Shown: in pieces, positions 1 through 64,000 of the stretch | How positions within the stretch are numbered: the stretch's first letter is position 1 | Layout of the letters: every line of letters starts with the position of its first letter | Assembly (NCBI RefSeq): GCF_011300215.1 | Contig: NZ_CP049866.1 | Span: forward strand, 1-64,000 | Source: Nocardioides piscis | GTDB lineage: Bacteria > Actinomycetota > Actinomycetes > Propionibacteriales > Nocardioidaceae | Direction: 5' to 3' | DNA: 64,000 bases | Position numbers and translations under genes: made by a program | The notes under the pieces: model-generated | Database searches by the model: none | Told to the model about the DNA's origin: nothing | What the model saw: the letters and a program-made list of their open reading frames with translations, nothing else

Positions 1-867
1 GAGAGCGAGGAAGAGGGTCTCCAGCCCGCCCCCGGCGGGACGGAGGTCGGTCAGCACCAGCTGCTTGTCTGCAGCGACCTGGCCCACCTGCAGCGGAGTG
101 GCCTCCACCCGCAGGCCTCCCCCGGCGGGCGACACGGCGTGCCCGGCAGCGGTGAGTGCCGCGCTGAGGGAGACGTTGTCCGTACCCATGACGTGGGTGC
201 CGCCGGTGGTGTGCCCGTCCAGGAGCTCCTGCTTGGTCCCGCTGGCGACGATCTTCCCGCGTCCGATCAGGATCATCTCGTCGGCGATGAGCTCGACCTC
301 GTTGAGCAGGTGGCTCGACAACAGGACGGTGCCGCCACGGTCGGCGTAGTCCTTCAGCAGTCCGCGCATCCAGCGGATGCCTGCAGGGTCGAGACCGTTG
401 GCGGGCTCGTCGAGGATCAGCACCGAGGGGTCGCCGAGCAGGGCGTTGGCCAGTCCCAGCCGCTGGCGCATCCCGAGGGAGTAGTTGCGGACCCGCCGCT
501 TCGACTCGGGCTGGGACAGGCTGACCAGCTCCAGCATCTCGTCGACCCTGCTGAGCGGCAGGCCCATCAGCCTGGCCGAGAGGACCAGCACCTCGCGTCC
601 GGTCCGGCCGACGTGCTGGGCGGAGGCGTCGAGGAGGACCCCCACATGGCGACCCGGGTTGGGGATGTCGCGGTAGAGGTGTCCACCGATCGTGACCTCG
701 CCGGCGGTGGCGGGCGTCAGGCCGGCCATCACCCGCATCGTCGTGGTCTTCCCCGCGCCGTTGGGTCCGAGGAACCCCGTGATCCGACCGGGCTTGCAGC
801 TGAACGAGACGTCGTCGACGGCGGTGAAGTCGCCATACGTCTTGGTCAGGGAGCTCACGCGGATCAT
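1..867 (-). CDS. ABC transporter ATP-binding protein, 3' end cut by window edge
   Basis: This gene encodes the cytoplasmic ATPase of an ABC exporter of the multidrug/ABC-2 kind; its membrane partner is expected beyond the left edge. The ATG start gives MIRVSSLTKTYG, then Walker A GPNGAGKT at residues 34-41, signature YSLGMRQRL near 130, Walker B VLILDEP and the switch histidine in LLSSH. At least 289 residues are present, longer than the ~220-residue minimal domain, so a C-terminal extension of the drug-resistance or bacitracin type begins here. It diverges from the two-component genes at 979, a common arrangement where the regulator senses the substrate of the pump; that link is inferred. 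The substrate cannot be read from the sequence. Confidence 0.9.
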   Translation of the reverse strand, partial: MIRVSSLTKTYGDFTAVDDVSFSCKPGRITGFLGPNGAGKTTTMRVMAGLTPATAGEVTIGGHLYRDIPNPGRHVGVLLDASAQHVGRTGREVLVLSARLMGLPLSRVDEMLELVSLSQPESKRRVRNYSLGMRQRLGLANALLGDPSVLILDEPANGLDPAGIRWMRGLLKDYADRGGTVLLSSHLLNEVELIADEMILIGRGKIVASGTKQELLDGHTTGGTHVMGTDNVSLSAALTAAGHAVSPAGGGLRVEATPLQVGQVAADKQLVLTDLRPAGGGLETLFLAL

Positions 868-978
868 GTCGCCCACCCTGCCGGTCGGGCGCGAGCAGCA
901 CATCGGTCGTGGGGCTGAACCTGGGGCACTACCTGGGTAGGGGGTACAGCGGCCGCTCGCGCGCCTAACCTTGCGCTC

Positions 979-2156
979 ATGGCAGGCCACCCCGATCGTC
1001 CGACTGCTGCCGAGATCCGTCCCGAGCTGACGGTCGCAGGGCAGGTATGGCGACTGGTCGCCTGCCTGGTCATCTCGATGCTCGCCTGGTCCCAGGCGCT
1101 CGAGCGGGAGTGGACCGACCACCGCGGCATCTTCTGGGGCGAGGTCGTGCTGGGCCTGGGTGCCTTCGTCCTGGTGGTCTTCCGTCGCCGGGCGCCGGTG
1201 ACGATCGCCGCGATCCTGGCCCTCATGAGTGCGTTCTCCGGCCTGGCTGCCGGACCGGCGACCCTGGGCGCCGTCTCGATGGCCACGGCCCGGCGTCCCT
1301 GGCCGATCATCGGCATCGGGCTCCTCAACTTCTGCTGCGCGATGACCTACACGCTCTATGCCCCGTTCGTGCTGAGGGAGCCCATCTGGATCTCCGTCTC
1401 GATCAACGTGGTCGTCAACAGCGCGATGATGGGCTGGGGGATGTATCTCGGGTCGCGTCGCGAGCTGCTGTGGACGCTGAGACAGCGAGCTGTCCGCGCC
1501 GAGAGCGAGCAGGAGCTCCGGGTCGCTCGGGGCCGCAGCCAGGAGCGCGAGCGGATCGCCCGCGAGATGCACGACGTGCTCGCCCACCGCATCACCCAGG
1601 TGTCGATGCAGGCGGGCGCCCTCGCGTTCCGGGAGGACCTGACCGTCGGCCAGCTCCGCGACGGCCTCGAGGGGATCCAGGGCAAGGCCAACGAGGCCAT
1701 CCACGAGCTGCGCGGAGTCCTCGGGGTGCTGCGGGACGAGACCACCGGGGCGCTGGTCGAGGCCCCCAGCCGACCTTCGACGACGTGGCCGCGCTGGTGG
1801 AGGACGCCCGCGCCCACGGCGTGAACGTCGAGTTCACCGACTCCGTGGACCGGTCCGCGGAACCCTTGGCCGGCGCCGTCGGACGGGCCGTCTATCGGAT
1901 CGTGCAGGAGGGCCTGACCAACGCCACCAAGCATGCGCCCGGCGCCCTCGTCAGCGTGGAGCTCAGCGGCGCGCCCGGATCGGGAGTCACGGTCGTGGTC
2001 CGCAACCGGCTCGGATTCCCGCCCGAGGCGGCCGCGGGTGCCGGGCTGGGCCTCGTCGGACTGGCCGAGCGGGCCGAGCTCCGCGGCGGCACCCTCACCC
2101 ACGGCCGGGAGGGGCCGATGTTCGTGCTCCGGGCCTCGATACCGTGGGCCGCATGA
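979..2156 (+). CDS. Sensor histidine kinase (NarL/DesK type), one-base frameshift
   Basis: This is a membrane histidine kinase that autophosphorylates and passes phosphate to the regulator that follows. Several hydrophobic segments lie in residues 25-155, the dimerisation box REMHDVLAHR carries the phospho-acceptor His198, and the ATPase part appears as NATKHAPG and AGLGLVGLAERA. The reading frame breaks at a CCCCC run (1763-1767): GALVEAP ends one frame and QPTFDDVAALVEDAR continues in the next. One additional C restores a single protein of about 392 residues. A sequencing error is likelier than a mutation because the same kind of lesion recurs along the contig. Its stop overlaps the next ATG (ATGA), so the pair is translationally coupled. 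Confidence 0.85.
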
Positions 2157-2826
2157 CCGGTCCCGCCCACAGCTCGCCGATCCGCGTGCTGGTCGTGGAC
2201 GACGACTCACTCGTCCGCTCGGCGCTGACCCTGATGCTCGGGGGTTGTCCGACGTGGTCCTGGTGGGCGAGGCCGCCGACGGCGCCGCCGGCGTCGCCGC
2301 CGCCGAGCGCGAGCGCCCGGACGTGGTGCTGATGGACATCCGGATGCCCGTGATGAACGGGCTCGACGCGACCAGGGCGCTGGTCCAGCTGCCCGACCCC
2401 CCGTCGGTGATCGTGCTGACCACGTTCGACGCGGACGAGCACGTGGTGGCCGCGGTCGCCGCCGGAGCGGATGGCTTCCTGCTCAAGGACACTCCGCCGG
2501 CCGACATCGTCGGCGCCATCCGCCGCGTCGCGGAGGGCGAGGCGATGCTCTCACCGTCGGCGACCCGTACCCTGCTGCGGCAGCTTCGTCTCGCCCGCCC
2601 GGGCGACAGGCTCGACCTGGCGACCGAGCGGCTGTCGGCGCTGACCGCGCGCGAGCGCGAGGTGGCTGTGTGCGTCGCTCGTGGCCTGAGCAACGCCGAG
2701 ATCGCGGGCGACCTCCACCTCTCGGTCCCGACCGTGAAGGCACACGTGTCCAGGCTCTTCCACAAGCTGCAGTCGACCAACCGCGTGCAGATCGCGATGG
2801 TCGTCCACGACGCCGGCCTGGTCTGA
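2153..2826 (+). CDS. LuxR-family response regulator, one-base frameshift
   Basis: This is the partner regulator of the upstream kinase. The receiver domain starts IRVLVVDDDSLVRSAL with the acidic pocket, and the phospho-acceptor Asp lies in VVLMDIRMP. The C-terminal LuxR helix-turn-helix reads LTAREREVAVCVARGLS then NAEIAGDLHLSVPTVKAHVS. The frame changes in a GGGGG run at 2240-2244: the first frame gives LMLGG and the second resumes at LSDVVLVGEAADG. One additional G rejoins them into about 224 residues, normal for the NarL/DesR type. Targets are unknown; the divergent ABC transporter genes are the natural guess. Confidence 0.87.
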
Positions 2827-2837
2827 GGCGGCGGGCG

Positions 2838-3608
2838 TCAGAGGTCGATGACCATCCCCGCGGTCGCGAGGTCCAGGGGGCCCTGCCACGTCGTCCGCGC
2901 CTCCGCGAGCGCGACCTGCGCGTCGTGCCAGGGCGGGACATGGGTCAGGACGAGCCGTCCGACCCCCGCAGTGGTGGCGGTGCTCCCGCACTCGGAGCCC
3001 GTGAGGTGCAGGTCGGGCGGGTTGTCGTCGGCATCGCGGAAGGATGCCTCGCAGAGCAGCACGTCGGCGCCGGTGGCGAGCTCGGTGAGCGCCGGGCACG
3101 CGGCCGTGTCGCCGCTGTAGACCAGCGTGCGACCACCCACGGTCACCTTGAGCGCGTAGGCCTCCACCGGGTGGGCGACCGGCACCGTCTCGACCAGGAA
3201 CGGCCCGACCTCGACCGGCTCGCCATGGGTGCGGAAGTCGAACTCCTCGCTCATCCCCGGGTCCACCGGCAGGTCATAGGCACGCGCCATCCGACCGGCG
3301 GTGTCACTTGGCCCCCACACCGGGATCCGGGGCTGGGCCCCGGTCGGGTGATACTTCCGCATCACGTAGTAGCCGCAAAGGTCGAGGCAGTGATCGGCGT
3401 GCAGGTGGCTGAGGAAGACAGCGTCGATCGTCAGCGGATCGACGTAATGATGGAGCTGGCCCAGGGCCCCGTTGCCGAGGTCGAGGAGGATGCGGGTCGT
3501 GCGGCCCGCGTGCTCGGCCTCGAGGAGATAGCAGCTCGCGGGTGAGTCGGGTCCGGGATAGGAGCCCGAGCAGCCGACCACCGTCAGGCGCGCGGTCATC
3601 CCTGCCAC
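2838..3608 (-). CDS. Metallo-beta-lactamase-fold hydrolase, Rv1339-like
   Basis: This is a soluble binuclear-metal hydrolase of about 256 residues. The metal motif HLHADH is at residues 68-73, with further ligands in VAHPVEAY, YSGDTA and LTHVPP, as in the RNase Z/phosphodiesterase branch of the fold. The gene follows murI by one base, the same order as Mycobacterium tuberculosis murI-Rv1339; Rv1339 is known as an atypical cyclic-AMP phosphodiesterase. cAMP hydrolysis is therefore the best functional guess by family and synteny, but the sequence alone does not prove the substrate. Start alternatives are ATG at 3608 or the ATG three codons inside it. Confidence 0.88.
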   Translation of the reverse strand: MAGMTARLTVVGCSGSYPGPDSPASCYLLEAEHAGRTTRILLDLGNGALGQLHHYVDPLTIDAVFLSHLHADHCLDLCGYYVMRKYHPTGAQPRIPVWGPSDTAGRMARAYDLPVDPGMSEEFDFRTHGEPVEVGPFLVETVPVAHPVEAYALKVTVGGRTLVYSGDTAACPALTELATGADVLLCEASFRDADDNPPDLHLTGSECGSTATTAGVGRLVLTHVPPWHDAQVALAEARTTWQGPLDLATAGMVIDL

Positions 3609-3609
3609 C

Positions 3610-4422
3610 TCACGAGAGGCCCCCGGCGAACTGGGAGGCGCCGAGGAGCTCGGAGCCGAGGAAACGACGGCCGATGGTCGCGAACTCGTCCGGGCTGCCC
3701 GTCGTGGCGAAGGAGTAGTCAGGGGTGCCGCTCTCGCGCATCAGGTCGGTGCGGACCAGCATCTTGTAGACGTCCTTGGCGCACTCCTCGGCCGAGCTGA
3801 CCAGGGTGACCCCGTCTCCCATCACCAGTGAGATCACGCCCGTGAGGAGGGGGTAGTGGGTGCAGCCCAGGACAAGGGTGTCGACGCCCGCGTCGACCAG
3901 GGGCTGGAGGTATTCGTGGGCGACGCCGATGAGCTCGCTGCCACCGGTGACGCCCTGCTCGACGAAGTCGACGAAGCGGGGGCACGCCCGCGTCAGCAGC
4001 TCGACCTGGGGGGCGGCCGCGAAGGCGTCGTCATAGGCCATCGACTCGGCGGTGGCGCGCGTGCAGATCACCCCGATCCGGTCGTTGCGCGAGGCGGCGA
4101 CCGCGCGGCGGGTGGCGGGCAGGATCACCTCGATGACCGGGACGTCATAGCGCTCGCGGGCGTCGCGGAGCATGGCCGCACTCGCCGAGTTGCACGCGAT
4201 GACGAGGGCCTTGACGCCTTCGGCATAGAGGTGGTCGAGGCACTCCAGCGCATACTCGCGGACCTCGCTGATCGGCTTGGCGCCGTACGGCGCGCGCGCG
4301 GTGTCGCCGACATAGCGGATCGACTCGTGGGGCAGCTGGTCGATGACCGACCGTGCGACCGTCAGTCCGCCGAAGCCGGAGTCGAAGATGCCGATCGGCG
4401 CTTCGCGGGACGAGGTGGGCAC
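3610..4422 (-). CDS. murI: Glutamate racemase
   Basis: MurI converts L-glutamate to D-glutamate for peptidoglycan in the cytoplasm. The protein of 270 residues begins [19 protein letters not shown]. The two catalytic cysteines are seen in ACNSAS (Cys77) and GCTHYPL (Cys187), each in its standard context, and the N-terminal substrate motif is [10 protein letters not shown]. Length and motifs are those of a normal actinobacterial enzyme. It sits between the cysM-cysO-mec group and the metallo-hydrolase gene, as in mycobacteria, although two other genes are inserted upstream here. It probably shares a transcript with the hydrolase. Confidence 0.96.
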
Positions 4423-4520
4423 CCGGCAAGGCTAGGCGCTCGAGCCCGCGCAGGCACGCCGCTGAGGGGTATGTCCCATCACACCCGGAGCCGACCCGGG
4501 CGTCGCCTACCCTTGCGACC

Positions 4521-5560
4521 ATGTCTCGCCGCCTGCCCGTCCTGCTCGTCGCCGCCGCGCTCCTCGTCCCCGCGGGGGCTGCTGCCGGCCCCGCGACCCC
4601 GGACAACGGCGCGGCCGGTCGGGTGCTCTACACGCAGGGGCCGGTGGACACGGTCGTGGCCATCTCGATCGACGGGCTGAACCCGAGGGCGATCACCAAG
4701 CTCGGCAAGCGGGGCGCCCCCGCGCTGCACAAGCTGATCCGCACCGGCGCGACGACCCTCAACGCGCGGACCGCGCTCGAGCTGACCGACACCCTGCCCA
4801 ACCACACCGGGATGGTCACCGGCCGTCGGATCGAAGCGGCGGCCAGCGGCCACGGGGTGACCTGGAACGACGACCGCCGCAGGCCCCGACGGTCCAGTCG
4901 GCGGCCGGGCACGACGTCGCGTCGGTGTTCAACGTCGTCCATGACGCCGGCGGCAGCACCGCCGTCTTCGCCAGCAAGACGAAGTTCTCGCTGTGGGACC
5001 GGTCCTGGCCGGAGGCGATCGACACCGACGTGATCGTGGAGGACAACCGCGCCCTGGTCGGCAGGTTCGTGAGCGACCTGGGACAGACCCGCAGCTTCCG
5101 GATGCTGCACCTCTCCGCACCGGACCGCGCCGGACACGACCACGGCTTCATGGGCCGGGCCTATCTGCGCACGGTCAGGTCGACGGATCGCCTCCTCGCA
5201 CGGGTGATGCGCGCGATCTCGGCGTCGCCGACCATGGCGGGGCACACGGCCGTCGTCCTCACCTCCGACCACGGCGGCCGCGGCGCCAACCACCGCGCAC
5301 CCAACCGCCCGGCCAACTACACGGTCCCCTTCATGGTCTGGGGTCCGGGCGTCGAGCGCGGCGCCGACCTCTACTCGATCAACCCGACCTACGCCAACCC
5401 CCGACGCACGCAGACGACGTATGCCGACGCGCCGATCCGCAACGCGGCCGTCGCCAACCTCGCGCTCGACCTGCTCGAGCTGCCCGCTGTGCCCGGCAGC
5501 GAGCACAACACCGAACAGGACCTCGAGGTCAGCGCTCCGCCGGTGTCGGCCAGGGGTTGA
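4521..5560 (+). CDS. Secreted alkaline-phosphatase-fold phosphodiesterase, frameshifted
   Basis: A signal peptide (MSRRLPVLLVAAALL, then AGAAAG) leads into an alkaline phosphatase or nucleotide-pyrophosphatase domain. Metal and nucleophile regions are visible as ISIDGLNP, TLPNHTGMVTGRR, DRAGHDHGFMG and SDHGGRGANH. The frame shifts by one base near 4880-4888: the first frame ends in VTWNDDRR and the second continues APTVQSAAGHDVASVFNVV, so one base is missing. The corrected product is about 346 residues and acts outside the cytoplasm on phosphate esters. The gene is convergent with the DUF3152 gene and overlaps its 3' end by 32 bases. It interrupts the otherwise minus-strand murI-cysM block. 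Confidence 0.82.
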
Positions 5561-6353
5561 ACCGGCAGCCGTCGAGTCCTTTGGACTGCTGCATCATCAC
5601 CGGCGCCGGCTGACCGGGACCCGTGCACCCGCGGTGGCCGTGGCCGAGCCAGTGTCCGGTCTCGTGGTTGACCACGAGGTGGCGATAGTCACGCAGCCCT
5701 GCGCGGGCCTGGTTCCACGCCGGTGACGCGAACTTCCACCGGTCCTGGTTGATGACGACGAAGCGGCCGACCCGGCAGGACCAGAAGGTCGAGCACTCGG
5801 CCCCGAAGCTCGGCAGGCTCGAGGCCTCGGCCAGCACCAGGGTGAAGTCGCCGCCACGCGCGACTCGTCGGAACGCGATCCCGCCTGCCCGCCAGCCGCG
5901 CGCATCGGCATACGTCTCCTGCGCCTGGCGCCTGAACGTCGCCACGCTGGTGGTGATCCGGCCACGGGTGGCGATCGAGTAGGTGACACGGCGTCGCACC
6001 GGCGTGCCGTGGGCGATCCGGGACGTCGGCCGGGACACGGCGCTCGTCCAGCGGTGCCCGGCGGAGCGGGCGCGGACCTCGACGGTGATCCTGGCGCCGA
6101 CGTCGAGGGCGGTCAGGCGGTGCCGGCGGTCCGCGGCGTGTGGGATCGGCTCACCGTCACGCAGCCAGCGATAGCGGGTCTCGGTGCGCTGCGGGGTCCA
6201 GCGGCCGGGGTGGGCGCGCAGGAACCGACCCTCCCTGGGCGTGCCGTCGACCGCCGGCGCGACCGTGTTGGTCAGCGGCGGCAGGTCGGAGCTCGCACGG
6301 GCGGGTGCGGGAACCAGGACGAGCAGGAGGGCAAGCAGGAGGGCGCGAGGCAC
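5529..6353 (-). CDS. Secreted DUF3152 putative zinc metalloprotease
   Basis: The GTG start at 6353, eleven bases after the cysM stop, places a signal peptide (VPRALLLALLLVLV...ARA) at the N-terminus. The C-terminal half is a DUF3152 domain with the zincin-like motif VNHETGHWLGHGH, in which His, Glu, His and a downstream His could bind zinc, and cysteine-bearing segments ECSTFWSC and GHRGC. The middle part (AVDGTPREGRFL...RYRWLRDGE) resembles an Ig-like or DUF-type repeat. Secreted peptidase activity is inferred from the motif; no substrate is known. It probably forms the last gene of the cysM transcript. Confidence 0.85.
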   Translation of the reverse strand: MPRALLLALLLVLVPAPARASSDLPPLTNTVAPAVDGTPREGRFLRAHPGRWTPQRTETRYRWLRDGEPIPHAADRRHRLTALDVGARITVEVRARSAGHRWTSAVSRPTSRIAHGTPVRRRVTYSIATRGRITTSVATFRRQAQETYADARGWRAGGIAFRRVARGGDFTLVLAEASSLPSFGAECSTFWSCRVGRFVVINQDRWKFASPAWNQARAGLRDYRHLVVNHETGHWLGHGHRGCTGPGQPAPVMMQQSKGLDGCRFNPWPTPAER

Positions 6354-6363
6354 GCCCCTCAGA

Positions 6364-7595
<1,232 letters not shown>

Positions 7596-7626
7596 CAGCG
7601 GGTGCTCACTTTCTTGGACGACTCGT

Positions 7627-8046
7627 TCATGGGGTGATCGTGACGTCTTCCTCGGTCACTTCTCCGTCGATGATTCTGTAGGACCTGAACTCCACCGGGC
7701 CCTCGTTATTCCCGTGCTCGCGCGTGCTGACCAGCACGTAGTGCGCTCCAGGCTCGCTCGCCAGCCCGATGTCGGTGCGGCTGGGATAGGCCTCGGTCGC
7801 GGTGTGTGAGTGATAGATCACCACCGGTTCCTCGTCGCGCTCGTCCATCTCCTTGTAGAGCTGGAACAGGTCGGTGGAGTCGAACTCGTAGAACGTCGGC
7901 GACCCGGCGGCGTTGACCATCTCGACGAACCGCTCGGGGCGGTCGCTGCCCTCGGGCCCGGCCACGATCCCGCACGCCTCGTCGGGATGGTCGCGCTTGG
8001 CGTGGGCGACGATCGCGTCGTAGGTCGATTGGTCGATGGTCAGCAC
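7627..8046 (-). CDS. mec: Mec, Zn-dependent JAMM (M67) hydrolase releasing cysteine from CysO
   Basis: Mec cleaves the CysO-cysteine adduct, freeing cysteine and regenerating the carrier. The JAMM motif is clear: a Glu upstream in DEACGIVAG, then YHSHTATEAYPSRTD containing the His-X-His and Ser-X-X-Asp ligands. The chosen start is the GTG at 8046 (VLTIDQSTYDAIV), about 139 residues, matching the family. It lies 31 bases upstream of cysO, so mec, cysO and cysM form one operon. The next gene upstream (DUF429) ends 45 bases away and may be in the same transcript. Confidence 0.93.
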   Translation of the reverse strand: MLTIDQSTYDAIVAHAKRDHPDEACGIVAGPEGSDRPERFVEMVNAAGSPTFYEFDSTDLFQLYKEMDERDEEPVVIYHSHTATEAYPSRTDIGLASEPGAHYVLVSTREHGNNEGPVEFRSYRIIDGEVTEEDVTITP

Positions 8047-8090
8047 GGCGTCAAGGGTAGGCGGCGCGTCCTGCAGCGCCGCATCGTGTC

Positions 8091-8930
8091 TCACACGCGG
8101 ATGGCGGCGGGGACCTGGTCGCTGAAGACCTCCGGGTCCGAGGGGTATGACTCCGAGACACCCATGTCGTGCCTCGCAGCGGTCCAGGCGGCTGCGGCGG
8201 CGTCGAGCAGGTCGTCCTCGGCGAAGCCTCCCCCGGTGAACCAGCCCGGGACGGCGAGCCCGTGGGCGAGCAGCACCTCCCGGCGGGCGCGCGCCCCCTC
8301 CTCGGTCCGCTTGGGCGCCAGCAGCGGCGCTCCGGCCATCCGCGCGAAGCTGAGCTCCGGGTGCACCTCGATCACGTCGGCGCCGGGGCCGCCGCGGATC
8401 CACGTGTCGACGTCGAGGATCTTGGCCGCCAGGGCATAGGCCTGGGCGCTCACGCTCGAGGCGCCGCCGGTGGCTGCCAGGTTGGCCGCCCTGGCTTCTT
8501 CGTAGGTCGCCGCCTCCAACGCCGAGCGGGTCGGCGTCGAGAAGACGGAGGACGCCTTGCCGCGAAGCTGTCGTCGCGCCTCGACGTCGGCGCGCCGGGT
8601 GCCGCGGTCAGGCAGCCCGATCGGGATGTCGATGGCCACCACGGCCGGCTCGGCGTTCTCGCGGACCAGCTGGAGCAGCCCAAAGATCGTGGGAGCGACG
8701 TGGACCGTGGGGCGCCCGTCGGGGCCGAGGAGCAGGCCGACCCAGCCCAGCGCACACGCATCCACGCCGAGCACCGGGCGGTCCGGGCGCAGCGGTTCTG
8801 GTCCCGGCGGCGGCGCAGTCAGCCCGGCCAGGGCCGACGCGAGCGCCTCGCGGGTGGCGTCGTCGCCATACGCCTCACGGCCTCGGCCGACCAGGCTGGT
8901 GAGCTCACGGCGCCAGTCGTCGGCCGTCAT
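8091..8930 (-). CDS. DUF429 family protein (RNase H-like fold)
   Basis: This cytoplasmic protein of 279 residues belongs to DUF429. The hallmark core appears as VLGVDACALGWVG, AIDIPIGLPDRG and VIEVHPELSFARMAG, in which the acidic residues resemble an RNase H-like active site; the terminal part is EDDLLDAAAAAWTAARH. Its activity is not established. The ATG overlaps the NUDIX gene stop (ATGA at 8927-8930), and the order clpS, DUF2017, NUDIX, DUF429, mec suggests cotranscription. The first 40 residues (EAYGDDATREALASALAG) are an additional helical region with no assigned role. Confidence 0.85.
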   Translation of the reverse strand: MTADDWRRELTSLVGRGREAYGDDATREALASALAGLTAPPPGPEPLRPDRPVLGVDACALGWVGLLLGPDGRPTVHVAPTIFGLLQLVRENAEPAVVAIDIPIGLPDRGTRRADVEARRQLRGKASSVFSTPTRSALEAATYEEARAANLAATGGASSVSAQAYALAAKILDVDTWIRGGPGADVIEVHPELSFARMAGAPLLAPKRTEEGARARREVLLAHGLAVPGWFTGGGFAEDDLLDAAAAAWTAARHDMGVSESYPSDPEVFSDQVPAAIRV

Positions 8931-9403
8931 CGGCTGACGAAGCGGGCTTCCCGCTCACCAGACAGCGCCGCATCCATCCGGCGGAGCATGTGCGGGGTCA
9001 TCGGCGGCAGGGAGTCGACCGGCCACCAGCGCACGTCGGTCGACTCGTCGTCGGCGACGTGGGCCTCGCCGCTGAGCCAGGTGCAGGCGAAGGTCAGGTC
9101 GAGATAGGCAGCGCGGTCACCGTTGTCATAGACCAGCTCGGGCAAGACCTCGGTCGAGGCGAGACGGTCGACGCTGATCTCGACGCCCGCCTCCTCCATC
9201 GCCTCGCGGGCCGCCGCGACGGCCGGCTCCTCACCGGGGTCGACGATCCCGGTGACGGGCGTCCAGGCACCGTTGTCGCTGCGCTTGACGAGGAGCACCC
9301 GGCCGTCGGCGCGGGTGATGACGGCCGTGATGCCCGGCAGCCACAACGGGTGGTGACCGATCAGCTCACGGATCTCGACGATGAAGTCAGGGATGGGGCT
9401 CAT
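8927..9403 (-). CDS. NUDIX hydrolase
   Basis: This is a NUDIX-family pyrophosphohydrolase of 158 residues. The NUDIX box is present as GIVDPGEEPAVAAAREAMEE followed by AGVEI, holding the metal-binding REAMEEAG signature. The ATG at 9403 was chosen because it overlaps the stop of the preceding gene (ATGA) and is followed by MSPIPDFIVEIRELIG, a typical start for this subfamily. The substrate, which could be a nucleoside diphosphate derivative or ADP-ribose-like compound, cannot be read from the sequence. It is coupled on both sides by four-base overlaps. Confidence 0.93.
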   Translation of the reverse strand: MSPIPDFIVEIRELIGHHPLWLPGITAVITRADGRVLLVKRSDNGAWTPVTGIVDPGEEPAVAAAREAMEEAGVEISVDRLASTEVLPELVYDNGDRAAYLDLTFACTWLSGEAHVADDESTDVRWWPVDSLPPMTPHMLRRMDAALSGEREARFVSR

Positions 9404-9983
9404 GAGGTCAGCGCCTCCACGAGGGTCTCCTGCAGGAAGCCGACCCACTCATAGATGTCGTGGGCCTGGGCGCGTGGGTCGTCGTCGGGCAGGGCGTGCC
9501 AGGTCAGCTCGTCGCCCTCCTCCACGCCGAGACGGGTCGCGAGCGCGAGTCGGATGTCGGTGAAGGACCTCATCCAGGTCTCGGCCGTGGCCTCGTCGAG
9601 CTCGACGTCGATCATCAGGCCGTCCTCGGTCAGCTCAGGAGGCAGGCCGGCGTCCTCGAGCCCGTCGATGATCGCGCAGGCCGCAGCGGCCTTGCCGTCG
9701 CGCAGCCGGCCCTCGGTGAAGCGCCGGAACTCCGACGCAGCCTCTGGGTCCTCGGGATAGGCCGTCGGGAACAGCCGCTGCAGCACCGGGTCCTCGGGCT
9801 CGGTCGTCGGCCCGGAGAAGTCCATCAGGGCCTCGAACGGGTCGCGCGCATCGTCGGGCACTGCCGCCTCGTTGCGCAGCAGCTCCACCACCTGGGAGGC
9901 GAGCGAGCGGAGCAGCTCGGCCTCGAACCCGGTGAAGTTGGCGATGATCAGGCGGCTGGTGCGGTGACGAGCGAAGGCCCCAC
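9400..9983 (-). CDS. DUF2017 protein downstream of clpS, probable one-base frameshift near start
   Basis: DUF2017 proteins follow clpS in actinobacteria (Rv1332 in M. tuberculosis) and have no assigned function. The clear part reads VVELLRNEAAVPDDARDPFEALMDF... to LQETLVEALTS. In-frame coding sense continues upstream (AFARHRTSRLIIANFTGFEAELL) without a start codon, then meets a stop. A GTG at 9983, one base after the clpS stop, is in another frame; one additional G in the run complementary to 9978-9981 would join it (VGAFARHRTS...). I therefore extend the gene to 9983 with a suspected missing base. If that is wrong, the start is the GTG near 9891 and the protein is truncated. Confidence 0.75.
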
Positions 9984-9984
9984 C

Positions 9985-10299
9985 TCAGGTCGCCTTGTCC
10001 ATCGTGGCCCACAGGCCGTATTCGTGCATCGCCTGCACGTCGCGCTCCATCTCCTCGCGGCTGCCCGTGGAGACAGCAGACCGACCGTCGTTGTGAACCT
10101 CGAGCATGAGCTTGTTGGCCTTCGCCTCGTCGTAGCCGAAGTATTTCTGGAAGACGTAGGAGACGTAGGACATCAGGTTGACCGGGTCGTTCCACACGAT
10201 CGTCACCCAGGGCTTGGCAAGGAAGGTGATCTCGTCGGGAGCGAGCGTCGGATCGGCCTCGACGGGGCTTGCAGCGGACACGGTCTCATCGTGACACAC
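9985..10299 (-). CDS. clpS: ClpS adaptor of the ClpCP/ClpAP protease
   Basis: ClpS delivers N-degron substrates to the Clp protease. The conserved core is [19 protein letters not shown], the binding-pocket region, followed by [18 protein letters not shown] and [18 protein letters not shown]. The product is about 104 residues with the GTG at 10299, or 98 with the GTG at 10281 ([11 protein letters not shown]); I cannot decide between them. The gene heads the minus-strand cluster ending at cysM. The family and the Asp-Pro-Val-Asn motif make the identity secure. Confidence 0.95.
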
Positions 10300-10328
10300 G
10301 CTTCAGGAGCAGCGGCCGGCTCGCTGTG

Positions 10329-10856
10329 TCAGCACCACTTCTTCACCAGCGTCGAGATCACGGTGTAGTTGCGGTTGGTGGCCACGCCGAGCAGCTTCTC
10401 GACGCGCAGCGGGTCGACGCCGCCCTGCTCATAGCTCGGTCCGAGCAGCAGGTGGCAGGCACGGTTGCGCACGACCGCGCGATGCTCGTCGGTGGAGAGG
10501 GCCTCGATCGCGGCCGCGTCACGCGGATCTTCCTTCAGCAGCAGGACGTAGTGACGGGCGAGCTCACGCTCGGCGTGCAGCTCCTCGGCGTCATCCCCGA
10601 CCGCGGCCAGCTCGCTCTGGCTGAAGGCGATGGTGGGCACCTCGAACCCGGCCGCCTGCGAGAACGCCTCCTCCAACCGCGTCTCGACCTTGGCCCTCGA
10701 CCGCAGCGTCGAGGTCACCCTGACGTTCCCGGTGTTGATGTAGGTCTCCACGTCGCTGAAGCCAGCGGCCTCGCACGCCGCCTTGATCGCGTCCTTGGGA
10801 AACTTGCGCTTCGCCCCGAGGTTGATCGCCCGGAGGAACGCCACGTGGGTGGTCAT
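10329..10856 (-). CDS. DUF1697 family protein
   Basis: A 175-residue DUF1697 protein starting MTTHVAFLRAINLGAKRK. The family motifs are FLRAINLG at the start, ETYINTGNVRVTS near residue 45 and the C-terminal ATNRNYTVISTLVKK. Its function is unknown; members are small soluble proteins common in actinobacteria. It lies seven bases after the stop of lysG. As the sequence stands, lysG's shifted frame reads straight into this gene without a stop; I treat that fusion as an artefact of the missing base described under lysG. Confidence 0.88.
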   Translation of the reverse strand: MTTHVAFLRAINLGAKRKFPKDAIKAACEAAGFSDVETYINTGNVRVTSTLRSRAKVETRLEEAFSQAAGFEVPTIAFSQSELAAVGDDAEELHAERELARHYVLLLKEDPRDAAAIEALSTDEHRAVVRNRACHLLLGPSYEQGGVDPLRVEKLLGVATNRNYTVISTLVKKWC

Positions 10857-10863
10857 GGGCACA

Positions 10864-11836
10864 TCATGACCGCTCCGGCCCCTTGGTCGCGGCTCCCCGC
10901 TCCGGCCCTTGGTCGCGGCTCCCCGCTCCAGCCAGCTGCGGGCAGCGTGGACGACCGCACGAGTCAGGTCGGACATCAGCGGCGACTCCAGCCGCCAGTG
11001 CTGCCAGAAGAGCGGCACGTCCACGTGCCGCCCCGGCGCCAGCTCCACGAGCCGGCCCCGCTCGAGGTCCGACGACGCATGCTTCTCGATCAGCAGTCCC
11101 CACCCCATTCCTCGACGGACAGCGGTGTCGAACTCCCCACCGACGGGATCAGGGTGGTCGGTGGCGCCAGGTGACGGCGGGTGACCTTCCGCAGGAAGTC
11201 GGACTGGAGCGGGTCGTTGCGGTCGAAGGAGATCATCGGTGCCCGCTCGAGCGCGGACGCCGTCGGACCGTCGGGGAGGTGGGCTGCGGCATACGTCGGG
11301 GTGGCGACGGCGACATACCGCATCGTGCCGAGCCGGACCACGCGACAACCCGTCACCGGCCGGGGGTCCGAGGTGACCGCCGCCATCACGTCGCCCCGCC
11401 GGAGCCGCTCGGCGGTCCGGGTCTGGTCCTCGCGGATCAGCTCGAACGTCACCCGGTGGTTGTGTTGCACGGCGACGAGCGCGTCGATCAGCCAGGTGTA
11501 GAGCGCGTCCGAGTTCACTGCGAGCGGGACCGCGGCGTATGGCGCGTCATCGCCTCCCGGCTCCGGCTCGTCCACCAGCTCGGCGACCGCCTCGCGTTCC
11601 AACAGCTCGGTCTGGGCGGCCAGCCGGACGAGCACGTGGCCTGCCTCGGTCGCCTCCAGCGGCTTGACCCGGTGCACCAGCACGCGGCCCACCCGGGTCT
11701 CGAGCGCCTTGATCCGCTGGCTGATCGCGGACGGCGTGACGTGGAGCTCCCGGGCTGCTGCCTCGAAGGTGCCGAGCCGCACCGCGGTGGCCAGGGTGCG
11801 GAGGGCGACGGGGTCGATCTGGGTGACAGAGGTCAT
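10864..11836 (-). CDS. lysG: LysR-type regulator of LysE exporter (LysG/ArgP), two one-base frameshifts
   Basis: This LysR-family activator senses basic amino acids and controls the divergent lysE gene. The N-terminal helix-turn-helix reads LGTFEAAARELHVTPSAISQ with RIKALETRVGRVLVHR after it. The frame fails at a run complementary to CCCC 11135-11138: IPSVG is followed in the next frame by EFDTAVRRGMGWGLLIEKH. A second lesion is in the 3' tandem repeat: two 26-bp units differ only by one C (CCCC versus CCC at 10906-10908), and restoring it gives ERGAATKGPERGAATKGPERS with a stop at 10864. The corrected length is about 324 residues. The second lesion provides internal evidence for base loss, not gene fusion. 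Confidence 0.83.
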
Positions 11837-11861
11837 GATGAGTCATCCTAATGATTCATCA
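11836..11861. promoter_or_regulatory. Candidate LysG operator, near-perfect 26-bp dyad
   Basis: The bases TGATGAGTCAT and AATGATTCATCA, separated by three bases, form a dyad in which 12 of 13 position pairs are nearly symmetric. It abuts the lysG ATG and lies about 50 bp upstream of the lysE GTG, the position expected for the shared operator of a divergent LysR pair. Binding is inferred. Confidence 0.5.
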
Positions 11862-11908
11862 GAATACTTCGCTGGATTGATGGACCGGGCGGACCTAGCG
11901 TTGAGGGC

Positions 11909-12505
11909 GTGAACATCGTCCTTGCCGGCATGCTGACCGGCCTCGCCCTCATCGTCGCCGTCGGCGCCCAGAACGCCTTCCTCCTGCGACAGGGCATCCG
12001 GGGCGAGCACGTCCTGCCCCTGGTCGCCCTGTGCATGGTCTCCGACGTGGTCGGGATCGCGCTCGGCGTCGCCGGCCTGGGTGCCGTGCTCGACCGCTGG
12101 CCGGCCGTGCTCCCGGTGGCCCAGGTCGGCGGTGCGGCCTACCTGCTCGCCTTCGGCGCGCAGTCGGCACTGCGCGCCTGGCGGCCGAAGGCGCTCGAGA
12201 CCGACTCGGGACCGACCATGCCGCTGGGCCGGGCCGTGCTGCTGATGCTGGCGCTGACCTGGCTCAACCCTCACTTCTACCTCGACTCGATGCTGATGCT
12301 CGGCACCGTCGCCAACAGCTTCGGCGACCAGCGCTGGCTCTTCTTCGCCGGCGCCCTGGTGGCCAGCGCGCTGTGGTTCCCCGCCCTGGGGTTCGGAGCC
12401 AGGCTGCTGCGTGGCCTGTTCGCCCGGCCGTCCGCCTGGCGGGTGCTCGACTCTGCGATCGCGGTCCTGATGGGAGCCCTCGGCGTCGGCCTCCTCGTCC
12501 ACTGA
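11909..12505 (+). CDS. lysE: LysE/ArgO-type basic amino-acid exporter
   Basis: This is an inner-membrane exporter of lysine or arginine of 198 residues. It starts at GTG 11909 and shows the family motif GAQNAFLLRQGIRGEH in the first loop after helix 1, followed by five more hydrophobic segments (LVALCMVSDVVGIALG, VLLMLALTWLNPHFYLD, ALGFGARLL). The conserved Asn-Pro-His pair in the fourth helix is intact. It is divergently paired with lysG, which normally induces it when intracellular lysine or arginine is high. Whether lysine or arginine is the main substrate is not decidable here. Confidence 0.93.
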   Translation: MNIVLAGMLTGLALIVAVGAQNAFLLRQGIRGEHVLPLVALCMVSDVVGIALGVAGLGAVLDRWPAVLPVAQVGGAAYLLAFGAQSALRAWRPKALETDSGPTMPLGRAVLLMLALTWLNPHFYLDSMLMLGTVANSFGDQRWLFFAGALVASALWFPALGFGARLLRGLFARPSAWRVLDSAIAVLMGALGVGLLVH

Positions 12506-12512
12506 GCCGACC

Positions 12513-13307
12513 TCAGCCGCCCAGCGTCAGTCCCGCCTCCGCCAACGCCTCGCGCAGCCGGTCGATCGCCATCGGTCCGACCCCGTGGAGGGCGGCCAGC
12601 TGGTCGCCGGTCAGGACGGAAACCTGCTCCAGGGTGGTGATGCCGGCGTTGCGCAGGGCACGGGTGGCCGGCGCCCCGATCTTCGGCAGCCTGGTGCCGG
12701 CCGGAGGCGGTTCGCGATCGCGAGGGACCGGCAGGGCGGCATCGACGACCGCCTGACCGCGCGGCGAGAGGAGATAGCCGATGTCGAGCGACTCGGTCAG
12801 GCCGAGCTCCTTGAGCTTGCGCACGTCCTTCTTGAAGTCGGCGGTCTCCCGGCCGACCATCGCCGCGAGGTCCGGGGCACGGACGGTGGGATTGAGGTCG
12901 ATGAGGTCGAGCGTCGCCCGGGTCCAGGCGCCGTACGCCGACGCCTTGTCCAGCCTCGCGAGCCGGGCGTTGATCACCTCGATCTCCGCAGCGTCCGGGA
13001 CGGTCTCGCGCAGCGCCTCGCGCGGGTCGGGACCGGCGTAGACCAGCCCGATGCGCCAGGCCGGGTCGTCCGGTCTCGCAGCCAGCGCGTGCTCGAGCGC
13101 GGTCAGGGAGGGAGCCCCCGCGCGCCGGGCGTCCTCGGCGGTGATCCGACCGGCCGGGTCCACCGAGGTGACCTCGATGACGCCGACGGCCGTCCTCATC
13201 CGGGTCCCGACGACCACCCGCGGCCTGGCCCAGCGACGGAACGCGAGGTCGACGGTGCCGGCCTTGATCGCCGCAAGCTCCGCGGGTCGGATCATCATGA
13301 CCGGCAA
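12513..13307 (-). CDS. Hypothetical protein with ASCH-like N-terminus and helix-hairpin-helix C-terminus
   Basis: I do not recognise a characterised homologue. The N-terminal 100 residues (IKAGTVDLAFRRWARPRV...TRMRTAVGVIEVTSV) look like an ASCH or PUA-like RNA-binding fold. Residues 150-190 suggest a winged-helix unit (VRKLKELGLTESLDIGYLLS). The C-terminus LPKIGAPATRALRNAGITT followed by LAALHGVGPMAIDRLREAL is a helix-hairpin-helix pair seen in DNA-binding proteins. Together these suggest nucleic-acid binding. It ends eight bases past the convergent lysE stop. Two ATGs (MPVMMIRP) are close; the second or first is equally good. Confidence 0.75.
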   Translation of the reverse strand: MPVMMIRPAELAAIKAGTVDLAFRRWARPRVVVGTRMRTAVGVIEVTSVDPAGRITAEDARRAGAPSLTALEHALAARPDDPAWRIGLVYAGPDPREALRETVPDAAEIEVINARLARLDKASAYGAWTRATLDLIDLNPTVRAPDLAAMVGRETADFKKDVRKLKELGLTESLDIGYLLSPRGQAVVDAALPVPRDREPPPAGTRLPKIGAPATRALRNAGITTLEQVSVLTGDQLAALHGVGPMAIDRLREALAEAGLTLGG

Positions 13308-13371
13308 GCCTGCCAGACTGCGGGCGACGCTTCGCCAGTTGATGTTTCACCTACCTCGTACGCTCGAGGGC

Positions 13372-14247
13372 ATGACCTCCCTCCGCGCGCGACTGGGGCA
13401 CGAGATCTTCCAGCGCGTGGCCGGACCTGACGGACCCCGCCAGCGCGATCGGATCCACGGGACGCCCGGTCCGCGCTGGTTCAGCGACGACTCCGAGATC
13501 GTCCGGGTGCACGGCGACGCCGCCATGTTCGTCGGGGGCATCCGCGCGATCCTGCTCCAGACCATGCATCCGCTCGCGATGCAGGCGGTCGCCGACCACT
13601 CAGGATTCCGCGGGGACATGTGGGGACGGTTGGCGCGCACGAGCACCTTCCTCGCGGTGACGACGTTCGGCACGGCCGACCACGCGGACGGGGCGGTGCG
13701 GGCCGTGCGCTCGATCCACGAGCGCGTGCGCGGCACGATGCCGGACGGCACGCCCTACGCCGCCTCCGACCCGCACCTGCTCGCCTGGGTGCACGCGGCC
13801 CAGGTCGACAGCTTCCTCCTCGCGCACCAGACGTATGGCGCTCGCCCGCTCGACGCTGCAGGGTGCGACGCCTACCTCGCCCAGGCGGCGGTGGTGGCCC
13901 GCAAGCTGGGCGTCCTCGACCCGCCGACGACCGTCGACCAGCTCCGCCGGGTCCTCGACGACTTCCGGCCCGAGCTGCGTGCGACCGACGAGGCACGCAG
14001 CGCCGTACGCTTCCTGGCCCTGCATCCCGACCTGCCGCTCGCGGCACAACCTGCCTATGGCGTGCTCTTCGCGGCCGGCATCGGCCTGCTGCCGCGCTGG
14101 GTCCGTCGTCCGCTGCGCCTGCCCTCGCTGCCCGTCACCGAGCGGACCGTGGTGCGGGTCCTCGGCACCCTGGCCACCGGCACCATCCGGTGGGCGATGT
14201 CGTCCGGCGCCGACGAGGTGCGCGAGCTGCGCAGCGCCGCCAGCTGA
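13372..14247 (+). CDS. Oxygenase MpaB family (DUF2236) protein
   Basis: A 291-residue member of the MpaB/Lcp-like DUF2236 haem protein family. Diagnostic segments are VGGIRAILLQTMHPLAMQAV, a His-containing helix, followed by DMWGRLARTSTFLAVTTFG and LLAWVHAAQVDSFLLAH, in which histidines could ligate haem. Actinobacteria carry many such genes and nearly all are uncharacterised oxygenases; the substrate is unknown. I chose ATG 13372 (MTSLRARLG); an ATG ten codons upstream is possible. The gene stands alone between the minus-strand neighbours and is convergent with hppD, separated by 16 bases. Confidence 0.87.
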   Translation: MTSLRARLGHEIFQRVAGPDGPRQRDRIHGTPGPRWFSDDSEIVRVHGDAAMFVGGIRAILLQTMHPLAMQAVADHSGFRGDMWGRLARTSTFLAVTTFGTADHADGAVRAVRSIHERVRGTMPDGTPYAASDPHLLAWVHAAQVDSFLLAHQTYGARPLDAAGCDAYLAQAAVVARKLGVLDPPTTVDQLRRVLDDFRPELRATDEARSAVRFLALHPDLPLAAQPAYGVLFAAGIGLLPRWVRRPLRLPSLPVTERTVVRVLGTLATGTIRWAMSSGADEVRELRSAAS

Positions 14248-14263
14248 CCGCGCCGCGACCGGG

Positions 14264-16027
<1,764 letters not shown>

Positions 16028-16031
<4 letters not shown>

Positions 16032-16666
16032 CGCAGGCGGTCGGCGACCTGCTGGGCCGCAGCCACGACGCGGGGAGCCACGACCTCCTCGTCGATGTCG
16101 CCGCCGAGGGTGACGATCCCGACGCTGGCCCGCAGGCCCTCGACACCGAGCACCGGCGCAGCCAGCCCGTGTGCGCCGGCCTGCAGCTCGCCGCTCGTCA
16201 GGACGTATGCCGACTCGCCGCTCTCCGGTCGCAGGAGGATCGCCTTGCCCGCCGCCCCGGCGGTGAGGGGGTGTCGCGTGCCCACCCTGTAGGAGACGTG
16301 GAAGTCGGTCCAGGTCGGTTCGACCACGGCGAGCGAGAGGGCCTCGTCTCCGTCGGCCACCGTGAGGTGGGCCGTGCAACCCACCGCCTCGGCGAGCGAC
16401 CGGAGAACCGGCGTCGCCAGGTCGCGCAGCAGGGGCTGGACGGCTGAGGCGATGCGCAGGACGCCGAGCCCGACGTAGTGGCGCCCGCGCGCGTCACGAC
16501 GGACCAGCGAGTGGTGCTCGAGGGTGGCGATCAGGCGATAGACGACCGTCCGGTTGACGTCGAGCTGGAGGGCGAGCTCGCTGGCGGTCAGACCTCGCGG
16601 TGCCTCGGCGAGCGCGAGCAGCACGCGGAGTCCGCGATCGAGAGTCTGCGACATCTCGGTGGTCAT
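16028..16666 (-). CDS. IclR-family transcriptional regulator
   Basis: This protein of 212 residues has an N-terminal winged helix (GLTASELALQLDVNRTVVYR, LIATLEHHSLVRR) and a C-terminal IclR effector domain (VGTRHPLTAGAAGKAILL, then GAHGLAAPVLGVEGLRASVG). The family regulates aromatic and carboxylate catabolism by binding small organic acids. It is shorter than the usual 250 residues because the linker and first effector strands are compact. No divergent operon is adjacent; upstream is a 231-bp noncoding stretch and the plus-strand RTX gene, which it may control, though that is speculative. Confidence 0.9.
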
Positions 16667-16897
16667 CGTTCAAGGCTAGGTCACCTCCCCCAGAGATGAC
16701 CTGCCTTCCCCAGCCCTGGGGAGGGGTGGACTGGTCCACCGCCATCAGCCGGCACCCGCGGCCCCGGGGCCGGACTTCGACGAAGTCACCACACGTGTGA
16801 CAACTTCGAGGCGGGTGGTCCCATCACACCCTCGGGTGCCGCTTCTGCGCCCGACCCCGAGACGGGGAGTCCACACCAGACGATCAAGGGAGAACCC

Positions 16898-18358
16898 ATG
16901 AATCGCCACGTACGTCGATCACTTGCCACCACCGGCACGACCACACTGCTCGCAGCCGCCCTGCTCACCGCACCCGGCGCGCAGGCTGCCGCAGCCACGA
17001 CCTGCCAGGGCAAGGACGTCACCATCGACGGCACCGGCCAGCCGGTCGTCACCGGCACGGCCGGCAACGACGTCATCGCCGCGAGCCTCGGCTCCACCGT
17101 GAGCGCCCTCGCGGGCGACGACACCATCTGCGTGCTGCCCGGCACCGCCACCGGCGCGACCACGGTCGACGCCGGCGAGGGCAAGGACTCGGTCGAGACT
17201 TCCACTCTGCCGGCCGCCGCGGCCGTGACGACGACGCTGGGCGCCGGCGACGACACCTACGCCGGCGGCCCGGGATCGGACACCGTCGTCAGTGGCGCCG
17301 CTGGTCAGCCCAACGGCGACACGATCGACCTCGCACTGGGCGACGACGTCCTCCAGTGGCACGGCATCCAGGCGCCGGGCGCCAAGGTCGACCTCGGCGG
17401 CGGAGCCAACACCCTGGTCGACGGTGACGGAGGGGTCGTGTCGATCGACGCGCGCTCGCGCAAGCTCGAGCGGGCCGGCGTGACCGTCCTGCAGTGGACC
17501 GGCGCGGCGACGACCTTCATCGTGGACTCCACCGCCACGTCGGCGGCCTTCACCGGCACCAACGACGCCGAGACCTTCGTCCTGCGCGAGGCTCGCGTCG
17601 GTGGCACGCCGACGACGCTGACCGTCGACATGGCGGGCGGTGACGACACCGTCACGACCCGTTCCGCAGTCCTCGACGGCTCCAGCACGACCGGCGGCGA
17701 CGGTGCCGACCTGATCCAGGTCGCCCACAACTACGGAAAGCTGGTCCTCGACCTCGACAAGGGTGAGCTCGAGACCGGCGAACCCGACGTGACTCCGGAC
17801 CAGAGCGTCAAGGGCTTCGAGAACGCCGACGCCGTCACCGCCACGATGACCGTCAAGGGCACCCACACCGCCAACGTCCTCAACCTGCAGGGCTGTGACG
17901 TGCGAGGCGTCGGCCGCGCAGGCGCCGACACCATCAGCGGACGGGTGAAGCTCGAGGCGCCGCCGGCCCTGACGTGTGCCGCGGTGAAGCTGGTCGCCCG
18001 CGGCGGCAAGGACGCGGACAAGATCCGGGGCACGGCGGGCAACGACCGCCTCTTCGGCAACCGTGGCGAGGACCTCGTCGACGCACGCAGCGGCGACGAC
18101 GTCATCTTCGGTGGGCTCGACGACGACCGCCTCCGGGGCAACCTCGGCAACGACAAGGTCCGTGGCGGCCAGGGCAACGACGAGCTCGCGGGGAACGCCG
18201 GCGACGACCGCGTCCAGGGCGACAAGGGCCTCGACCGCCTGCTCGGCCAGGCCGGGAACGACGTCCTGGTGGGCGGCCTCAACTGGGACCGCGGCCACGG
18301 TGGCCAGGGCATCGACAAGTGCAGCATGATCGAGCGCGCCCGGAAGTGCGAGCGCTGA
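16898..18358 (+). CDS. Secreted calcium-binding RTX-repeat protein
   Basis: The protein of 486 residues has a signal peptide (RRSLATTGTTTLLAAALL to AQAAA) preceded by an RBS GGGAGA. The middle part consists of imperfect beta-solenoid turns (GAGDDTYAGGPGSDTVVSG, DLALGDDVLQWHG), and the last 110 residues carry six or more classic RTX nonapeptides (GTAGNDRLFGNRGEDLVDA, GNLGNDKVRGGQGNDELAG, GQAGNDVLVGG). Such repeats fold on calcium outside the cell. The short C-terminal CSMIERARKCER, with a Cys pair, is typical of actinobacterial members. No enzymatic domain is seen; a structural or adhesive role is likely. A strong hairpin terminates it. Confidence 0.92.
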   Translation: MNRHVRRSLATTGTTTLLAAALLTAPGAQAAAATTCQGKDVTIDGTGQPVVTGTAGNDVIAASLGSTVSALAGDDTICVLPGTATGATTVDAGEGKDSVETSTLPAAAAVTTTLGAGDDTYAGGPGSDTVVSGAAGQPNGDTIDLALGDDVLQWHGIQAPGAKVDLGGGANTLVDGDGGVVSIDARSRKLERAGVTVLQWTGAATTFIVDSTATSAAFTGTNDAETFVLREARVGGTPTTLTVDMAGGDDTVTTRSAVLDGSSTTGGDGADLIQVAHNYGKLVLDLDKGELETGEPDVTPDQSVKGFENADAVTATMTVKGTHTANVLNLQGCDVRGVGRAGADTISGRVKLEAPPALTCAAVKLVARGGKDADKIRGTAGNDRLFGNRGEDLVDARSGDDVIFGGLDDDRLRGNLGNDKVRGGQGNDELAGNAGDDRVQGDKGLDRLLGQAGNDVLVGGLNWDRGHGGQGIDKCSMIERARKCER

Positions 18359-18373
18359 CCTGACACGCTCCGT

Positions 18374-18411
18374 CGCCGGCCGTCGTCCGCTCCAGCGGGC
18401 GGCGGCCGGCG
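18374..18411. terminator. Bidirectional rho-independent-like hairpin
   Basis: An 18-bp stem (CGCCGGCCGTCGTCCGCT, allowing two G-U pairs) closes on a two-base loop, between the converging RTX gene and the DEAD-box gene. No T-run follows, as is common in actinobacteria. Confidence 0.75.
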
Positions 18412-18452
18412 TGCGTTCCGCGGTGGCTCAGTGCCCGCGCCGCTGACGCGCC

Positions 18453-20231
18453 TCAGGACGAGGCGCGCATCGCCCATTCACGGACCCGGTCGATGCGCAG
18501 CCGCAGCTGCTCGGCCGAGGCCACGGCCGCGGCCGGGCCGCCGCACTCCTTGCGCAGCGCCGAGTGCGTGATCCCGTGCGCCTGGCCGGTGCGGTGGTGC
18601 CAGGCGGCGACCAGGCCGTTGAGCTCGCGGCGGAGCACCGCCAGCTGCTCGTGCGTCGTCACCGCGGCGATCGTGTCGGGCTCGCGGCCGCCGGCTGCGG
18701 CCTTCTGCTTCTTGGCCCGCTCGCTGGTGCGCGAGTGCAGCAGCTCGCGAACCTGGTCGGGCTCGAGCAGGCCGGGGATGCCGAGGAAGTCCATCTCCTC
18801 CTCCGACCCGACGTGCACCTCCCCCGAGTGACCGAACTCGCCACCGTCATAGAGCACGCGGTCGAACGAGGCGGTGGAGCCGAGCGCCTCGAAGGACATC
18901 TCGAGCTCGGCCGACGCCGACTCACCGGCCTGCGCGGCGGCGAGCAGGTCGTTCTCGGCGGCGAAGATGTCGCCCTCGTCGCTGACCTTGCGGCCCAGGA
19001 CGTGGTCGCGCTCCACCTCCATCTCGGAGGCGTAGCCCAGCAGGTGCGGCACGGACGGCAGGAACACCGACGCCGTCTCACCCCGGCCGCGCGCGCGCAC
19101 GAAGCGGCCGACGGCCTGGGCGAAGAAGAGCTGGGTGCCGGTGGTCGTGGCCCAGACCCCCACCGCCAGCCGAGGCACGTCCACGCCCTCGGAGACCATC
19201 CGGACCGCGACCATCCAGCGCTTGTCGGACTCGGCGAACTGGGTGATCTTCTTGGAGGCGGCCTTCTCGTCGGAGAGCACGACGGTCGGTGGCTCACCGG
19301 TGATCTTGCGGATCAGGGCGGCATACGCACGGGCCGTGTCCTGGTCGGAGGCGATCACCAGCCCGCCGGCGTCGAGCATGTGGCGGCGTACTTCCGAGAG
19401 CCGCTTGTCCGCGGCCGCCAGCACTGCCGGCATCCAGGAGCCGGTCGGGTCGAGGGCGGTGCGCAACGCCTGGGCGTGCATGTCCTTGGTGAGCGGCTCG
19501 CCCAGCCGGGCCGCGATCTCGTCGCCGGCCCGGGTGCGCCAGGTCATCTCACCGGAATAGGCCATGAACAGCACGGGCCGGACCACGTGGTCGGCCAGCG
19601 CATGGGCATAGCCGTAGGTGAAGTCGGCGACCGAGCGCGGGACCCCGTCGTCGCCGGGCGCGTAGGTGACGAAGGGGATCGGGTTGATGTCGGAGCGGAA
19701 GGGCGTGCCGGTCAGCGACAGCCGCCGCGTGGCCGGCTCGAAGGCCTCCCTGACCCCTTCACCCCATGACTTGGCGTCGCCGGCGTGGTGGATCTCGTCG
19801 AGGATGACCAGGGTCTTGAACCGTTCGGTGCGGATGCGCATCGCGAGCGGGTTGACGGCGACGCCGGCATAGGTGACGGCGATGCCGACGAAGTCCTTGG
19901 ACGTCTTGCCCGAGCCGGCACTGTAGGTCGGGTCGATGGGGATCCCGGCCCGCGCGGCAGCCTCGGCCCACTGGGTCTTGAGGTGCTCGGTGGGGGCGAC
20001 GATCGTGATCCGGTCGACGATGCGACGGCCCAGCAGCTCGGCGGCCACGGACAGGGCGAAGGTCGTCTTGCCGGCGCCCGGCGTCGCGACGGCCAGGAAG
20101 TCGCGCGGGGACGCAGCGGCGTACTGGTCCATCGCCGCCTGCTGCCACGCCCGCAGCAACGGGGCCGTGCCCCAAGCGGCGCGATCGGGCCACGCAGGCG
20201 AGAGGGGTACGGCGTCAGGCCGCCCCGTCAC
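18453..20231 (-). CDS. DEAD/DEAH-box superfamily II helicase
   Basis: A predicted ATP-dependent helicase of 592 residues. Motif I is ATPGAGKTTFA, motif II is VILDEIHHAGD, motif III is LSLTGTPFRSD, and motif VI is AQAVGRFVRARGRGE; motif V reads VRMVSEGVDVPR. The C-terminal 200 residues (DFLGIPGLLEPDQVRELL, ERAKKQKAAAGG) are a helical tail without an assigned role. The GTG start overlaps the DUF3039 stop (GTGA at 20228-20231), so the two are coupled. This DUF3039-helicase pairing is a conserved actinobacterial arrangement; the nucleic-acid substrate is unknown. Confidence 0.9.
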   Translation of the reverse strand: MTGRPDAVPLSPAWPDRAAWGTAPLLRAWQQAAMDQYAAASPRDFLAVATPGAGKTTFALSVAAELLGRRIVDRITIVAPTEHLKTQWAEAAARAGIPIDPTYSAGSGKTSKDFVGIAVTYAGVAVNPLAMRIRTERFKTLVILDEIHHAGDAKSWGEGVREAFEPATRRLSLTGTPFRSDINPIPFVTYAPGDDGVPRSVADFTYGYAHALADHVVRPVLFMAYSGEMTWRTRAGDEIAARLGEPLTKDMHAQALRTALDPTGSWMPAVLAAADKRLSEVRRHMLDAGGLVIASDQDTARAYAALIRKITGEPPTVVLSDEKAASKKITQFAESDKRWMVAVRMVSEGVDVPRLAVGVWATTTGTQLFFAQAVGRFVRARGRGETASVFLPSVPHLLGYASEMEVERDHVLGRKVSDEGDIFAAENDLLAAAQAGESASAELEMSFEALGSTASFDRVLYDGGEFGHSGEVHVGSEEEMDFLGIPGLLEPDQVRELLHSRTSERAKKQKAAAGGREPDTIAAVTTHEQLAVLRRELNGLVAAWHHRTGQAHGITHSALRKECGGPAAAVASAEQLRLRIDRVREWAMRASS

Positions 20232-20518
20232 GCGTCGGGACCCTGACCACCGGCGCCGTCGCCGCCCTCGCCGCCGCCGGGCTTCATCTGCTCCCAGATG
20301 TCCTTGCAGTCGGGGCAGACCGGGAACTTCTCCGGGGCCCGCGAGGGCACCCACACCTTGCCGCACAGGGCGATGACCGGGGTGCCCATGACCATGGCCT
20401 CGGTGAGCTTGTCCTTGGGGACGTAGTGGCTGAACCGCTCGTGGTCACCATCATCGGTCGGCTGGGTGCGGCGGTCTTCGATCGTCTGGGTGCCGGGCGA
20501 GAAGCCGATGGTGCTCAT
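20228..20518 (-). CDS. DUF3039 protein, probable zinc ribbon
   Basis: A 96-residue cytoplasmic protein. Residues 45-75 contain ALCGKVWVPSR and FPVCPDCKDIWEQ: three or four cysteines arranged like a zinc ribbon. The acidic N-terminus has SHYVPKDKLTEAMVMGTPV, and the C-terminus is Gly-rich (PGGGEGGDGAGG). The function is unknown; the tight overlap with the helicase gene suggests that it is a helicase cofactor. No signal or membrane segment is present. Confidence 0.88.
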   Translation of the reverse strand: MSTIGFSPGTQTIEDRRTQPTDDGDHERFSHYVPKDKLTEAMVMGTPVIALCGKVWVPSRAPEKFPVCPDCKDIWEQMKPGGGEGGDGAGGQGPDA

Positions 20519-20546
20519 GGAGGATGAGTCTAGGCGAGAAGCGCGC

Positions 20547-21113
20547 TCAGTTCAGGTCAGGATCGGTCGGTCGGGTGGCGTGCCAGGCCAGCTGTCCGGG
20601 CTGGCGCTGCAACACGTCACGCCACAGCCACCGAGGGTCCGCCCGGAAGGCGTCCGAGGGCTCCCCCGGCACCACGTGCCAGCTCCCCTCGTCGATCTCA
20701 CCCCTCAGCTGCTGGGCACCCCAGCCGGCATAGCCGGCGAAGACCCGCAGGCCGAGGAGCCCGCCGTCGAGCAGCTCGATCGGGGTGTCGAGGTCGAGCA
20801 TCCCCACCTGGCCCGAGATCGCCCTGAAGCCGATCGGCTCCTGCTCCGGGTCGCGCACCATCGCCACCGCGACGGCACCGTCGCGGCTGACCGGGCCACC
20901 TGAGAAGAGCACCTCGGGTGGTGCGCACAACGGGCCCCAGCCTTCCAGCACGTCGGCGACCAGCACCTCCGAAGGACGGTTGAGCACCACGCCCAGGGCA
21001 CCTTCGGCGTTGACGTCGAGCAGCAGCACGACCGAGCGGGCGAAGTTGGGGTCGGCGAGGAGGTGGGTGGCGACCAGCAACATGCCGGGCGTCACGTCCT
21101 CAGCCCTGTGCAT
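20547..21113 (-). CDS. YqgE/AlgH family protein
   Basis: A UPF0301 protein of 188 residues starting MHRAEDVTPGMLLVATHLL. Family landmarks are DPNFARSVVLLLD, GALGVVLNRPS, FSGGPVSRDGAVAVA and FAGYAGWGAQQLRGEI. The biochemical role is unsettled; homologues affect alginate regulation in pseudomonads and are widespread. I chose the internal ATG at 21113 because the family alignment begins there and the upstream extension of 16 residues lacks conservation. It is separate from the DUF3039 pair and ends 28 bases before it. Confidence 0.9.
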   Translation of the reverse strand: MHRAEDVTPGMLLVATHLLADPNFARSVVLLLDVNAEGALGVVLNRPSEVLVADVLEGWGPLCAPPEVLFSGGPVSRDGAVAVAMVRDPEQEPIGFRAISGQVGMLDLDTPIELLDGGLLGLRVFAGYAGWGAQQLRGEIDEGSWHVVPGEPSDAFRADPRWLWRDVLQRQPGQLAWHATRPTDPDLN

Positions 21114-21259
21114 GGGCCCATCATCTCGCAAGCACACAAGACGCGCAGGCACACAGGACACAAGAAGACGGCCCGCGTCCGACGATCTGGGAGGGAGTCG
21201 CGGCTGGGAGGAACCGCTGTTCGTCGGACGGGGGCCGTCTGGTCTTGGGATTGCAGCGC

Positions 21260-21805
21260 TCAGGCCGCTGTGAGGACCGCCTTGAGACGATCAACCATAG
21301 ACGCCGGGGCGGGGCTGAGGTGCTTCGGCCCGGACGCCGCGGCGGACGTGCTCGCCAGGGCGGCTCGGGCGCGATCGGCGATCTGTTCACCGACCGAGGC
21401 GGCCAGCTCGTCGCTCGCGCTGCTGCGGCCGGCCATCACGGCCAACATGGCGTGTTCCTTGCCGGCGGAGACCCGCATCGCCGCAGCCATGTCCGCGTCG
21501 AGCGGGGCCTGGCGGTGCCGGTCGATGATCGCGCGGACACCGGGGAGCTCGCGGGCGGTGGCCTGCCAGGCAGCGACGACGCCGGCCTCGAGGTCCATCG
21601 GCTCCGACATCAGCTCGCGCTCGATGTGACCGGCCAGGCGGGTGTGCCACCGCAGCTGGAGAGCACCGAGCAGGGTCAGCTCGTCCGCGAACGTCTCGGC
21701 GACGCCGTCGACGTCCATCGGCAGGTGGCCGTCGCGTCGCGCGTCAGCCGCCGCCATCACGCTGCGGAGGACTTCTCCACGGTTGTGGAAGGACTTCCAG
21801 GTCAT
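21260..21805 (-). CDS. Hypothetical protein divergent from TetR regulator
   Basis: I do not recognise this 181-residue soluble protein. It is mostly helical: MTWKSFHNRGEVLRSVMAAA, then a stretch rich in Ala, Arg and Glu (GHIERELMSEPMDLEAGVVA) and a low-complexity Ala/Ser tail (ARAALASTSAAASG). It has no signal peptide, TM helix or cysteine. An SD-like GAAAGGAGC precedes the ATG. It shares a 141-bp promoter region containing three TACCG-NN-GGTA palindromes with the TetR gene, so it is probably repressed by that regulator. Function is unknown. Confidence 0.72.
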   Translation of the reverse strand: MTWKSFHNRGEVLRSVMAAADARRDGHLPMDVDGVAETFADELTLLGALQLRWHTRLAGHIERELMSEPMDLEAGVVAAWQATARELPGVRAIIDRHRQAPLDADMAAAMRVSAGKEHAMLAVMAGRSSASDELAASVGEQIADRARAALASTSAAASGPKHLSPAPASMVDRLKAVLTAA

Positions 21806-21828
21806 GGCAGGCTCCTTTCTGATTCACA

Positions 21829-21928
21829 TACCGTTGGTACGTACTCAGAGTATGCGACGTACCGACGGTGGGCCAAACCTCGCCGCCGTGACTCCGACCA
21901 CAAGATGCTCGGCGACATACCGCCGGTA
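21829..21928. promoter_or_regulatory. Three TACCG-NN-GGTA operator palindromes
   Basis: TACCGTTGGTA (21829-21839), TACCGACGGTG (21860-21870) and TACCGCCGGTA (21918-21928) lie in the divergent promoter region. Centres are 31 and 58 bp apart. They match the size and symmetry of TetR-family operators and probably mediate autoregulation plus control of the gene at 21805. Confidence 0.65.
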
Positions 21929-21946
21929 GGTCATAGACTCCGACAG

Positions 21947-22660
21947 ATGAGCAAGTCCTCGGCGTCCAAGCTGATCCCCAAGGTTCCCGGCGTGCCCACG
22001 CCCCGGGTGCCGAAGGTGTCGAGCCGTCGGGCGCAATACTCGGCCAGCACCAAGCGCGCCCTCGTCGACGTGGCGCAGGACCTGTTCACCGAGCAGGGCT
22101 ACGCCGCGACGTCCCTCGACCAGATCGTGGCGGGCGCCCGCGTCACCAAGGGTGCGCTCTATCACCACTTCTCGGGCAAGCAGGCCCTCTTCGAGGAGAT
22201 CTTCCAACAGATCGAGGCCGCCGCCGACAAGGAGATCAAGCGGAGCCTGAAGGGCGAGCGTGACCCGTGGCTCAAGGCACAGGCCGGGCTCCGCGCGTTC
22301 CTCGAGGTGGTGCAGCAGCCCGGCTACCGCCGGATCGTCATCCAGGACGGTCCTTCGGTGCTCGGCTTCGAACGCTTCCGCGACCAGGAGGAGCGCTCGA
22401 CGTTCGCCACCGTCAACCAGATCGTGCACGACGTGTTGTCCGCCGGCATCTGGCACCTCGACGAGGAGATGCTGCAGACCTTCGCCCGCATCTTCTTCGG
22501 TGCCCTGTCGTCGGCCGGACACACGGTTGCCGCCAGCGCCGACCCAGCGATGGCAGCCAAGCGCGTGGAGACCGCGATCGGCTTCATCCTCACCGGGTTG
22601 CAGGCGGTCGAGAAGGCCGGCGTCGAGCTGCCCGACCTGACCGCCGAGTCAGACGACTGA
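21947..22660 (+). CDS. TetR-family transcriptional repressor
   Basis: This is a 237-residue regulator with an unusual Lys/Pro/Val-rich N-terminal extension of about 28 residues (KLIPKVPGVPTPRVPKV) before the HTH. The DNA-binding domain reads RALVDVAQDLFTEQGYAATS, LDQIVAGARVTKGALYHHFSG. The C-terminal helical ligand domain runs to TGLQAVEKAGVELPD. The basic extension may add minor-groove contacts, which is an inference. It likely binds the three palindromes in its own upstream region and represses the divergent gene; its ligand is unknown. Confidence 0.93.
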   Translation: MSKSSASKLIPKVPGVPTPRVPKVSSRRAQYSASTKRALVDVAQDLFTEQGYAATSLDQIVAGARVTKGALYHHFSGKQALFEEIFQQIEAAADKEIKRSLKGERDPWLKAQAGLRAFLEVVQQPGYRRIVIQDGPSVLGFERFRDQEERSTFATVNQIVHDVLSAGIWHLDEEMLQTFARIFFGALSSAGHTVAASADPAMAAKRVETAIGFILTGLQAVEKAGVELPDLTAESDD

Positions 22661-22675
22661 GGCTGCTTCGGACGC

Positions 22676-23700
22676 CTACTTCGACCAGGTGACGTCGCCG
22701 GTCCCCTGGGGGACCAGCTCGATCCAGACCCGGCCGGCAGGCACGCTCAGCTCCCCCTTCTTGGTCGAGAGCTCAATCTGGCCGGTCAGGCCGTCCTTGC
22801 TCCAGGTCGCCTGGACGACCTTGCCGTCGTGGAAGAGCTGTGCGGGACCCTTGCCCTCGAACTTCGTCTCAGGCACGGGATATCCCGAGGGGTCGCGATA
22901 GCCGGCGTCACCGACCCGGACCCGCAGCACCAGCACGCTGGTCGCCGGGAACTCGTCGCCGTCCGCGGCATAGCTGTTGGTGTTGACGTACTTCCCACCC
23001 TGCTTGCCGCCCTGGAAGGCCCAGCTCGTCGTGTGCCCCCGAAGAAGGCGCTGAGGCTGCGCGCGGGCTTCTTGCCGGGGAAGTCGGCCGGGGTGCCGAA
23101 GTCGAGGTAGGGCTTGGGCGCCTTGCCGCCCTTGATGCCCTTGGCGATCTCGCCCGGCCGCGAGAAGAGGTTGTACGGCGCTGAGCGGCTCGTCTCCCGA
23201 TAGATCCCCTTGGCCCCCTCGGTGACCCAGGGGATGCCGGCCTTCCTGACCCGGTCGAGCGTGATCTGGGCGGCTCCGCTGGTGACCACGTGGGCACCGA
23301 CCGGCACGATCCCGATGTCGCTGGCGCGCATCGACCGCACCGGGCCGACCACGGGTGGGAGCTTCGAGTAGTAGAAGGCGGCCAGTCGGGTCATCCCGCC
23401 CTCGACGAGCTCCTCGACGACCATGTCCGCGGAGCCGAGGCCGACCTGCGGAGCACTGGAGGAGGTGTTGTCGACCTTGGTCACGAGCACCGGGTGCTTG
23501 GGATAGGACCCCTTGACCTCCAGGCCGGTGAGCGGCCAGAGCGCCGGCGGGTCCTCGGCAACCTCGGCGGCGGTCGTGGGCTCGCCCGAGGTGGGGGCGC
23601 TGTCCTCGGTGGGCTCCTTGTCGCCGCCGCAGGCGGCCAGGCCGCCCAGAAGGGCAGTGGCCGTCAGCGCGGCGAGCGATAGACGCAGGCGGGAGTGCAA
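22676..23700 (-). CDS. DUF3048 lipoprotein (YerB-like), one-base frameshift
   Basis: A lipoprotein signal with lipobox ALLGGLAACGG precedes a DUF3048 domain: PVLVTKVDNTSSSAPQVGLG, DMVVEELVEGGMTRLAAFY, PPVVGPVRSMRASDI and NLFSRPGEIAKG. At the GGGGG run complementary to 23036-23040, SAFFGG continues in the next frame as HTTSWAFQGGKQGGKYVN; one additional G restores about 341 residues, ending GTGDVTWSK. The start is a TTG with GGAG eight bases upstream. YerB-like proteins are found at the cell surface, function unknown. The intact C-terminal part (residues from LVLRVRVGDAGYRDPSG) shows no other damage. Confidence 0.83.
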
Positions 23701-23802
23701 GGGGGTGCTCCGATCACAGGGGCGGAAAGTCTGGGGAAAGTGTCACTGTCCGGCCAAGGGCGGCGGGTGAGGCGCGCCGCGGGTGTGGCTGGCGCCACTG
23801 GC

Positions 23803-23838
23803 GACGGGCGCAGCCACCGCTGGGTGGCCGCGCCCGTC
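23803..23838 (-). terminator. Hairpin terminator of the NlpC/P60 gene
   Basis: GACGGGCGCAGCCACC pairs with GGTGGCCGCGCCCGTC (15 of 16 positions) around a GCTG loop, twelve bases past the hydrolase stop. There is no T-run. Confidence 0.7.
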
Positions 23839-23849
23839 ACCGGGCTCGC

Positions 23850-24380
23850 TCAGCGGCGCAGTGTGCCACCGAACCAGCTGCTCGTCCACGGCGCTGCGAC
23901 CGTCACCCGCCGGCCGGAACCGGGCGAGTGCACCATCATCGCGCGCCCGTTCTTGAAGCCGATGAAGATCGCTGCGTGATAGACGTTGCCGCCGCTGTGG
24001 AAGAACATCAGGTCACCGGGGCGCATGTTGTGCTTGGCGATCCGACGGGTCGCGCCGGCTTGGGCGTCGGACGTGCGAGGGACGCTGACGCCGGCGCGGC
24101 CATAGCTGTAGGCGATCAGGCCGGAGCAGTCGAAGGCGTTCGGGCCGGCGGCGCCATACGCATAGACGTCTCCCCGCTGGTTGAGGGCGATCTGCTGAGC
24201 AGTCAGGATCCGTGAGTTCAGCCTCTTCGCGGCCGCGGCGGGGGCACGACGTTCGGAGGTCTCCGCGGCGGACGCCGCAGTGGCGGGCGCGATCGCGACG
24301 GCCGTGGAGGCCATCGAGAGACCGAGCAGGGCGAGGGCGCCGGAGCGCAGGGTCGAGCTGATGCGACGGGTCGCAGGCAT
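23850..24380 (-). CDS. Secreted NlpC/P60 peptidoglycan endopeptidase
   Basis: A cell-wall hydrolase of 176 residues. The signal peptide is SGALALLGLSMASTAVAIAP through AASAAE. The NlpC/P60 domain has the catalytic Cys in FDCSGLIAYSYGRAG, His in VYHAAIFIG, and a polar third residue (MMVHSPGSG). It cleaves the peptide stem of peptidoglycan outside the membrane. The protein is short, with only about 40 residues between signal and domain and no LysM or SH3 part, so cell-wall targeting would be by the domain itself. Its mRNA leader carries a likely c-di-AMP riboswitch, a known control for such hydrolases. Confidence 0.92.
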   Translation of the reverse strand: MPATRRISSTLRSGALALLGLSMASTAVAIAPATAASAAETSERRAPAAAAKRLNSRILTAQQIALNQRGDVYAYGAAGPNAFDCSGLIAYSYGRAGVSVPRTSDAQAGATRRIAKHNMRPGDLMFFHSGGNVYHAAIFIGFKNGRAMMVHSPGSGRRVTVAAPWTSSWFGGTLRR

Positions 24381-24383
24381 GGC

Positions 24384-24545
24384 AAAGTCCTTTCCCACGC
24401 CTGTGAGGTGAGCTGTCGGGTTGGAGCTGGAAAGTGCTCCGCCACCTGGTGGTGGCTTCACCCCGAGCCGTCCGCTGGCTGCGGCCGGCAGTGGAACCTG
24501 TGGGTCCCCACTCCTGCCCGAACATCGTGGTATCAGGGGGTCCGC
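24384..24545 (-). ncRNA. Probable cyclic-di-AMP riboswitch (ydaO/yuaA class) in NlpC/P60 leader
   Basis: The minus-strand leader contains the hallmark 3' block CCCGACAGCTCACCTCACAG then GCGTGGGAAAGGA, matching the ydaO pattern CCGUCAGCU-ACCU-GUAGGCGU, and upstream GGCTCGGGGTGAAGCC, matching the GGGUGAA element. It ends close to the hydrolase start, allowing control of translation or early termination. In actinobacteria this class usually precedes cell-wall hydrolases, which fits. Boundaries are approximate. The remaining 24546-24805 stretch shows no gene; a small C-rich hairpin near 24690-24715 could terminate fabG. Confidence 0.75.
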
Positions 24546-24805
24546 TCCGGGCGGGCAGGACTCGGCGTTGCCCGGGCGGGATATCGGTTGTGTGATGCCT
24601 CCACCCGGCGTCGGCCGGAGGTTGAGGCGTCCACGAAGGTAGGCAAACCAGGGCCGGAAATCCAAGTTTCCACCACGTCCACTCGCCCTCCCCCGCGACT
24701 GCAGGCGGGGATCGGGGCGTCTGAGTGAGCAGGGTCATACGCCGCGAGCGGTGCGTGAGGCGGGTGCGGGTCGCGCAGAAGCAGCCCCACTCACCGCCCG
24801 GTGCG

Positions 24806-25573
24806 TCAGCCGAGCTTGGCCCCGCCGTCGACGTAGAGGGTCTGGCCGGTGATGTAGGAGGCCTCGTCGCTGCACAGGAAGGCCGCGGCCGCGGCGATGT
24901 CCTCGGGGTAGCCCACCCGGCGGACGGGGTTGGCGTCCGCGTTCATCTTGCGGAAGTCGTCGACGTCGATCTTGAGCCGCGCGGCGGTCGCGTCGGTCAT
25001 CTCGGTGGCGATGAAGCCGGGGGCGACGGCGTTGGCATTGATGCCGTAGGGGCCGAGCTCGATCCCGAGCGTGCGGGTGAAGCCCTGGATCCCCATCTTG
25101 GCGGCGGAGTAGTTGGCCTGGCCGCGAGCGCCGAGCGCGTTGACGCTGGAGAGGTTGAGGATCTTGCCGTACTTCTGCTCGACGAAGTGCTTCTGGGCGG
25201 CCTTGGTCATGTTGAAGGCGCCCTTGAGGTGCACGTTCATCACGAGGTCCCAGTCGTCCTCGGTCATCTTGAAGAGCAGGTTGTCGCGGGTGATGCCGGC
25301 GTTGTTGACCAGGATGTGGATGCCGCCCAGCTCGCTGACGACACGCTCGACCGCTTCGCCGGCAGCCGTGGAGTTGGAGACGTCGCAGCCGACGCCGATC
25401 GCCTTGGCACCGTCGGCCAGCTCGAGCCGCTCTGCGGCCTCCGAGGCGGCGCTCTCGTCGAGGTCGAGGATGGCCACCGACGCGCCTTCGCTGGCGAACC
25501 GCTGCGCCGTACCGAACCCGATGCCGCGTGCGGCTCCGGTGATGACTGCGACGCGACCGTCAAAGCGACCCAT
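24806..25573 (-). CDS. fabG: 3-oxoacyl-ACP reductase (FabG-type short-chain dehydrogenase)
   Basis: This is a 255-residue NAD(P)H-dependent SDR. The nucleotide motif is TGAARGIGFG, with NNAG in ILVNNAGITRD, catalytic Ser in LNLSSVNALG and Tyr-X-X-X-Lys in QANYSAAKMG. The C-terminus YITGQTLYVDGG is the standard FabG ending. It most likely reduces 3-oxoacyl-ACP in fatty-acid or polyketide synthesis, but SDR substrate calls from sequence alone are weak, and a steroid or acetoacetyl-CoA role is possible. No other fatty acid gene is adjacent; it appears monocistronic. Confidence 0.9.
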   Translation of the reverse strand: MGRFDGRVAVITGAARGIGFGTAQRFASEGASVAILDLDESAASEAAERLELADGAKAIGVGCDVSNSTAAGEAVERVVSELGGIHILVNNAGITRDNLLFKMTEDDWDLVMNVHLKGAFNMTKAAQKHFVEQKYGKILNLSSVNALGARGQANYSAAKMGIQGFTRTLGIELGPYGINANAVAPGFIATEMTDATAARLKIDVDDFRKMNADANPVRRVGYPEDIAAAAAFLCSDEASYITGQTLYVDGGAKLG

Positions 25574-25621
25574 GGTGACTCCTCAAGACTTAGATCTGGA
25601 CGGCCCGACCCTAAGCCATGC

Positions 25622-26743
25622 CTAGTAGCCCCAGGGTCGCGGCTCGTCCCAGGCCAGGACGTGGCCCCAGTGCTCGTTCTTCGCGAGCCTGACGAGCACG
25701 TCCTCATCCAAGCTGCGGGGATCGAAGGTGGAGAGCACAGCGCGCGGCAGCCCGTTGTCGCAGGTCTCGGTGTGGGCGATCAGAAGGCGGTCCTCGAGAC
25801 CGTCGACGAGAGAGACACCGCCCCGGCTCCCCGGGACTCTCACCGTCCTGACCTGCCCCTTCGCGTTCTCGCGGGTGATGAAGGAGCCGCCGCACGGGCC
25901 GTTCCCCTCGTAGTAGGAGGTGCCGCCGACCTGACGGACGTCAGTGTCCTCCCAGCTCGGACCCCGGAATCCGGGCCTGTTGCTCCGTCGCATCCTGGCC
26001 ATCGCCGTCACCGCGCCGTCCAGCCCGACGGTCACGAGCCGGGAGCCCTTGCGCGAGTAGCAGGACGCGAGCAGTGCGGTGTCGCTGTACCACCGCAGGG
26101 GTCGGCACTGCCCCGGCGTCGCGACCCGGTGAGGCGAGGCGCCGTCAAGCGGAAGCACGAGCAGGGCCCTCCCCTCGGCCACCACGGCGGACGTGCCGTC
26201 GGGGGTGGTGATCGCGCCACCCTGGCCCGCACGTCCGAGGGTGGTGCGGGTGCCGTCCCAGGCGATCGAGAGGATCCTGCCGCCCAGCGTCTGGGTCAGC
26301 ACGCCGGAGCCGTCAGGACGCAGACCGGTGGCCATCTCGGCCTTCGGCAGGGCCAGCGTCCGGGTGGCGCCCGTCTCGAGATCCAGGTGGATCGCCTGCT
26401 TGCGCGCCAGACTGACGTAGCGCTTGAGCAGGGCCGTCCGGGCCGACGGGTCCCAGCCGATCAGGGTGAAGTTTCCCGGGTCGACGTTGTTCTTCGGCGC
26501 TTGCCTCGTCGTGCGGTGAAGCGGGTGCCGCACCCCGTCCGGCGAGATGAGCTCGAGGCTGCGCGCTCGCACGCTGAGCTCGGCGCCCTGCTCGACCCGG
26601 CCACGGATCACCGTCGCCAGCACCCAGCCGTCACCGACCTGGTCCCACGGGACTCCGCTGCGCCCAGCGGCGGTGGTCGCCGTGGCGGGCGCCAGCACGG
26701 CGAGGATCAACAAGGCCAGCAACGGCCCGAACAGCTTCGACAT
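25622..26743 (-). CDS. Secreted WD40/TolB-like beta-propeller protein
   Basis: Signal peptide LLALLILAVLAPATATTAAG leads a 373-residue protein. The body holds repeated short beta-strand units in the style of TolB or lipoprotein LpqB propellers (LPKAEMATGLRPDGSGVLTQ, ITTPDGTSAVVAEGRALLVL, LVTVGLDGAVTAM). Cysteine pairs in GQCRPLRW, ASCYSRK and GPCGGS may form disulfides. No catalytic motif was seen and the function is unknown. The start chosen is the ATG at 26743, which begins directly with the signal sequence; an ATG ten codons upstream is less likely. It lies in its own transcription unit. Confidence 0.8.
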   Translation of the reverse strand: MSKLFGPLLALLILAVLAPATATTAAGRSGVPWDQVGDGWVLATVIRGRVEQGAELSVRARSLELISPDGVRHPLHRTTRQAPKNNVDPGNFTLIGWDPSARTALLKRYVSLARKQAIHLDLETGATRTLALPKAEMATGLRPDGSGVLTQTLGGRILSIAWDGTRTTLGRAGQGGAITTPDGTSAVVAEGRALLVLPLDGASPHRVATPGQCRPLRWYSDTALLASCYSRKGSRLVTVGLDGAVTAMARMRRSNRPGFRGPSWEDTDVRQVGGTSYYEGNGPCGGSFITRENAKGQVRTVRVPGSRGGVSLVDGLEDRLLIAHTETCDNGLPRAVLSTFDPRSLDEDVLVRLAKNEHWGHVLAWDEPRPWGY

Positions 26744-26816
26744 GTGGGGTCCCCCTCGATCGGTGTGTGTCATCGAAGACGTGCCGTCCCCGTGATCGGT
26801 TGCGTCCGCCCGCCGA

Positions 26817-27227
26817 TCAGTTCAGTGCTGCCCTGAGGCGAGCCCCCACGTTGGCCATCTCACCCTCGGCATACTTCGTCCGCGGCCAGAAGAAGCCGCG
26901 CAGCCCGTCACCCTTGGTCCGCGGGACGACGTGGAGGTGCAGGTGTGGCACCGACTGGCTGACGGTGTTGTTGATCGCCACGAACGACCCCTGCGCACCG
27001 AGCGCATCCTTGACGGCCGTCGCGATCTCCTGCGCCGCTGCGAGGAAGCCGTCGCGCAGCGCGGCCGGCAGGTCGGGCAGCGTCTCGACGTGCTGGCGTG
27101 GGACCAGCAGCACGTGACCCTTGAACACCGGCCGCCGGTCGAGGAAGGCCACGAAGTCGTCACGCTCGAGCACCAGCTCTCCCGCCACCTCGCCGGAGAC
27201 GATGCCGCAGAAGACGCAGTCAGCCAT
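26817..27227 (-). CDS. HIT family nucleotide hydrolase
   Basis: A 136-residue histidine-triad protein: zinc-binding CVFCGIVSGE at the N-terminus and the catalytic triad HLHLHVVP near residue 98. It resembles HINT-type phosphoramidases, which hydrolyse AMP-lysine or similar nucleoside phosphoramidates in the cytoplasm. The length and motif are standard. The gene is divergent from the plus-strand gene at 27263, sharing a 35-bp intergenic region that leaves little room for two promoters, suggesting overlapping control elements. Confidence 0.93.
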   Translation of the reverse strand: MADCVFCGIVSGEVAGELVLERDDFVAFLDRRPVFKGHVLLVPRQHVETLPDLPAALRDGFLAAAQEIATAVKDALGAQGSFVAINNTVSQSVPHLHLHVVPRTKGDGLRGFFWPRTKYAEGEMANVGARLRAALN

Positions 27228-27262
27228 GTCGCGGAGGCTAGCCGCTGGCTAGTCTCGAGGCG

Positions 27263-27784
27263 ATGCAGACCTTCCTGCCGTATGCCGACTTCGAGCGCTC
27301 CGCGCGCTCGCTGGACCCCAAGCGGCTGGGCAAGCAGCGCGTCGAGGCGATTCAGGTGGTCCGTGCGGTCACGGTGCCCGACTACGGCTGGCGCCACCAC
27401 CCGGCGGCGCTGATGTGGAAGGGCCACGAAGAGGCCCTCGGCCGCTACGGCCTCGTCTGCTGCGAGGTCTGGACCGAGCTGGGCTTCGCAGACACGTGCG
27501 CGGCGACGATCGCCACCGACCTGCGCACGGCCGGCGTGGAGACCATCCGCACACAGGCCGAGCTGACCGAGGTAGGTGCGCTCCCCCCTTGGCTCGGCGA
27601 CGAGGCGTTGCACCTCAGCCACCGCTCGGCACTGGTCCGCAAGGACCCCGACTTCTACAGCAGCCGTTTCCCCGATGCCCCCGACGACCTGCCCTACGTC
27701 TGGCCCGTGCGCTCCGAGGCGACTCTCGAGGCCGAGCGTCGTCGGGAGGCAAGAAGCGACCGGGAGACCCGGCGGCCGGGTTGA
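27263..27784 (+). CDS. MSMEG_6728-type conserved protein (pyrimidine-dimer glycosylase-like fold)
   Basis: A 173-residue protein of the actinobacterial MSMEG_6728 family, beginning MQTFLPYADFERSARSLDP. The N-terminal KRLGKQRVEAIQVVRAV, then HHPAALMWKGHEEALGRYG, resembles the pyrimidine-dimer glycosylase/DUF1722-like fold, where the N-terminal amine is used in catalysis; here the residue after Met is Gln, so the glycosylase chemistry is doubtful. The C-terminus is basic and Arg-rich. It stands in a short intergenic gap opposite the HIT gene. Function is unproven; a role in DNA damage is only a guess. Confidence 0.8.
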   Translation: MQTFLPYADFERSARSLDPKRLGKQRVEAIQVVRAVTVPDYGWRHHPAALMWKGHEEALGRYGLVCCEVWTELGFADTCAATIATDLRTAGVETIRTQAELTEVGALPPWLGDEALHLSHRSALVRKDPDFYSSRFPDAPDDLPYVWPVRSEATLEAERRREARSDRETRRPG

Positions 27785-27808
27785 GGACGCTGTGACCGGC
27801 ACAGCCCG

Positions 27809-27930
27809 CCTGAGGTCGCCTGGGGCCCGGACGGCGACCCGCTGGCCCTTGCGACCGTGGACTTCGGCAAGATCCCCGACGAGATCTGGGCGGTCGGCGA
27901 GGACGGCGGGGGCGGATCCGGTCAGAGCTG
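27809..27930 (+). pseudogene. Possible 3' remnant of a lost gene
   Basis: One plus frame reads as coding sequence (PEVAWGPDGDPLALATVDFG, KIPDEIWAVGEDGGG) but has an in-frame stop directly upstream, no start codon, and runs into the convergent LLM gene. It may be a decayed gene end; it could also be chance coding-like high-GC sequence. Confidence 0.25.
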
Positions 27931-28809
27931 GGACAGGGGTTCCACGACGTGCTCGCCGAGGGACCTGACGAAGGCGACGGGGTCGCCGCCCAGAGGCATC
28001 ACGTGCACCTCGTCGACACCGACGTCGGCCAGGGCTCGCATCTCCTCGACGAAGGCGGCGCCTCCGGCCGGGTCCTGTGCGACGGCACCGTTGTAGAGCA
28101 CCGTCCTGCTGATCTCGTCGTAGGGACGACCCTCCCGCTCGCACCAGTCGCGAAGCACGGCGAGCTTGTGGGCGACCTCGTGGGGACCGGCGCCGGCGCC
28201 TGCGAAGACGTTGCAGGCGTCGGCATACTTCGCGACCAGTCGCAGCGTCTTTCTCTCACCGCCGCCGCCGACCATGATCGGCGGGTGCGGCCTGCGGAGG
28301 GGCTGGGGCGCGTTGATCGTCTCGGCCAGCTGGTAGTGCTTCCCGGCGTAGGGGCCGTTGTCGTCGCTCCACATCTGGCGCACGATCTGGATGGTCTCCT
28401 CGAGCCGCTCGAACCGTTCGGCCACCGGTGGGAAGGGGACGCCGAGGGCGCGATGCTCGCGCTCGTACCACGCGGCGCCGATGCCGAGAGCGGCCCGCCC
28501 GCCGGAGAGCACGTCGAGCGTCGAGACGATCTTGGCGAGCAGGCCGGGGTGGCGGTAGGTCACCCCGGTCATCAGGAGCTGGAGCTCCACCGACGTGGTG
28601 TGCGCCGCCAGGAACCCGAGCGCGGTGTAGCCCTCGAGCATCGGGTCCTCCGCGCCCGCCAAGAACTCGAGCTGGAAGTAGTGGTCCATGAACGAGAGGT
28701 TGTCGAGCCCGGACTCCTCGGCCGCCCTGCCTGTCGCGGCCAGGGCGGGCCCGATCGCTGCAGGGCCGCCGGGGAGGTCGAAGTTCACCAGGTGTACGCC
28801 GAGCTTCAT
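27922..28809 (-). CDS. LLM-class F420-dependent oxidoreductase
   Basis: This is a TIM-barrel luciferase-like flavin or F420 enzyme of 295 residues. Typical segments are MKLGVHLVNFD, MTGVTYRHPGLLAKIVSTLD, ALGIGAAWYEREHRALG and PPIMVGGGGERKTLRLVAKY, all found in LLM monooxygenases and F420-dependent dehydrogenases. Actinomycetes use many F420-linked members. The substrate cannot be predicted. It is transcribed alone; the multicopper oxidase gene lies about 100 bases upstream on the same strand and could be cotranscribed, but no overlap supports that. Confidence 0.9.
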   Translation of the reverse strand: MKLGVHLVNFDLPGGPAAIGPALAATGRAAEESGLDNLSFMDHYFQLEFLAGAEDPMLEGYTALGFLAAHTTSVELQLLMTGVTYRHPGLLAKIVSTLDVLSGGRAALGIGAAWYEREHRALGVPFPPVAERFERLEETIQIVRQMWSDDNGPYAGKHYQLAETINAPQPLRRPHPPIMVGGGGERKTLRLVAKYADACNVFAGAGAGPHEVAHKLAVLRDWCEREGRPYDEISRTVLYNGAVAQDPAGGAAFVEEMRALADVGVDEVHVMPLGGDPVAFVRSLGEHVVEPLSQL

Positions 28810-28915
28810 GTCTGCTCCTTCGGTCGGCGACGCGGATCGCGTCCCCCCAGACTTCCACGAGCACCGACGTCCACCGGATCACGCCGGTAGGGCTGCTCGT
28901 CGACCGGCAGCGCGC

Positions 28916-31014
28916 TCAGCCGTGCCGATCAGGCGGCTGCCCGGGCTGGTCCGGGCCGATCTGGCAGGGGCGCATCATCTCGTTGTCCTCGTGCTCGAGG
29001 ATGTGGCAGTGCCAGACATAGCGTCCGGCCGTCAGGAAGCTGGCCTTCACCCGCGTGACCTCGCCGGGGTAGGCGATGACGGTGTCCTTGACGCCCGCCT
29101 CCCAGGCCTCCGGGGCACGAGGGGAACCGACCAGTCTGGCAGGGGGCTCGGTCTCCCCGTCCTCGTTGGTGACGAGTGCCTGGCGGTCCACCACCTCGAA
29201 GGCGACCTCGTGGACGTGGACCGGGTGCGCGTCCGCGGTGAAGTTGTAGAACTCCCACACCTCGGTGCTCCCGCGGGTCGGGTTCTCGGTGACGTGGTCT
29301 GCCCACATCGCCTCCTGGGGCATGCCGTCGGCGCCGAGGGTGCCCAGCAGGGCCTGCGCCGGACCGTCCCAGGACGACGACATCCTCTCGATCAGTGCCA
29401 GCTGTCGCGTGACGGTCGCCGCCGGAAGCGGAGCGATGACGGGCAGCTGCAGGAACCGGGGTGGGGTCGATGGGTCGGGCGCGACGGCAGGAACGACCCG
29501 GAACTCCATCACCTGACCAGTGGAGGCGGGGTCTGCCACCTCGAAGGCCTCGGACGGCTCGCCACCACCGAAGGGTTCGTCGGGGCCGAGGTTGCCGAGC
29601 ACGTGGCTCCCGACCGGCACACCGGAGAAGTCGACGATGAGATCGGCCCGCTCGGCCAACCCGAGGAGCAGCTGGTTGCCGTGATCGGCAGTGAGGTTCA
29701 CCGGCGCGGGGAGGAAACCACCTTCGTTCCCGATCTGCCACACCTCGACCCCCGAGATGCCGGAGAAGTCGAGGATGAGGAACCGGGACTGGCAGCCGTT
29801 GAGCATGCGGAAGCGGTAGCGCCGCTGACGCACGGTCGTGAACGGCCAGGTGTTGCCATTGACCATCATCGTGTTGCCGAAGAACTCCGGATTCCAGATC
29901 GGCGACAGGTCGGTGTCCGGGATGAATCCGGGATCTGCGGCGGTCGCGCCGTCGAAGAACTCCCGGCTGTCGGGGTAGAACAACGATCCGTCGGCGTTGA
30001 AGGCCCTGTCCTGGATGGCGAGCGGGATCTCGCCGTACTCCTTGCGGGGAGGGAATGCATCACCTTCCTTGGGCGCCGGGCCAGGAAGGACTGCGGGCGT
30101 GCCGGATCGGGTGTCGAGCACGGCCTTGTCGCCGGAGGGACCGCCGCGGATGAGGTAGAACCCGGCAGGGCCGGCATAGACGTTGGCGCGTGTCATGCCC
30201 AGGGTGTGGTCGTGGTACCACTCGGTCCGGGCGCGGTCCGGGTTGGGATATTGGAAGGTCGCGAAGCCAGGACCCCACGACACCCCGAGCTTGGACGCCG
30301 CCTTGGCGGCGAAGAAGTCGTACCAGGTGCCCGTCGAGGCGTAGCCCGCCGGGATGTTCGTGGCGGCTGGTAGATACCACGCCTCCGGGTAGCCGTCGCT
30401 CTCGTCGCCCACGCCGACGGCACCGTGCAGGTGGGTGACCATGGGTACCGGGCCGGTGTAGGGCTGAGGGTCCTCGAGTGAGCTCGGTTGACCGTCGCGC
30501 TCGGCCGTGCCGCCCGCCGGGTTCGCCCAGTGCAGCGTGGGGTCGATCGGGAGGAGGTGTGGCAGATAGCGGCCGTTGGAGTCCACCAGGTCGTTGATCC
30601 ACTTGACCCGAACGGGTCGGTTCCACTGCGCCTCGATGGTCAGCGAGGGCGCGTTGTGGACCTTGAGTCCGCGCGCCGAGGCGGCCGTCACGGCGCCGTA
30701 CCCCCACACCGTGGTCGCCGGGAGGCTCGGGGGAGGATCTGCTGCGCGAACTGCCTCATCGAGATCTCGTAGTAGTCGGCGTTTGCACCGCCTTGTTGCC
30801 TGACGGTCCCTGCGCGGGGCATCACCGGCGGGACCAGCAGGCGGCTGACGAACTTGGGGATCTCCTCGGGGGAGAGCGTGCCGCCAGGGATGGCGGCCAG
30901 GGCCTGCGTCGCTCCCCCGGGCATCTTGGAGTAGAGGACGAAGCCCGCCCCCACGCCCGCCGCCGCTCGGATGAACGTGCGTCGACCGAACAGCACCGGA
31001 TCTCGATCTGACAT
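28916..31014 (-). CDS. Tat-exported multicopper oxidase, one-base frameshift
   Basis: This is a laccase- or phenoxazinone-synthase-like oxidase exported folded by the Tat path (FGRRTFIRAAAGVG). Copper ligands are present in VTHLHGAVG, TEWYHDHTLGM, AHPVHVHEVAFE and VWHCHILEHEDNEMM, covering the trinuclear and type 1 sites. A GGGGG run on the plus strand at 30729-30733 splits the frame: QQILP ends and continues as PSLPATTVWGYG; one additional base rejoins about 700 residues. Three cupredoxin domains are expected. Copper tolerance or oxidation of phenols or Mn is possible. The remainder has no further lesions. Confidence 0.85.
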
Positions 31015-31158
31015 GCCGCCCTCCCTCGTGACTCGGCCACGAACGTGGCCAGCGCGTCCACACCGAAGGTAGGACGAAGGGACGCCCACACACATGCCGC
31101 ATATGCGGGATCTGTGGGCTCGGGGATGCAGACCGGACCGACGCTCGCCCGGCCCTCG

Positions 31159-31857
31159 TCAGGACGTGAGCAGACCGACGACCTTCTGCGCGGCCTCGGT
31201 GCTGGACGCCGGGTTCTGGCCGGTCACCAGCTTGTCGTCGACGACCACGAAAGGCGCCCATGCCTCCCCCGAGGAGAAGTTCGCGCCAGCCTCACGCAGA
31301 CGGGACTCCAGCAGCCAGGGCGCCTTGTCGGCGAGCCCGGCCTGCTCCTCCTCGGCGTCGGTGAAGGCGGTGAGGTTGCGCCCGGCGAACAGCCAGGAGC
31401 CGTCTGCGCGCTTGGCCGGCAGGAGACCGGCCGGGCCGTGACAGACCGACGAGACGACCTTGCCGCCGTCGAGCATCGCCACGAGGATGCGGCCGAGGTC
31501 GTCGTCGACGGCGAGGTCCTCCATCGGGCCGTGCCCTCCGGGCACGAAGACGGCGTCGTAGGAGCCGAGGTCGACATCGGCGAGCACCAGCGTCGACTCG
31601 AGCCGGTCCGCGAGCTCGTCGAGGGCCTTGCGCTGCTTGGCCGACTCCTCCTCGCCGATGGTGTCCGGGGCGAGGCTGCCCTCGTCCACCACGGGCGTCT
31701 TGCCGTCCGGGCTTGCGAGGTCGACGTCGATCCCGGCCTCGGAGAACACCTGCAGCGGGGACAGCACCTCCTCGGCCCAGAACCCCGTCGGGTGCTTGCT
31801 CCCGTCGGTGAGGGTCCAGTGGTCGGAGGCGGTCAGGACGAACAGGATCTTCGGCAC
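31159..31857 (-). CDS. DJ-1/PfpI family protein (Hsp31-like)
   Basis: A 232-residue class-I glutamine-amidotransferase-fold protein. The nucleophile elbow is SSVCHGPAGLLP, with the Cys of the DJ-1/Hsp31 type followed by His, and Glu in the upstream SPLQVFSEAGIDV region. The extended N-terminal part (HWTLTDGSKHPTGFWAEEVL) is the glyoxalase III/Hsp31-type signature, suggesting methylglyoxal or stress defence. It starts at ATG 31857 and is followed upstream by the tmRNA gene; the intervening hairpin isolates the two. Catalytic activity is inferred only. Confidence 0.88.
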   Translation of the reverse strand: MPKILFVLTASDHWTLTDGSKHPTGFWAEEVLSPLQVFSEAGIDVDLASPDGKTPVVDEGSLAPDTIGEEESAKQRKALDELADRLESTLVLADVDLGSYDAVFVPGGHGPMEDLAVDDDLGRILVAMLDGGKVVSSVCHGPAGLLPAKRADGSWLFAGRNLTAFTDAEEEQAGLADKAPWLLESRLREAGANFSSGEAWAPFVVVDDKLVTGQNPASSTEAAQKVVGLLTS

Positions 31858-31961
31858 GTGAGTACTCCTCGAGTCAGGGTCGTCGACGCCGTACGGCGCC
31901 GCTTCTCGACGCTACCCATGAGGTGGTCGGCTCGCTCGCCGCACGCTGTGCCGAGAGAGCA

Positions 31962-31997
31962 CGAGAGCCGCTCCGACTGGTGTCGGAGCGGCTCTCG
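31962..31997 (-). terminator. Perfect 16-bp hairpin downstream of tmRNA
   Basis: CGAGAGCCGCTCCGAC pairs with its exact complement around a TGGT loop, nineteen bases past the tmRNA 3' end. It lacks a T-run, as usual in high-GC genomes. Confidence 0.85.
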
Positions 31998-32015
31998 GTC
32001 AAGAGGGCTTCTCTG

Positions 32016-32381
32016 TGGAGCTGGCGGGAATCGAACCCGCGTCCTCGAGCGTCGAACCAGGTCTTCTCCGGGTGCAGTCAGTGATGTCGTCTTCTCAGTC
32101 CCGGCGCTCGCACTGACACGTCGCCGACAGACTCAGTCAGGAAAAAGTCCCGATCACCCCTCCTGACGGAGGTGACCAGCTAGTCCTCTAGATGAGGCCT
32201 GGGTCCGGGACGAGGACGGGTGCCCGGTCAGACCCTTCGATCACTGCTCAGGCAGCGAGAGCGAAGTCGTTGCGATTGTTGTCGGCAACTATAGGTTTCC
32301 AGCGATCGTTAACGAGATGACGCTGGCTTCTCGACCCGCTTCCCCTGGAACTAACGTCCCAAGTCGAAACCGATCAGCCCC
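32016..32381 (-). ncRNA. ssrA: Transfer-messenger RNA
   Basis: tmRNA rescues stalled ribosomes and tags their products. The 5' GGGGCTGATC...GGTTTCGACTTGGGA and the 3' TGGAGCTGGCGGGAATCGAACCC (plus-strand view) form the alanyl tRNA-like domain, and 5' GGGGCTG pairs with 3' CAGCTCC. The CCA is not encoded. The tag reading frame at 32286-32248 encodes ADNNRNDFALAA followed by a stop, a normal actinobacterial tag ending. About 366 nt. Its partner smpB lies 1.6 kb upstream on the same strand. Confidence 0.96.
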
Positions 32382-32402
32382 TCTTGAGTTGTGATGGTCA
32401 GT

Positions 32403-33068
32403 CTACGGGTCAACACCGACAACCGTCGCCCGCATTCCCTCGACGCCACCGACAGGCCCGGCGGGCACGGGCAGGAACGGCGTCGTGAGCAGCCCCAGGA
32501 CGGTGCCGGCGACCGCCCCGGTGACCGCTCCGATGAGGAGTACGGCGCCGGTCGACCACCCGGCGTCGGGGGACGTCGCGCCGACGAAGACCACGACCAT
32601 GACGACCGGCCACGCCAGCGTGTTCGCAAGGATCCAACGCGCAGGACGGCGAGCGGCGCCGCGCAGCGCCCAGGCCTGGGCCGCACCCAGCAGCGGCCCC
32701 ATCGCGAGGCCGATGCCCGCGGCACCCAGGAGCACCAGCCACATCGCAGGCTCCGGGCCGGTCGGCTGGTCACGCGACAGCACGGAGGGGCTCGACGCCG
32801 CCGCCCAGCCGAGCCCCGCGACGACCACCGTGGCCACGAGATAACGCCTCGGGACGAGCGCCGGCAGCCGCCCGGCCAGGACGCGCGCCTGGCCCCACCC
32901 CAGTGCGACTCCCTCGACGAGACCACCGACGACGATCACTCCCAGGGCGACCACCAACGGCCACGACGGGCGCGAGTCGACCAGCCGCGCTGCTCCGGCC
33001 GAGGCCGTCATGCCGACGGTCTCGGCGCAGGCGCAGGCCACGATCCACGCGCGTCGGGAGGGGGCCAT
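32403..33068 (-). CDS. Hypothetical polytopic membrane protein
   Basis: I do not recognise a family. The protein of 221 residues has about five hydrophobic helices: PLVVALGVIVVGGLVEGVAL, VATVVVAGLGWAAA, WLVLLGAAGIGLAMGPLLG, LAWPVVMVVVFVGAT and GAVLLIGAVTGAVAGTVL, joined by Arg-rich loops. There are no catalytic motifs. It ends 22 bases before the tmRNA 5' end, so it shares that side with the ssrA promoter. It has an ATG start preceded by an unremarkable RBS. It may be a small transporter subunit or a structural membrane protein. Confidence 0.75.
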   Translation of the reverse strand: MAPSRRAWIVACACAETVGMTASAGAARLVDSRPSWPLVVALGVIVVGGLVEGVALGWGQARVLAGRLPALVPRRYLVATVVVAGLGWAAASSPSVLSRDQPTGPEPAMWLVLLGAAGIGLAMGPLLGAAQAWALRGAARRPARWILANTLAWPVVMVVVFVGATSPDAGWSTGAVLLIGAVTGAVAGTVLGLLTTPFLPVPAGPVGGVEGMRATVVGVDP

Positions 33069-33095
33069 GGCCCCATCAGAGCGCAGCCAGTCACC

Positions 33096-34004
33096 TCAGC
33101 TCAGGGTCGAAGGTCCCGGAGCCGGGGCCAGCAGGGCCGCACCGTTCTCCCAGCACACCGCGCGGAGCCACGCCTCCCCCAGGTCGAGTCGCTCGAGCGA
33201 CTCCAGCTGGTGGAGATAGGGATAGGGGATGTTGGGGAAGTCCGACCCGAGCAGCACACGGCCGGACAGTCCGAGGTCGCGCAGCCGCGGCAGCAGGTCG
33301 GCCGGGAAGACGCCACCAGTCTCGGAGAAGAAGTCGGTGAAGGCCATGGTTGTGTCCAGGTGGACACGCTCGTGGGTCTCGGCCAGCTCCAGGAAGTCGG
33401 CATATTCCGGCGCGCCCATGTGGGCGATCACCAGCTGGAGCCGCGGGTGCCGCGCGAGCAGCTCGGCGACCGGCCCGGGACCGGTGTGCTGCGCGGGGAC
33501 CGGCCCGCTGCCGGCGTGCAGGACCACCGGAGTGCCCGCCTCGGCGACCAGGCCCCAGACGTCGTCCAGCAAGGGGTCCAGAGGAGAGAAGTCGCCCACC
33601 TGCACGTGGATCTTGAACACCTCGACCTCGTCGAGCCGCGCGGCGACATACGTCGATGCCGACTCCTCGGGGAAGAAGGTGCCGCACACCAGGGCCTCCG
33701 GCACCGCCGCGGCGAACTGGGCCGACCAGTCGTTGAGCCAGTCGGCCATGTCGGGCTTGTGTGCATAGGCCAGCGCGGTGAAGCGGGCGATCCCGAAGGA
33801 CCGCAGCGTCTCGACCAGGACCTCGTCGGTGTCGCGGTAGTGCAGCGGCCACGCCCGCCCGATCAGCGGGCCGGCGGAGTCGAACTGTGCTCGGACCTTG
33901 GCCATCACCGACGGCGGCAGGAAGTGGGTGTGGATGTCGATCAGGCCGGGGAGCCCGAGGGCGGACCACCAGTCCCGGACCTGTGCGGCGGGGTCGGCGG
34001 CCAT
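33096..34004 (-). CDS. Amidohydrolase (aminocarboxymuconate-semialdehyde decarboxylase-like)
   Basis: A TIM-barrel metal-dependent hydrolase or decarboxylase of 302 residues. Metal ligands are visible: IDIHTHFLP near the N-terminus, His in VVLHAGSG, HMGAPEY and the terminal Asp in LLGSDFPNIPY. This pattern is PF04909, covering ACMSD and related enzymes. The substrate is unknown. The start ATG overlaps the smpB stop (TGATG), so it is coupled to smpB although it is functionally unrelated, an arrangement known in some actinomycetes. No pathway partners are nearby. Confidence 0.87.
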   Translation of the reverse strand: MAADPAAQVRDWWSALGLPGLIDIHTHFLPPSVMAKVRAQFDSAGPLIGRAWPLHYRDTDEVLVETLRSFGIARFTALAYAHKPDMADWLNDWSAQFAAAVPEALVCGTFFPEESASTYVAARLDEVEVFKIHVQVGDFSPLDPLLDDVWGLVAEAGTPVVLHAGSGPVPAQHTGPGPVAELLARHPRLQLVIAHMGAPEYADFLELAETHERVHLDTTMAFTDFFSETGGVFPADLLPRLRDLGLSGRVLLGSDFPNIPYPYLHQLESLERLDLGEAWLRAVCWENGAALLAPAPGPSTLS

Positions 34005-34501
34005 CAGTCGGTGTGGCCCTTGAGACGGCGCTGCACGGCCTGCTCCTTCTCGCGGTTGGCCTGGCGCTCGGCGAGGGAGTGCCGCTTGTCGTACTCCTTC
34101 TTGCCCTTGGCCAGTGCGATCTCGATCTTGGCGCGGCCGTCCTTGAAGTAGAGGGACAACGGCACGATCGTGTAGCCCTTGTCGCCGACCTTGCGCTCCA
34201 TCTTGGTGATCTCGGCGCGGTTGAGCAGCAGCTTGCGCTTGCGCCGGGCTGCGTGGTTGGTCCAGGTCCCCTGGGCGTATTCGGGGATGTGGACGTTGTG
34301 CAGCCACACCTCGTCGTTGTCGATGTCGATGAAGCCGTCGACCAGGCTCGCGCGCCCCTCGCGCAGCGACTTGACCTCGGTCCCCTGCAGCACCATCCCG
34401 GCCTCGAAGGTGTCCTCGATGTGGAAGTCGTGGCGCGCCTTCTTGTTCTGCGCGATCACCCGGTTGCGCTGGTCCACCTCGCGCTTGGTCTGCTTGGCCA
34501 T
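34004..34501 (-). CDS. smpB: SsrA-binding protein SmpB
   Basis: SmpB binds the tRNA-like part of tmRNA and delivers it to stalled ribosomes. The 165-residue protein contains [39 protein letters not shown], the OB-fold core [34 protein letters not shown], and the basic tail [14 protein letters not shown] that folds in the decoding centre. Length and residues are standard. Together with ssrA in this window the trans-translation system is complete. It is downstream of the M23 peptidase by 51 bases. Confidence 0.97.
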
Positions 34502-34552
34502 TGGGTCAGTCTCCCAGACCCCACAACCGGGATTTCCCCGGTGGCGGGGCGC

Positions 34553-35854
34553 TCAGAAGAAGCCGACCGGGTTCACGGCGCTGCCGTTGGCCATCACCGT
34601 GAAGTGCAGGTGGCACGCGGTGGACCAGCCGGTGTCACCGACATAGCCGATGACCTGGCCGCGGTTGACGAACGTGCCGGAGGCGACCGTGTAGGAGGAG
34701 GCGTGGTTGTAGATGGTCGCGACGCCGCGGCCCGCCAGCACCCCGTGGTCGACGATCAGCCGGTTGCCATAGACGGCGCTGTAGTAGCGCGAGACCACCC
34801 GTCCCGACTCGGCCGCGACGATCGTCTGGCCGCAGCCCCCACCGAAGTCCGTGCCGTCGTGCATGCCCCAGTAGCCATAGATCGGGTGGCGCCGATAGCC
34901 GAACGGCGAGGTCATCCCACCACCCACCGGCACCTGCAGCAGCCCGCCGGTCGGCCCGGCCGGGGCTGAGCGCTGGTTGCTCGCCGCCGCCTTCGCCCGC
35001 GCCCTGGCGAGAGCCCGTGCCGCACGCCGGCGGAGCATCTGCTCGATCCGGTTGGCGTCGCGCTGGGCCCGCTGGAGCTTGCGGAGGTCGTCGGCGCGGA
35101 CCCGGCTCGCCTCGGCCTGCGCGGAGGCACGCTCCCCGACCAGCCCTGCCACCGAGTCACGGGCCTCTTGGGCCTCGACCTCCAGAGCAGCCGTGACGGC
35201 GAGCTGGTCGGCCGCTGCAGCGCGCTTGACCGCCACGTCGTCGCGAGCGGCCTCGACCCTGGCCTCGTTGACCTCGAGGATCACCTCGGCCGCCTGGAGC
35301 CTGTCGTAGTCGCGGTCCTGGCTGTCGACGATCGCCTGGTTGACGTCGGCGCGGCGGCTGAGGTCGGACGCCGACGCCGACTCCATCAGCGAGGCGAAGG
35401 CCATCAGATCGGGGTCACCTTGGGCATAGAGCCGCTTGATGGTGGCCCCCACGACGTCGCGCTGGGCTGCGACGTCGGCCCGCCCGGCCTCCAGCTCGGC
35501 CTGGGCCTGGTCCAGGGTCGCCTCGGCTGTGGCCAGGGCGGCTGCCATCGCGGCGTCGCGCTCCTCGGCCACGGCGAGCTTGCCGCGGGCGGTTGCCAGC
35601 GCCGTACGCGCGTCGGAGAGCTGTGCCCTCGCCGCCGTCAGCCGGGCGCTCGCGGTCCGCAGGGCCTTGCTCGACTCCTCCACGTCGTCGTGGGCGCGGT
35701 CGACCTTCTTCTCCACCCGCTTCTGCCGGTCCTTGAGGTCGTCGGCAACGGCGGGCTGTGAGGTCAGGGGGACGATGGCGGTGCCCAGGGCAACGACAGC
35801 GGCAACACAAGCTGTTGCCATGCGGCTGCGGGCGGTACGGGGGAAGGAACGCAC
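34553..35854 (-). CDS. Secreted M23 peptidase with coiled coil (EnvC/RipC-like), FtsEX partner
   Basis: A signal peptide (MATACVAAVVALGTAI) is followed by about 250 residues of coiled coil (heptads with many Ala, Arg and Glu) and a C-terminal LytM domain: GTDFGGGCG and CHLHFTVMANG hold the zinc ligands. At 433 residues it resembles EnvC or mycobacterial RipC-type regulators of septal hydrolysis, which are recruited by FtsX. Whether the LytM domain is itself catalytic or only an activator is uncertain; the His/Asp pattern HDGTDFGGG and HLHF is retained. It follows ftsX directly in the operon. Confidence 0.9.
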   Translation of the reverse strand: MRSFPRTARSRMATACVAAVVALGTAIVPLTSQPAVADDLKDRQKRVEKKVDRAHDDVEESSKALRTASARLTAARAQLSDARTALATARGKLAVAEERDAAMAAALATAEATLDQAQAELEAGRADVAAQRDVVGATIKRLYAQGDPDLMAFASLMESASASDLSRRADVNQAIVDSQDRDYDRLQAAEVILEVNEARVEAARDDVAVKRAAAADQLAVTAALEVEAQEARDSVAGLVGERASAQAEASRVRADDLRKLQRAQRDANRIEQMLRRRAARALARARAKAAASNQRSAPAGPTGGLLQVPVGGGMTSPFGYRRHPIYGYWGMHDGTDFGGGCGQTIVAAESGRVVSRYYSAVYGNRLIVDHGVLAGRGVATIYNHASSYTVASGTFVNRGQVIGYVGDTGWSTACHLHFTVMANGSAVNPVGFF

Positions 35855-35910
35855 CGGGAAGCCTTACTGGTGTTCGGGGAAGGGAACGCGACGAAGGTAA
35901 CCCGCGAAGA

Positions 35911-36822
35911 TCAGACTTTGAGGTATTTGCGCGTCAGCACGAGTGTCGGAAGCACGGTGAGCAGCGGACCGAGCACCGCGACGATCGCCACGGCGACCGC
36001 GTAGTGCTCCATCCCGATCCACGGGATGAACTGCAGCGTGTCCTGTCCGCGCTTCTCGATCCCGAAATACATGAACGCCGCGAGGGCGCCGGTCGCGAGG
36101 AGCACACCGAGGACTGCGGTGACGAGCGCCTCGAGCAGGAACGGCAGCGCGATGTAGAGGGTCGAGGCGCCGACCAGCCGCATGATGCCGATCTCCTTGC
36201 GCCGGGCGAAGGCCGCGAGCCGGATCGTGTTGGCGACGAGGAGCAGGGCAGCGAGGACCAGGAACGCCGCGGTTGCGACCGAGACCCACAGGAGCATGTT
36301 GATGGAGCCGATGATCGGCTCGATGTAGCGGCGCATGTCGCGCACGCCGGCGACCCCGTCGAGGCCACGGACCGCGCTGACGATGCCCTGGAACTCCTCG
36401 GGGTCCTCGAGCTCCACCCACAGGGACTGGGGCATGTCGTCGACGGTCAGGACCGCGTTCTCACCCTCGAACTTCTCGGCGCCATAGAGCTCCTTGACCT
36501 TCTCGAAGGCCTCCTCCTTGGTCTCCAGGTCCCAGCCGGCAGCCTCGGGGTTGTCGTCGATGACCGTGGTGACCGCATCGCGCTGGGCCTCGGTCACCTC
36601 GCCCGTGCAGGCGGGGTTGCTGTCCTCGGCCGTGCACAGGGCGACCTGGATCTGGAGCTGGCTGCCCCAGTGGGCCGCGGCCCGGTCGGCCTGGAGGTGG
36701 AAGAGCACGCCGAGGCCAACCAGGGTCAGCGAGACGAACAGCGTCAGGATCACCGCCAGGTGCATCGAGGCGTTGCGGCGCAGGCCCTGGCCGAGCTCGG
36801 AGAAGACGTAGCGAAGCTGCAT
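35911..36822 (-). CDS. ftsX: Cell division protein FtsX
   Basis: FtsX is the membrane part of an ABC-like complex that activates septal cell-wall hydrolases. The 303-residue protein has one N-terminal TM helix (MHLAVILTLFVSLTLVGLGV), a large extracellular loop with the paired cysteines ALCTAEDSNPACTGEV, then three TM helices (LLWVSVATAAFLVLAALLL and downstream). The extracellular Cys pair marks actinobacterial FtsX. It lies between ftsE and the coiled-coil M23 protein, the expected ligand. Confidence 0.95.
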   Translation of the reverse strand: MQLRYVFSELGQGLRRNASMHLAVILTLFVSLTLVGLGVLFHLQADRAAAHWGSQLQIQVALCTAEDSNPACTGEVTEAQRDAVTTVIDDNPEAAGWDLETKEEAFEKVKELYGAEKFEGENAVLTVDDMPQSLWVELEDPEEFQGIVSAVRGLDGVAGVRDMRRYIEPIIGSINMLLWVSVATAAFLVLAALLLVANTIRLAAFARRKEIGIMRLVGASTLYIALPFLLEALVTAVLGVLLATGALAAFMYFGIEKRGQDTLQFIPWIGMEHYAVAVAIVAVLGPLLTVLPTLVLTRKYLKV

Positions 36823-36857
36823 GTCGTGGTGTCAGTCCTTCGAAGTCGTGAGGGGCG

Positions 36858-37547
36858 TCAGTTGGAGGCGCCGTAGACGCCCTGGGCCTGGTCGCGCACG
36901 ACGCGACCGTGCTCGAGCTCGATGACCCGCTTGCGCATCTGGTCGACGATGCCCGCGTCGTGGGTCGCCATCACCACGGTCGTGCCGGTGCGGTTGATCC
37001 GGTCGAGCAGCTTCATGATCCCCACCGACGTGGTCGGGTCGAGGTTTCCGGTCGGCTCGTCGGCGATCAGGATCTTGGGCCGGTTGACGAACGCCCGCGC
37101 GATCGCGACGCGCTGCTGCTCGCCGCCGGAGAGCTCGTCGGGGAGCCGGTCGCCCTTGCCGGTCAGCCCGACCAGCTCCAGCGTCTCGGGCACGAGCTTG
37201 TCGATGTCGCTGCGCGAGCGGCCGATCACTTGGAGCGCGAAGGCGACGTTCTCCGAGACGCTCTTGTTGCCGAGGAGCCGGAAGTCCTGGAACACGGTCC
37301 CGATCTCGCGCCGCAGCCGCGGCACCTTCCAGCTCGCCAGCCGGTTGATCTCCTTGCCGGCGACATAGACCCGGCCGGACGTGGGGCGGTATTCCCGCAG
37401 CACCAGCCGCAGGAAGGTCGACTTCCCCGATCCGGAGGAGCCGACCAGGAAGACGAACTCGCCCTTGTCGACGTCGACCGAGACCTGGTCGAGGGCCGCG
37501 TGGGCGTGGCCGGGGTAGGTCTTGGTGACCTTCTCGAAGCGAATCAC
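36858..37547 (-). CDS. ftsE: Cell division ATP-binding protein FtsE
   Basis: FtsE is the cytoplasmic ATPase of FtsEX. Motifs are GSSGSGKST (Walker A), [14 protein letters not shown] (signature) and [12 protein letters not shown] (Walker B). I chose the GTG at 37547 ([13 protein letters not shown]), giving 229 residues, the normal length; the longer reading begins upstream in noncoding sequence. It precedes ftsX by 35 bases in the same direction. It also resembles LolD-type ATPases, but neighbourhood settles the identity. Confidence 0.96.
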
Positions 37548-37608
37548 GGCCTTGAGGCTACGTGGTGGACCCACCCCGTCCTGGCATCGCGGCCCCTACG
37601 CTGGCGTC

Positions 37609-38253
37609 GTGCTGATCACTCTCCGCAGGCCCTCGCGCCCACCCTCCCGGTCCTGGGTGGCCGTCGGCGTGGCCTGCCTGGTCGTGCTGACCGGCTGCTC
37701 GCAGGACGAGCCGGCGCCGAGCCCCGAGGCCGAGACGACGACCATCACCCCCACTCCGACACCGCTGAGCGACTACGCCACCGACGACCTCGCCCTGGCC
37801 CGGGCCGACTTCTGTGACCGGGTGGGCCAGGAGTCGCTCGTGGACGCCCTGGGCCGGGAGCCCAGCGACGCCATCTCCTGGGGACCGGGCGACCAGCTGC
37901 CGGGGACCGAGGAGGTCAGCAACGAGTTCGGCTGCGCGTGGACGGCCAGCACGGTGACGACCGGTCCGGCTGACGCCCGGGCCTGGATCTTCGCTCCCCC
38001 GATCACTGCTGAACGGGCCGAGGACTTCGCCTCCGAGATGGTCGGGACGAAGTGTCGCCGCCTCGAGTCGGCGCCCGAGCTCGGCGCTCCGGGCGTTGCC
38101 CAGACCTGCACCCTCAACACCGGGGCGGCGCTGACCGGTTTCTATGGTCTCGTCGGCGACGCGTGGGTCGGCTGCGAGGTCCACGGCACCGACGAGGTGT
38201 CCCGCGTGGGTGAGTGGTGCGTCGCCGTACTCGAGGCGATGCGGCCGGCCTGA
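37609..38253 (+). CDS. Lipoprotein, DUF3558-like
   Basis: This is a 214-residue secreted lipoprotein. After a GTG start, the signal CLVVLTGCSQ gives a lipobox with Cys as the modified residue, followed by a Pro/Thr-rich linker (PTPTPLSDYATDDL). The rest has DUF3558-type features: several Cys (FCDRV, FGCAW, TKCRRL, QTCTL, VGCEV, EWCVAV). Function is unknown; such proteins stand on the outer face of the membrane in actinobacteria. It diverges from ftsE with about 60 bases between starts. It ends just before the 22-bp repeat array. Confidence 0.78.
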   Translation: MLITLRRPSRPPSRSWVAVGVACLVVLTGCSQDEPAPSPEAETTTITPTPTPLSDYATDDLALARADFCDRVGQESLVDALGREPSDAISWGPGDQLPGTEEVSNEFGCAWTASTVTTGPADARAWIFAPPITAERAEDFASEMVGTKCRRLESAPELGAPGVAQTCTLNTGAALTGFYGLVGDAWVGCEVHGTDEVSRVGEWCVAVLEAMRPA

Positions 38254-38269
38254 GCCCGCTCGACCCGCC

Positions 38270-38425
38270 CAGTCGGCGCACACCAACCGACCAGTCGGCG
38301 CACAACACCCGCCCAGTCGGCGCACAACACCCGCCCATGACTCCACGCCGACTCGGCCTGCATTTCACGCCGACTCGGCTTGTACTCAGCGCCCACTCGG
38401 CCTGCACTCCACGCCGACTCGGCCT
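38270..38425. repeat. Seven-unit 22-bp repeat array with internal orientation switch
   Basis: CAGTCGGCGCAC recurs at 38270, 38292 and 38314; after about 30 bases its complementary core CGCCGACTCGG recurs at 38346, 38368, 38390 (variant CGCCCACTCGG) and 38412. The period is 22 bp throughout and the two orientations can pair with each other as long hairpins. The array fills the gap between the convergent lipoprotein and prfB genes, so a bidirectional terminator is plausible. Confidence 0.8.
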
Positions 38426-38435
38426 GGACGTGCGG

Positions 38436-39557
38436 TCAGGCGTCGGCCTCGGCCTTGTCACTGCCCCGCCGCCAGCGGATGCCGGCCTCGAGGAAGCCGT
38501 CGAGGTCGCCGTCGAAGACCGCCTGCGGGTTGCCGGACTCGTAGGAGGTCCGCAGGTCCTTGACGATCTGGTAGGGGTTGAGGACGTAGTTGCGCATCTG
38601 GTCGCCCCACGATGCTTGTACGTCGCCGCGCATCCCGTCGAGGTGAGCCTTCTCCTCGGCCTTCTTGAGCGCGAGCAGCTTCGCCTTGAGCACGACCATG
38701 GCCGAGGCCTTGTTCTGCAGCTGGCTCTTCTCGTTCTGGCACTGCACCACGGTGCCGGTGGGGATGTGCGTGAGCCGCACGGCGGAGTCGGTGGTGTTGA
38801 CCGACTGACCACCCGGACCACCGGAGCGGTAGACGTCGACCTTGATGTCCTCGTCGTTGATCTCGATCTCGTCGGTCTGCTCGAGCACGGGCACGACCTC
38901 GACGGCGGCGAACGACGTCTGGCGGCGCCCCTGGTTGTCGAAGGGGCTGATCCGCACCAGGCGGTGGGTGCCGGCCTCGACGGACAGGGTGCCGTAGGCG
39001 TAGGGCGCGTGGATCGCGAAGGTTGCCGACTTCAGGCCGGCCTCTTCGGCATACGAGGTCTCGAAGACCTCGACCGGATAGTTGTGCTGCTCGGCCCAGC
39101 GGATGTACATCCGCATCAGGGTCTCGGCGAAGTCGGCCGCGTCGACGCCACCGGCCCCCGAACGGATGCTGACCAAGGCTTCGCGGGCGTCGTACTCGCC
39201 GTTGAGGAGCGTGCGGATCTCGAGCGACTCGACGCTCTTCTTGATCCGGGTGAGCTCCTTCTCCGACTCGGCGAGCGTGTCCGCGTCGCCCTCCTCCGTC
39301 GCCATCTCGACCATCAGTCCCAGGTCCTCGATGCGGTCGTCGAGTCCGGTGAACTTGTCGAGCTCGCCCTGGAGCATCGACAGGCGGCCGGTGACGCGGG
39401 TGGCGTTGTCCTGGTCGTCCCACAGATCGGGGGCGGCGACCTGCTCGCTGAGGTCGGCGATCTCGCGACGCATCTCATCCAGGTCGAGGACCTGGCCGAT
39501 GGTGCTCATGGTCGCCTTGAGCTGCTTGATCTCTTGGTCGAAGTCGGTGGCTGCCAC
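38436..39557 (-). CDS. prfB: Peptide chain release factor 2
   Basis: RF2 reads UAA and UGA stop codons. The GGQ motif is seen in [19 protein letters not shown], the stop-codon-reading SPF-type motif in [14 protein letters not shown], and the coiled N-terminus in [15 protein letters not shown]. At about 373 residues the length is normal. Unlike the E. coli gene there is no programmed frameshift: the frame is continuous from the GTG at 39557. A TTG or CTG a few codons upstream cannot be excluded. It is transcribed away from the Tad operon and separated by a hairpin. Confidence 0.96.
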
Positions 39558-39604
39558 AAGGGGCAACACTACGGCCCGGTGCCGCGGGGCGTCGATTCAC
39601 CTCA

Positions 39605-39639
39605 ACCGCCCGGAGCCAGCTGGTGTGGCTCCGGGCGGT
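39605..39639 (-). terminator. Terminator of the Tad pilus operon
   Basis: A perfect 14-bp stem ACCGCCCGGAGCCA/TGGCTCCGGGCGGT closes on GCTGGTG, between the last Tad gene (stop at 39750) and prfB. It follows the operon by about 110 bases; a second G/C hairpin near 39645 adds to it. Confidence 0.8.
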
Positions 39640-39749
39640 CGGTGCGTCGGGGGTCCAACCCGACGCGTGCGCTCCCGGACTGGGAAGAGGGGAGCACACT
39701 TGTCTGTGGAGATGCGCCAACCGCGGACTTGGTTGTCGGTCTGAGGAGA

Positions 39750-40193
39750 TCAGGGCGTCACGACGGTGACCGCGGCCGTGCTGCTGGCGGCCACGACGGG
39801 CTTCATGGGACTCCCGGGCAGGTGCAGCGGCAGGTCGACAGGCGCGCTGAGGGTGACAGTGACGGAACGGTCGAGGGTGTTGACCCGCGCGTCGACCTCG
39901 AGCCCGGGATAGGTGCGGTGGGCACCGACGGACGCGAGGTAGGCGACGACCACCTTCTTGACGGCTCCGGGCTCCTGCAGCAACCGCTCCTGATCGAGCC
40001 CGGCGTCGGCATACACGCCGGCGGCACCGAGGTCGGCGCTGCGCAGGGCGGCACCGTCGGCGAGGGTGTTGAGGCTCTGGCGCTGGAGATAGGCGCTGGA
40101 GGCGTTGATGACCACGGCGACCCCCATCAGGAGCACCGTCGCGAGCCCGAGGATCAGCGGGATGGTCGATCCGCACTCGTCGCGCCGGCTCAC
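39750..40193 (-). CDS. Tad locus membrane protein, TadE/TadG-like (Rv3655c-type)
   Basis: A 147-residue protein with one N-terminal TM helix (STIPLILGLATVLLMGVAVV) after a short charged segment ECGS, resembling TadE/TadG minor pilins or the helicase-secretion-neighbourhood proteins of actinobacteria (Rv3655c/Rv3657c group). The extracytoplasmic part has no cysteine and a Val/Ala-rich C-terminus. It overlaps the upstream TadE gene by four bases (stop at 40190), indicating one operon. Its likely role is in pilus assembly or anchoring in the cell envelope. Confidence 0.8.
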   Translation of the reverse strand: MSRRDECGSTIPLILGLATVLLMGVAVVINASSAYLQRQSLNTLADGAALRSADLGAAGVYADAGLDQERLLQEPGAVKKVVVAYLASVGAHRTYPGLEVDARVNTLDRSVTVTLSAPVDLPLHLPGSPMKPVVAASSTAAVTVVTP

Positions 40194-40666
40194 GGCCCGC
40201 CCTCCCCCGCCTCAGGTATGGCGACGAACTGCCCGATCGGCACGGTGTGGGTCGCCGTCAGGCGGAACGAGCGCCGCCCCTGGGCGAGCACCTCTGGCAG
40301 GAACGGGATCGTGACGCCCGACTCCACCCGCAGGGTGATGACCGATGTGCCCGTGTGGCAGTTGTCGGGGAACGGCTCGCAGCTGATCGACACCTTCCCG
40401 GACTGTCCCATGACCCCTTGGTCGAGCAGGGTCTGCTCGACGACAGCCTGGGCTCGCGCTGCACCGACGCTGTCGTCGGGCGCGAGCGCATAGGCCCGGG
40501 CGGCCGCGCGAGCAGCACCATTGAGGGCGAACGCACCGCGCTGGACCTCGAAGACCGAGAGCACGATCCAGGTGATCGGGATGAAGAGGATCAGCCCGAC
40601 CCAGCAGAACTCGACGAGGGCGCTGCCGGATTCTCCCGACGCTCCGGCCCGGGAGGGGTGGCTCAC
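40190..40666 (-). CDS. TadE-like pilus assembly protein
   Basis: A 158-residue TadE-like protein. The segment SALVEFCWVGLILFIPITWI is the TadE-type TM helix with Glu at the fifth position, followed by the extracytoplasmic domain with Cys residues (ISCEPFPDNCHTGTS) probably disulfide-bonded. TadE-like proteins are pseudopilins of Flp pili. Four-base overlaps link it to both neighbours. Confidence 0.85.
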   Translation of the reverse strand: MSHPSRAGASGESGSALVEFCWVGLILFIPITWIVLSVFEVQRGAFALNGAARAAARAYALAPDDSVGAARAQAVVEQTLLDQGVMGQSGKVSISCEPFPDNCHTGTSVITLRVESGVTIPFLPEVLAQGRRSFRLTATHTVPIGQFVAIPEAGEGGP

Positions 40667-41064
40667 GGCGCACCCTCGATGATCGCGTTGCCGCTGGCTG
40701 AGAGCGCGATCGCGGGGCCACCGAGGCCGAGCGCCGGCACCTCGGCGTGGATGACGACCTCGTAGGCCGGGGCGCCAGCGATGGCGACCTCGCGGACGAC
40801 GATGTCGCGGGCGAACCTCTCGTTCAGCGTGCCCGCGATCTGCTCACTCGCCTTGGCGTGCCCGTCTGCCGGTGAGGCCCCCATGACCGCGGCTCGCCGC
40901 GCCCCCTCGGCCGCGGCCGAGGAGAGCGTGTTTCGCACGTGCAGCACGAGGGAGAGCTGGAGCAGCGCCGCGAACATCGGCAGCAGCACCACCAGGATCA
41001 TCACGAAGTCGACGACTGCGCTGCCCCGCTCGGACCCGTGACGCCACTGGGCGCTCGCGGTCAC
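40663..41064 (-). CDS. TadE-like pilus assembly protein
   Basis: A 133-residue TadE-family pseudopilin: GSAVVDFVMILVVLLPMFAA is the N-terminal hydrophobic segment with Asp in the position used by the family (Glu in the neighbour), and a short extracytoplasmic domain with no cysteine. It overlaps both neighbours by four bases. Two adjacent TadE-like genes plus TadG-like and Flp-like ones form a typical minimal Tad set for actinobacteria. Confidence 0.85.
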   Translation of the reverse strand: MTASAQWRHGSERGSAVVDFVMILVVLLPMFAALLQLSLVLHVRNTLSSAAAEGARRAAVMGASPADGHAKASEQIAGTLNERFARDIVVREVAIAGAPAYEVVIHAEVPALGLGGPAIALSASGNAIIEGAP

Positions 41065-41315
41065 TCCACCGACGCGAACGCGCGGGAGAGCAGTGCCTTG
41101 AGGGGCTCCTCGGCGAACGTGAAGATCACGATGGCCAGGCCCACGGTCATGACCGTGACCATCACCCAGCCAGGCACGTCTCCGCGTTCGTCGCGGCGAC
41201 GTCGCGCAGCGACCGCGAGGTAGAGCGTCAGGAGTTGGGAAGCGGCTGGGTCTTTCATCGGGATCCCCGTTCGGTCGGTCGGTAGGTCGTTGCTTGCAGC
41301 GGCACGGACGTTCAC
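41061..41315 (-). CDS. Small Flp-pilin-like membrane protein
   Basis: An 84-residue protein with a charged N-terminus (RRRRDERGDVPGW) and one hydrophobic helix (MVTVMTVGLAIVIFTFAE), close to the Flp pilin pattern but without a standard Gly-X-X-X-X-Glu cleavage site in the usual position. It lies between TadC and TadE genes where the pilin is expected in actinobacterial Tad loci, so it is the best candidate for the major pilin. An internal ATG at 41258 (MKDPAASQ) is an alternative start. It overlaps both neighbouring genes. Confidence 0.7.
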   Translation of the reverse strand: MNVRAAASNDLPTDRTGIPMKDPAASQLLTLYLAVAARRRRDERGDVPGWVMVTVMTVGLAIVIFTFAEEPLKALLSRAFASVE

Positions 41316-42253
41316 GGCACCACCAGGCTCAGGCCGATGGCACCAGGGAAGAACGCGAAGAGGACGGTCACCGGCAGCACCAGGAAGACGACCGGAGCCA
41401 TCATGAAGACCTCCTTGCGGGCGGCGGTCTCGATCAGCTCGCGCCGGCCGGCCTCGCGGACGTCTGCAGCCTGGGCGTGGAGCACGTCGGCCAGGGGGGT
41501 CCCTCGTTCGATCGCGACCGAGATCCCGCTCGCGAAGCGCGCGACCAGGGGCAGCCCGGTGCCGGCCGCCAGCGCGTCGAACCCGGCTGAGACCGGGGTG
41601 CCGGTGCGGATCCGGGCCAGTACCCGGCCCAGGTCGGCCGAGAGCTCGCCACCACTTCGCCGTACGACACGGTCGAGCGCAGCGACCGGGCTCTCACCCG
41701 CCGCGACCGCCAGCGCGAGGAGCTCAGCGACGGTCGGGAACTCGGCGACGATCTGCCGTTCACGGTTGTTCGCCTGGGTGCTCAAGCGGTTGTCGCGCGC
41801 CAGCACACCCGCGACGAAGCCGAAGCAGCACAGGAGCAGTGCCCCGACGGGACTGACGTCGTGGGTCAGGGCGCGCACCAGGCTGAGCGCAGCAACCACG
41901 GCGAAGCCTGCAAGTCCCCACAGGACCTGCTCGATGCGGAACTCGTGGACGGTCTTGGCGAGGGCGGCGCGCTGGAGTCGGCGCTGCACCGACGTCGCTC
42001 CGCCCAGCGCCCTCTCGACCATGTCGGCGGCCGACCGCAGGAACGGTCCGAAGACCCCGGCCGCGGCGGCGGTGGGCGACGACGAGCTCGCCTTGAGGGC
42101 GGGCGTGCGACCGACCTGGGGCAGGTCGCGCACGTAGGGCAGCACGCGCAAGGCCAGCTGGGGGCGCCGGATGGTCGACACCCGAGCAGCGACGAGCAGC
42201 ACCCCGGCGGCGAACGTCGCCCCGAGGACCAGTCCCCACAAGGTCGCGCTCAT
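41312..42253 (-). CDS. tadC: TadC-like type II/IV secretion F-family membrane protein
   Basis: A 313-residue inner-membrane platform protein of the GspF/TadC group: an N-terminal TM (LWGLVLGATFAAGVLLVAA), a cytoplasmic part, the T2SSF core (QIVAEFPTVAELLALAVAAG, LPLVARFASGISVAIERGTP, REAGRRELIETAARKEV) and C-terminal TMs ending PGAIGLSLVVP. It provides the base on which the ATPase acts during pilus assembly. It starts by an ATGA overlap with tadB. Confidence 0.93.
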   Translation of the reverse strand: MSATLWGLVLGATFAAGVLLVAARVSTIRRPQLALRVLPYVRDLPQVGRTPALKASSSSPTAAAAGVFGPFLRSAADMVERALGGATSVQRRLQRAALAKTVHEFRIEQVLWGLAGFAVVAALSLVRALTHDVSPVGALLLCCFGFVAGVLARDNRLSTQANNRERQIVAEFPTVAELLALAVAAGESPVAALDRVVRRSGGELSADLGRVLARIRTGTPVSAGFDALAAGTGLPLVARFASGISVAIERGTPLADVLHAQAADVREAGRRELIETAARKEVFMMAPVVFLVLPVTVLFAFFPGAIGLSLVVP

Positions 42254-43104
42254 GCCAGGATGCGCCTCTCGACCGGCAGCCGACCGATGCGCATCATCAA
42301 CCGGTAGGCGATCAGGCAGACGGCCCCACCCACCGCCAGGACCAGGACGCCGGGGCCGGACGAATAGGCGGTGATGGAGCCGGTCTGGAACGACATGAGC
42401 AGCAGGACCGCCCACGGCGCTGCCACCGCGAGCCGGGCCCCGTTGACCGTCCACGCCTGCCGCGACTCCATCTCCGAGCGTGTGCGTGCCTCGTCGCGGA
42501 GATAGCCGGAGAGGTTGCGCAGCAGGCGTCCCAGCTCGCCGCCGCCCACCTCGCGAGCGATGCGGAGTCCCTCCACGACGCGGTCGCCGACCGGGTCGGC
42601 GAGACGGTCCTTGAGCCGATCGAGCGACTCGTGGAACCGGCCGGTGACCTGGTAGTCGAGGGCGAATGCCTCGAACGAGTCCCGCAGTGCCTCGGGTCCG
42701 TTGGTGCCGAGGGCGGCGAGAGCGTCGGGCAGGGACAGTCCGGCGCGTACGGCGCTGGCCAGGTTGTCGACGGCGTCCGGCCACACCTCGGCGAACTCGC
42801 GTTGGCGTCTCGCGGCCCGTTGCTTGACGATCGCGACTGGCGCATACCCGGCCATCAGGGCAAACACGACTGCGATCGGCACTGTCCGCGAGACCGCCTG
42901 GATCACGACGAACGTGACGGCGCCGAAGACGACGCACAGTGCCACCAGGCTCGTCACCGACACGTCGCCGAGGCCGGCTCGGGCGAGCAGCTGTCGTCCC
43001 CGTCCGCCACCGGGCTTCGGCGCGCGCGGCGACCGCGGTACGGCGAAGGCCGACCAGATCAACAGCAGACCCACCCCGAGGGCCAGACCGACGAGGGCGC
43101 CCAT
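42250..43104 (-). CDS. tadB: TadB-like type II/IV secretion F-family membrane protein
   Basis: A 284-residue member of the same family: an N-terminal helix (GALVGLALGVGLLLIWSAFA), the T2SSF core (VWPDAVDNLASAVRAGLSLP, SFEAFALDYQVTGRFHESLD, REVGGGELGRLLRNL) and two C-terminal TMs. It pairs with TadC as the inner-membrane platform. It overlaps the cpaF stop (TGATG), confirming it belongs to the same operon as the interrupted ATPase. Confidence 0.93.
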   Translation of the reverse strand: MGALVGLALGVGLLLIWSAFAVPRSPRAPKPGGGRGRQLLARAGLGDVSVTSLVALCVVFGAVTFVVIQAVSRTVPIAVVFALMAGYAPVAIVKQRAARRQREFAEVWPDAVDNLASAVRAGLSLPDALAALGTNGPEALRDSFEAFALDYQVTGRFHESLDRLKDRLADPVGDRVVEGLRIAREVGGGELGRLLRNLSGYLRDEARTRSEMESRQAWTVNGARLAVAAPWAVLLLMSFQTGSITAYSSGPGVLVLAVGGAVCLIAYRLMMRIGRLPVERRILA

Positions 43105-43936
43105 CAGCGCCCGCCGTTGAGGAGCGCGTGCAGGTCGATGCCGACGCGTTCGAAGCGCTCGAGCCGCGACGGCACTCCGGCACCGCGACGCAGCTCGCCG
43201 CCGCCGCGCTCGAAGATGGGCTCCACCTCGATGATGTCGTTCTCGACACGTCCCGGCACCGAGACGATCTCGTTGACTCGGCGAACGCCCTGGGCGTCGA
43301 TGCCCAGGTGCACCACCAGGTCGACCGAGCTGGCCACCGTCGGCACCACGAACCTCGCCGAGATGTTCTCCCCCGCGAGCAGCGGAAGCGTGCACATCTT
43401 CACCAGCGCCTCGCGCGCACTGTTGGCGTGCAAGGTGCACATCCCGGGCAGTCCGGCATTCAGGGCCAGCAGCAGGTCGAGACACTCCTCGGCTCGCACC
43501 TCGCCGACGATGATCCGGCTGGGCCGCATACGAAGGGCCTCCTTGACCAGCTCTCGCAGCTGCACAGAGCCGGTTCCCTCGAGCCCTGCTTGTCGGGTCT
43601 GCATCGGCACCCAGTCCGGGTGGTTGAACTGGAGCTCGAAGACCTCTTCTGCCGAGATGACCCGGTCCCCACCTGGGATCGAGGACGCCAGGCAGTTGAG
43701 GAACGTGGTCTTGCCTGCCTGCGTCCCGCCAGCCACCAGCACGTTGAGTCCGGCCCGGATCGAGGCGTCGAGGAAGTCGGCCGCCGCTGGGGTGAGGCTG
43801 CCGAGCTCGACCAGGTCGTGCAGGCGTCGAGCCCTCACCACGAACTTGCGGATGTTGACGGCCGAGAACCCGCGACTGATCCCCTCCAGGACGACGTGGA
43901 GGCGGTGCCCTTGAGGAAGCATCGCGTCGACGAACG
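43104..43936 (-). pseudogene. cpaF: CpaF/TadA pilus ATPase, C-terminal part, split by the island
   Basis: This is the catalytic part of the Tad pilus secretion ATPase, severed from its N-terminus at 59268-59696. Coding sense runs FVDAMLPQGHRLHVVLEG through Walker A GGTQAGKTTFLNC, GGDRVISAEEVFEL, GEVRAEECLDLLLALN and MCTLHANSAREAL to RFERVGIDLHALLNGGR. The first seven codons upstream of the junction are island sequence. Joining it with the N-terminal part across GACGAACG gives QPFVDAMLPQG in frame and a full 417-residue ATPase, so the gene is intact apart from the insertion. While integrated, no complete CpaF can be made from this operon. Confidence 0.93.
43929..43936. other. attL core GACGAACG
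   Basis: This eight-base sequence recurs at the right junction (59268-59275) in the same orientation and in the same codon phase of cpaF, so it contains the crossover. Serine integrases exchange at a central dinucleotide, which probably lies inside these eight bases. Confidence 0.85.
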
Positions 43937-43956
43937 TAGGCGATACGTTAAGCGTT

Positions 43957-45342
43957 ATGAGCACCGCCATCCTTTACTTACGCCAGTCCAAGGCGAAGGA
44001 CGATTCGATCTCTATCGACCTGCAACGCGCTGCCTGCCTCGCCCACTGCCAGCGTCAGGGTTATGAGGTCATCGAGGAAGTGGTCGAAGAGGGTGTCTCA
44101 GGATTCCGCGACTGGCGCAAGCGACCGGAGTTCCACCGCGTCGTCGAGTCCAGGGCTGACGTCGTAGTTGTCTATCGGTGGTCGCGCCTGTCACGTAAGC
44201 GGCTGGACCAGGCGCAGCTGATCGACATGCTCGGGACGGTCGAGTCGGCGACCGAGCCGATAGACCCGACCACGGCGGGTGGCCGGTTCGCTCGCGAGCA
44301 GTTCCTCTCGTTCGCTGCGTTCGAGTCGGACCTCAAGAGCGAGCAGTGGAAGGAGGCGCTCAACCATCGAGCCGAGCGCGGCCTACCCAAGAACGGACAG
44401 CCGAGGTACGGATACGCCAAGCGCGAGGACGGCCACTACTCCCCCGACCCCATCACCGGACCGATCTTGCACGAGATGTACATCCGCTACATCGGAGGCG
44501 CGGGGTTACAGGTCCTGTGCGGCTGGCTCAACGATGCGGGGCACACGACGCAGCGCGGGAACGCGTGGACCGTGCAGACGTTGCGCCGTCTGTTGGAGTC
44601 GGGTTTCGGCGCCGGCCTGCTCGTTCAGGACACGAGAACAACGGGACGCGAGACGTCGTGGATCGAAGGCGCCCACGACGGAGTGATCAGTAGGGACGAG
44701 TGGCAGGCGTACCTCGACGTGAGGGGCAAGCGGAAGACCGTCGCGCCTAAGCGTCGAATCGCGCGGTGGCACTTGGCGGGGCTCGCGATCTGCGGCCTGT
44801 GTGGCAACCGCATGATCGTCACGACGCTGAAGGAGGGGAAGTCGCAGGCGCTCTGCTCCGGCTACCACAACTCACGGTCCTGCACGGGCGTGTGGATCAA
44901 GCGTCAGGTGCTGGAACACCGGGTCGCGCTATGGCTCGGCGCGCACATCGAGGACTTCCCTGAGAGGGACGTGACAGGCGGGGACGAGGCGAACGTCGTT
45001 AGTGATTTAGAGGAACGTCTAGCCGGGGTCCAGGCGCGTCTAGTGCGGCTCGCGGAGGGATACGCGGACGGCACTCTGGACACGGAGGGTTACCGGGGAG
45101 CACAGGCGAACGCCCTGGACGAGCGGACGAAGATCGAGACCGCGCTGCGTGACGCACGCGAGGAGGTCAGGCTCAGCGCGCCCATCAACATTGATGAGTT
45201 CTCGCGCCTGGAGGTCGGCGACGTCTCACCCGGCGAGTGGAACACCCTGCTCGGGCGGGTCCTCCGGCGCGTCGAGGTTTTCGGTGATCGTCTCGTGCTG
45301 GTGCCCGTCGTTGGCGACCAGGTGGAGATTCCCCGCTCGTGA
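43957..45342 (+). CDS. int: Serine-type site-specific integrase
   Basis: A 461-residue large serine recombinase. The catalytic Ser is in YLRQSKAKD (Ser11), the resolvase fold continues with VVVVYRWSRLSRKRLDQAQL, and the recombinase and zinc-ribbon domains follow (YGYAKREDGHYSPDP; CGLCGNRM and SGYHNSRSC with four Cys). The C-terminus is a coiled coil (DLEERLAGVQARLVRLAEG), then a structured tail. Its ATG is only 21 bases from the attL core, so the att site lies where its promoter would be. It catalyses integration into cpaF, and excision needs a directionality factor. Confidence 0.96.
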   Translation: MSTAILYLRQSKAKDDSISIDLQRAACLAHCQRQGYEVIEEVVEEGVSGFRDWRKRPEFHRVVESRADVVVVYRWSRLSRKRLDQAQLIDMLGTVESATEPIDPTTAGGRFAREQFLSFAAFESDLKSEQWKEALNHRAERGLPKNGQPRYGYAKREDGHYSPDPITGPILHEMYIRYIGGAGLQVLCGWLNDAGHTTQRGNAWTVQTLRRLLESGFGAGLLVQDTRTTGRETSWIEGAHDGVISRDEWQAYLDVRGKRKTVAPKRRIARWHLAGLAICGLCGNRMIVTTLKEGKSQALCSGYHNSRSCTGVWIKRQVLEHRVALWLGAHIEDFPERDVTGGDEANVVSDLEERLAGVQARLVRLAEGYADGTLDTEGYRGAQANALDERTKIETALRDAREEVRLSAPINIDEFSRLEVGDVSPGEWNTLLGRVLRRVEVFGDRLVLVPVVGDQVEIPRS

Positions 45343-45465
45343 GTCGTGAAACGTCCTGACGCGTATGTAGACGTCGCCCCATGCGGGAACGCACCGCGAC
45401 AGGACCCACAGGATCAGGGCGACGCCGAGCATCACCGGTGGTGCTCCGCCCAAAGCCTCGATCAT
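45226..45465 (-). CDS. Possible small membrane protein overlapping int 3' end
   Basis: A 79-residue reading frame on the opposite strand beginning MIEALGGAPPVMLGVALILW, one TM helix, then a polar domain (SRAGNLHLVANDGHQHETI). An SD-like GAGCAGG stands about eight bases upstream of the ATG. It overlaps the int gene by 117 bases, which weakens the case. Membrane small proteins are common cargo of phage elements, but this could be chance. No homologue is recognised. Confidence 0.3.
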   Translation of the reverse strand: MIEALGGAPPVMLGVALILWVLSRCVPAWGDVYIRVRTFHDSRAGNLHLVANDGHQHETITENLDAPEDPPEQGVPLAG

Positions 45466-45754
45466 GGTGGCCTGCTCTCGTGATGGCGACAGGTTCCTTA
45501 CCTGTCAAGACCATCGTCCCCGACTTCGCCGACAAGACACTGCACTTGTCCCCTGAGTTATCCCCAGCGACTGTGGACAACTGGCAGGCCACAGGCCTCT
45601 GACCTGCGGAAACACTGACCATCGGACTTGGCGCGGGCATCCTCGAAGTAGAACCGGATGCGTGCGTTCATTCGCGTCCGCAAGACGAAAAACCTGCTCT
45701 GACCTGCGACAACGTCAGGCGCAGCAGGCGCTTGAACCGCTCGGTCGGGTCTCG

Positions 45755-45958
45755 TTACGGATGTAGGTGATGATCCTCCCGGATCTTGCCCTGGTCGTAG
45801 AAGAGGACATCGCCCTCGGCGTGGCACTCAACTTCGAGGGATGGTGCGTGCCGACCGTGCGTGGCCCGTCGTGCGGCCTGTCGTGCGGCCAACGGTGCAA
45901 GCGTGACGACACCGCCGAGCTGCTCCCTACGTATGAGCTGGACCAGGTCCACGCCCAC
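45755..45958 (-). CDS. Possible small island protein of unknown function
   Basis: A 67-residue frame starting at a GTG: GVDLVQLIRREQLGGVV, then a basic stretch rich in His/Arg (AARQAARRATHGRHAP), and an acidic C-terminus (EVECHAEGDVLFYDQ, KIREDHHL). It shows moderate codon bias and no family. It points away from an AT-rich control region, as an early regulatory gene of the island would. An in-frame stop lies 36 bases upstream of the start. Function unknown; the frame may be fortuitous. Confidence 0.35.
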   Translation of the reverse strand: MGVDLVQLIRREQLGGVVTLAPLAARQAARRATHGRHAPSLEVECHAEGDVLFYDQGKIREDHHLHP

Positions 45959-46463
45959 ATTCGGAAACGGCGCGGCCTGCGTGCTGGTGGATTACCTGCC
46001 CGACGCCCAGTGAGAACCGTTTTCAAATCAATTTGCGAATTTTTTTCAGCGTGGTCGAACCCACTCGCACCGGGCGATTCCGGCACTCAAGGTCCTAGAA
46101 GTAGGTCCAAATGTGCGGGCGAGTCGATCGATGATTCTTGTAACCGGCCGCGATGAAGTTCCGACAGGGAGGGAGCGGTCGGAGGCAGAAGCGGAACAAC
46201 ACCGCCTAGAAAGCCAAGCTCGATGTCATACCCCGCCCTGAGCGCGGGCGACGCTGATCGGGTGGACGCCGGACGGGCCATGCCGCCTATTGCCGGCGAT
46301 CTGCTCTAGGCGATCTGCGCGGGCTCGTGCGCGGGTTAACGGCTCAGGGTACGGACCCAGTGGGGAGCCGATGAGCAGACCGAACCCCGGAGGCGGGGTC
46401 GGCACCCTACGAGCGTTTCGGCCCTGCCCTCCGTCCCATCCACAACCACGCAGAGAAGGTCCA
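45959..46463. other. Non-coding control region of the island
   Basis: No supported gene is seen in 505 bases. It holds the most AT-rich segment of the window (46015-46060, including TTTTCAAATCAATTTG and a seven-T run) expected for promoters or melting, and an SD sequence GAGAAGG at its right end for the gene at 46464. It probably carries divergent promoters. Confidence 0.5.
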
Positions 46464-46601
46464 ATGACCACACACGCCACGACCGAGCAAGACCTCATCG
46501 TCAGCCTCATCTCCGACCTCGCTTTGATCAAGGGCGAGCTGGAGTCCATGGGCATCAGCGTCGGCATCGAGGTCGGCGCTCGTTGGCCGGAAGAACAGTA
46601 G
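46464..46601 (+). CDS. Small island protein, 45 residues
   Basis: The reading frame begins MTTHATTEQDLIVSLISDLA and ends EVGARWPEEQ. An exact SD-like GAGAAGG lies seven bases before the ATG. The acidic helical middle (LIKGELESMGI) suggests a short helix-turn or oligomerising protein. It may be the first gene of the replication operon or a transcription modulator. No homologue is recognised. Confidence 0.5.
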   Translation: MTTHATTEQDLIVSLISDLALIKGELESMGISVGIEVGARWPEEQ

Positions 46602-46752
46602 GCGACCACCTCGGCCAGCGAAGTGCTTTCTCGCTGCCCGGGGTTGTCGTGCATTTGTCGGACACCTCTCAGGCGTATTCACAAACAACTGGAGACCATT
46701 GAAAGTAATGATGGAATATAGTTAACGCCGAAACTTAGCACGACGACATCAA

Positions 46753-46785
46753 AGACGCTGAACGGCTAACCGCTGTTTGGCGTCT
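46753..46785 (+). terminator. Imperfect hairpin upstream of the excisionase gene
   Basis: AGACGCTGAACGGC can pair with GCTGTTTGGCGTCT (11 of 14 positions) and is followed by TCTTCATTC. It probably ends a leader or small transcript begun in the control region; an attenuator role is possible. The flanking 46602-46752 shows no gene. Confidence 0.4.
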
Positions 46786-46807
46786 CTTCATTCACACTGG
46801 AGATCCC

Positions 46808-46978
46808 TTGATTACCCCAATTGTAATGAACGTACCCGAGGCGGCGGAGTACCTGCGTCTCAGTCCCAGCACGATCCGCAAGATGATAGCCGCGGATGAA
46901 CTTAAGTCAACGATGCTTCGCGGACAGATCCGCATCCTCAAGGAAGACCTGGATGCGCTGTTCGAGGCGCATGACTAA
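46808..46978 (+). CDS. AlpA/Xis-like helix-turn-helix protein, probable recombination directionality factor
   Basis: A 56-residue MerR/excisionase-type HTH protein: NVPEAAEYLRLSPSTIRKMI is the helix-turn-helix of the AlpA family and GQIRILKEDLDAL the following wing. The start is TTG 46808 with GGAG six bases upstream; the ATG at 46826 is an alternative. In satellites such genes control int and the replication genes and direct excision. It lies next to the primase as in PICI-type elements. It is too short for most gene finders, so it is easily missed. Confidence 0.8.
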   Translation: MITPIVMNVPEAAEYLRLSPSTIRKMIAADELKSTMLRGQIRILKEDLDALFEAHD

Positions 46979-46981
46979 AGA

Positions 46982-47016
46982 GCCACCGGCCCCGGAGGAG
47001 GAATGAAGCCGGTGGC
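46982..47016 (+). terminator. Rho-independent terminator after excisionase gene
   Basis: GCCACCGGC pairs with GCCGGTGGC around a 17-base loop, followed by CCTTCTTTGTT. It ends three bases past the excisionase stop and separates it from the primase gene. The loop contains an SD-like GGAGGAGG, whose role is unclear. Confidence 0.7.
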
Positions 47017-47053
47017 CCTTCTTTGTTAGCACCCAATTTATGGAGATGAAGTA

Positions 47054-48601
47054 ATGCAAGACAATAATATCGCAGCATTTGATAGCCACCCTCAGTCCGA
47101 GGGCACACCAACGATCCTCGCGGCCGTCAAACCCCACCGACCCCAGGACATGATCAACCTGATGCGGGCCCGACACGAAGCCACTACTGATGCCGTAGCG
47201 GCGCAGATCATCGCCGAAGACGCGCTGCGCGACCGGTACTGCTGGACCAGCGGAGTCGGCTGGTTGAGATACGAGCACGGCGTCTGGACCGAGACATCGG
47301 AGGCGACCGTCATCGAACGAATTCGCCGCGCCGTGATCGATTGGCGCTACATCGAATCCAGCACTGGTGCCGATGCGGAGCGCCAGATGCGCTTGAAAGC
47401 TCTACTCGGACGCAATCGCATCGCAGCAATCGCGTCGCTCTCGCGCGGGATCGTCCAGGAAGAGACATCGGCGTTCGACGCCCATCCCGACCTGTTAAAC
47501 GTCCGGAATGGGGTGGTTGACCTCCGCACGGGACAGCTACAGCCGCACGACCCGTCTCTCTTGTTAACGAAGATTGCGTCGTGTGACTACATCTCTGGCG
47601 AGTCGCATTGCGACTGGACGACTGCGTTGGGGAGCATGCCGACCGGGGTGGCCGAGTGGATGCAGATCCGGATTGGTCAAGCGTCTACCGGCTACATGAC
47701 CTCCGATGACATCCTGCCGGTGCTACAGGGCGGCGGCGAGAACGGCAAGACCACCGTCATATCGGCCATCGAGCGCGTGCTTGGCACGCATGCTCGCAAG
47801 GTGCCTGACCGAGTGCTTTTGGGAAACCACAACGACCACCCGACCGAGATGATGACCTTGCGCGGGGTGCGGTTCGCCCTGATCGAGGAGACGCCGGAAG
47901 CTCGCCACCTCAACGTCAAACGCTTGAAGGACCTGTTGGGCACGCCCACGATCACGGCGAGGGCGATCGCCCGGGACAACGTGACCTGGGACGCCACGCA
48001 CTCGCTCTTCCTGACGACGAACTACGCGCCCCGGATCGACGAGGTTGACCATGGGACGTGGCGTCGGCTCGCGATGGTCAGGTTCCCGTACACCTACGTC
48101 ACGACGCCCCAGAAGGACGAGGAACGGAGGGGTGACCCGCACCTCCGCGACCGTCTCCGCGACGGCCTACAAGGCCAGCACGAGGCCGTCCTCGCCTGGA
48201 TCGTCGAGGGCGCGGTGAGGTGGTACTCCGCAGACCGGCGCATCCCGACACCACCGGTACAGGTGTTCACAGACACCAGGAAGTGGCGAGGCGAAGCCGA
48301 CATGGTCTTCGCCTTCGTCGAGGAGTGCATCGAGTTCGACTCCGACGCGATGGTCACGACCACAGACCTCTTGGCGCAGTTCAACGACTGGCTGCTGCAG
48401 CGCGGAGCACACAGCTGGTCTGACCAGACCTTCTCGGCCAGGTTCGCCACGCATCCGACCGTCGCCGAGCACTCAGTCTCGAAGGCGCGCACGACGAAGC
48501 TCGACGCCATCACGCGCAGGTCCGGACCACTGGCCTTCAACAAGGAGCCGTTGACGGGTCGCCAGAGTGTCTGGGTTGGTGTCCGGTTCGAGCGGTCGTG
48601 A
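47054..48601 (+). CDS. D5/P4-type phage primase-helicase
   Basis: A 515-residue replication protein. The N-terminal 170 residues correspond to the D5_N region (RYCWTSGVGWLRYEHGVW, LLNVRNGVVDLRTGQLQPHD), and the SF3 helicase follows with Walker A QGGGENGKTTV (Lys232), Walker B FALIEETPEA and motif C LFLTTNYAPRIDE. The C-terminal VFAFVEECIEF and RGAHSWSDQTF look like a DNA-binding winged helix. It starts and unwinds island replication. No separate polymerase-type primase is present; priming may rely on its N-terminus or host DnaG. Repeats just downstream may be its origin. Confidence 0.93.
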   Translation: MQDNNIAAFDSHPQSEGTPTILAAVKPHRPQDMINLMRARHEATTDAVAAQIIAEDALRDRYCWTSGVGWLRYEHGVWTETSEATVIERIRRAVIDWRYIESSTGADAERQMRLKALLGRNRIAAIASLSRGIVQEETSAFDAHPDLLNVRNGVVDLRTGQLQPHDPSLLLTKIASCDYISGESHCDWTTALGSMPTGVAEWMQIRIGQASTGYMTSDDILPVLQGGGENGKTTVISAIERVLGTHARKVPDRVLLGNHNDHPTEMMTLRGVRFALIEETPEARHLNVKRLKDLLGTPTITARAIARDNVTWDATHSLFLTTNYAPRIDEVDHGTWRRLAMVRFPYTYVTTPQKDEERRGDPHLRDRLRDGLQGQHEAVLAWIVEGAVRWYSADRRIPTPPVQVFTDTRKWRGEADMVFAFVEECIEFDSDAMVTTTDLLAQFNDWLLQRGAHSWSDQTFSARFATHPTVAEHSVSKARTTKLDAITRRSGPLAFNKEPLTGRQSVWVGVRFERS

Positions 48602-48606
48602 CAGGG

Positions 48607-48682
48607 GTGACAAGGGGTCTTAGGTCGTTCCGACAAAGACAAAGATGGGAAACGACCAAAGGTCCCTTGGCACCTTTGTCAC
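48607..48682. repeat. Nested inverted repeats, candidate island replication origin
   Basis: GTGACAA (48607-48613) faces TTGTCAC (48676-48682), and inside GGTCGTT (48623-48629) faces AACGACC (48651-48657); GACAAAGACAAAG lies between them. Such GTGACAAAG-like motifs just downstream of an SF3 helicase are usual for satellite origins. Origin activity is inferred from location and symmetry. Confidence 0.55.
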
Positions 48683-48740
48683 TCCGCCTAAGAGGTGTAC
48701 GCGACAGTCATGCAGGTGTACTTAAAGGGGGTGCTTGGTC

Positions 48741-49037
48741 GTGATGGTCTGCGACATCGTGAACTGGGACGACTTCGCCATGGCACGACCGGATCTGCGG
48801 GCGCTGGAGCGCCTCGTGGTGGGGCGCGCTCGGACCGAGGCACTGCGCGATGGGCCTTGGTGCGTGGACGTCTTCTGGACGATGGAGGTTGCGCCGCTGC
48901 TGGGTGTACTGATTCCTGCCGGCGAGTGGCGCGAGCTGGCTGATGGCTATCTCCGACGCACGGTCGAGACATACGCCGGGTGCCGGAGCTGCGGCTTCCA
49001 GCACTCGACCGCGTGGGCCGAGGAGGCGCCAGGATGA
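48741..49037 (+). CDS. Conserved island hypothetical protein with CxxC
   Basis: A 98-residue protein read from GTG 48741, with GGGGG eight bases upstream; ATG 48744 and TTG 48735 are alternatives. The frame has DIVNWDDFAMARPDLRALER, then WTMEVAPLLGVLIPAGEWREL and the terminal CRSCGFQHSTAWAEE, in which CRSC may bind metal. No family is identified. It overlaps the next small gene by four bases (ATGA). Its position between replication and packaging genes suggests it modulates one of these. Confidence 0.55.
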   Translation: MMVCDIVNWDDFAMARPDLRALERLVVGRARTEALRDGPWCVDVFWTMEVAPLLGVLIPAGEWRELADGYLRRTVETYAGCRSCGFQHSTAWAEEAPG

Positions 49038-49132
49038 TCGTCGCGATGGTAATGGCCGGGCTGGGGGTCGGCGCGTGGGCTGCGAGCCACGACCTGGTCA
49101 TCTTCATCGGCGAGCGGCTGCGACGTGAGTAG
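49034..49132 (+). CDS. Tiny single-TM membrane protein
   Basis: A 32-residue frame begins MIVAMVMAGLGVGAWAASHD with ATGA overlap to the previous gene, and ends ERLRRE* overlapping the HNH start. One hydrophobic helix is evident. It could be a holin-like or membrane-anchoring peptide; it is too small to be assigned by family. The tight overlaps on both sides favour it being real. Confidence 0.5.
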   Translation: MIVAMVMAGLGVGAWAASHDLVIFIGERLRRE

Positions 49133-49394
49133 CGCCTGGCAGGGTGGCTCGACCAGCGCGTGGCGAAAGGTCCGCGCCATGGTCCTCACTCGCGACGATC
49201 ACAAGTGCCGGTTGAGGACCAGCAGCAAATGCACCAATGTGGCAGATACCGTCCACCACACGCAATCGCGCAGCGTTGTGGGCGACGATCCCAGGCATCT
49301 CATCGCCGCATGTGGCGCGTGCAACTTTTCGTTCGGTGACCCGGCCCAAGAGAAGTACGGCGACCCGGCCGTTACGCCGCGCACGCGCTGGTAA
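49125..49394 (+). CDS. HNH endonuclease of the packaging module
   Basis: An 89-residue HNH nuclease beginning at GTG 49125: RDDHKCRLRTSSKC and then VHHTQSRSVVGDDPRHL, with the catalytic His pair, and CGACNFSFGDP closing the zinc site. HK97-like cos phages keep such a gene next to terminase because it is required for cos cleavage. Its location directly before terS is that pattern. It suggests cos-type packaging, with a defined end. Confidence 0.9.
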   Translation: MSSAWQGGSTSAWRKVRAMVLTRDDHKCRLRTSSKCTNVADTVHHTQSRSVVGDDPRHLIAACGACNFSFGDPAQEKYGDPAVTPRTRW

Positions 49395-49527
49395 CAACGG
49401 GCAATTTGGCGTCATCCACCATTCCCCTATCGGGCCCGGGTTTTTCCCTTGACATGGACCCCGCCTAGACACCGCCCTGTCCCTTTTTCTCTCCGGGCAT
49501 TGTGGAAAACTGATCGATAATTGATCA
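49395..49527. other. Region between HNH and terS, candidate cos site
   Basis: The 133 bases have no gene. They hold a palindromic CGGGCCCG (49433-49440 area) followed by TTTTTCCC and a short TGATC...GATCA inverted repeat just upstream of terS. Position between the HNH nuclease and small terminase is where cos usually lies. No RBS is obvious for terS, so it may be translated from a leaderless or weak site. Confidence 0.35.
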
Positions 49528-49803
49528 ATGGCAACTCCACCCGATCCCACATCGCTGGCCGAAGCTGTCCGCGAAACCCTCGACGCGATTCCGCGTGACC
49601 CTCGTGATGCTGCGCTTCGTGGCCTTCTCGTGCGATATGCCGACGAGGTCGACGCAGGTGGATTTCTCGACAAGTACGGCAGCCGGATCCTGTCCGCCTT
49701 ACACGCCCTCGAGGCCACGCCTCGGGCACGCCGGGACCGGCCGGCACCGGATTCCGCCTGGGACGAACTCGGAGCGTTCTTTGACCGCGCTGCTGGGCAG
49801 TGA
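49528..49803 (+). CDS. terS: Small terminase subunit
   Basis: A 91-residue protein whose sequence MATPPDPTSLAEAVRETLDA, RDAALRGLLVRYADEVDAG and ILSALHALEATPRARRDR fits the small, helical actinophage terminase small subunits. It binds the packaging site and forms a ring with the large subunit. Its gene overlaps terL by 23 bases. The coupling and place directly before a convincing large terminase make the assignment firm although the sequence family is weak. Confidence 0.8.
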   Translation: MATPPDPTSLAEAVRETLDAIPRDPRDAALRGLLVRYADEVDAGGFLDKYGSRILSALHALEATPRARRDRPAPDSAWDELGAFFDRAAGQ

Positions 49804-51208
49804 GACACCTCGGCTAGCAACGCCGCCGCTGCACCACCTGACACCCGACACGAGCTTGGGCTTCGAGGTCATCGCCTTCTCCGAGAGGTTCTGCCGAGTC
49901 GAGCTCATGCCCTGGCAGCGGTGGTGGCTGATCCACGCCCTCGAACTCCGCCCGGACGGACGCCTCCGCTTCCGCCGCATCCTCACGCTCGTCTCGCGAC
50001 AGAACGGAAAGACCCACCTGTTGAAGCTGGTCGCCTTGTGGGCGATGGTCTCCGGCCGAGCACAGCTCGTCCTTGGTGTCGCACAAGACCTCGTGACCGC
50101 CCGAGAGTCGTGGCAGGGCACCATCGACCTCACCGAGCACCACCCGGCGCTCACGGCATTGAGGGGTAAGAATGCCGTCCGGCTCTCAACCGGCGATCTC
50201 GCGTTTACGTTGACCAACGGGGCGCGCTACAAGATCGCCCCGGCTAACGGTCGAGCCGGACGCGGCCTGTCGGTCGACCTCCTGATCCTTGACGAGCTCC
50301 GTGAGCACCGCGACGACGCCGCGTGGGCCGCCCTCTCAGCGACGACCACGGCCCGACCCGACGGACTCATCGTCGCTATCTCGAACGCCGGTGAGGAGCG
50401 ATCGATTGTCCTCAACGGTCTGCGGGACTCCGCACTCGCTGGAGCCGACGAGACGTTGGGGTTGTTCGAGTGGTCCGCGCCCGACAACTGCGAACTCGAC
50501 GACCCACGCGCATGGGCGCAAGCAAACCCGGGACTCGGGCACACCATCGAGGACCGCACTCTCGCCTCCGCACTCGCCACACTGACCCCCGGCAGGTTCA
50601 GGACCGAGCACCTGTGCCAGCGCGTCGAGTCCATCGAGACAGCGATTGACCTCAACGCCTGGCAGGCGTGCGCCGACTCACTCGGCACTATGGACGCCTT
50701 ACGCGATCGCATCACGCTCTGCCTCGACGTCTCCTCCGACCTCAAACACGTCTCGCTCGTCGCTGCCGGTCAACGCCAGGACGGGCGCGTGCGAGTCGAG
50801 CCGGTCGGCGCCTGGGACTCCCCCGACCAAGCACGGGCCGCACTGCCCGACCTCCTGACGCGCATCGACCCCCGAGTCCTCGGGTGGTTCCCGGGTGGAC
50901 CGGCTGCTGCCCTAGCTGCCGACTTGCGTGGCCTGAGCAAGACTGTCGAGCTGAAGGCCGGTGACGTCCCGTCGGTCTGCCAGGGATTCGCTGAGCAGGT
51001 GACGGCTCGGCGACTGGTGCACAGCAACGACCCACTCCTCAACGCCCATGTCAGCCAGACCACGAAACTCACTTCTGGGGACGGTTGGCGCTTCTCCCGG
51101 CGAGGTCTCGGGCATTGTGACGCCCTCTACGCGGCGGCAGGTTCGGTGCACTTGGCGAGGACATTGCCGGTGTCGGTGGGCAAACCGAGGATCATCGTCG
51201 CCGCGTAG
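49781..51208 (+). CDS. terL: Large terminase subunit
   Basis: A 475-residue packaging motor. The ATPase has VSRQNGKTH as Walker A (Lys77), LGVAQDLVTARES, and Walker B VDLLILDELREHR; the RNase H-like nuclease follows with CLDVSSDLKHVSLVA and C-terminal HCDALYAAAGSVHLA. The start is TTG 49781 with GGAG six bases upstream, within the terS 3' end. It belongs to the actinophage HK97-like terminase type. Together with the HNH gene, this gives the element an independent packaging machine. Confidence 0.93.
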   Translation: MTALLGSETPRLATPPLHHLTPDTSLGFEVIAFSERFCRVELMPWQRWWLIHALELRPDGRLRFRRILTLVSRQNGKTHLLKLVALWAMVSGRAQLVLGVAQDLVTARESWQGTIDLTEHHPALTALRGKNAVRLSTGDLAFTLTNGARYKIAPANGRAGRGLSVDLLILDELREHRDDAAWAALSATTTARPDGLIVAISNAGEERSIVLNGLRDSALAGADETLGLFEWSAPDNCELDDPRAWAQANPGLGHTIEDRTLASALATLTPGRFRTEHLCQRVESIETAIDLNAWQACADSLGTMDALRDRITLCLDVSSDLKHVSLVAAGQRQDGRVRVEPVGAWDSPDQARAALPDLLTRIDPRVLGWFPGGPAAALAADLRGLSKTVELKAGDVPSVCQGFAEQVTARRLVHSNDPLLNAHVSQTTKLTSGDGWRFSRRGLGHCDALYAAAGSVHLARTLPVSVGKPRIIVAA

Positions 51209-51239
51209 CTGCTTAGAACCGAAATACGATTGATCCGAT

Positions 51240-54041
51240 ATGGGCGCGGTATGGGATTGGGTCATTGGCCGCCCCAGCCCTGTGATCGAAGCGGCCATAA
51301 CCGGCCACGGACCGGCATTCGCCGTCGACCCCGCAGCGATCCCCGCGCAGATCTTCGGACTGGAAAGTTACGCGGACCCGATCGCGCCCGCACCGCGCAT
51401 CTCGCGCCGGGAAGCGATCCAGTGCCCAGCGGTCAAACGCGCTCGCGACCTGATCACGACGCTGGGAACTCTGCCTCTTTCGGCCTTCGACACCCAGCGC
51501 GTCGAGCACGTCAACGATTTGCTCGCCCAGCCTGAGCGAAACCGTCCGCGCTCCAAGACCATGATCGACACTCTCGATGACTTGCTGTTCGAAGGAGTCG
51601 CGTACTGGCTCGTCGTCGAGCGCGCCTTTGACGGCTACCCACGTTTCATCCAGCGCGTCCACCCCGACAACGTCGACGTCGACGCAGACGACGCAACCGT
51701 TCGCGTGAACGATCGACTGGTGCCCGCCACTGACGTCATCCAGTTCGAGTCTCCCAATGACGCTTTGCTCGTCGCTGGCGCCCGTGCGATCCGCACCTGT
51801 CTTCGCTTGGACGCCACCGCCTCGATGTACGCCGATGAACCCATGCCTACCGGCTACTTCTCTTCCACTGAGGGCGCTGACCCGGCTGATGACGACGACG
51901 TGGTTAACCTACTTAATGCCTGGAAGGCGGCACGTAAGGCACGCGCCACGGCATACGTGCCCGCGGCCTTGACCTACAACGTCACCCAGTTCACCCCCGA
52001 GCAACTGGAACTCGCGAACGCCCGCCAGCACGCCGTCCTCGAGATAGCCCGTGCAGCAGGGGTCGACCCCGAGGAACTCGGTGTCTCGACCACAAGCCGT
52101 ACCTACGCCAACCAGTTCGACCGTCGCAAGGCGTTCGTGGACTTCACCCTCGGCGCCTACCGCCAAGTCATCGAGGACCGTCTGAGCATGCGAGACGTCA
52201 CCAGGCGGGGGTACTTCGTTCGGTTCAACCTGGACTCGTTCCTTCGCTCCGACCCCAAGACCCGGATGGAGACGTACGTACTGGGTCTCCAAGTCGGCGC
52301 TTATGACCGAGCTGAGATCCGTGACCTCGAGGACAAGCCCGCACTCCCCGCGCCCCTCCACGAGGCGCCGGTCACGGCGAGCGCCGAAACGTTCAATGAG
52401 CCCGAGATCGCGGTTCGTATGGACGCCACTTCCAGCGCCCAGTTCTCCGTAGACGTCGAGGCTCGCACTATCCGCGGCCTCGCCGTCCCCTATGGAAGAT
52501 CAGCGACGTCTGGCGGACGCAAGTGGCAGTTCGCGAAGGGCGTCTTGCAGTTCGCGGACGTCTCGCGCGTGAAGCTGCTTGCCAACCACGACTGGAAGCA
52601 AGCCATCGGCAAGGCCATCGCCCTTGACGACACCGAAGAGGGCCTCGTTGCGACCTTCAAGGTCGCTCGTGGCGCTGCTGGCGATAACGCTCTGGCGCTT
52701 GCCGAAGACGGTGTGTGGGACGGGCTGTCCATCGGATTGGGCGATCCCTCTCTCATCCGGTTCACGGAGCGCAACGGCATCGCCGTCGCCACCTCCGCAC
52801 CACTCGCGGAAATCTCCCTCACCCCATGCCCTGCGTTCGCAGATGCCCGGGTCACCAGCGTCGCTGCGACCAGCGACTTCACGAAACAGGAACAAGAAAT
52901 GCCCGACTCTCACACATCAGGCACCGGGCCACAGCCGGTCGCACTGGCAGCCGTCACAGATGCCATCAAGTCAGGTTTTGCAGCGCTGGCCGAGGGGCCA
53001 ACTCTCGTCGCTCCTCAGGTGCTGCGCTCCCACGTCTACGAGGGCCCGATGTACCGCTTCGACGGCGCACCAGGAAAGCACGACTTCTCTACAGACGTCA
53101 TCGCCAGCCTGAAAGACGGCGACCGCGAAGCAGGCGCACGGGTCCAGTCCTTCATCGAGGAAGCGTTCGCTCCAAAGTTTGAAGTCGACACGGGAAACGT
53201 GACCAGTTTGAACCCCCAGCGCCAGAGACCAGACATGTACGTCGACAAACTCGACTACTCCACCCCGGTCTACGACGCGCTGCACAAAGGCACGCTCGCT
53301 GACATAACCCCATTCGTGTTCCCGAAATTCGGGTCATCCTCCGGCCTCGTCGGCCCCCACACCGAAGGTGTCGAGCCGACACCAGGCGCCTTCACCGCAA
53401 CGAGCCAGACCGTCAACCCCTCCGCCGTCTCCGGCAAGGTCGAAATTACTCGCGAAGTCTGGGACCAAGGCGGCAACCCACAAGTCTCCGGCCTCATTTG
53501 GCGTGAGATGGTCCGCGCCTACTACGAGTCGCTCGAGGCAAGCGCTGTCGCTCTCCTCGACGCCGCTTCACCTACGCAAGTCGCGCTTACAGCTGGTGCG
53601 CAAGATGACGCGCTTGTCAACGAGTTCGAGGCCGAGATTGCCGCCCTGCAGTTCATCCGAGGCGGCAACCGGTTCACCTTCATGCCTACCCACATCGACC
53701 TCTACACCGCACTGGCCGGTGCCGTCGACGCCGGGGGGCGCAAACTACTGCCCATCATTGGACCCCAGAACGCCAACGGCACATCGGCTCCGCACTTCGC
53801 CTCGTTGAACATCGCAGGGGTACGCGCTTCACCCTCGTGGGCACTTGGCGTCTCAGGTGTCGTCTCCGAGTCGTCTTACCTGGTCAACCCCGCTGACGTC
53901 CACGTCTGGAACACAGCACCGTCACGCTTGCAGTTCGAATACCGAGTCGCATACGTCGACCTAGCGATCTGGGGCTACGTCGCCTCCGCCATCAGCCGTC
54001 TCGACGGAGTCCGCGCGATCACGTACACCGCAGCAGCCTGA
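51240..54041 (+). CDS. Portal-prohead protease-major capsid polyprotein (triple fusion)
   Basis: One 933-residue frame carries three head functions. Residues 1-385 are an HK97 portal (AIQCPAVKRARDLITTLGTL, FEGVAYWLVVER, GVDPEELGVSTTSRTYANQF). Residues 394-550 are an S78 prohead protease: RTIRGLAVPYG, His450 in LLANHDW, Ser497 in DGLSIGLG and ISLTPCPAF. Residues 554-933 are the HK97-fold capsid (ITREVWDQGGNPQVSGLIWR, FMPTHIDLYTALAG, YVASAISRLDG). An SD-like AGGA seven bases before ATG 52899 (Met554) could also give free capsid protein. Self-cleavage by the protease would otherwise separate the parts. There is no separate scaffold gene. Confidence 0.9.
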   Translation: MGAVWDWVIGRPSPVIEAAITGHGPAFAVDPAAIPAQIFGLESYADPIAPAPRISRREAIQCPAVKRARDLITTLGTLPLSAFDTQRVEHVNDLLAQPERNRPRSKTMIDTLDDLLFEGVAYWLVVERAFDGYPRFIQRVHPDNVDVDADDATVRVNDRLVPATDVIQFESPNDALLVAGARAIRTCLRLDATASMYADEPMPTGYFSSTEGADPADDDDVVNLLNAWKAARKARATAYVPAALTYNVTQFTPEQLELANARQHAVLEIARAAGVDPEELGVSTTSRTYANQFDRRKAFVDFTLGAYRQVIEDRLSMRDVTRRGYFVRFNLDSFLRSDPKTRMETYVLGLQVGAYDRAEIRDLEDKPALPAPLHEAPVTASAETFNEPEIAVRMDATSSAQFSVDVEARTIRGLAVPYGRSATSGGRKWQFAKGVLQFADVSRVKLLANHDWKQAIGKAIALDDTEEGLVATFKVARGAAGDNALALAEDGVWDGLSIGLGDPSLIRFTERNGIAVATSAPLAEISLTPCPAFADARVTSVAATSDFTKQEQEMPDSHTSGTGPQPVALAAVTDAIKSGFAALAEGPTLVAPQVLRSHVYEGPMYRFDGAPGKHDFSTDVIASLKDGDREAGARVQSFIEEAFAPKFEVDTGNVTSLNPQRQRPDMYVDKLDYSTPVYDALHKGTLADITPFVFPKFGSSSGLVGPHTEGVEPTPGAFTATSQTVNPSAVSGKVEITREVWDQGGNPQVSGLIWREMVRAYYESLEASAVALLDAASPTQVALTAGAQDDALVNEFEAEIAALQFIRGGNRFTFMPTHIDLYTALAGAVDAGGRKLLPIIGPQNANGTSAPHFASLNIAGVRASPSWALGVSGVVSESSYLVNPADVHVWNTAPSRLQFEYRVAYVDLAIWGYVASAISRLDGVRAITYTAAA

Positions 54042-54042
54042 C

Positions 54043-54393
54043 GTGACCGAGCAAGTGACAGAGCCCTGGGGAATGCCCACGCTGTACGACATCAAGGAGT
54101 ACCTGGTCTTCAATCAATGTGGCACCACGACGTGGTCGGACTACCAGGTCGCGTCCACCCTCGAAGCCGAAGCCAACGCCCAAGCCGTTGTTTGCCGAGT
54201 GCCTTACCCCATGCCGCCAGACCTAGCAGAAGCCCTCCGGCGAAGGGTCGCGCACAACTTCTCCCTTCAAGTCCTGTCGAGCGATAACTCGTTAACGATG
54301 GTCGCGTCAGCTGTTGCTACAGCCCAAACAGGGGGACTCGACCCGATGGTTCGGCGCCTCGAAGCCCCGTATCGCCGCGTGCCCGTTGGCTAA
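54043..54393 (+). CDS. Head-tail connector protein
   Basis: A 116-residue protein starting at GTG one base after the capsid stop. MPTLYDIKEYLVFN then ALRRRVAHNFSLQVLSSDNS resembles the helical gp6/gp15-type head-tail connectors, which finish the head and accept a tail. A family match is not certain; order after capsid supports it. No further morphogenesis gene follows: the next genes are restriction-modification. It implies that the element builds heads ready for tails made elsewhere. Confidence 0.7.
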   Translation: MTEQVTEPWGMPTLYDIKEYLVFNQCGTTTWSDYQVASTLEAEANAQAVVCRVPYPMPPDLAEALRRRVAHNFSLQVLSSDNSLTMVASAVATAQTGGLDPMVRRLEAPYRRVPVG

Positions 54394-54701
54394 GCGTGGT
54401 GTCGCAAACGTGGTCGAAGAGTCGCACTGATCCCGTGAGGTGCGGGCGTCGAGTCCGACCGGCGCATCCGAGTCGAGGCGCGCCGCCAGATGACCGTGAC
54501 CACGACTAGGGGGTGGTGAATTCACCGCTAGGCGGGTTCACCACGGTTCAATCGAGGCAGTAGTAGAGCGACCGGTCGAAACGGAGTCTCAGCCCTCTGG
54601 ACGGCCGCCTCTACCGGCTCCATCCAGAGGCAGTCCACCACCATGTCGAACTCGCCCTCACGTGACTCAAACACGGTTCGGGCAGTCCGTGAACTTCCGG
54701 G
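54394..54701. other. Non-coding gap after the head genes
   Basis: Nothing coding is supported in 308 bases. It has a perfect palindrome GGTGAATTCACC (54515-54526) and a CCTCTGGA/TCCAGAGG hairpin (54594-54630). The region separates the plus-strand head operon from the minus-strand vsr gene and probably carries their convergent terminators. Confidence 0.6.
54594..54630. terminator. Bidirectional hairpin between head genes and vsr
   Basis: CCTCTGGA (54594-54601) pairs with TCCAGAGG (54623-54630), with an inner CGGCC-type pairing possible. It lies between convergent transcription units. No T-run is seen. Confidence 0.45.
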
Positions 54702-55172
54702 CTACGCGTCTGGCGACCTCACCAGCGTCTCGATCTGGTCGGCCACGACTGCTGGGTCCTCGTGTTCCCATGCTCGGACAACCGTCCAGCCAGCGTCCTT
54801 TAGAGCTTGATCTTGAAGGCGGTCCCGGTTCTGGTTCTGCATCAGTTTTGCGGACCAGAACTCGGCATTGGCCTTCGGAGTCGTGCGGTGGTCGGGGCAC
54901 GAGTGCCAGAAGCATCCATCCACGAACACTGCGACCTTAGTGCGCGTGAAGGCGACGTCAGGGCGTAGGCGCACGCCGCCGAGCACGAGACGGAAGTCCT
55001 TGCGGAATCGCAGGCCGCGCCGATGTAGTTCCGAGCGGAGCGCAAGCTCCGGCTTAGTGTCCGACCCCTTGTTCGCCCGCATCGTCGCCCGGCTGCCGGG
55101 AGTCGACGCCCAAGACTCACCCGTCACACCGTTCACAGTAGACCCGTTCCAGCGCAGTGACGAGGCTGTCAA
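54702..55172 (-). CDS. vsr: Very-short-patch repair endonuclease (Vsr)
   Basis: Vsr nicks next to the thymine of T:G mismatches made by deamination of 5-methylcytosine. The protein is up to 156 residues. Motifs are SDTKPELALRSELHRRGLRF, RPDVAFTRTKVAVFVDGCFW and HSCPDHRTTPKANAEFW, with zinc and active-site residues intact. A GTG at 55127 (VTGESWASTPGSR) is an alternative start. It is divergent from the cytosine methyltransferase gene, with 60 bases between starts, so it specifically offsets mutations caused by that enzyme. Confidence 0.93.
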   Translation of the reverse strand: MTASSLRWNGSTVNGVTGESWASTPGSRATMRANKGSDTKPELALRSELHRRGLRFRKDFRLVLGGVRLRPDVAFTRTKVAVFVDGCFWHSCPDHRTTPKANAEFWSAKLMQNQNRDRLQDQALKDAGWTVVRAWEHEDPAVVADQIETLVRSPDA

Positions 55173-55232
55173 CGGTCGCCACTCGGCGAGCCGTATCGGA
55201 GAGTGTCGGTGCGTCGTGACACCATCCGTGGC

Positions 55233-56297
55233 ATGTCAGACGTGTCGTACCCGCCGTTCAACTTCATTGACCTCTTCGCCGGCATCGGCGGCATCCGGAC
55301 GGCGTTCGACGGCATCGGTGGCACATGCGTCATGACGTCTGAGTGGGACTCGTATGCAAAGACCACGTACACCACCAACTTCCCGAGCGATGAGGGCGCA
55401 GACCACATCTTCAACGGCGACATCACGGCGATCCACGAGACCCGGGTGCCAGACCACGACCTGCTGCTTGGGGGCTTCCCGTGCCAGCCGTTCAGTATCG
55501 CGGGCGTCTCGAAGAAGAACGCGCTTGGCCGAGCCCACGGCTTCCAAGACCCGACGCAGGGCACGCTCTTCTTTGACATCAAGAGAATCATCGACGAGAA
55601 GCGGCCCGCGGCCTTTCTGCTGGAGAACGTCAAGAACCTCAAGTCTCACGACCGCGGGCGAACGTTCCAAGTGATCAAGGACTCGCTCGAGAAGGATCTG
55701 GGCTACCACGTGCAGACGAGGGTGGTGAACGGCATCCACTGGACGCCACAGAACCGCGAGCGGATCCTGATCGTGGGCTTCCGGGAGCCGACGGCGTTTG
55801 ACTTCGAGGCGATGAAGGTACCGGCGCAGGGACCGAAGGTCGAGTCGATCTTGCACCGGAAGGGTGAGGCCGAGTTGCCCCACGACGAGGGCCGGTTCTT
55901 CAATCCACGCACCGGCGCGGTCAACCCGAAGTACACCCTCACAGACCGTCTCTGGGCCTACCTCCAGACGTATGCGCAGAAGCACAAGGCCGCAGGAAAC
56001 GGTTTCGGTTTCGGGCTGGTGCGTCCCGGCATGACCACACGGACTCTTTCGGCCCGGTACTACAAGGACGGGTCGGAGATCTTGGTCGAACAGCGGGGCA
56101 AGAACCCTCGCCGACTCACTCCCCGCGAGTGCGCTCGCCTCATGGGGTTCGACGACTCTTTCGTGATTCCCGTCAGCGACACGAGGGCATACAAGCAGTT
56201 CGGGAACAGTGTGGTCGTCCCGGCAATGTCGGCTGTTGCCGAGCACATGGCGCCGCACATCGGGGCGGCGCTCGCTAGCGACGAGCCCGCCGCTTAG
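55233..56297 (+). CDS. DNA (cytosine-5-)-methyltransferase
   Basis: A 354-residue C5 methyltransferase: motif I NFIDLFAGIGGIRTAF, motif IV GGFPCQPFSIAG (catalytic Cys84), motif VI ENVKNLKS (Glu131), QNRERILIVGF and the C-terminal motif X KQFGNSVVVPAMSAVAEHMA. It protects DNA against the convergent restriction gene, with which it overlaps by four bases. I chose ATG 55233; a GTG ten codons upstream is less well placed. The target sequence is probably CCNGG-like by analogy with the MvaI/BcnI nuclease partner; this is inference. Confidence 0.94.
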   Translation: MSDVSYPPFNFIDLFAGIGGIRTAFDGIGGTCVMTSEWDSYAKTTYTTNFPSDEGADHIFNGDITAIHETRVPDHDLLLGGFPCQPFSIAGVSKKNALGRAHGFQDPTQGTLFFDIKRIIDEKRPAAFLLENVKNLKSHDRGRTFQVIKDSLEKDLGYHVQTRVVNGIHWTPQNRERILIVGFREPTAFDFEAMKVPAQGPKVESILHRKGEAELPHDEGRFFNPRTGAVNPKYTLTDRLWAYLQTYAQKHKAAGNGFGFGLVRPGMTTRTLSARYYKDGSEILVEQRGKNPRRLTPRECARLMGFDDSFVIPVSDTRAYKQFGNSVVVPAMSAVAEHMAPHIGAALASDEPAA

Positions 56298-57712
56298 GCC
56301 ACCCAGGCCGGGAGCTCGATCCCGGCATTCTGCAGGGACAACTCCGCCAGACGGCGACTTGGCGTCACGGTCCGGACATCGTTCTCGGTGAAGTCTTCGT
56401 ACAGAGTCTTGAGCCTGTTTCGGTTCACGCGAATCTGATATCGCCACTTGCCGCCTTCGGCGCTCGACCAGTGCAATGCGGGGTCAAAGTAGATGAGTCC
56501 AAGGTCCACAGCGTCGAGGAAGCGCGCAAACGACGTACCAACCCCAAGACCTACCCGGGGGCCGTATGTGAAGCCATCTTGCGCGGTACCTGACCTGATC
56601 ACATAAGCCGCCAAAGCGTGCTTCGCGGTCCACTTGGTGAGGAGCTTGGCTTTCGACCAAGTCATCCCGACCTCACCGGTTACGTTGTGCACCAGATGGA
56701 TCGCCAACTGATCGACCATGAGGTGCGTCGTCGCGCGGCCCCCCGGGCGACGTACGGCCGTATGAGCACCGGTGTAGTCGTAGCGGTCTTTCGCGGGAGA
56801 GAAGTAGCCGAAGTTTCCCTTGAGCATGAAGTCTTCAATGCCACGGTCAATGAGGTACCCGCCTGTCGGGCCGGGAGTCATTAGTGTGATTTTGGAGCTC
56901 GTGTGCGACTTGAGTTCCCATCCTTGAAAATCGGGTTCGGACAACGCGTTGGGCTTCACCCCAAACACGGTTTCAAGCGTCGTGCCGCCAGAGTTCTGGT
57001 CGGCCCGTGGAACGACCACACCGTTGCGGATGCTGCAACCCCTGATCGGGCTCATGCGATGGACGCCGTGGAGTTCAGCGAGCATGGACTTACTGGAAAT
57101 TGTGATCGCTTGTGGAGCGATTGACCAGCGAGCGAAGGGGTGGGGGGCAAGTCCTGCAGTCAGCTCCTGTGCAGCCGGCGAGCTGGGCGGTAGAACGAGT
57201 CCGTAGACCTTCGTCCCTGCCACTCCCAAAAGCATCAGTCGGTCGGGCGAGAACACCTTGCCGGGCCGATGCGACAGCAACGATCGTGGAGCATCTTGTG
57301 CTCCCTGCAGGAATCCCGATAGTCGCGTCTCCGGGTACTGCGGGTAATGGATCAAGTTGGTCCTAGGGGCTGGCGAGGCGCCCCCGGGTGTGAGCCATGC
57401 GAGATCGATTGGCGCCCGGTAGATGACCTCTTCTTCACCGGTTCGCTCGGACGTGGAGATCCAGCTCGTGAACTCGCCCATTGGCAGTTCGACGTCGTTG
57501 ATGTCGTCTTGGAGGTAGATCTGGTTCTTCGAGTTGTTGTTGGGTGCCAGCTTCTTAACCATGACGTGCTCGACGCCGAGCTCCCAAAAACGCTTCTGTA
57601 TCTCTATGCGGCCGAGACCCCTAAGCCAGTCGTCGTACGCCACGTCCCGATCCGCTCGCTTCACGCCCGTCAGGGTTCCAGAAGTTGAGCAACGATTGGG
57701 CAGAACAGCCAA
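56294..57712 (-). CDS. MvaI/BcnI-type restriction endonuclease
   Basis: A 472-residue type II restriction endonuclease of the MvaI/BcnI family (PF15515 type). The family core is SGGTTLETVFGVKPNALSEP, DFQGWELKSHTSSKITLM and TPGPTGGYLIDRG, whose SEPDF...WELK contains the PD-(D/E)XK catalytic residues (Asp261, Glu266, Lys268). MvaI and BcnI cut CCWGG and CCSGG respectively, so a related site is likely. The 240-residue N-terminal part (TSWISTSERTGEEEVIYRAP) is larger than the classical enzymes and may help recognition. The convergent methyltransferase supplies protection. Confidence 0.9.
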   Translation of the reverse strand: MAVLPNRCSTSGTLTGVKRADRDVAYDDWLRGLGRIEIQKRFWELGVEHVMVKKLAPNNNSKNQIYLQDDINDVELPMGEFTSWISTSERTGEEEVIYRAPIDLAWLTPGGASPAPRTNLIHYPQYPETRLSGFLQGAQDAPRSLLSHRPGKVFSPDRLMLLGVAGTKVYGLVLPPSSPAAQELTAGLAPHPFARWSIAPQAITISSKSMLAELHGVHRMSPIRGCSIRNGVVVPRADQNSGGTTLETVFGVKPNALSEPDFQGWELKSHTSSKITLMTPGPTGGYLIDRGIEDFMLKGNFGYFSPAKDRYDYTGAHTAVRRPGGRATTHLMVDQLAIHLVHNVTGEVGMTWSKAKLLTKWTAKHALAAYVIRSGTAQDGFTYGPRVGLGVGTSFARFLDAVDLGLIYFDPALHWSSAEGGKWRYQIRVNRNRLKTLYEDFTENDVRTVTPSRRLAELSLQNAGIELPAWVA

Positions 57713-57783
57713 GTCGGGTGCCTGTTGATGAACTCGACGAACTTTTACGGCCCCTGTCGAGCCGATCCGGCACGCGATGCGGG

Positions 57784-58215
57784 CTAAGCAACGCGAGCGT
57801 TGCTCCGTTTTAGCACCTTCTTCTTCGGCAACGGCTTCTTGACCGGCTTGGCGAGCCGCCCCACCAAGTCGTCGACTAGGTCGAGGTCGTCTTGGTCGAG
57901 GGTGCCAAGCACGGCCGCGATCTTCTGAGCCTGTGCCGACGCCTGCGCCTCAGACTGGACCCCGTACCAGTCAGCGGCGATCATTCGGGCAACCTGATCC
58001 TCTGTCGTGCTGAACAGTGCCGCGATGCCCGGGATGGCCTCGGGCGTGGGCGGGCCGACGCGCGAGCCTGCGGGCTCCCAAGCGCCATGGCGAACGAGGT
58101 TCCGCCACCACGCGTGCGAACGCGCACCCTCGCAGTCGACCTGCATGCGCACGTAGTCGTCACCTGTGCGCCGCGCAACGTCCCGCGCTGCGTCCTGGAA
58201 GGGTGTTGTGCTCAT
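57784..58215 (-). CDS. Probable immunity repressor (helix-turn-helix)
   Basis: A 143-residue protein with an actinophage-style DNA-binding part: YVRMQVDCEGARSHAWWRNL, then PPTPEAIPGIAALFSTTEDQ followed by VARMIAADWYGV, which resembles the 'PETIRGIARALGVTE' segment of actinophage repressors. The C-terminus is basic (KPVKKPLPKKKVLKRSN). It is expressed from an apparently leaderless promoter, a habit of phage repressors. It would keep the island silent and give immunity. The family match is weak, so the role is inferred. Confidence 0.6.
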   Translation of the reverse strand: MSTTPFQDAARDVARRTGDDYVRMQVDCEGARSHAWWRNLVRHGAWEPAGSRVGPPTPEAIPGIAALFSTTEDQVARMIAADWYGVQSEAQASAQAQKIAAVLGTLDQDDLDLVDDLVGRLAKPVKKPLPKKKVLKRSNARVA

Positions 58216-58221
58216 AATCTG

Positions 58222-58250
58222 ATGCTACCGAAAGTTTCGTGAGTGCACAA
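58222..58250 (-). promoter_or_regulatory. Leaderless promoter of the repressor gene
   Basis: Minus-strand -35 TTGTGC (58250-58245) and -10 TAGCAT (58227-58222) are separated by 17 bases, and the -10 box ends seven bases before the ATG, so transcription would start at or near the A of ATG. This is the arrangement of leaderless phage repressors. Confidence 0.5.
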
Positions 58251-58481
58251 GATACTTTGCTGGAAACACTCCGTCGGGCCACTCAGGTGTCTTTTGGTGA
58301 ACTAGACCAACTGGTCAGGGAACCAAGCGCGCCACAGCGGGATCATCGCGTCTGGGTTCCACGGGACGCCTCGGATCGTCGTGCGGCAGGTAGTTCGCTA
58401 CATATCCGTCCCTTCAGAGCACCGTCCCTCCGGCAAGGGGTGTACACGGAACGCCTTGCTGCGTACGTTCGCGCTCAATAG
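58239..58481 (+). CDS. Doubtful small ORF beside the repressor promoter
   Basis: The 80-residue frame begins at a GTG (MSAQDTLLETLRRATQVSFG) inside the repressor promoter and lacks an SD sequence. Codon use is mixed, and no family is seen. It may be an antirepressor-like gene or non-coding operator DNA. A TTGGT...ACCAA inverted repeat at 58294-58310 is inside it, better explained as a regulatory site. I give it low weight. Confidence 0.28.
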   Translation: MSAQDTLLETLRRATQVSFGELDQLVREPSAPQRDHRVWVPRDASDRRAAGSSLHIRPFRAPSLRQGVYTERLAAYVRAQ

Positions 58482-58511
58482 TTGTTTCTACAACGAAATG
58501 AGGCGAATGTA

Positions 58512-58748
58512 ATGAAGGTCATCGACACCAAGATCGCTCGCAGCACCGGCTCACCCGTGACCGTGCTGGACGCTGAGGGATGGCAGGAACTGCCCGAGCC
58601 GGGATTCCGCTGGGTTGTCAGGTGTGACGAACACCTGTTTGAGGCGTGGTTGGAGAACAGGCGCGAGGCACACGCCATCGCTGCAGAGCCTGAAGACTGG
58701 TGCACCGGCTGCGCGAACGACCAGTGGGAGTACGTCGAGGACGAATAG
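58512..58748 (+). CDS. Conserved small hypothetical protein
   Basis: A 78-residue protein starting MKVIDTKIARSTGSPVTVLD with SD GAGG about ten bases upstream. The end is acidic (EPEDWCTGCANDQWEYVEDE) with a CTGC motif that might bind metal. WVVRCDEHLFEAWLENRREA is conserved in small actinobacterial proteins of unknown role. It is followed by a strong terminator and is probably accessory cargo. Confidence 0.7.
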   Translation: MKVIDTKIARSTGSPVTVLDAEGWQELPEPGFRWVVRCDEHLFEAWLENRREAHAIAAEPEDWCTGCANDQWEYVEDE

Positions 58749-58802
58749 TTCGGAGTGCCTATGGTCGGCCGCATGCGACGGTGCGTATCGTGGCGAACGC
58801 GA

Positions 58803-58852
58803 AGGCCCGCGACCTTCAGGGTGTTGGTAGCACTCTGAATCGTCGCGGGCCT
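58803..58852 (+). terminator. Strong rho-independent terminator
   Basis: AGGCCCGCGAC (58803-58813) pairs with GTCGCGGGCCT (58842-58852); an inner TTCAGGGTG/CACTCTGAA stem extends it. A GCTTGTTTT tail follows. It ends the plus-strand gene at 58512. Confidence 0.85.
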
Positions 58853-58875
58853 CGCTGCTTGTTTTCAGGGCCTCA

Positions 58876-59046
58876 TCAGGTGAGGTCGTCAATCACCGCC
58901 CCTGCAGCTTGCTCCTTGAGAAGGTTGGCGCAGTGCAGCGCTGACGCCTTCGACTGGTAGTTCTCAGTGTGCCCCAGGGTCTCGCCGTTGCGGGCGACGA
59001 ACGAGACGTAGAACTCGGTCCCACTGCGGCGGATCTTGAATTTCAT
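58876..59046 (-). CDS. DUF1508 (YegP-like) small protein
   Basis: A 56-residue protein beginning MKFKIRRSGTEFYVSFVARN and continuing GETLGHTENYQSKASALHCA, one complete YegP/DUF1508 repeat. SD GAGGAG is eight bases before the ATG. YegP-like proteins are small beta-alpha units of unknown function, often single or double copies in phages. It is on the minus strand, opposite to the head genes, near attR. It was missed by length cut-offs but the domain is clear. Confidence 0.8.
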   Translation of the reverse strand: MKFKIRRSGTEFYVSFVARNGETLGHTENYQSKASALHCANLLKEQAAGAVIDDLT

Positions 59047-59267
59047 CCTTGTTACTCCTCTAGATCAGGCGCGGCTCTCGGACGAGAACCCTCAACGCCT
59101 ACCTAAGAGTCTGAGCAGTGCAGGGCCAGAATCAGATGCGACACGCCCGAACACGGTCACGTTCGTCGCGCTGCGTGTGGGGGATGATGGTCGGTTTGCG
59201 CCACTCCCTTCCCATGCGTCTCAATAGCCCCAACGTCCGTGGCTGCAGGTGACCTTAGGTGTACACA

Positions 59268-59275
59268 GACGAACG
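59268..59275. other. attR core GACGAACG
   Basis: Second copy of the eight-base core. Between 59047 and 59267 no gene is seen; this 220-base arm would face the integrase start in the circular form and may hold the int promoter. Confidence 0.85.
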
Positions 59276-59696
59276 GCTGGGAGATGTCGATGCGCCGTCC
59301 GCTCGACTTCAGCATCCGCTCGATCAGCTCGTCCACCTGGGCGCTCGACAGCATCAGGTTGGTGAGCTCGTGTCGTCCGCGTCGCGCGACGAAGACCCGC
59401 TCGGGAGCGTTGATCCAGATCTCCTCGACCTCAGGGTCGTCGAGGAACGGCTGCAGCGGTCCGAAGCCGGAGACGCGGGCGATCAGCTCGCCGACGGTCG
59501 CGCCCGGATCGGTGACGGGAGCCACGGCACCGGTGAGGCTGCGTTCGTCGTGTCGGCGTACGACGTCCTCTGCGATGCGGCGCACGATGACGGCGTCGCG
59601 CTGAGGGTCGACGCCTTCTGCGCGGACCTGCTCGCGCACGAGTGCGTCGAGGTCATCCAGCAGATCGGCATGACTGTCCGGACGCGTCAGCGTCAT
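59268..59696 (-). pseudogene. cpaF: CpaF/TadA pilus ATPase, N-terminal part, split by the island
   Basis: The first 143 codons of the pilus ATPase: MTLTRPDSHADLLDDLDALV, then VGELIARVSGFGPLQPFLDD (typical CpaF N-terminal domain), EEIWINAPERVFVARRGRHE and MLKSSGRRIDISQPFV, which stops at the junction. Past attR the frame runs 37 codons into island DNA to a stop at 59157. A short N-terminal protein is probably made and is inert. With the other part it gives 417 residues. The Tad operon starts here and reads leftwards; its promoter is upstream of 59696. Confidence 0.93.
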
Positions 59697-60220
59697 GTGT
59701 AGTCCCCTGTCCCGAGATGGTGCTACGCGCACAGAGGCTAGTTGCGAGAAAGCATCGTGACCACGGGCAAGTCAGGGGTTGTGGACAAAGTTTTGCCAAG
59801 CACGCCTCATTCACATCACCCGCCACAGTGGATTCTGCAGCTGCTCATTGCTGGAGGCCCGATTCTCTTGAACATTCAATTTGCCTGCGCGTGCAGCATG
59901 AGTGCCGTCGGCCGTCCACACCAATTCAGACCAGGCCTTGCTCACCCCGCGCGACGCTCTTACTTTCGCTCGCAATCGAGTGGCCGCACAACCTCACATC
60001 CAGGGTGTTCAACGCGTGCAGCTCTTTCCACCAGCTCAGTAGGTCCATGCGTCGCTGCCTCATTGTGGACTCGGTGTCACTGGGTGACACCAAAGCTTCA
60101 GTCAACGGCGGCCGCGACGGGCCCAACGTCCCCGCCATTGCGAAATCCCGTTGCCACGACGAGACCCGGATCACAGGGGTCCGGGGGTGTATCCCCCGGC
60201 GCATCGGGCACCGGAAGGAC
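59697..60220. other. Divergent promoter region of cpaF and csbD-like gene
   Basis: There is no supported gene in 524 bases. It contains an AT-richer stretch (59865-59890), and a perfect seven-base hairpin CCGGGGG-TGTAT-CCCCCGG at 60181-60199 just before the CsbD gene, which may be a regulatory or promoter element. Confidence 0.5.
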
Positions 60221-60751
60221 ATGACCAACGACAAAGCATCGCAAGCCCGTGAGGGAATGCTCGACAGCGTCGCGGGGAAGGCCAAGGAGTTCGCCGGCGC
60301 CTTGACCGGCAAGGACGAGCTCGTCGAGGAGGGACAGCTCCAGCAGGCCGAGGCCAGCAAGCGCAAGGAGGCAGTCGCCGACGAAGCCGTCGCCGACGCC
60401 AAGCGCGAGGAGGCCTCGCAGGAGATCCGCGAGACCAACCTCGAAGCCGCTCAGCGCAAGAGTGCAGCCGGGGCCCAGGCGCAGCGTGAGGAGTCCGCGA
60501 TCGAGCGTGAGCGCGCCACCGAGGCCGCTGCCGCCGAGCGCGACGCCGAGCGGGTCGAGCAGGCAGGCCGCCAGCAGGCCGAGGCAAAGGCGGACGCCCT
60601 CGCCGAGTCCCGCCTGAGTGAAGCCGCCGACCTCGCCGAGGACGCCACCGACACCGAGAAGGAGGCAGCCGCCGAGAAGATCCGTCTCGAGCGTGAGGCC
60701 GCCGCCGCCGAGAAGCAGGCCGCCCAGCTGCGCGCCCAGACCGAGAAGTGA
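60221..60751 (+). CDS. CsbD-like stress protein with long Ala/Glu/Arg helix
   Basis: The first 50 residues (QAREGMLDSVAGKAKEFAGA, LTGKDELVEEGQLQQAEASK) are a CsbD domain of a general-stress protein; the following 120 residues are a long charged helix of Ala, Glu, Arg and Gln (REESAIERERATEAAAAERD). SD GGAAGGA lies before ATG 60221. Length 176 residues. It forms a unit with the similar Lys/Ala-rich gene downstream, and both may bind polyanions or aid osmotic tolerance. Function unproven. Confidence 0.85.
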   Translation: MTNDKASQAREGMLDSVAGKAKEFAGALTGKDELVEEGQLQQAEASKRKEAVADEAVADAKREEASQEIRETNLEAAQRKSAAGAQAQREESAIERERATEAAAAERDAERVEQAGRQQAEAKADALAESRLSEAADLAEDATDTEKEAAAEKIRLEREAAAAEKQAAQLRAQTEK

Positions 60752-60759
60752 GGAACACG

Positions 60760-61407
60760 ATGATCAACACCCTGATCGCCCTGCCCTACGAGCTCGCCCG
60801 CCTCCCCCTGACAGTGGTCGACAAGACCATCGCCGCCCGGATGGACGAGACCTCCGCTCCCCGCGTCACCTTCGACCGGGCGGTCGGCTCGGCCGACAAG
60901 CTCGCTGGTGTGCTCCTGAGCAACCGCGACCTCGCCCAGCGTGGCGCGAAGCGCCTCGAGCGCTCGGACAAGCTGATGACGGCGGCCCGCCTCGAGCAGG
61001 AGGCCGAGGTCCGTCGGACCAAGGCGTCGCAGAAGCTCGAGTCCGGCCGCGACGAGGCCGCCCGCAAGCGCCAGCAGGCCAAGGACAAGGCGGCTGCCGG
61101 GCTCGTCGAGGCCGACGCAGCCGAGGCCCGCGCCAAGCAGGAGGCCAAGGCCAAGGCCACCCGCACTGCCGCCGCCAAGAAGGCCGCCGCCAACAAGCGG
61201 GCCGCCAAGAAGACCGCCACGGCCGAGCAGCGCAAGGCCACCGTTGCCTCCGCCGCGGACACCAAGAAGAAGGCGGCCCAGCGCTCGGCGAAGGCCGAGC
61301 TCGACGACGCTCGCGAGACCAAGAAGGCTGCTGCCGAGGCTCGCGCCGACGCCGAGCGCCTCAGCGACCTCACCGAGGCCAAGAAGCAGGAGCGCAAGCA
61401 GGACTGA
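60760..61407 (+). CDS. Lys/Ala-rich coiled-coil hypothetical protein
   Basis: A 215-residue protein. The N-terminus (INTLIALPYELARLPLTVVD) is amphipathic; from residue 80 on it is almost wholly Ala, Lys, Glu and Arg (AKATRTAAAKKAAANKRAAK), like histone H1-type or phasin-like tails. It follows the CsbD gene by eight bases and both probably share one transcript. Such tails bind DNA or polyphosphate non-specifically. No domain is recognised. Confidence 0.75.
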   Translation: MINTLIALPYELARLPLTVVDKTIAARMDETSAPRVTFDRAVGSADKLAGVLLSNRDLAQRGAKRLERSDKLMTAARLEQEAEVRRTKASQKLESGRDEAARKRQQAKDKAAAGLVEADAAEARAKQEAKAKATRTAAAKKAAANKRAAKKTATAEQRKATVASAADTKKKAAQRSAKAELDDARETKKAAAEARADAERLSDLTEAKKQERKQD

Positions 61408-61528
61408 GTCCTCCACCAGCTCGATTGCTGCCCCCGCCCGCCGACGACCTCGGCGGGCGGGGGCAGCTTCGTTGGCGGGTGACGGGCGCCAGATGTCACA
61501 CTCCCGGCCGCTGTCTCGTCCATGAAGC

Positions 61529-61978
61529 ATGAACCTCTCACTCGCACGAGGCATCGCCGCGGCGCTGGCAGCGTCCGCCGCCTGTGTCGGCTTCTGGGCC
61601 CTGGCCCGGCCCCACTCCTTCTTCACCACGTTCCCCGGGCTGGGGCAGGCGTGGGTGTCTCCCCTGGGTCCCTTCAACGAGCACCTCGTCCGGGACGTGG
61701 GCGGGTTGTACGTCGCCCTGCTGGTCTTGTCCTGCTGGGCCGCCCGCAGCGGCGAGGTGGGTGCGCTCCGGGCGCTCGGCCTGGCCTGGCTGGCCTTCGG
61801 CCTGCCACATCTCGCGTTCCATGCCACGCACCGCCATGGGTTCTCCGCGGTCGAGTGGTCGGCGAGCCTGACCCCGCTCGCTCTCGCCGCGCTCGGTGCC
61901 GCGATGCTGGTGCTGCTTCGGGGCGACGCCACGGCGCCGGCCGGCCGCCCGGTCCCGAAGGTGGAGGAGAGCCGATGA
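61529..61978 (+). CDS. Small four-helix membrane protein
   Basis: A 149-residue membrane protein (GIAAALAASAACVGFWALA, VGGLYVALLVLSCWAA, LGLAWLAFGLPHLAFHATH, LTPLALAALGAAMLVLL). It resembles the DUF4345-like membrane proteins that are found beside ECF41 genes. Its stop overlaps the next gene start (ATGA). Function unknown; probably regulated by the sigma factor downstream. Confidence 0.82.
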   Translation: MNLSLARGIAAALAASAACVGFWALARPHSFFTTFPGLGQAWVSPLGPFNEHLVRDVGGLYVALLVLSCWAARSGEVGALRALGLAWLAFGLPHLAFHATHRHGFSAVEWSASLTPLALAALGAAMLVLLRGDATAPAGRPVPKVEESR

Positions 61979-62712
61979 CCACGATCGCAGTCGCAGGCGG
62001 CACCGGCCTGGTCGGGCGCCTGGTGGTCGAGGGTGTGCGCCGCTCGGGCGCCGAGGCGGTCGTCATCGCCCGCTCGGCGGGGGTCGACCTCTCCATCGGC
62101 AAGGGTCTCGACCGGGCCCTCGAGGGCGCTGACGCGGTGATCGACGTGACCAACATCGTCACGCAGAACCGGCGCCGAGCCACCGAGTTCTTCGAGGCAT
62201 CGACCCGCAACCTGCTCGATGCTGAGGTCCGCCAGGGCGTCGGACACCACGTGGTGCTGTCCATCGTCGGCATCGACCGCGTGGGCTTCGGCTACTACCG
62301 GGCAAAGCTGGCCCAGGAGGACCTCGTCCGTGAGGGCCGCGTCGCGTGGACCATCCTGCGGGCGACGCAGTTCCACGAGTTCGCCGCGCAGATGCTGGGT
62401 GGTGGTCCGGTTGCTGCCGTCCCCTCGATGCTGAGCCAGCCGGTCGCCGCCCAGGAGGTCGCCGACGAGGTCGTCCGCCTCGCGACCTCGCCCCCCGCCG
62501 GCATGGCCCCGGAGATCGCCGGGCCCAGGGAGGAGCGGGTCCCGGACATGGTCCGGCGCCTCGCAGCAGCACAGGGTCGTCGGCCGCTCGTGCTCACCCT
62601 GCCCCTGCCGGGGGCCACCGGCCGGGGCATGCGCCAGGGCGCCCTGCTGCCCACCAGTCCCGGGCCTCGTGGGACGCGGACGTTCGGCGAGTGGCTCGAG
62701 GGCGTCCGATGA
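61975..62712 (+). CDS. NAD(P)-binding NmrA/SDR-type oxidoreductase
   Basis: A 245-residue atypical short-chain dehydrogenase: AVAGGTGLVGRLVVEGV holds the Gly-rich nucleotide motif, IGIDRVGFGYYRAKLAQE replaces the usual Tyr-X-X-X-Lys with Tyr and Lys in the same region, and ILRATQFHEFAAQML matches the NmrA-like group. It overlaps the ECF41 gene by an ATGA. In actinobacteria ECF41 sigma factors are typically linked to such oxidoreductases (COE-type proteins), which they control. Confidence 0.88.
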   Translation: MTTIAVAGGTGLVGRLVVEGVRRSGAEAVVIARSAGVDLSIGKGLDRALEGADAVIDVTNIVTQNRRRATEFFEASTRNLLDAEVRQGVGHHVVLSIVGIDRVGFGYYRAKLAQEDLVREGRVAWTILRATQFHEFAAQMLGGGPVAAVPSMLSQPVAAQEVADEVVRLATSPPAGMAPEIAGPREERVPDMVRRLAAAQGRRPLVLTLPLPGATGRGMRQGALLPTSPGPRGTRTFGEWLEGVR

Positions 62713-63638
62713 GCGACGAGGAGCCCGACCAGCTCGTCGGGCAGCCGAAGATGGACGACGAGGCGCTGGCCCTCGCCTTCGAGCGGGTGCGACCGCGGCT
62801 GGTGCGCGTGGCCTATGCCGTCGTCGGCAGCCACGCCGACGCCGAGGACGTCGTGGCCGCGTGCTGGCTGCGGCTGGTGACGGCGCACGCGCGCGAACCC
62901 GTCGTCGACGTCGGCAAGTGGTGCACGGTCGCTGTGGCCCGCGCCTCGATCGACCTGTTGCGCACCGCGCGGAAGCAGCGCGAGGTCTATGTCGGACCGT
63001 GGCTGCCGGAGCCGGTGGTCACCGCGGCCCAGATCGACCTCGCTGACCCCGCCGACCGGGTGACCCTCGACGAGACGGTGAGCTATGCGCTGCTGGTCGT
63101 GCTCGAGACGCTCACGCCCGCCGAGCGGGTGACCTGGGTCCTGCACGAGCTCTTCGGCGTGCCCTTCCCGGAGGTGGCGGACCTGGTCGGTCGCACCCCC
63201 GCGGCCGTCCGCCAGCTCGCGTCCCGGGCCCGCGCCCGCGTGCGTGAGGGCGCGCCGCGCTTCGAGGTCGACCCGGTCGAGCACCACGAGGTGTTCAGCC
63301 GGTTCGTCACCGCCGCTGCCGGCGGAGACCTCGCGGCGCTGGTCGCCACCCTCGACCCGGACGTCGTCGCCACCTCGGACGGCGGCGGTCAGGTCAGCGC
63401 TGCCACCAGACCGGTCAAGGGCGCGGACCGCGTCGCCCGGTTCCTGCTCGGGATCGCAGACCTCAGTGCGCGCCGGGGCAACGAGGAGTCCAGCCTCGTG
63501 GCGGTCAACGGACTCCCGGCCATCGCCGTCCACGCCGGCGAGCGACTCACGACCCTGGTCGTGCCCACCATCGCCGACGGTCGCGTCGTCCGCGTCGACA
63601 TCATCCGAGCGCCGGCGAAGCTGCACTCCCCCCGCTGA
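62709..63638 (+). CDS. sigJ: ECF41-family sigma factor (SigJ-like) with SnoaL-like C-terminus
   Basis: A 309-residue extracytoplasmic-function sigma factor. Region 2 is FERVRPRLVRVAYAVVGSHA, the ECF41 linker signature WLPEP is present in VGPWLPEPVV, region 4 is ETLTPAERVTWVLHELFGVP and FPEVADLVGRTPAAVRQLAS, and the C-terminal 110 residues are a SnoaL-like domain with DGGG (SDGGGQVSA), a recognised ECF41 motif that regulates activity in place of an anti-sigma factor. It controls the preceding genes by family precedent. The stop overlaps the next convergent gene. Confidence 0.93.
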   Translation: MSDEEPDQLVGQPKMDDEALALAFERVRPRLVRVAYAVVGSHADAEDVVAACWLRLVTAHAREPVVDVGKWCTVAVARASIDLLRTARKQREVYVGPWLPEPVVTAAQIDLADPADRVTLDETVSYALLVVLETLTPAERVTWVLHELFGVPFPEVADLVGRTPAAVRQLASRARARVREGAPRFEVDPVEHHEVFSRFVTAAAGGDLAALVATLDPDVVATSDGGGQVSAATRPVKGADRVARFLLGIADLSARRGNEESSLVAVNGLPAIAVHAGERLTTLVVPTIADGRVVRVDIIRAPAKLHSPR

Positions 63639-64000
63639 GGCGCGCCGCGACCAGCTCGCGGATGTGGCCGGTCAGCCTGCGCCGGCGAGCGACGACGTCC
63701 GCACCCCGCTCGTTGGAGAGGTCCTGGTCGAAGGGCAGCGCAAGGTTGTTGGAGATGACGTGGAGATAGCCGAACTCGATGTCCGCGTCGGCAGCGGCCC
63801 GGCCCATCCAGCCGATCTCGGGATCGACGAACGAGGCCTCGCGTGGTTGATCGGCCAGCCAGTCGACATCCTCGAGGAGGATCGACGGCGAGGAGACGTG
63901 CAACCCTTCGATGACGCCGTCGACGTCGCCCAGGGTGCCGCCGAAGAAGTCCCTCCACTCGACGAGCTCGGCTCCCAGGAGGCTCCGACTGCCCGTGGCG
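63601..64000 (-). CDS. Hypothetical protein, 5' end beyond the window
   Basis: A reading frame enters from the right edge (SRSLLGAELVEWRDFFGGTL, then GDVDGVIEGLHVSSPSILLE) and ends SAASPALG*. At least 132 residues; there is no start inside the window. Acidic and hydrophobic patches alternate; no family is recognised. It overlaps the 3' end of the sigma-factor gene by 38 bases in convergent orientation. Confidence 0.6.
   Translation of the reverse strand, partial: ATGSRSLLGAELVEWRDFFGGTLGDVDGVIEGLHVSSPSILLEDVDWLADQPREASFVDPEIGWMGRAAADADIEFGYLHVISNNLALPFDQDLSNERGADVVARRRRLTGHIRELVAARLSGGSAASPALG

What the first reader, a model, noticed from the sequence alone, without database searches (positions are those of the whole stretch)
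43929..59275. Tail-less, capsid-encoding phage satellite with a full R-M-V cargo in an actinobacterium
Int, AlpA-like HTH, SF3 primase-helicase, HNH, TerS, TerL, portal-protease-capsid and a connector are all intact, yet no tail, tape-measure, holin or endolysin gene exists in 15.3 kb. Established knowledge: cf-PICI satellites make their own heads and borrow helper tails. An actinobacterial version with serine integrase and restriction cargo appears little described. Inference: it needs a helper and is a mobile defence island.
Basis: partly seen in the sequence, partly recalled or inferred. Interest (0 to 1): 0.95.

Follow-up and report, generated by a model that had tools for sequence, protein, structure and literature searches.

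The report
Tail-less virus-head element carrying restriction system
A 15-kb element that splits a pilus gene of an actinobacterium carries genes for a virus head, for DNA packaging and for a restriction-modification system but no recognisable tail genes, whereas its nearest relatives with enough sequence to judge have them, so it would likely have to borrow a tail from another phage to spread.

Summary
An intact-looking 15,339-bp element lies in cpaF, the tad-pilus ATPase gene of an inferred Nocardioides genome, between two copies of GACGAACG. It encodes a serine integrase, excisionase-type HTH, P4-family helicase, HNH, TerS-like protein, TerL, a single 933-aa portal-protease-capsid protein, an HK97 gp6-like connector and a Vsr/Dcm-like methylase/MvaI-BcnI endonuclease cassette. 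No tail or lysis gene was recognised. New here: its head genes belong to a large actinobacterial family of about 16-18 kb mini-siphophages. Of 90 distinct scorable loci in the main set, 89 carry tail genes downstream of the capsid gene; the 90th is this element. The capsid tree places it among tailed relatives, so the tail was probably lost, with the restriction cassette in its slot. I favour a cf-PICI-like satellite made by tail loss (0.5) over a defective prophage (0.4). No helper was found in the host, and the tail status of its closest sisters is unknown. Tail-less or capsid-encoding actinobacterial elements are in print (mycobacterial prophage-like elements, MulchRoom/MiniFlayer, predicted Actinomycetota PICIs), so this is a new variant of a known kind.

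The parts
43929..43936 (.). attL core GACGAACG
   Evidence: Identical 8-mer at both ends; joined flanks restore cpaF
59268..59275 (.). attR core GACGAACG
   Evidence: As above
43104..43964 (-). cpaF (tad pilus ATPase), C-terminal part, host gene split by the element
   Evidence: PF00437 T2SSE; joined frame
59268..59732 (-). cpaF, N-terminal part (host)
   Evidence: Joined frame
43957..45342 (+). large serine integrase, 461 aa
   Evidence: PF00239, PF07508, PF13408; phrog_95 4e-83
46464..46601 (+). unknown, 45-aa ORF
   Evidence: ORF caller only; no match in held loci
46808..46978 (+). excisionase/AlpA-type HTH, 56 aa from TTG (50 aa from ATG at 46826)
   Evidence: TIGR01764 1.7e-12
47054..48601 (+). 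P4-family SF3 helicase, 515 aa; D5_N present, N-terminal primase part absent
   Evidence: PF08706; phrog_1156 positions 358-825; TIGR01613 over cutoff
48735..49037 (+). unknown, 100 aa
   Evidence: No hit in Pfam, PHROGs or PADLOC; no match in held loci
49125..49394 (+). HNH endonuclease
   Evidence: phrog_144 1.4e-10; 53-55% to HNH of L107 and L108
49528..49803 (+). TerS-like, 91 aa, tentative
   Evidence: Position before TerL; one weak match, L034, 4e-5; no HMM hit
49781..51208 (+). large terminase TerL (TTG start chosen by eye)
   Evidence: phrog_9 3e-76 on the longer ORF 49595-51208
51240..54041 (+). portal + prohead protease + major capsid in one 933-aa ORF
   Evidence: PF04860, PF04586; phrog_12, phrog_2263; AlphaFold model matches HK97-family portals and HK97 capsids in one chain
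54043..54393 (+). head-tail connector, HK97 gp6-like; last phage gene
54702..55082 (-). Vsr patch-repair endonuclease (ORF open to 55172)
   Evidence: PF03852; TIGR00632 over cutoff
55203..56297 (+). Dcm-like C5 cytosine methyltransferase
   Evidence: PF00145 1e-80; TIGR00675 over cutoff
56294..57712 (-). MvaI/BcnI-family restriction endonuclease
   Evidence: PF15515 9e-25
57784..58215 (-). unknown, 143 aa; relatives sit among other genes in two Nocardioides genomes
   Evidence: 66% in G152, 45% in G071
58482..58748 (+). unknown, 88-aa ORF
   Evidence: No hit
58876..59046 (-). unknown, 56-aa ORF
   Evidence: No hit

Best explanation
This is an integrated element with open, full-length head, packaging and integration genes and no recognised tail or lysis genes, and it is predicted to act as a capsid-forming satellite that would borrow tails and lysis from a helper phage. 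Mechanism: the serine integrase, likely with the excisionase-type HTH, would excise it from cpaF, and the P4-type helicase would replicate the circle. The HNH, TerS-like protein and TerL would package its own DNA into procapsids built from the portal-protease-capsid polyprotein. The gp6-like adaptor would then sit on the portal so that a helper's stopper and tail can dock. The likeliest helper type is a 16-18 kb mini-siphophage of the kind that encodes the same head and connector. In the lysogen the R-M-V cassette would defend the host. Shown: gene content, exact boundaries, absence of tail markers, head kinship to tailed phages. Inferred: excision, replication, packaging, helper use, defence. 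The head half most likely came from a tailed mini-phage whose tail module was replaced by the R-M-V cassette.
For: Integrase, TerL and fusion have lengths near their family medians (461, 475 and 933 aa against 462, 491 and 962; for the medians), and the replacement falls at a gene boundary just after the connector. In the main set 89 of 90 distinct scorable loci carry tail genes downstream of the capsid gene; 19 more were too short to score. By function, 89 of those 89 have a major-tail hit, 82 a tape measure, 74 tail completion, 69 all three. The element lies inside the tailed clade: 56-row set with 33 tailed rows, support 99. Folds match HK97 portal, capsid and gp6. Close connector homologues P0121 (79%) and P0122 (85%) share an insertion absent from the tailed relatives aligned, so the clade exists elsewhere. 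The length, 15.3 kb, is near that of cpaF-integrated tailed relatives (about 16.4 and 17.9 kb) and circular ones (16.7-18.1 kb). Potential helpers exist: tailed mini-siphophage prophages in 13 of 214 other Nocardioides genomes.
Against: No second tail-less relative was proven. The context of the four closest homologues (P0002, P0003, P0121, P0122) is not available here, and none of the 120 listed Vsr hits has their contig lengths. The host has no second portal hit and no tape-measure hit, so no helper of this kind is seen. No stopper (gp7-like) gene, repressor or known helper-interference gene was recognised. The helicase lacks the N-terminal part of longer relatives. The connector is somewhat more diverged than the fusion predicts (mean residual -1 sd, second lowest of 35). 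The conserved-column test (0 of 54 violated) is uninformative, since the median of the others is also 0. Open frames alone do not prove function, because ORFs are chosen to lack stops.
Confidence: 0.5

Rival explanations
1. Defective prophage: a complete mini-siphophage lost its tail and lysis genes in one recombination that brought in an R-M-V cassette; it no longer moves and persists because the cassette pays its way.
For: Every other scorable locus of the main set is tailed and the element nests among them; no helper seen in the host; no near copy found in 215 Nocardioides genomes; no stopper, repressor or interference gene recognised.
Against: Integrase, TerL and fusion are full length, the att cores are intact and the module boundary is clean; close connector homologues with a shared insertion lie on other public contigs. 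None of this excludes a recent deletion.
Confidence: 0.4
2. Head capture: a satellite-type backbone (serine integrase, excisionase, P4-type helicase) acquired packaging and head genes from mini-siphophages, so it never had a tail.
For: The closest helicases (50-52%) lie in 20-kb Nocardioides stretches in which this head module was not found. HNH is closest to L107/L108 and TerL to L108, L077 and L073, whereas the fusion is closest to others, so the element is a mosaic.
Against: A tailed mini-phage contig, L059, has the same left-arm order (serine integrase, P4-type helicase, HNH, TerL, fusion), so this kind of left half also exists with a tail. One of the helicase stretches (L200) holds a 1222-aa ORF weakly similar to tape measures.
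Confidence: 0.07
3. Complete phage with an unrecognised short tail.
For: Five small ORFs without annotation.
Against: They total only 432 aa, none matched a family in the libraries tried, and the slot used for tails in relatives holds the restriction cassette.
Confidence: 0.03

Closest known systems
Capsid-forming PICIs (cf-PICIs; as described in PMC10690885 and PMC10803314, passages read)
   Same: HNH, TerS, TerL, own major capsid, protease, portal and head-tail connectors, dependence on helper tails only; average size 14 kb. Integrase, AlpA-type regulator and P4-type replication protein as in PICIs generally (recalled)
   Different: Serine integrase, fused head polyprotein, only one connector recognised, no repressor recognised. 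[quoted passage not shown] PMC10690885 calls them widely distributed across Bacteria. Helper use untested here
16-18 kb actinobacterial mini-siphophages/prophages (IMG/VR and genome loci here; Arthrobacter cluster AN at 15.5 kb, PMC5513430, passages read)
   Same: Same portal-protease-capsid fusion (a separate portal and a protease-capsid fusion in cluster AN), TerL, connector, compact size, sometimes the same gene cpaF
   Different: They encode major tail, tail completion and tape-measure proteins; none was recognised in this element
Mycobacterial prophage-like elements (PMC3986857, passages read; gene lists seen for phiMCAN_1, phiBN44_1, phiMmcs_2, phiMycsm_1; for phiRv1 size and integrase type only)
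   Same: 9-12 kb where a size was read; integrase (serine in phiRv1, phiMmcs_2, phiMycsm_1) with primase, HNH, terminase, portal and capsid genes in varying subsets; no tail gene named in those lists
   Different: No R-M-V cargo named in those lists; described there as prophage-like; sequence kinship not tested here
Streptomyces satellites MulchRoom and MiniFlayer (PMC10690885, abstract, passages and section 14 read)
   Same: Actinomycete satellites that encode their own capsid and terminase; the paper infers that MulchRoom's tail comes from the helper
   Different: No primase, about 1-kb DTRs, virulent helpers; [quoted passage not shown]

Membership tests
cf-PICI | Own HNH and TerL | tested here: met
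   HMM hits
cf-PICI | Own TerS | tested here: inconclusive
   A 91-aa ORF in the right place, no HMM hit, one weak match to L034
cf-PICI | Own portal, protease, capsid and head-tail connector(s) | tested here: met
   one connector found, no stopper recognised
cf-PICI | No tail or lysis genes | tested here: met
   No hit in the scans
cf-PICI | PICI regulation: repressor/AlpA pair (recalled) | tested here: inconclusive
   Excisionase/AlpA-type HTH present; no repressor recognised
cf-PICI | Capsid falls in one of the known cf-PICI capsid clades | not tested
   No cf-PICI sequences were compared; the capsid groups with actinobacterial tailed mini-phages
cf-PICI | Helper-dependent particles with own head and helper tail | not testable with these tools
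   Needs wet work
Actinobacterial mini-siphophage | Portal-protease-capsid kinship | tested here: met
Actinobacterial mini-siphophage | Tail module downstream of the capsid gene | tested here: not met
   Present in 89 of 90 distinct scorable loci of the main set; the 90th is this element
Decayed prophage | Broken or truncated phage genes | tested here: not met
   Integrase, TerL and fusion near family median length; the short helicase form also occurs in L099 (492 aa), a tailed locus
Type II R-M-V cassette (MvaI/BcnI + Dcm-like methylase + Vsr) | All three genes together | tested here: met
   the same trio is annotated on a Thauera plasmid

The most novel reading that the evidence does not exclude
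A phage satellite caught soon after its birth by reduction: a mini-siphophage lineage traded its whole tail and lysis module for a restriction-repair island of similar length, kept head, packaging, replication and integration intact, and now parasitises the tails of its own tailed sister phages.
Probability: 0.4. Interest if true: 0.8.

Novelty: new variant of a known kind. Interest (0 to 1): 0.55.

Why it matters
How phage satellites arise is open. [quoted passage not shown] Here a tail-less element has many tailed relatives around it in the capsid tree, with the missing module replaced cleanly. That gives a concrete pair, element and tailed mini-phage sharing connector type and host genus, in which the reductive route can be tested.

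Tried and rejected
Helper in the host: phrog_58, PF10145 and PF05065 gave no match, and PF04860 only the window itself. PF05065 does not even detect this element's own capsid, so that one is a weak control.

Hidden tail remnants: tblastn of the relatives' tail and neck families against 54394-59267 gave nothing better than E 0.07.

Other tail-less relatives: two further IMG/VR scans led by distant members (224 and 400 confirmed stretches, best 80 kept of each) gave 75 loci with at least 4 kb downstream, 20 of them already seen. 72 had at least one tail marker, 67 at least two. Of the three without, L348 and L372 show tape-measure-like and tail-tube-like ORFs by eye only; L360 ends 4.3 kb downstream and stays unresolved. 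In the 2-4 kb class 6 of 20 had no marker. Single-protein scans with the helicase, the 143-aa protein and the integrase found no relatives in IMG/VR.

Marker caveat: 'two or more markers' can be met by one ORF that hits both major-tail models, so recounts by function.

Linking the close connector homologues (contigs of 2242 and 953 bp) to Vsr through contig length: none of the 120 listed of 7965 Vsr hits has those lengths; inconclusive.

G060 was first noted as a second element inside cpaF. One search shows its two cpaF parts 5 bp apart, in different frames, with no element between them, so I dropped that.

Terminator and promoter scan from 54000 to 59300: nothing; the fold of 54394-54500 is unremarkable, z 0.75. 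No avoidance of CCWGG in the element (37 found, 36.7 expected). REase and connector have no sequence match in the PDB. Foldseek alone gave no significant match for the connector; VIA-align ranked HK97 gp6 first and other phage portal adaptors next. The conserved-column test did not discriminate.
Full report
Check of the observation. The element spans 43929-59275. Both ends carry GACGAACG and lie in one gene, cpaF of a tad pilus locus: the C-terminal part reads from 43964 downwards (PF00437) and the N-terminal part from 59732 downwards. Joining the flanks in a script restores a continuous CpaF frame, and matches of the joined site with up to 3 mismatches occur in 32 of 215 Nocardioides genomes, own not among them. 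The core-to-core length is 15,339 bp. GC is 59-67% per kilobase inside the element against 67-74% in the flanking kilobases, apart from the one that holds the right end. The genus is inferred: genomes given as same-genus have contigs of exactly the lengths of named Nocardioides records, for example 294442, 496574 and 492936 bp.

Relatives. The protein search for the fusion returned 768 proteins, the query among them; only the 7994 best word-sharing candidates were scored. IMG/VR gave 373 confirmed stretches, of which the best 80 were fetched. The species genome collection gave 32 loci, all actinobacterial by their titles. In 215 Nocardioides genomes 25 had a match, own included; 13 others were strong, E below 1e-60. 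I called ORFs, clustered them and built marker HMMs. PHROGs confirmed example members from L024 and L156 as major tail protein, tail completion and tape measure; my minor-tail markers and the second major-tail family were not confirmed that way.

Tail tally. Of 165 loci with a capsid match, 94 had at least 4 kb downstream; 93 of these had two or more tail markers, 92 a tape-measure hit, and only the window none, while it kept the connector (E 5e-24). After dropping rows that were near-identical or short, or that lacked a portal hit, 109 distinct loci of 152 rows remained: 89 tailed, 19 too short to score, and this one. Among the 89, all have a major-tail hit, 82 a tape measure, 74 tail completion and 69 all three. 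All 13 strong Nocardioides relatives carry major-tail and tape-measure markers. The HMMs were built from these same loci, so they find many of those tails by construction; the PHROGs hits are the independent check. Two further scans aimed at distant members gave 72 of 75 with at least one marker (20 of the 75 seen before), with three exceptions discussed under tried and rejected. 293 of the 373 stretches were not fetched by that call.

Polarity. In a FastTree of 128 rows the element groups with P0002 and P0003 (support 100), and the next starred set holds 56 rows: 33 tailed, 19 unknown, 3 too short, and this one. The neighbours of P0002 and P0003 are unknown because their contigs (3068 and 5147 bp) are not available here. 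Loss or replacement of the tail on this branch is the simplest reading. The element is a mosaic: its TerL is closest to L108, L077 and L073 (56-57%), its helicase to G060 and G161 (50-52%), its fusion, among loci with known context, to tailed L204 (59%) and L011 (58%). A tailed mini-phage contig, L059, has the same left-arm order with serine integrase, P4-type helicase, HNH, TerL and fusion, so the left half need not come from a satellite.

Function or decay. For function: integrase, TerL and fusion near family median length, a clean junction after the connector stop at 54393, intact att cores, a size near that of tailed relatives, and connector homologues at 79% and 85% identity (P0121, P0122) that share a 5-residue insertion lacking in the tailed relatives aligned. 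For decay: no stopper and no repressor recognised, no helper seen in the host, no proven tail-less sister, a helicase without its N-terminal part, and a connector more diverged than average. The conserved-column test (0 of 54 violated) does not separate the element from the others, whose median is also 0. I put 0.5 on a functional satellite and 0.4 on a defective prophage.

Integration site. Tailed relatives in N. psychrotolerans (L093, about 16.4 kb, tyrosine integrase in its copy L024) and N. soli (L119, about 17.9 kb) also split cpaF, about 25 codons from this site. A different, larger element starts in cpaF of G021. Excision would restore the pilus ATPase; whether this is regulated is unknown.

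Cargo. The trio MvaI/BcnI endonuclease, Vsr and Dcm-like methylase is also annotated together on a Thauera plasmid, so the cassette itself is ordinary mobile cargo. The methylase matches Dcm-type models; that these act on CCWGG is recalled, not tested. The endonuclease has no match at E 1e-5 in 50,697 phage records.

Known kinds. cf-PICIs are described as encoding capsid, protease, portal, connectors, TerS, TerL and HNH, and as depending only on helper tails (PMC10690885, passages read); the main cf-PICI host groups listed in PMC10803314 (passages read) are not actinobacterial. [quoted passage not shown] I did not compare this element with them, so they could prove closer than anything used here. 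Mycobacterial elements with integrase, primase, HNH, terminase, portal and capsid genes in varying subsets, some with serine integrases, were described in 2014 as prophage-like (PMC3986857, passages read). MulchRoom and MiniFlayer are capsid-encoding Streptomyces satellites without a primase (PMC10690885). PMC10023795 (passages read) suggests that a significant part of the smaller actinobacterial prophage elements could be satellites. Hence 'new variant of a known kind'. I did not see this lineage or this tail-for-R-M-V replacement in print in searches, which cover open-licence papers only; I opened six papers.

Noticed in passing
G000:C1:2414031-2422476 (L153:9032-17477): A second small element in the same genome: tyrosine integrase, HTH repressor-like gene, helicase fragment, TerL (phrog_2), but no portal or capsid recognised; looks PICI-like or a remnant.
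   Followed up: partly
L093, L119, L122, L242/L243 (G021): cpaF is a recurrent insertion gene: tailed mini-phages (L093, L119), possibly L122, and a larger element in G021 sit in or at it, at different codons.
   Followed up: partly
L199:6290-7500 (G060): cpaF of G060 is read in two parts 5 bp apart and in different frames near the residue where the window's element sits, with a serine-integrase element next to it.
   Followed up: no
L047, L066, L086: Three IMG/VR contigs of the tailed mini-phage family carry 127-bp terminal repeats, as expected of closed circles of 16.7-18.1 kb.
   Followed up: no
window 54043-54393; P0121, P0122: The connector and its two close homologues share a 5-residue insertion (FNxCG) not seen in the tailed relatives aligned.
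   Followed up: partly
L108:8419-9849: In the Jiangella relative the TerL gene lies on the strand opposite to the portal-capsid fusion.
   Followed up: no
window 57784-58215; G152:C8:761214, G071:C1:1129839: The 143-aa protein has 66% and 45% relatives in two Nocardioides genomes beside other genes, one of them resembling a DUF262-type protein (recalled motif), so it may belong to defence islands rather than to the phage part.
   Followed up: partly
NZ_OW011624.1 plasmid (L396): The same MvaI/BcnI-Vsr-Dcm trio is annotated on a Thauera plasmid close to a recombinase-family gene.
   Followed up: no
window 32015-32381: tmRNA gene with tag ADNNRNDFALAA; not used as an integration site here.
   Followed up: no
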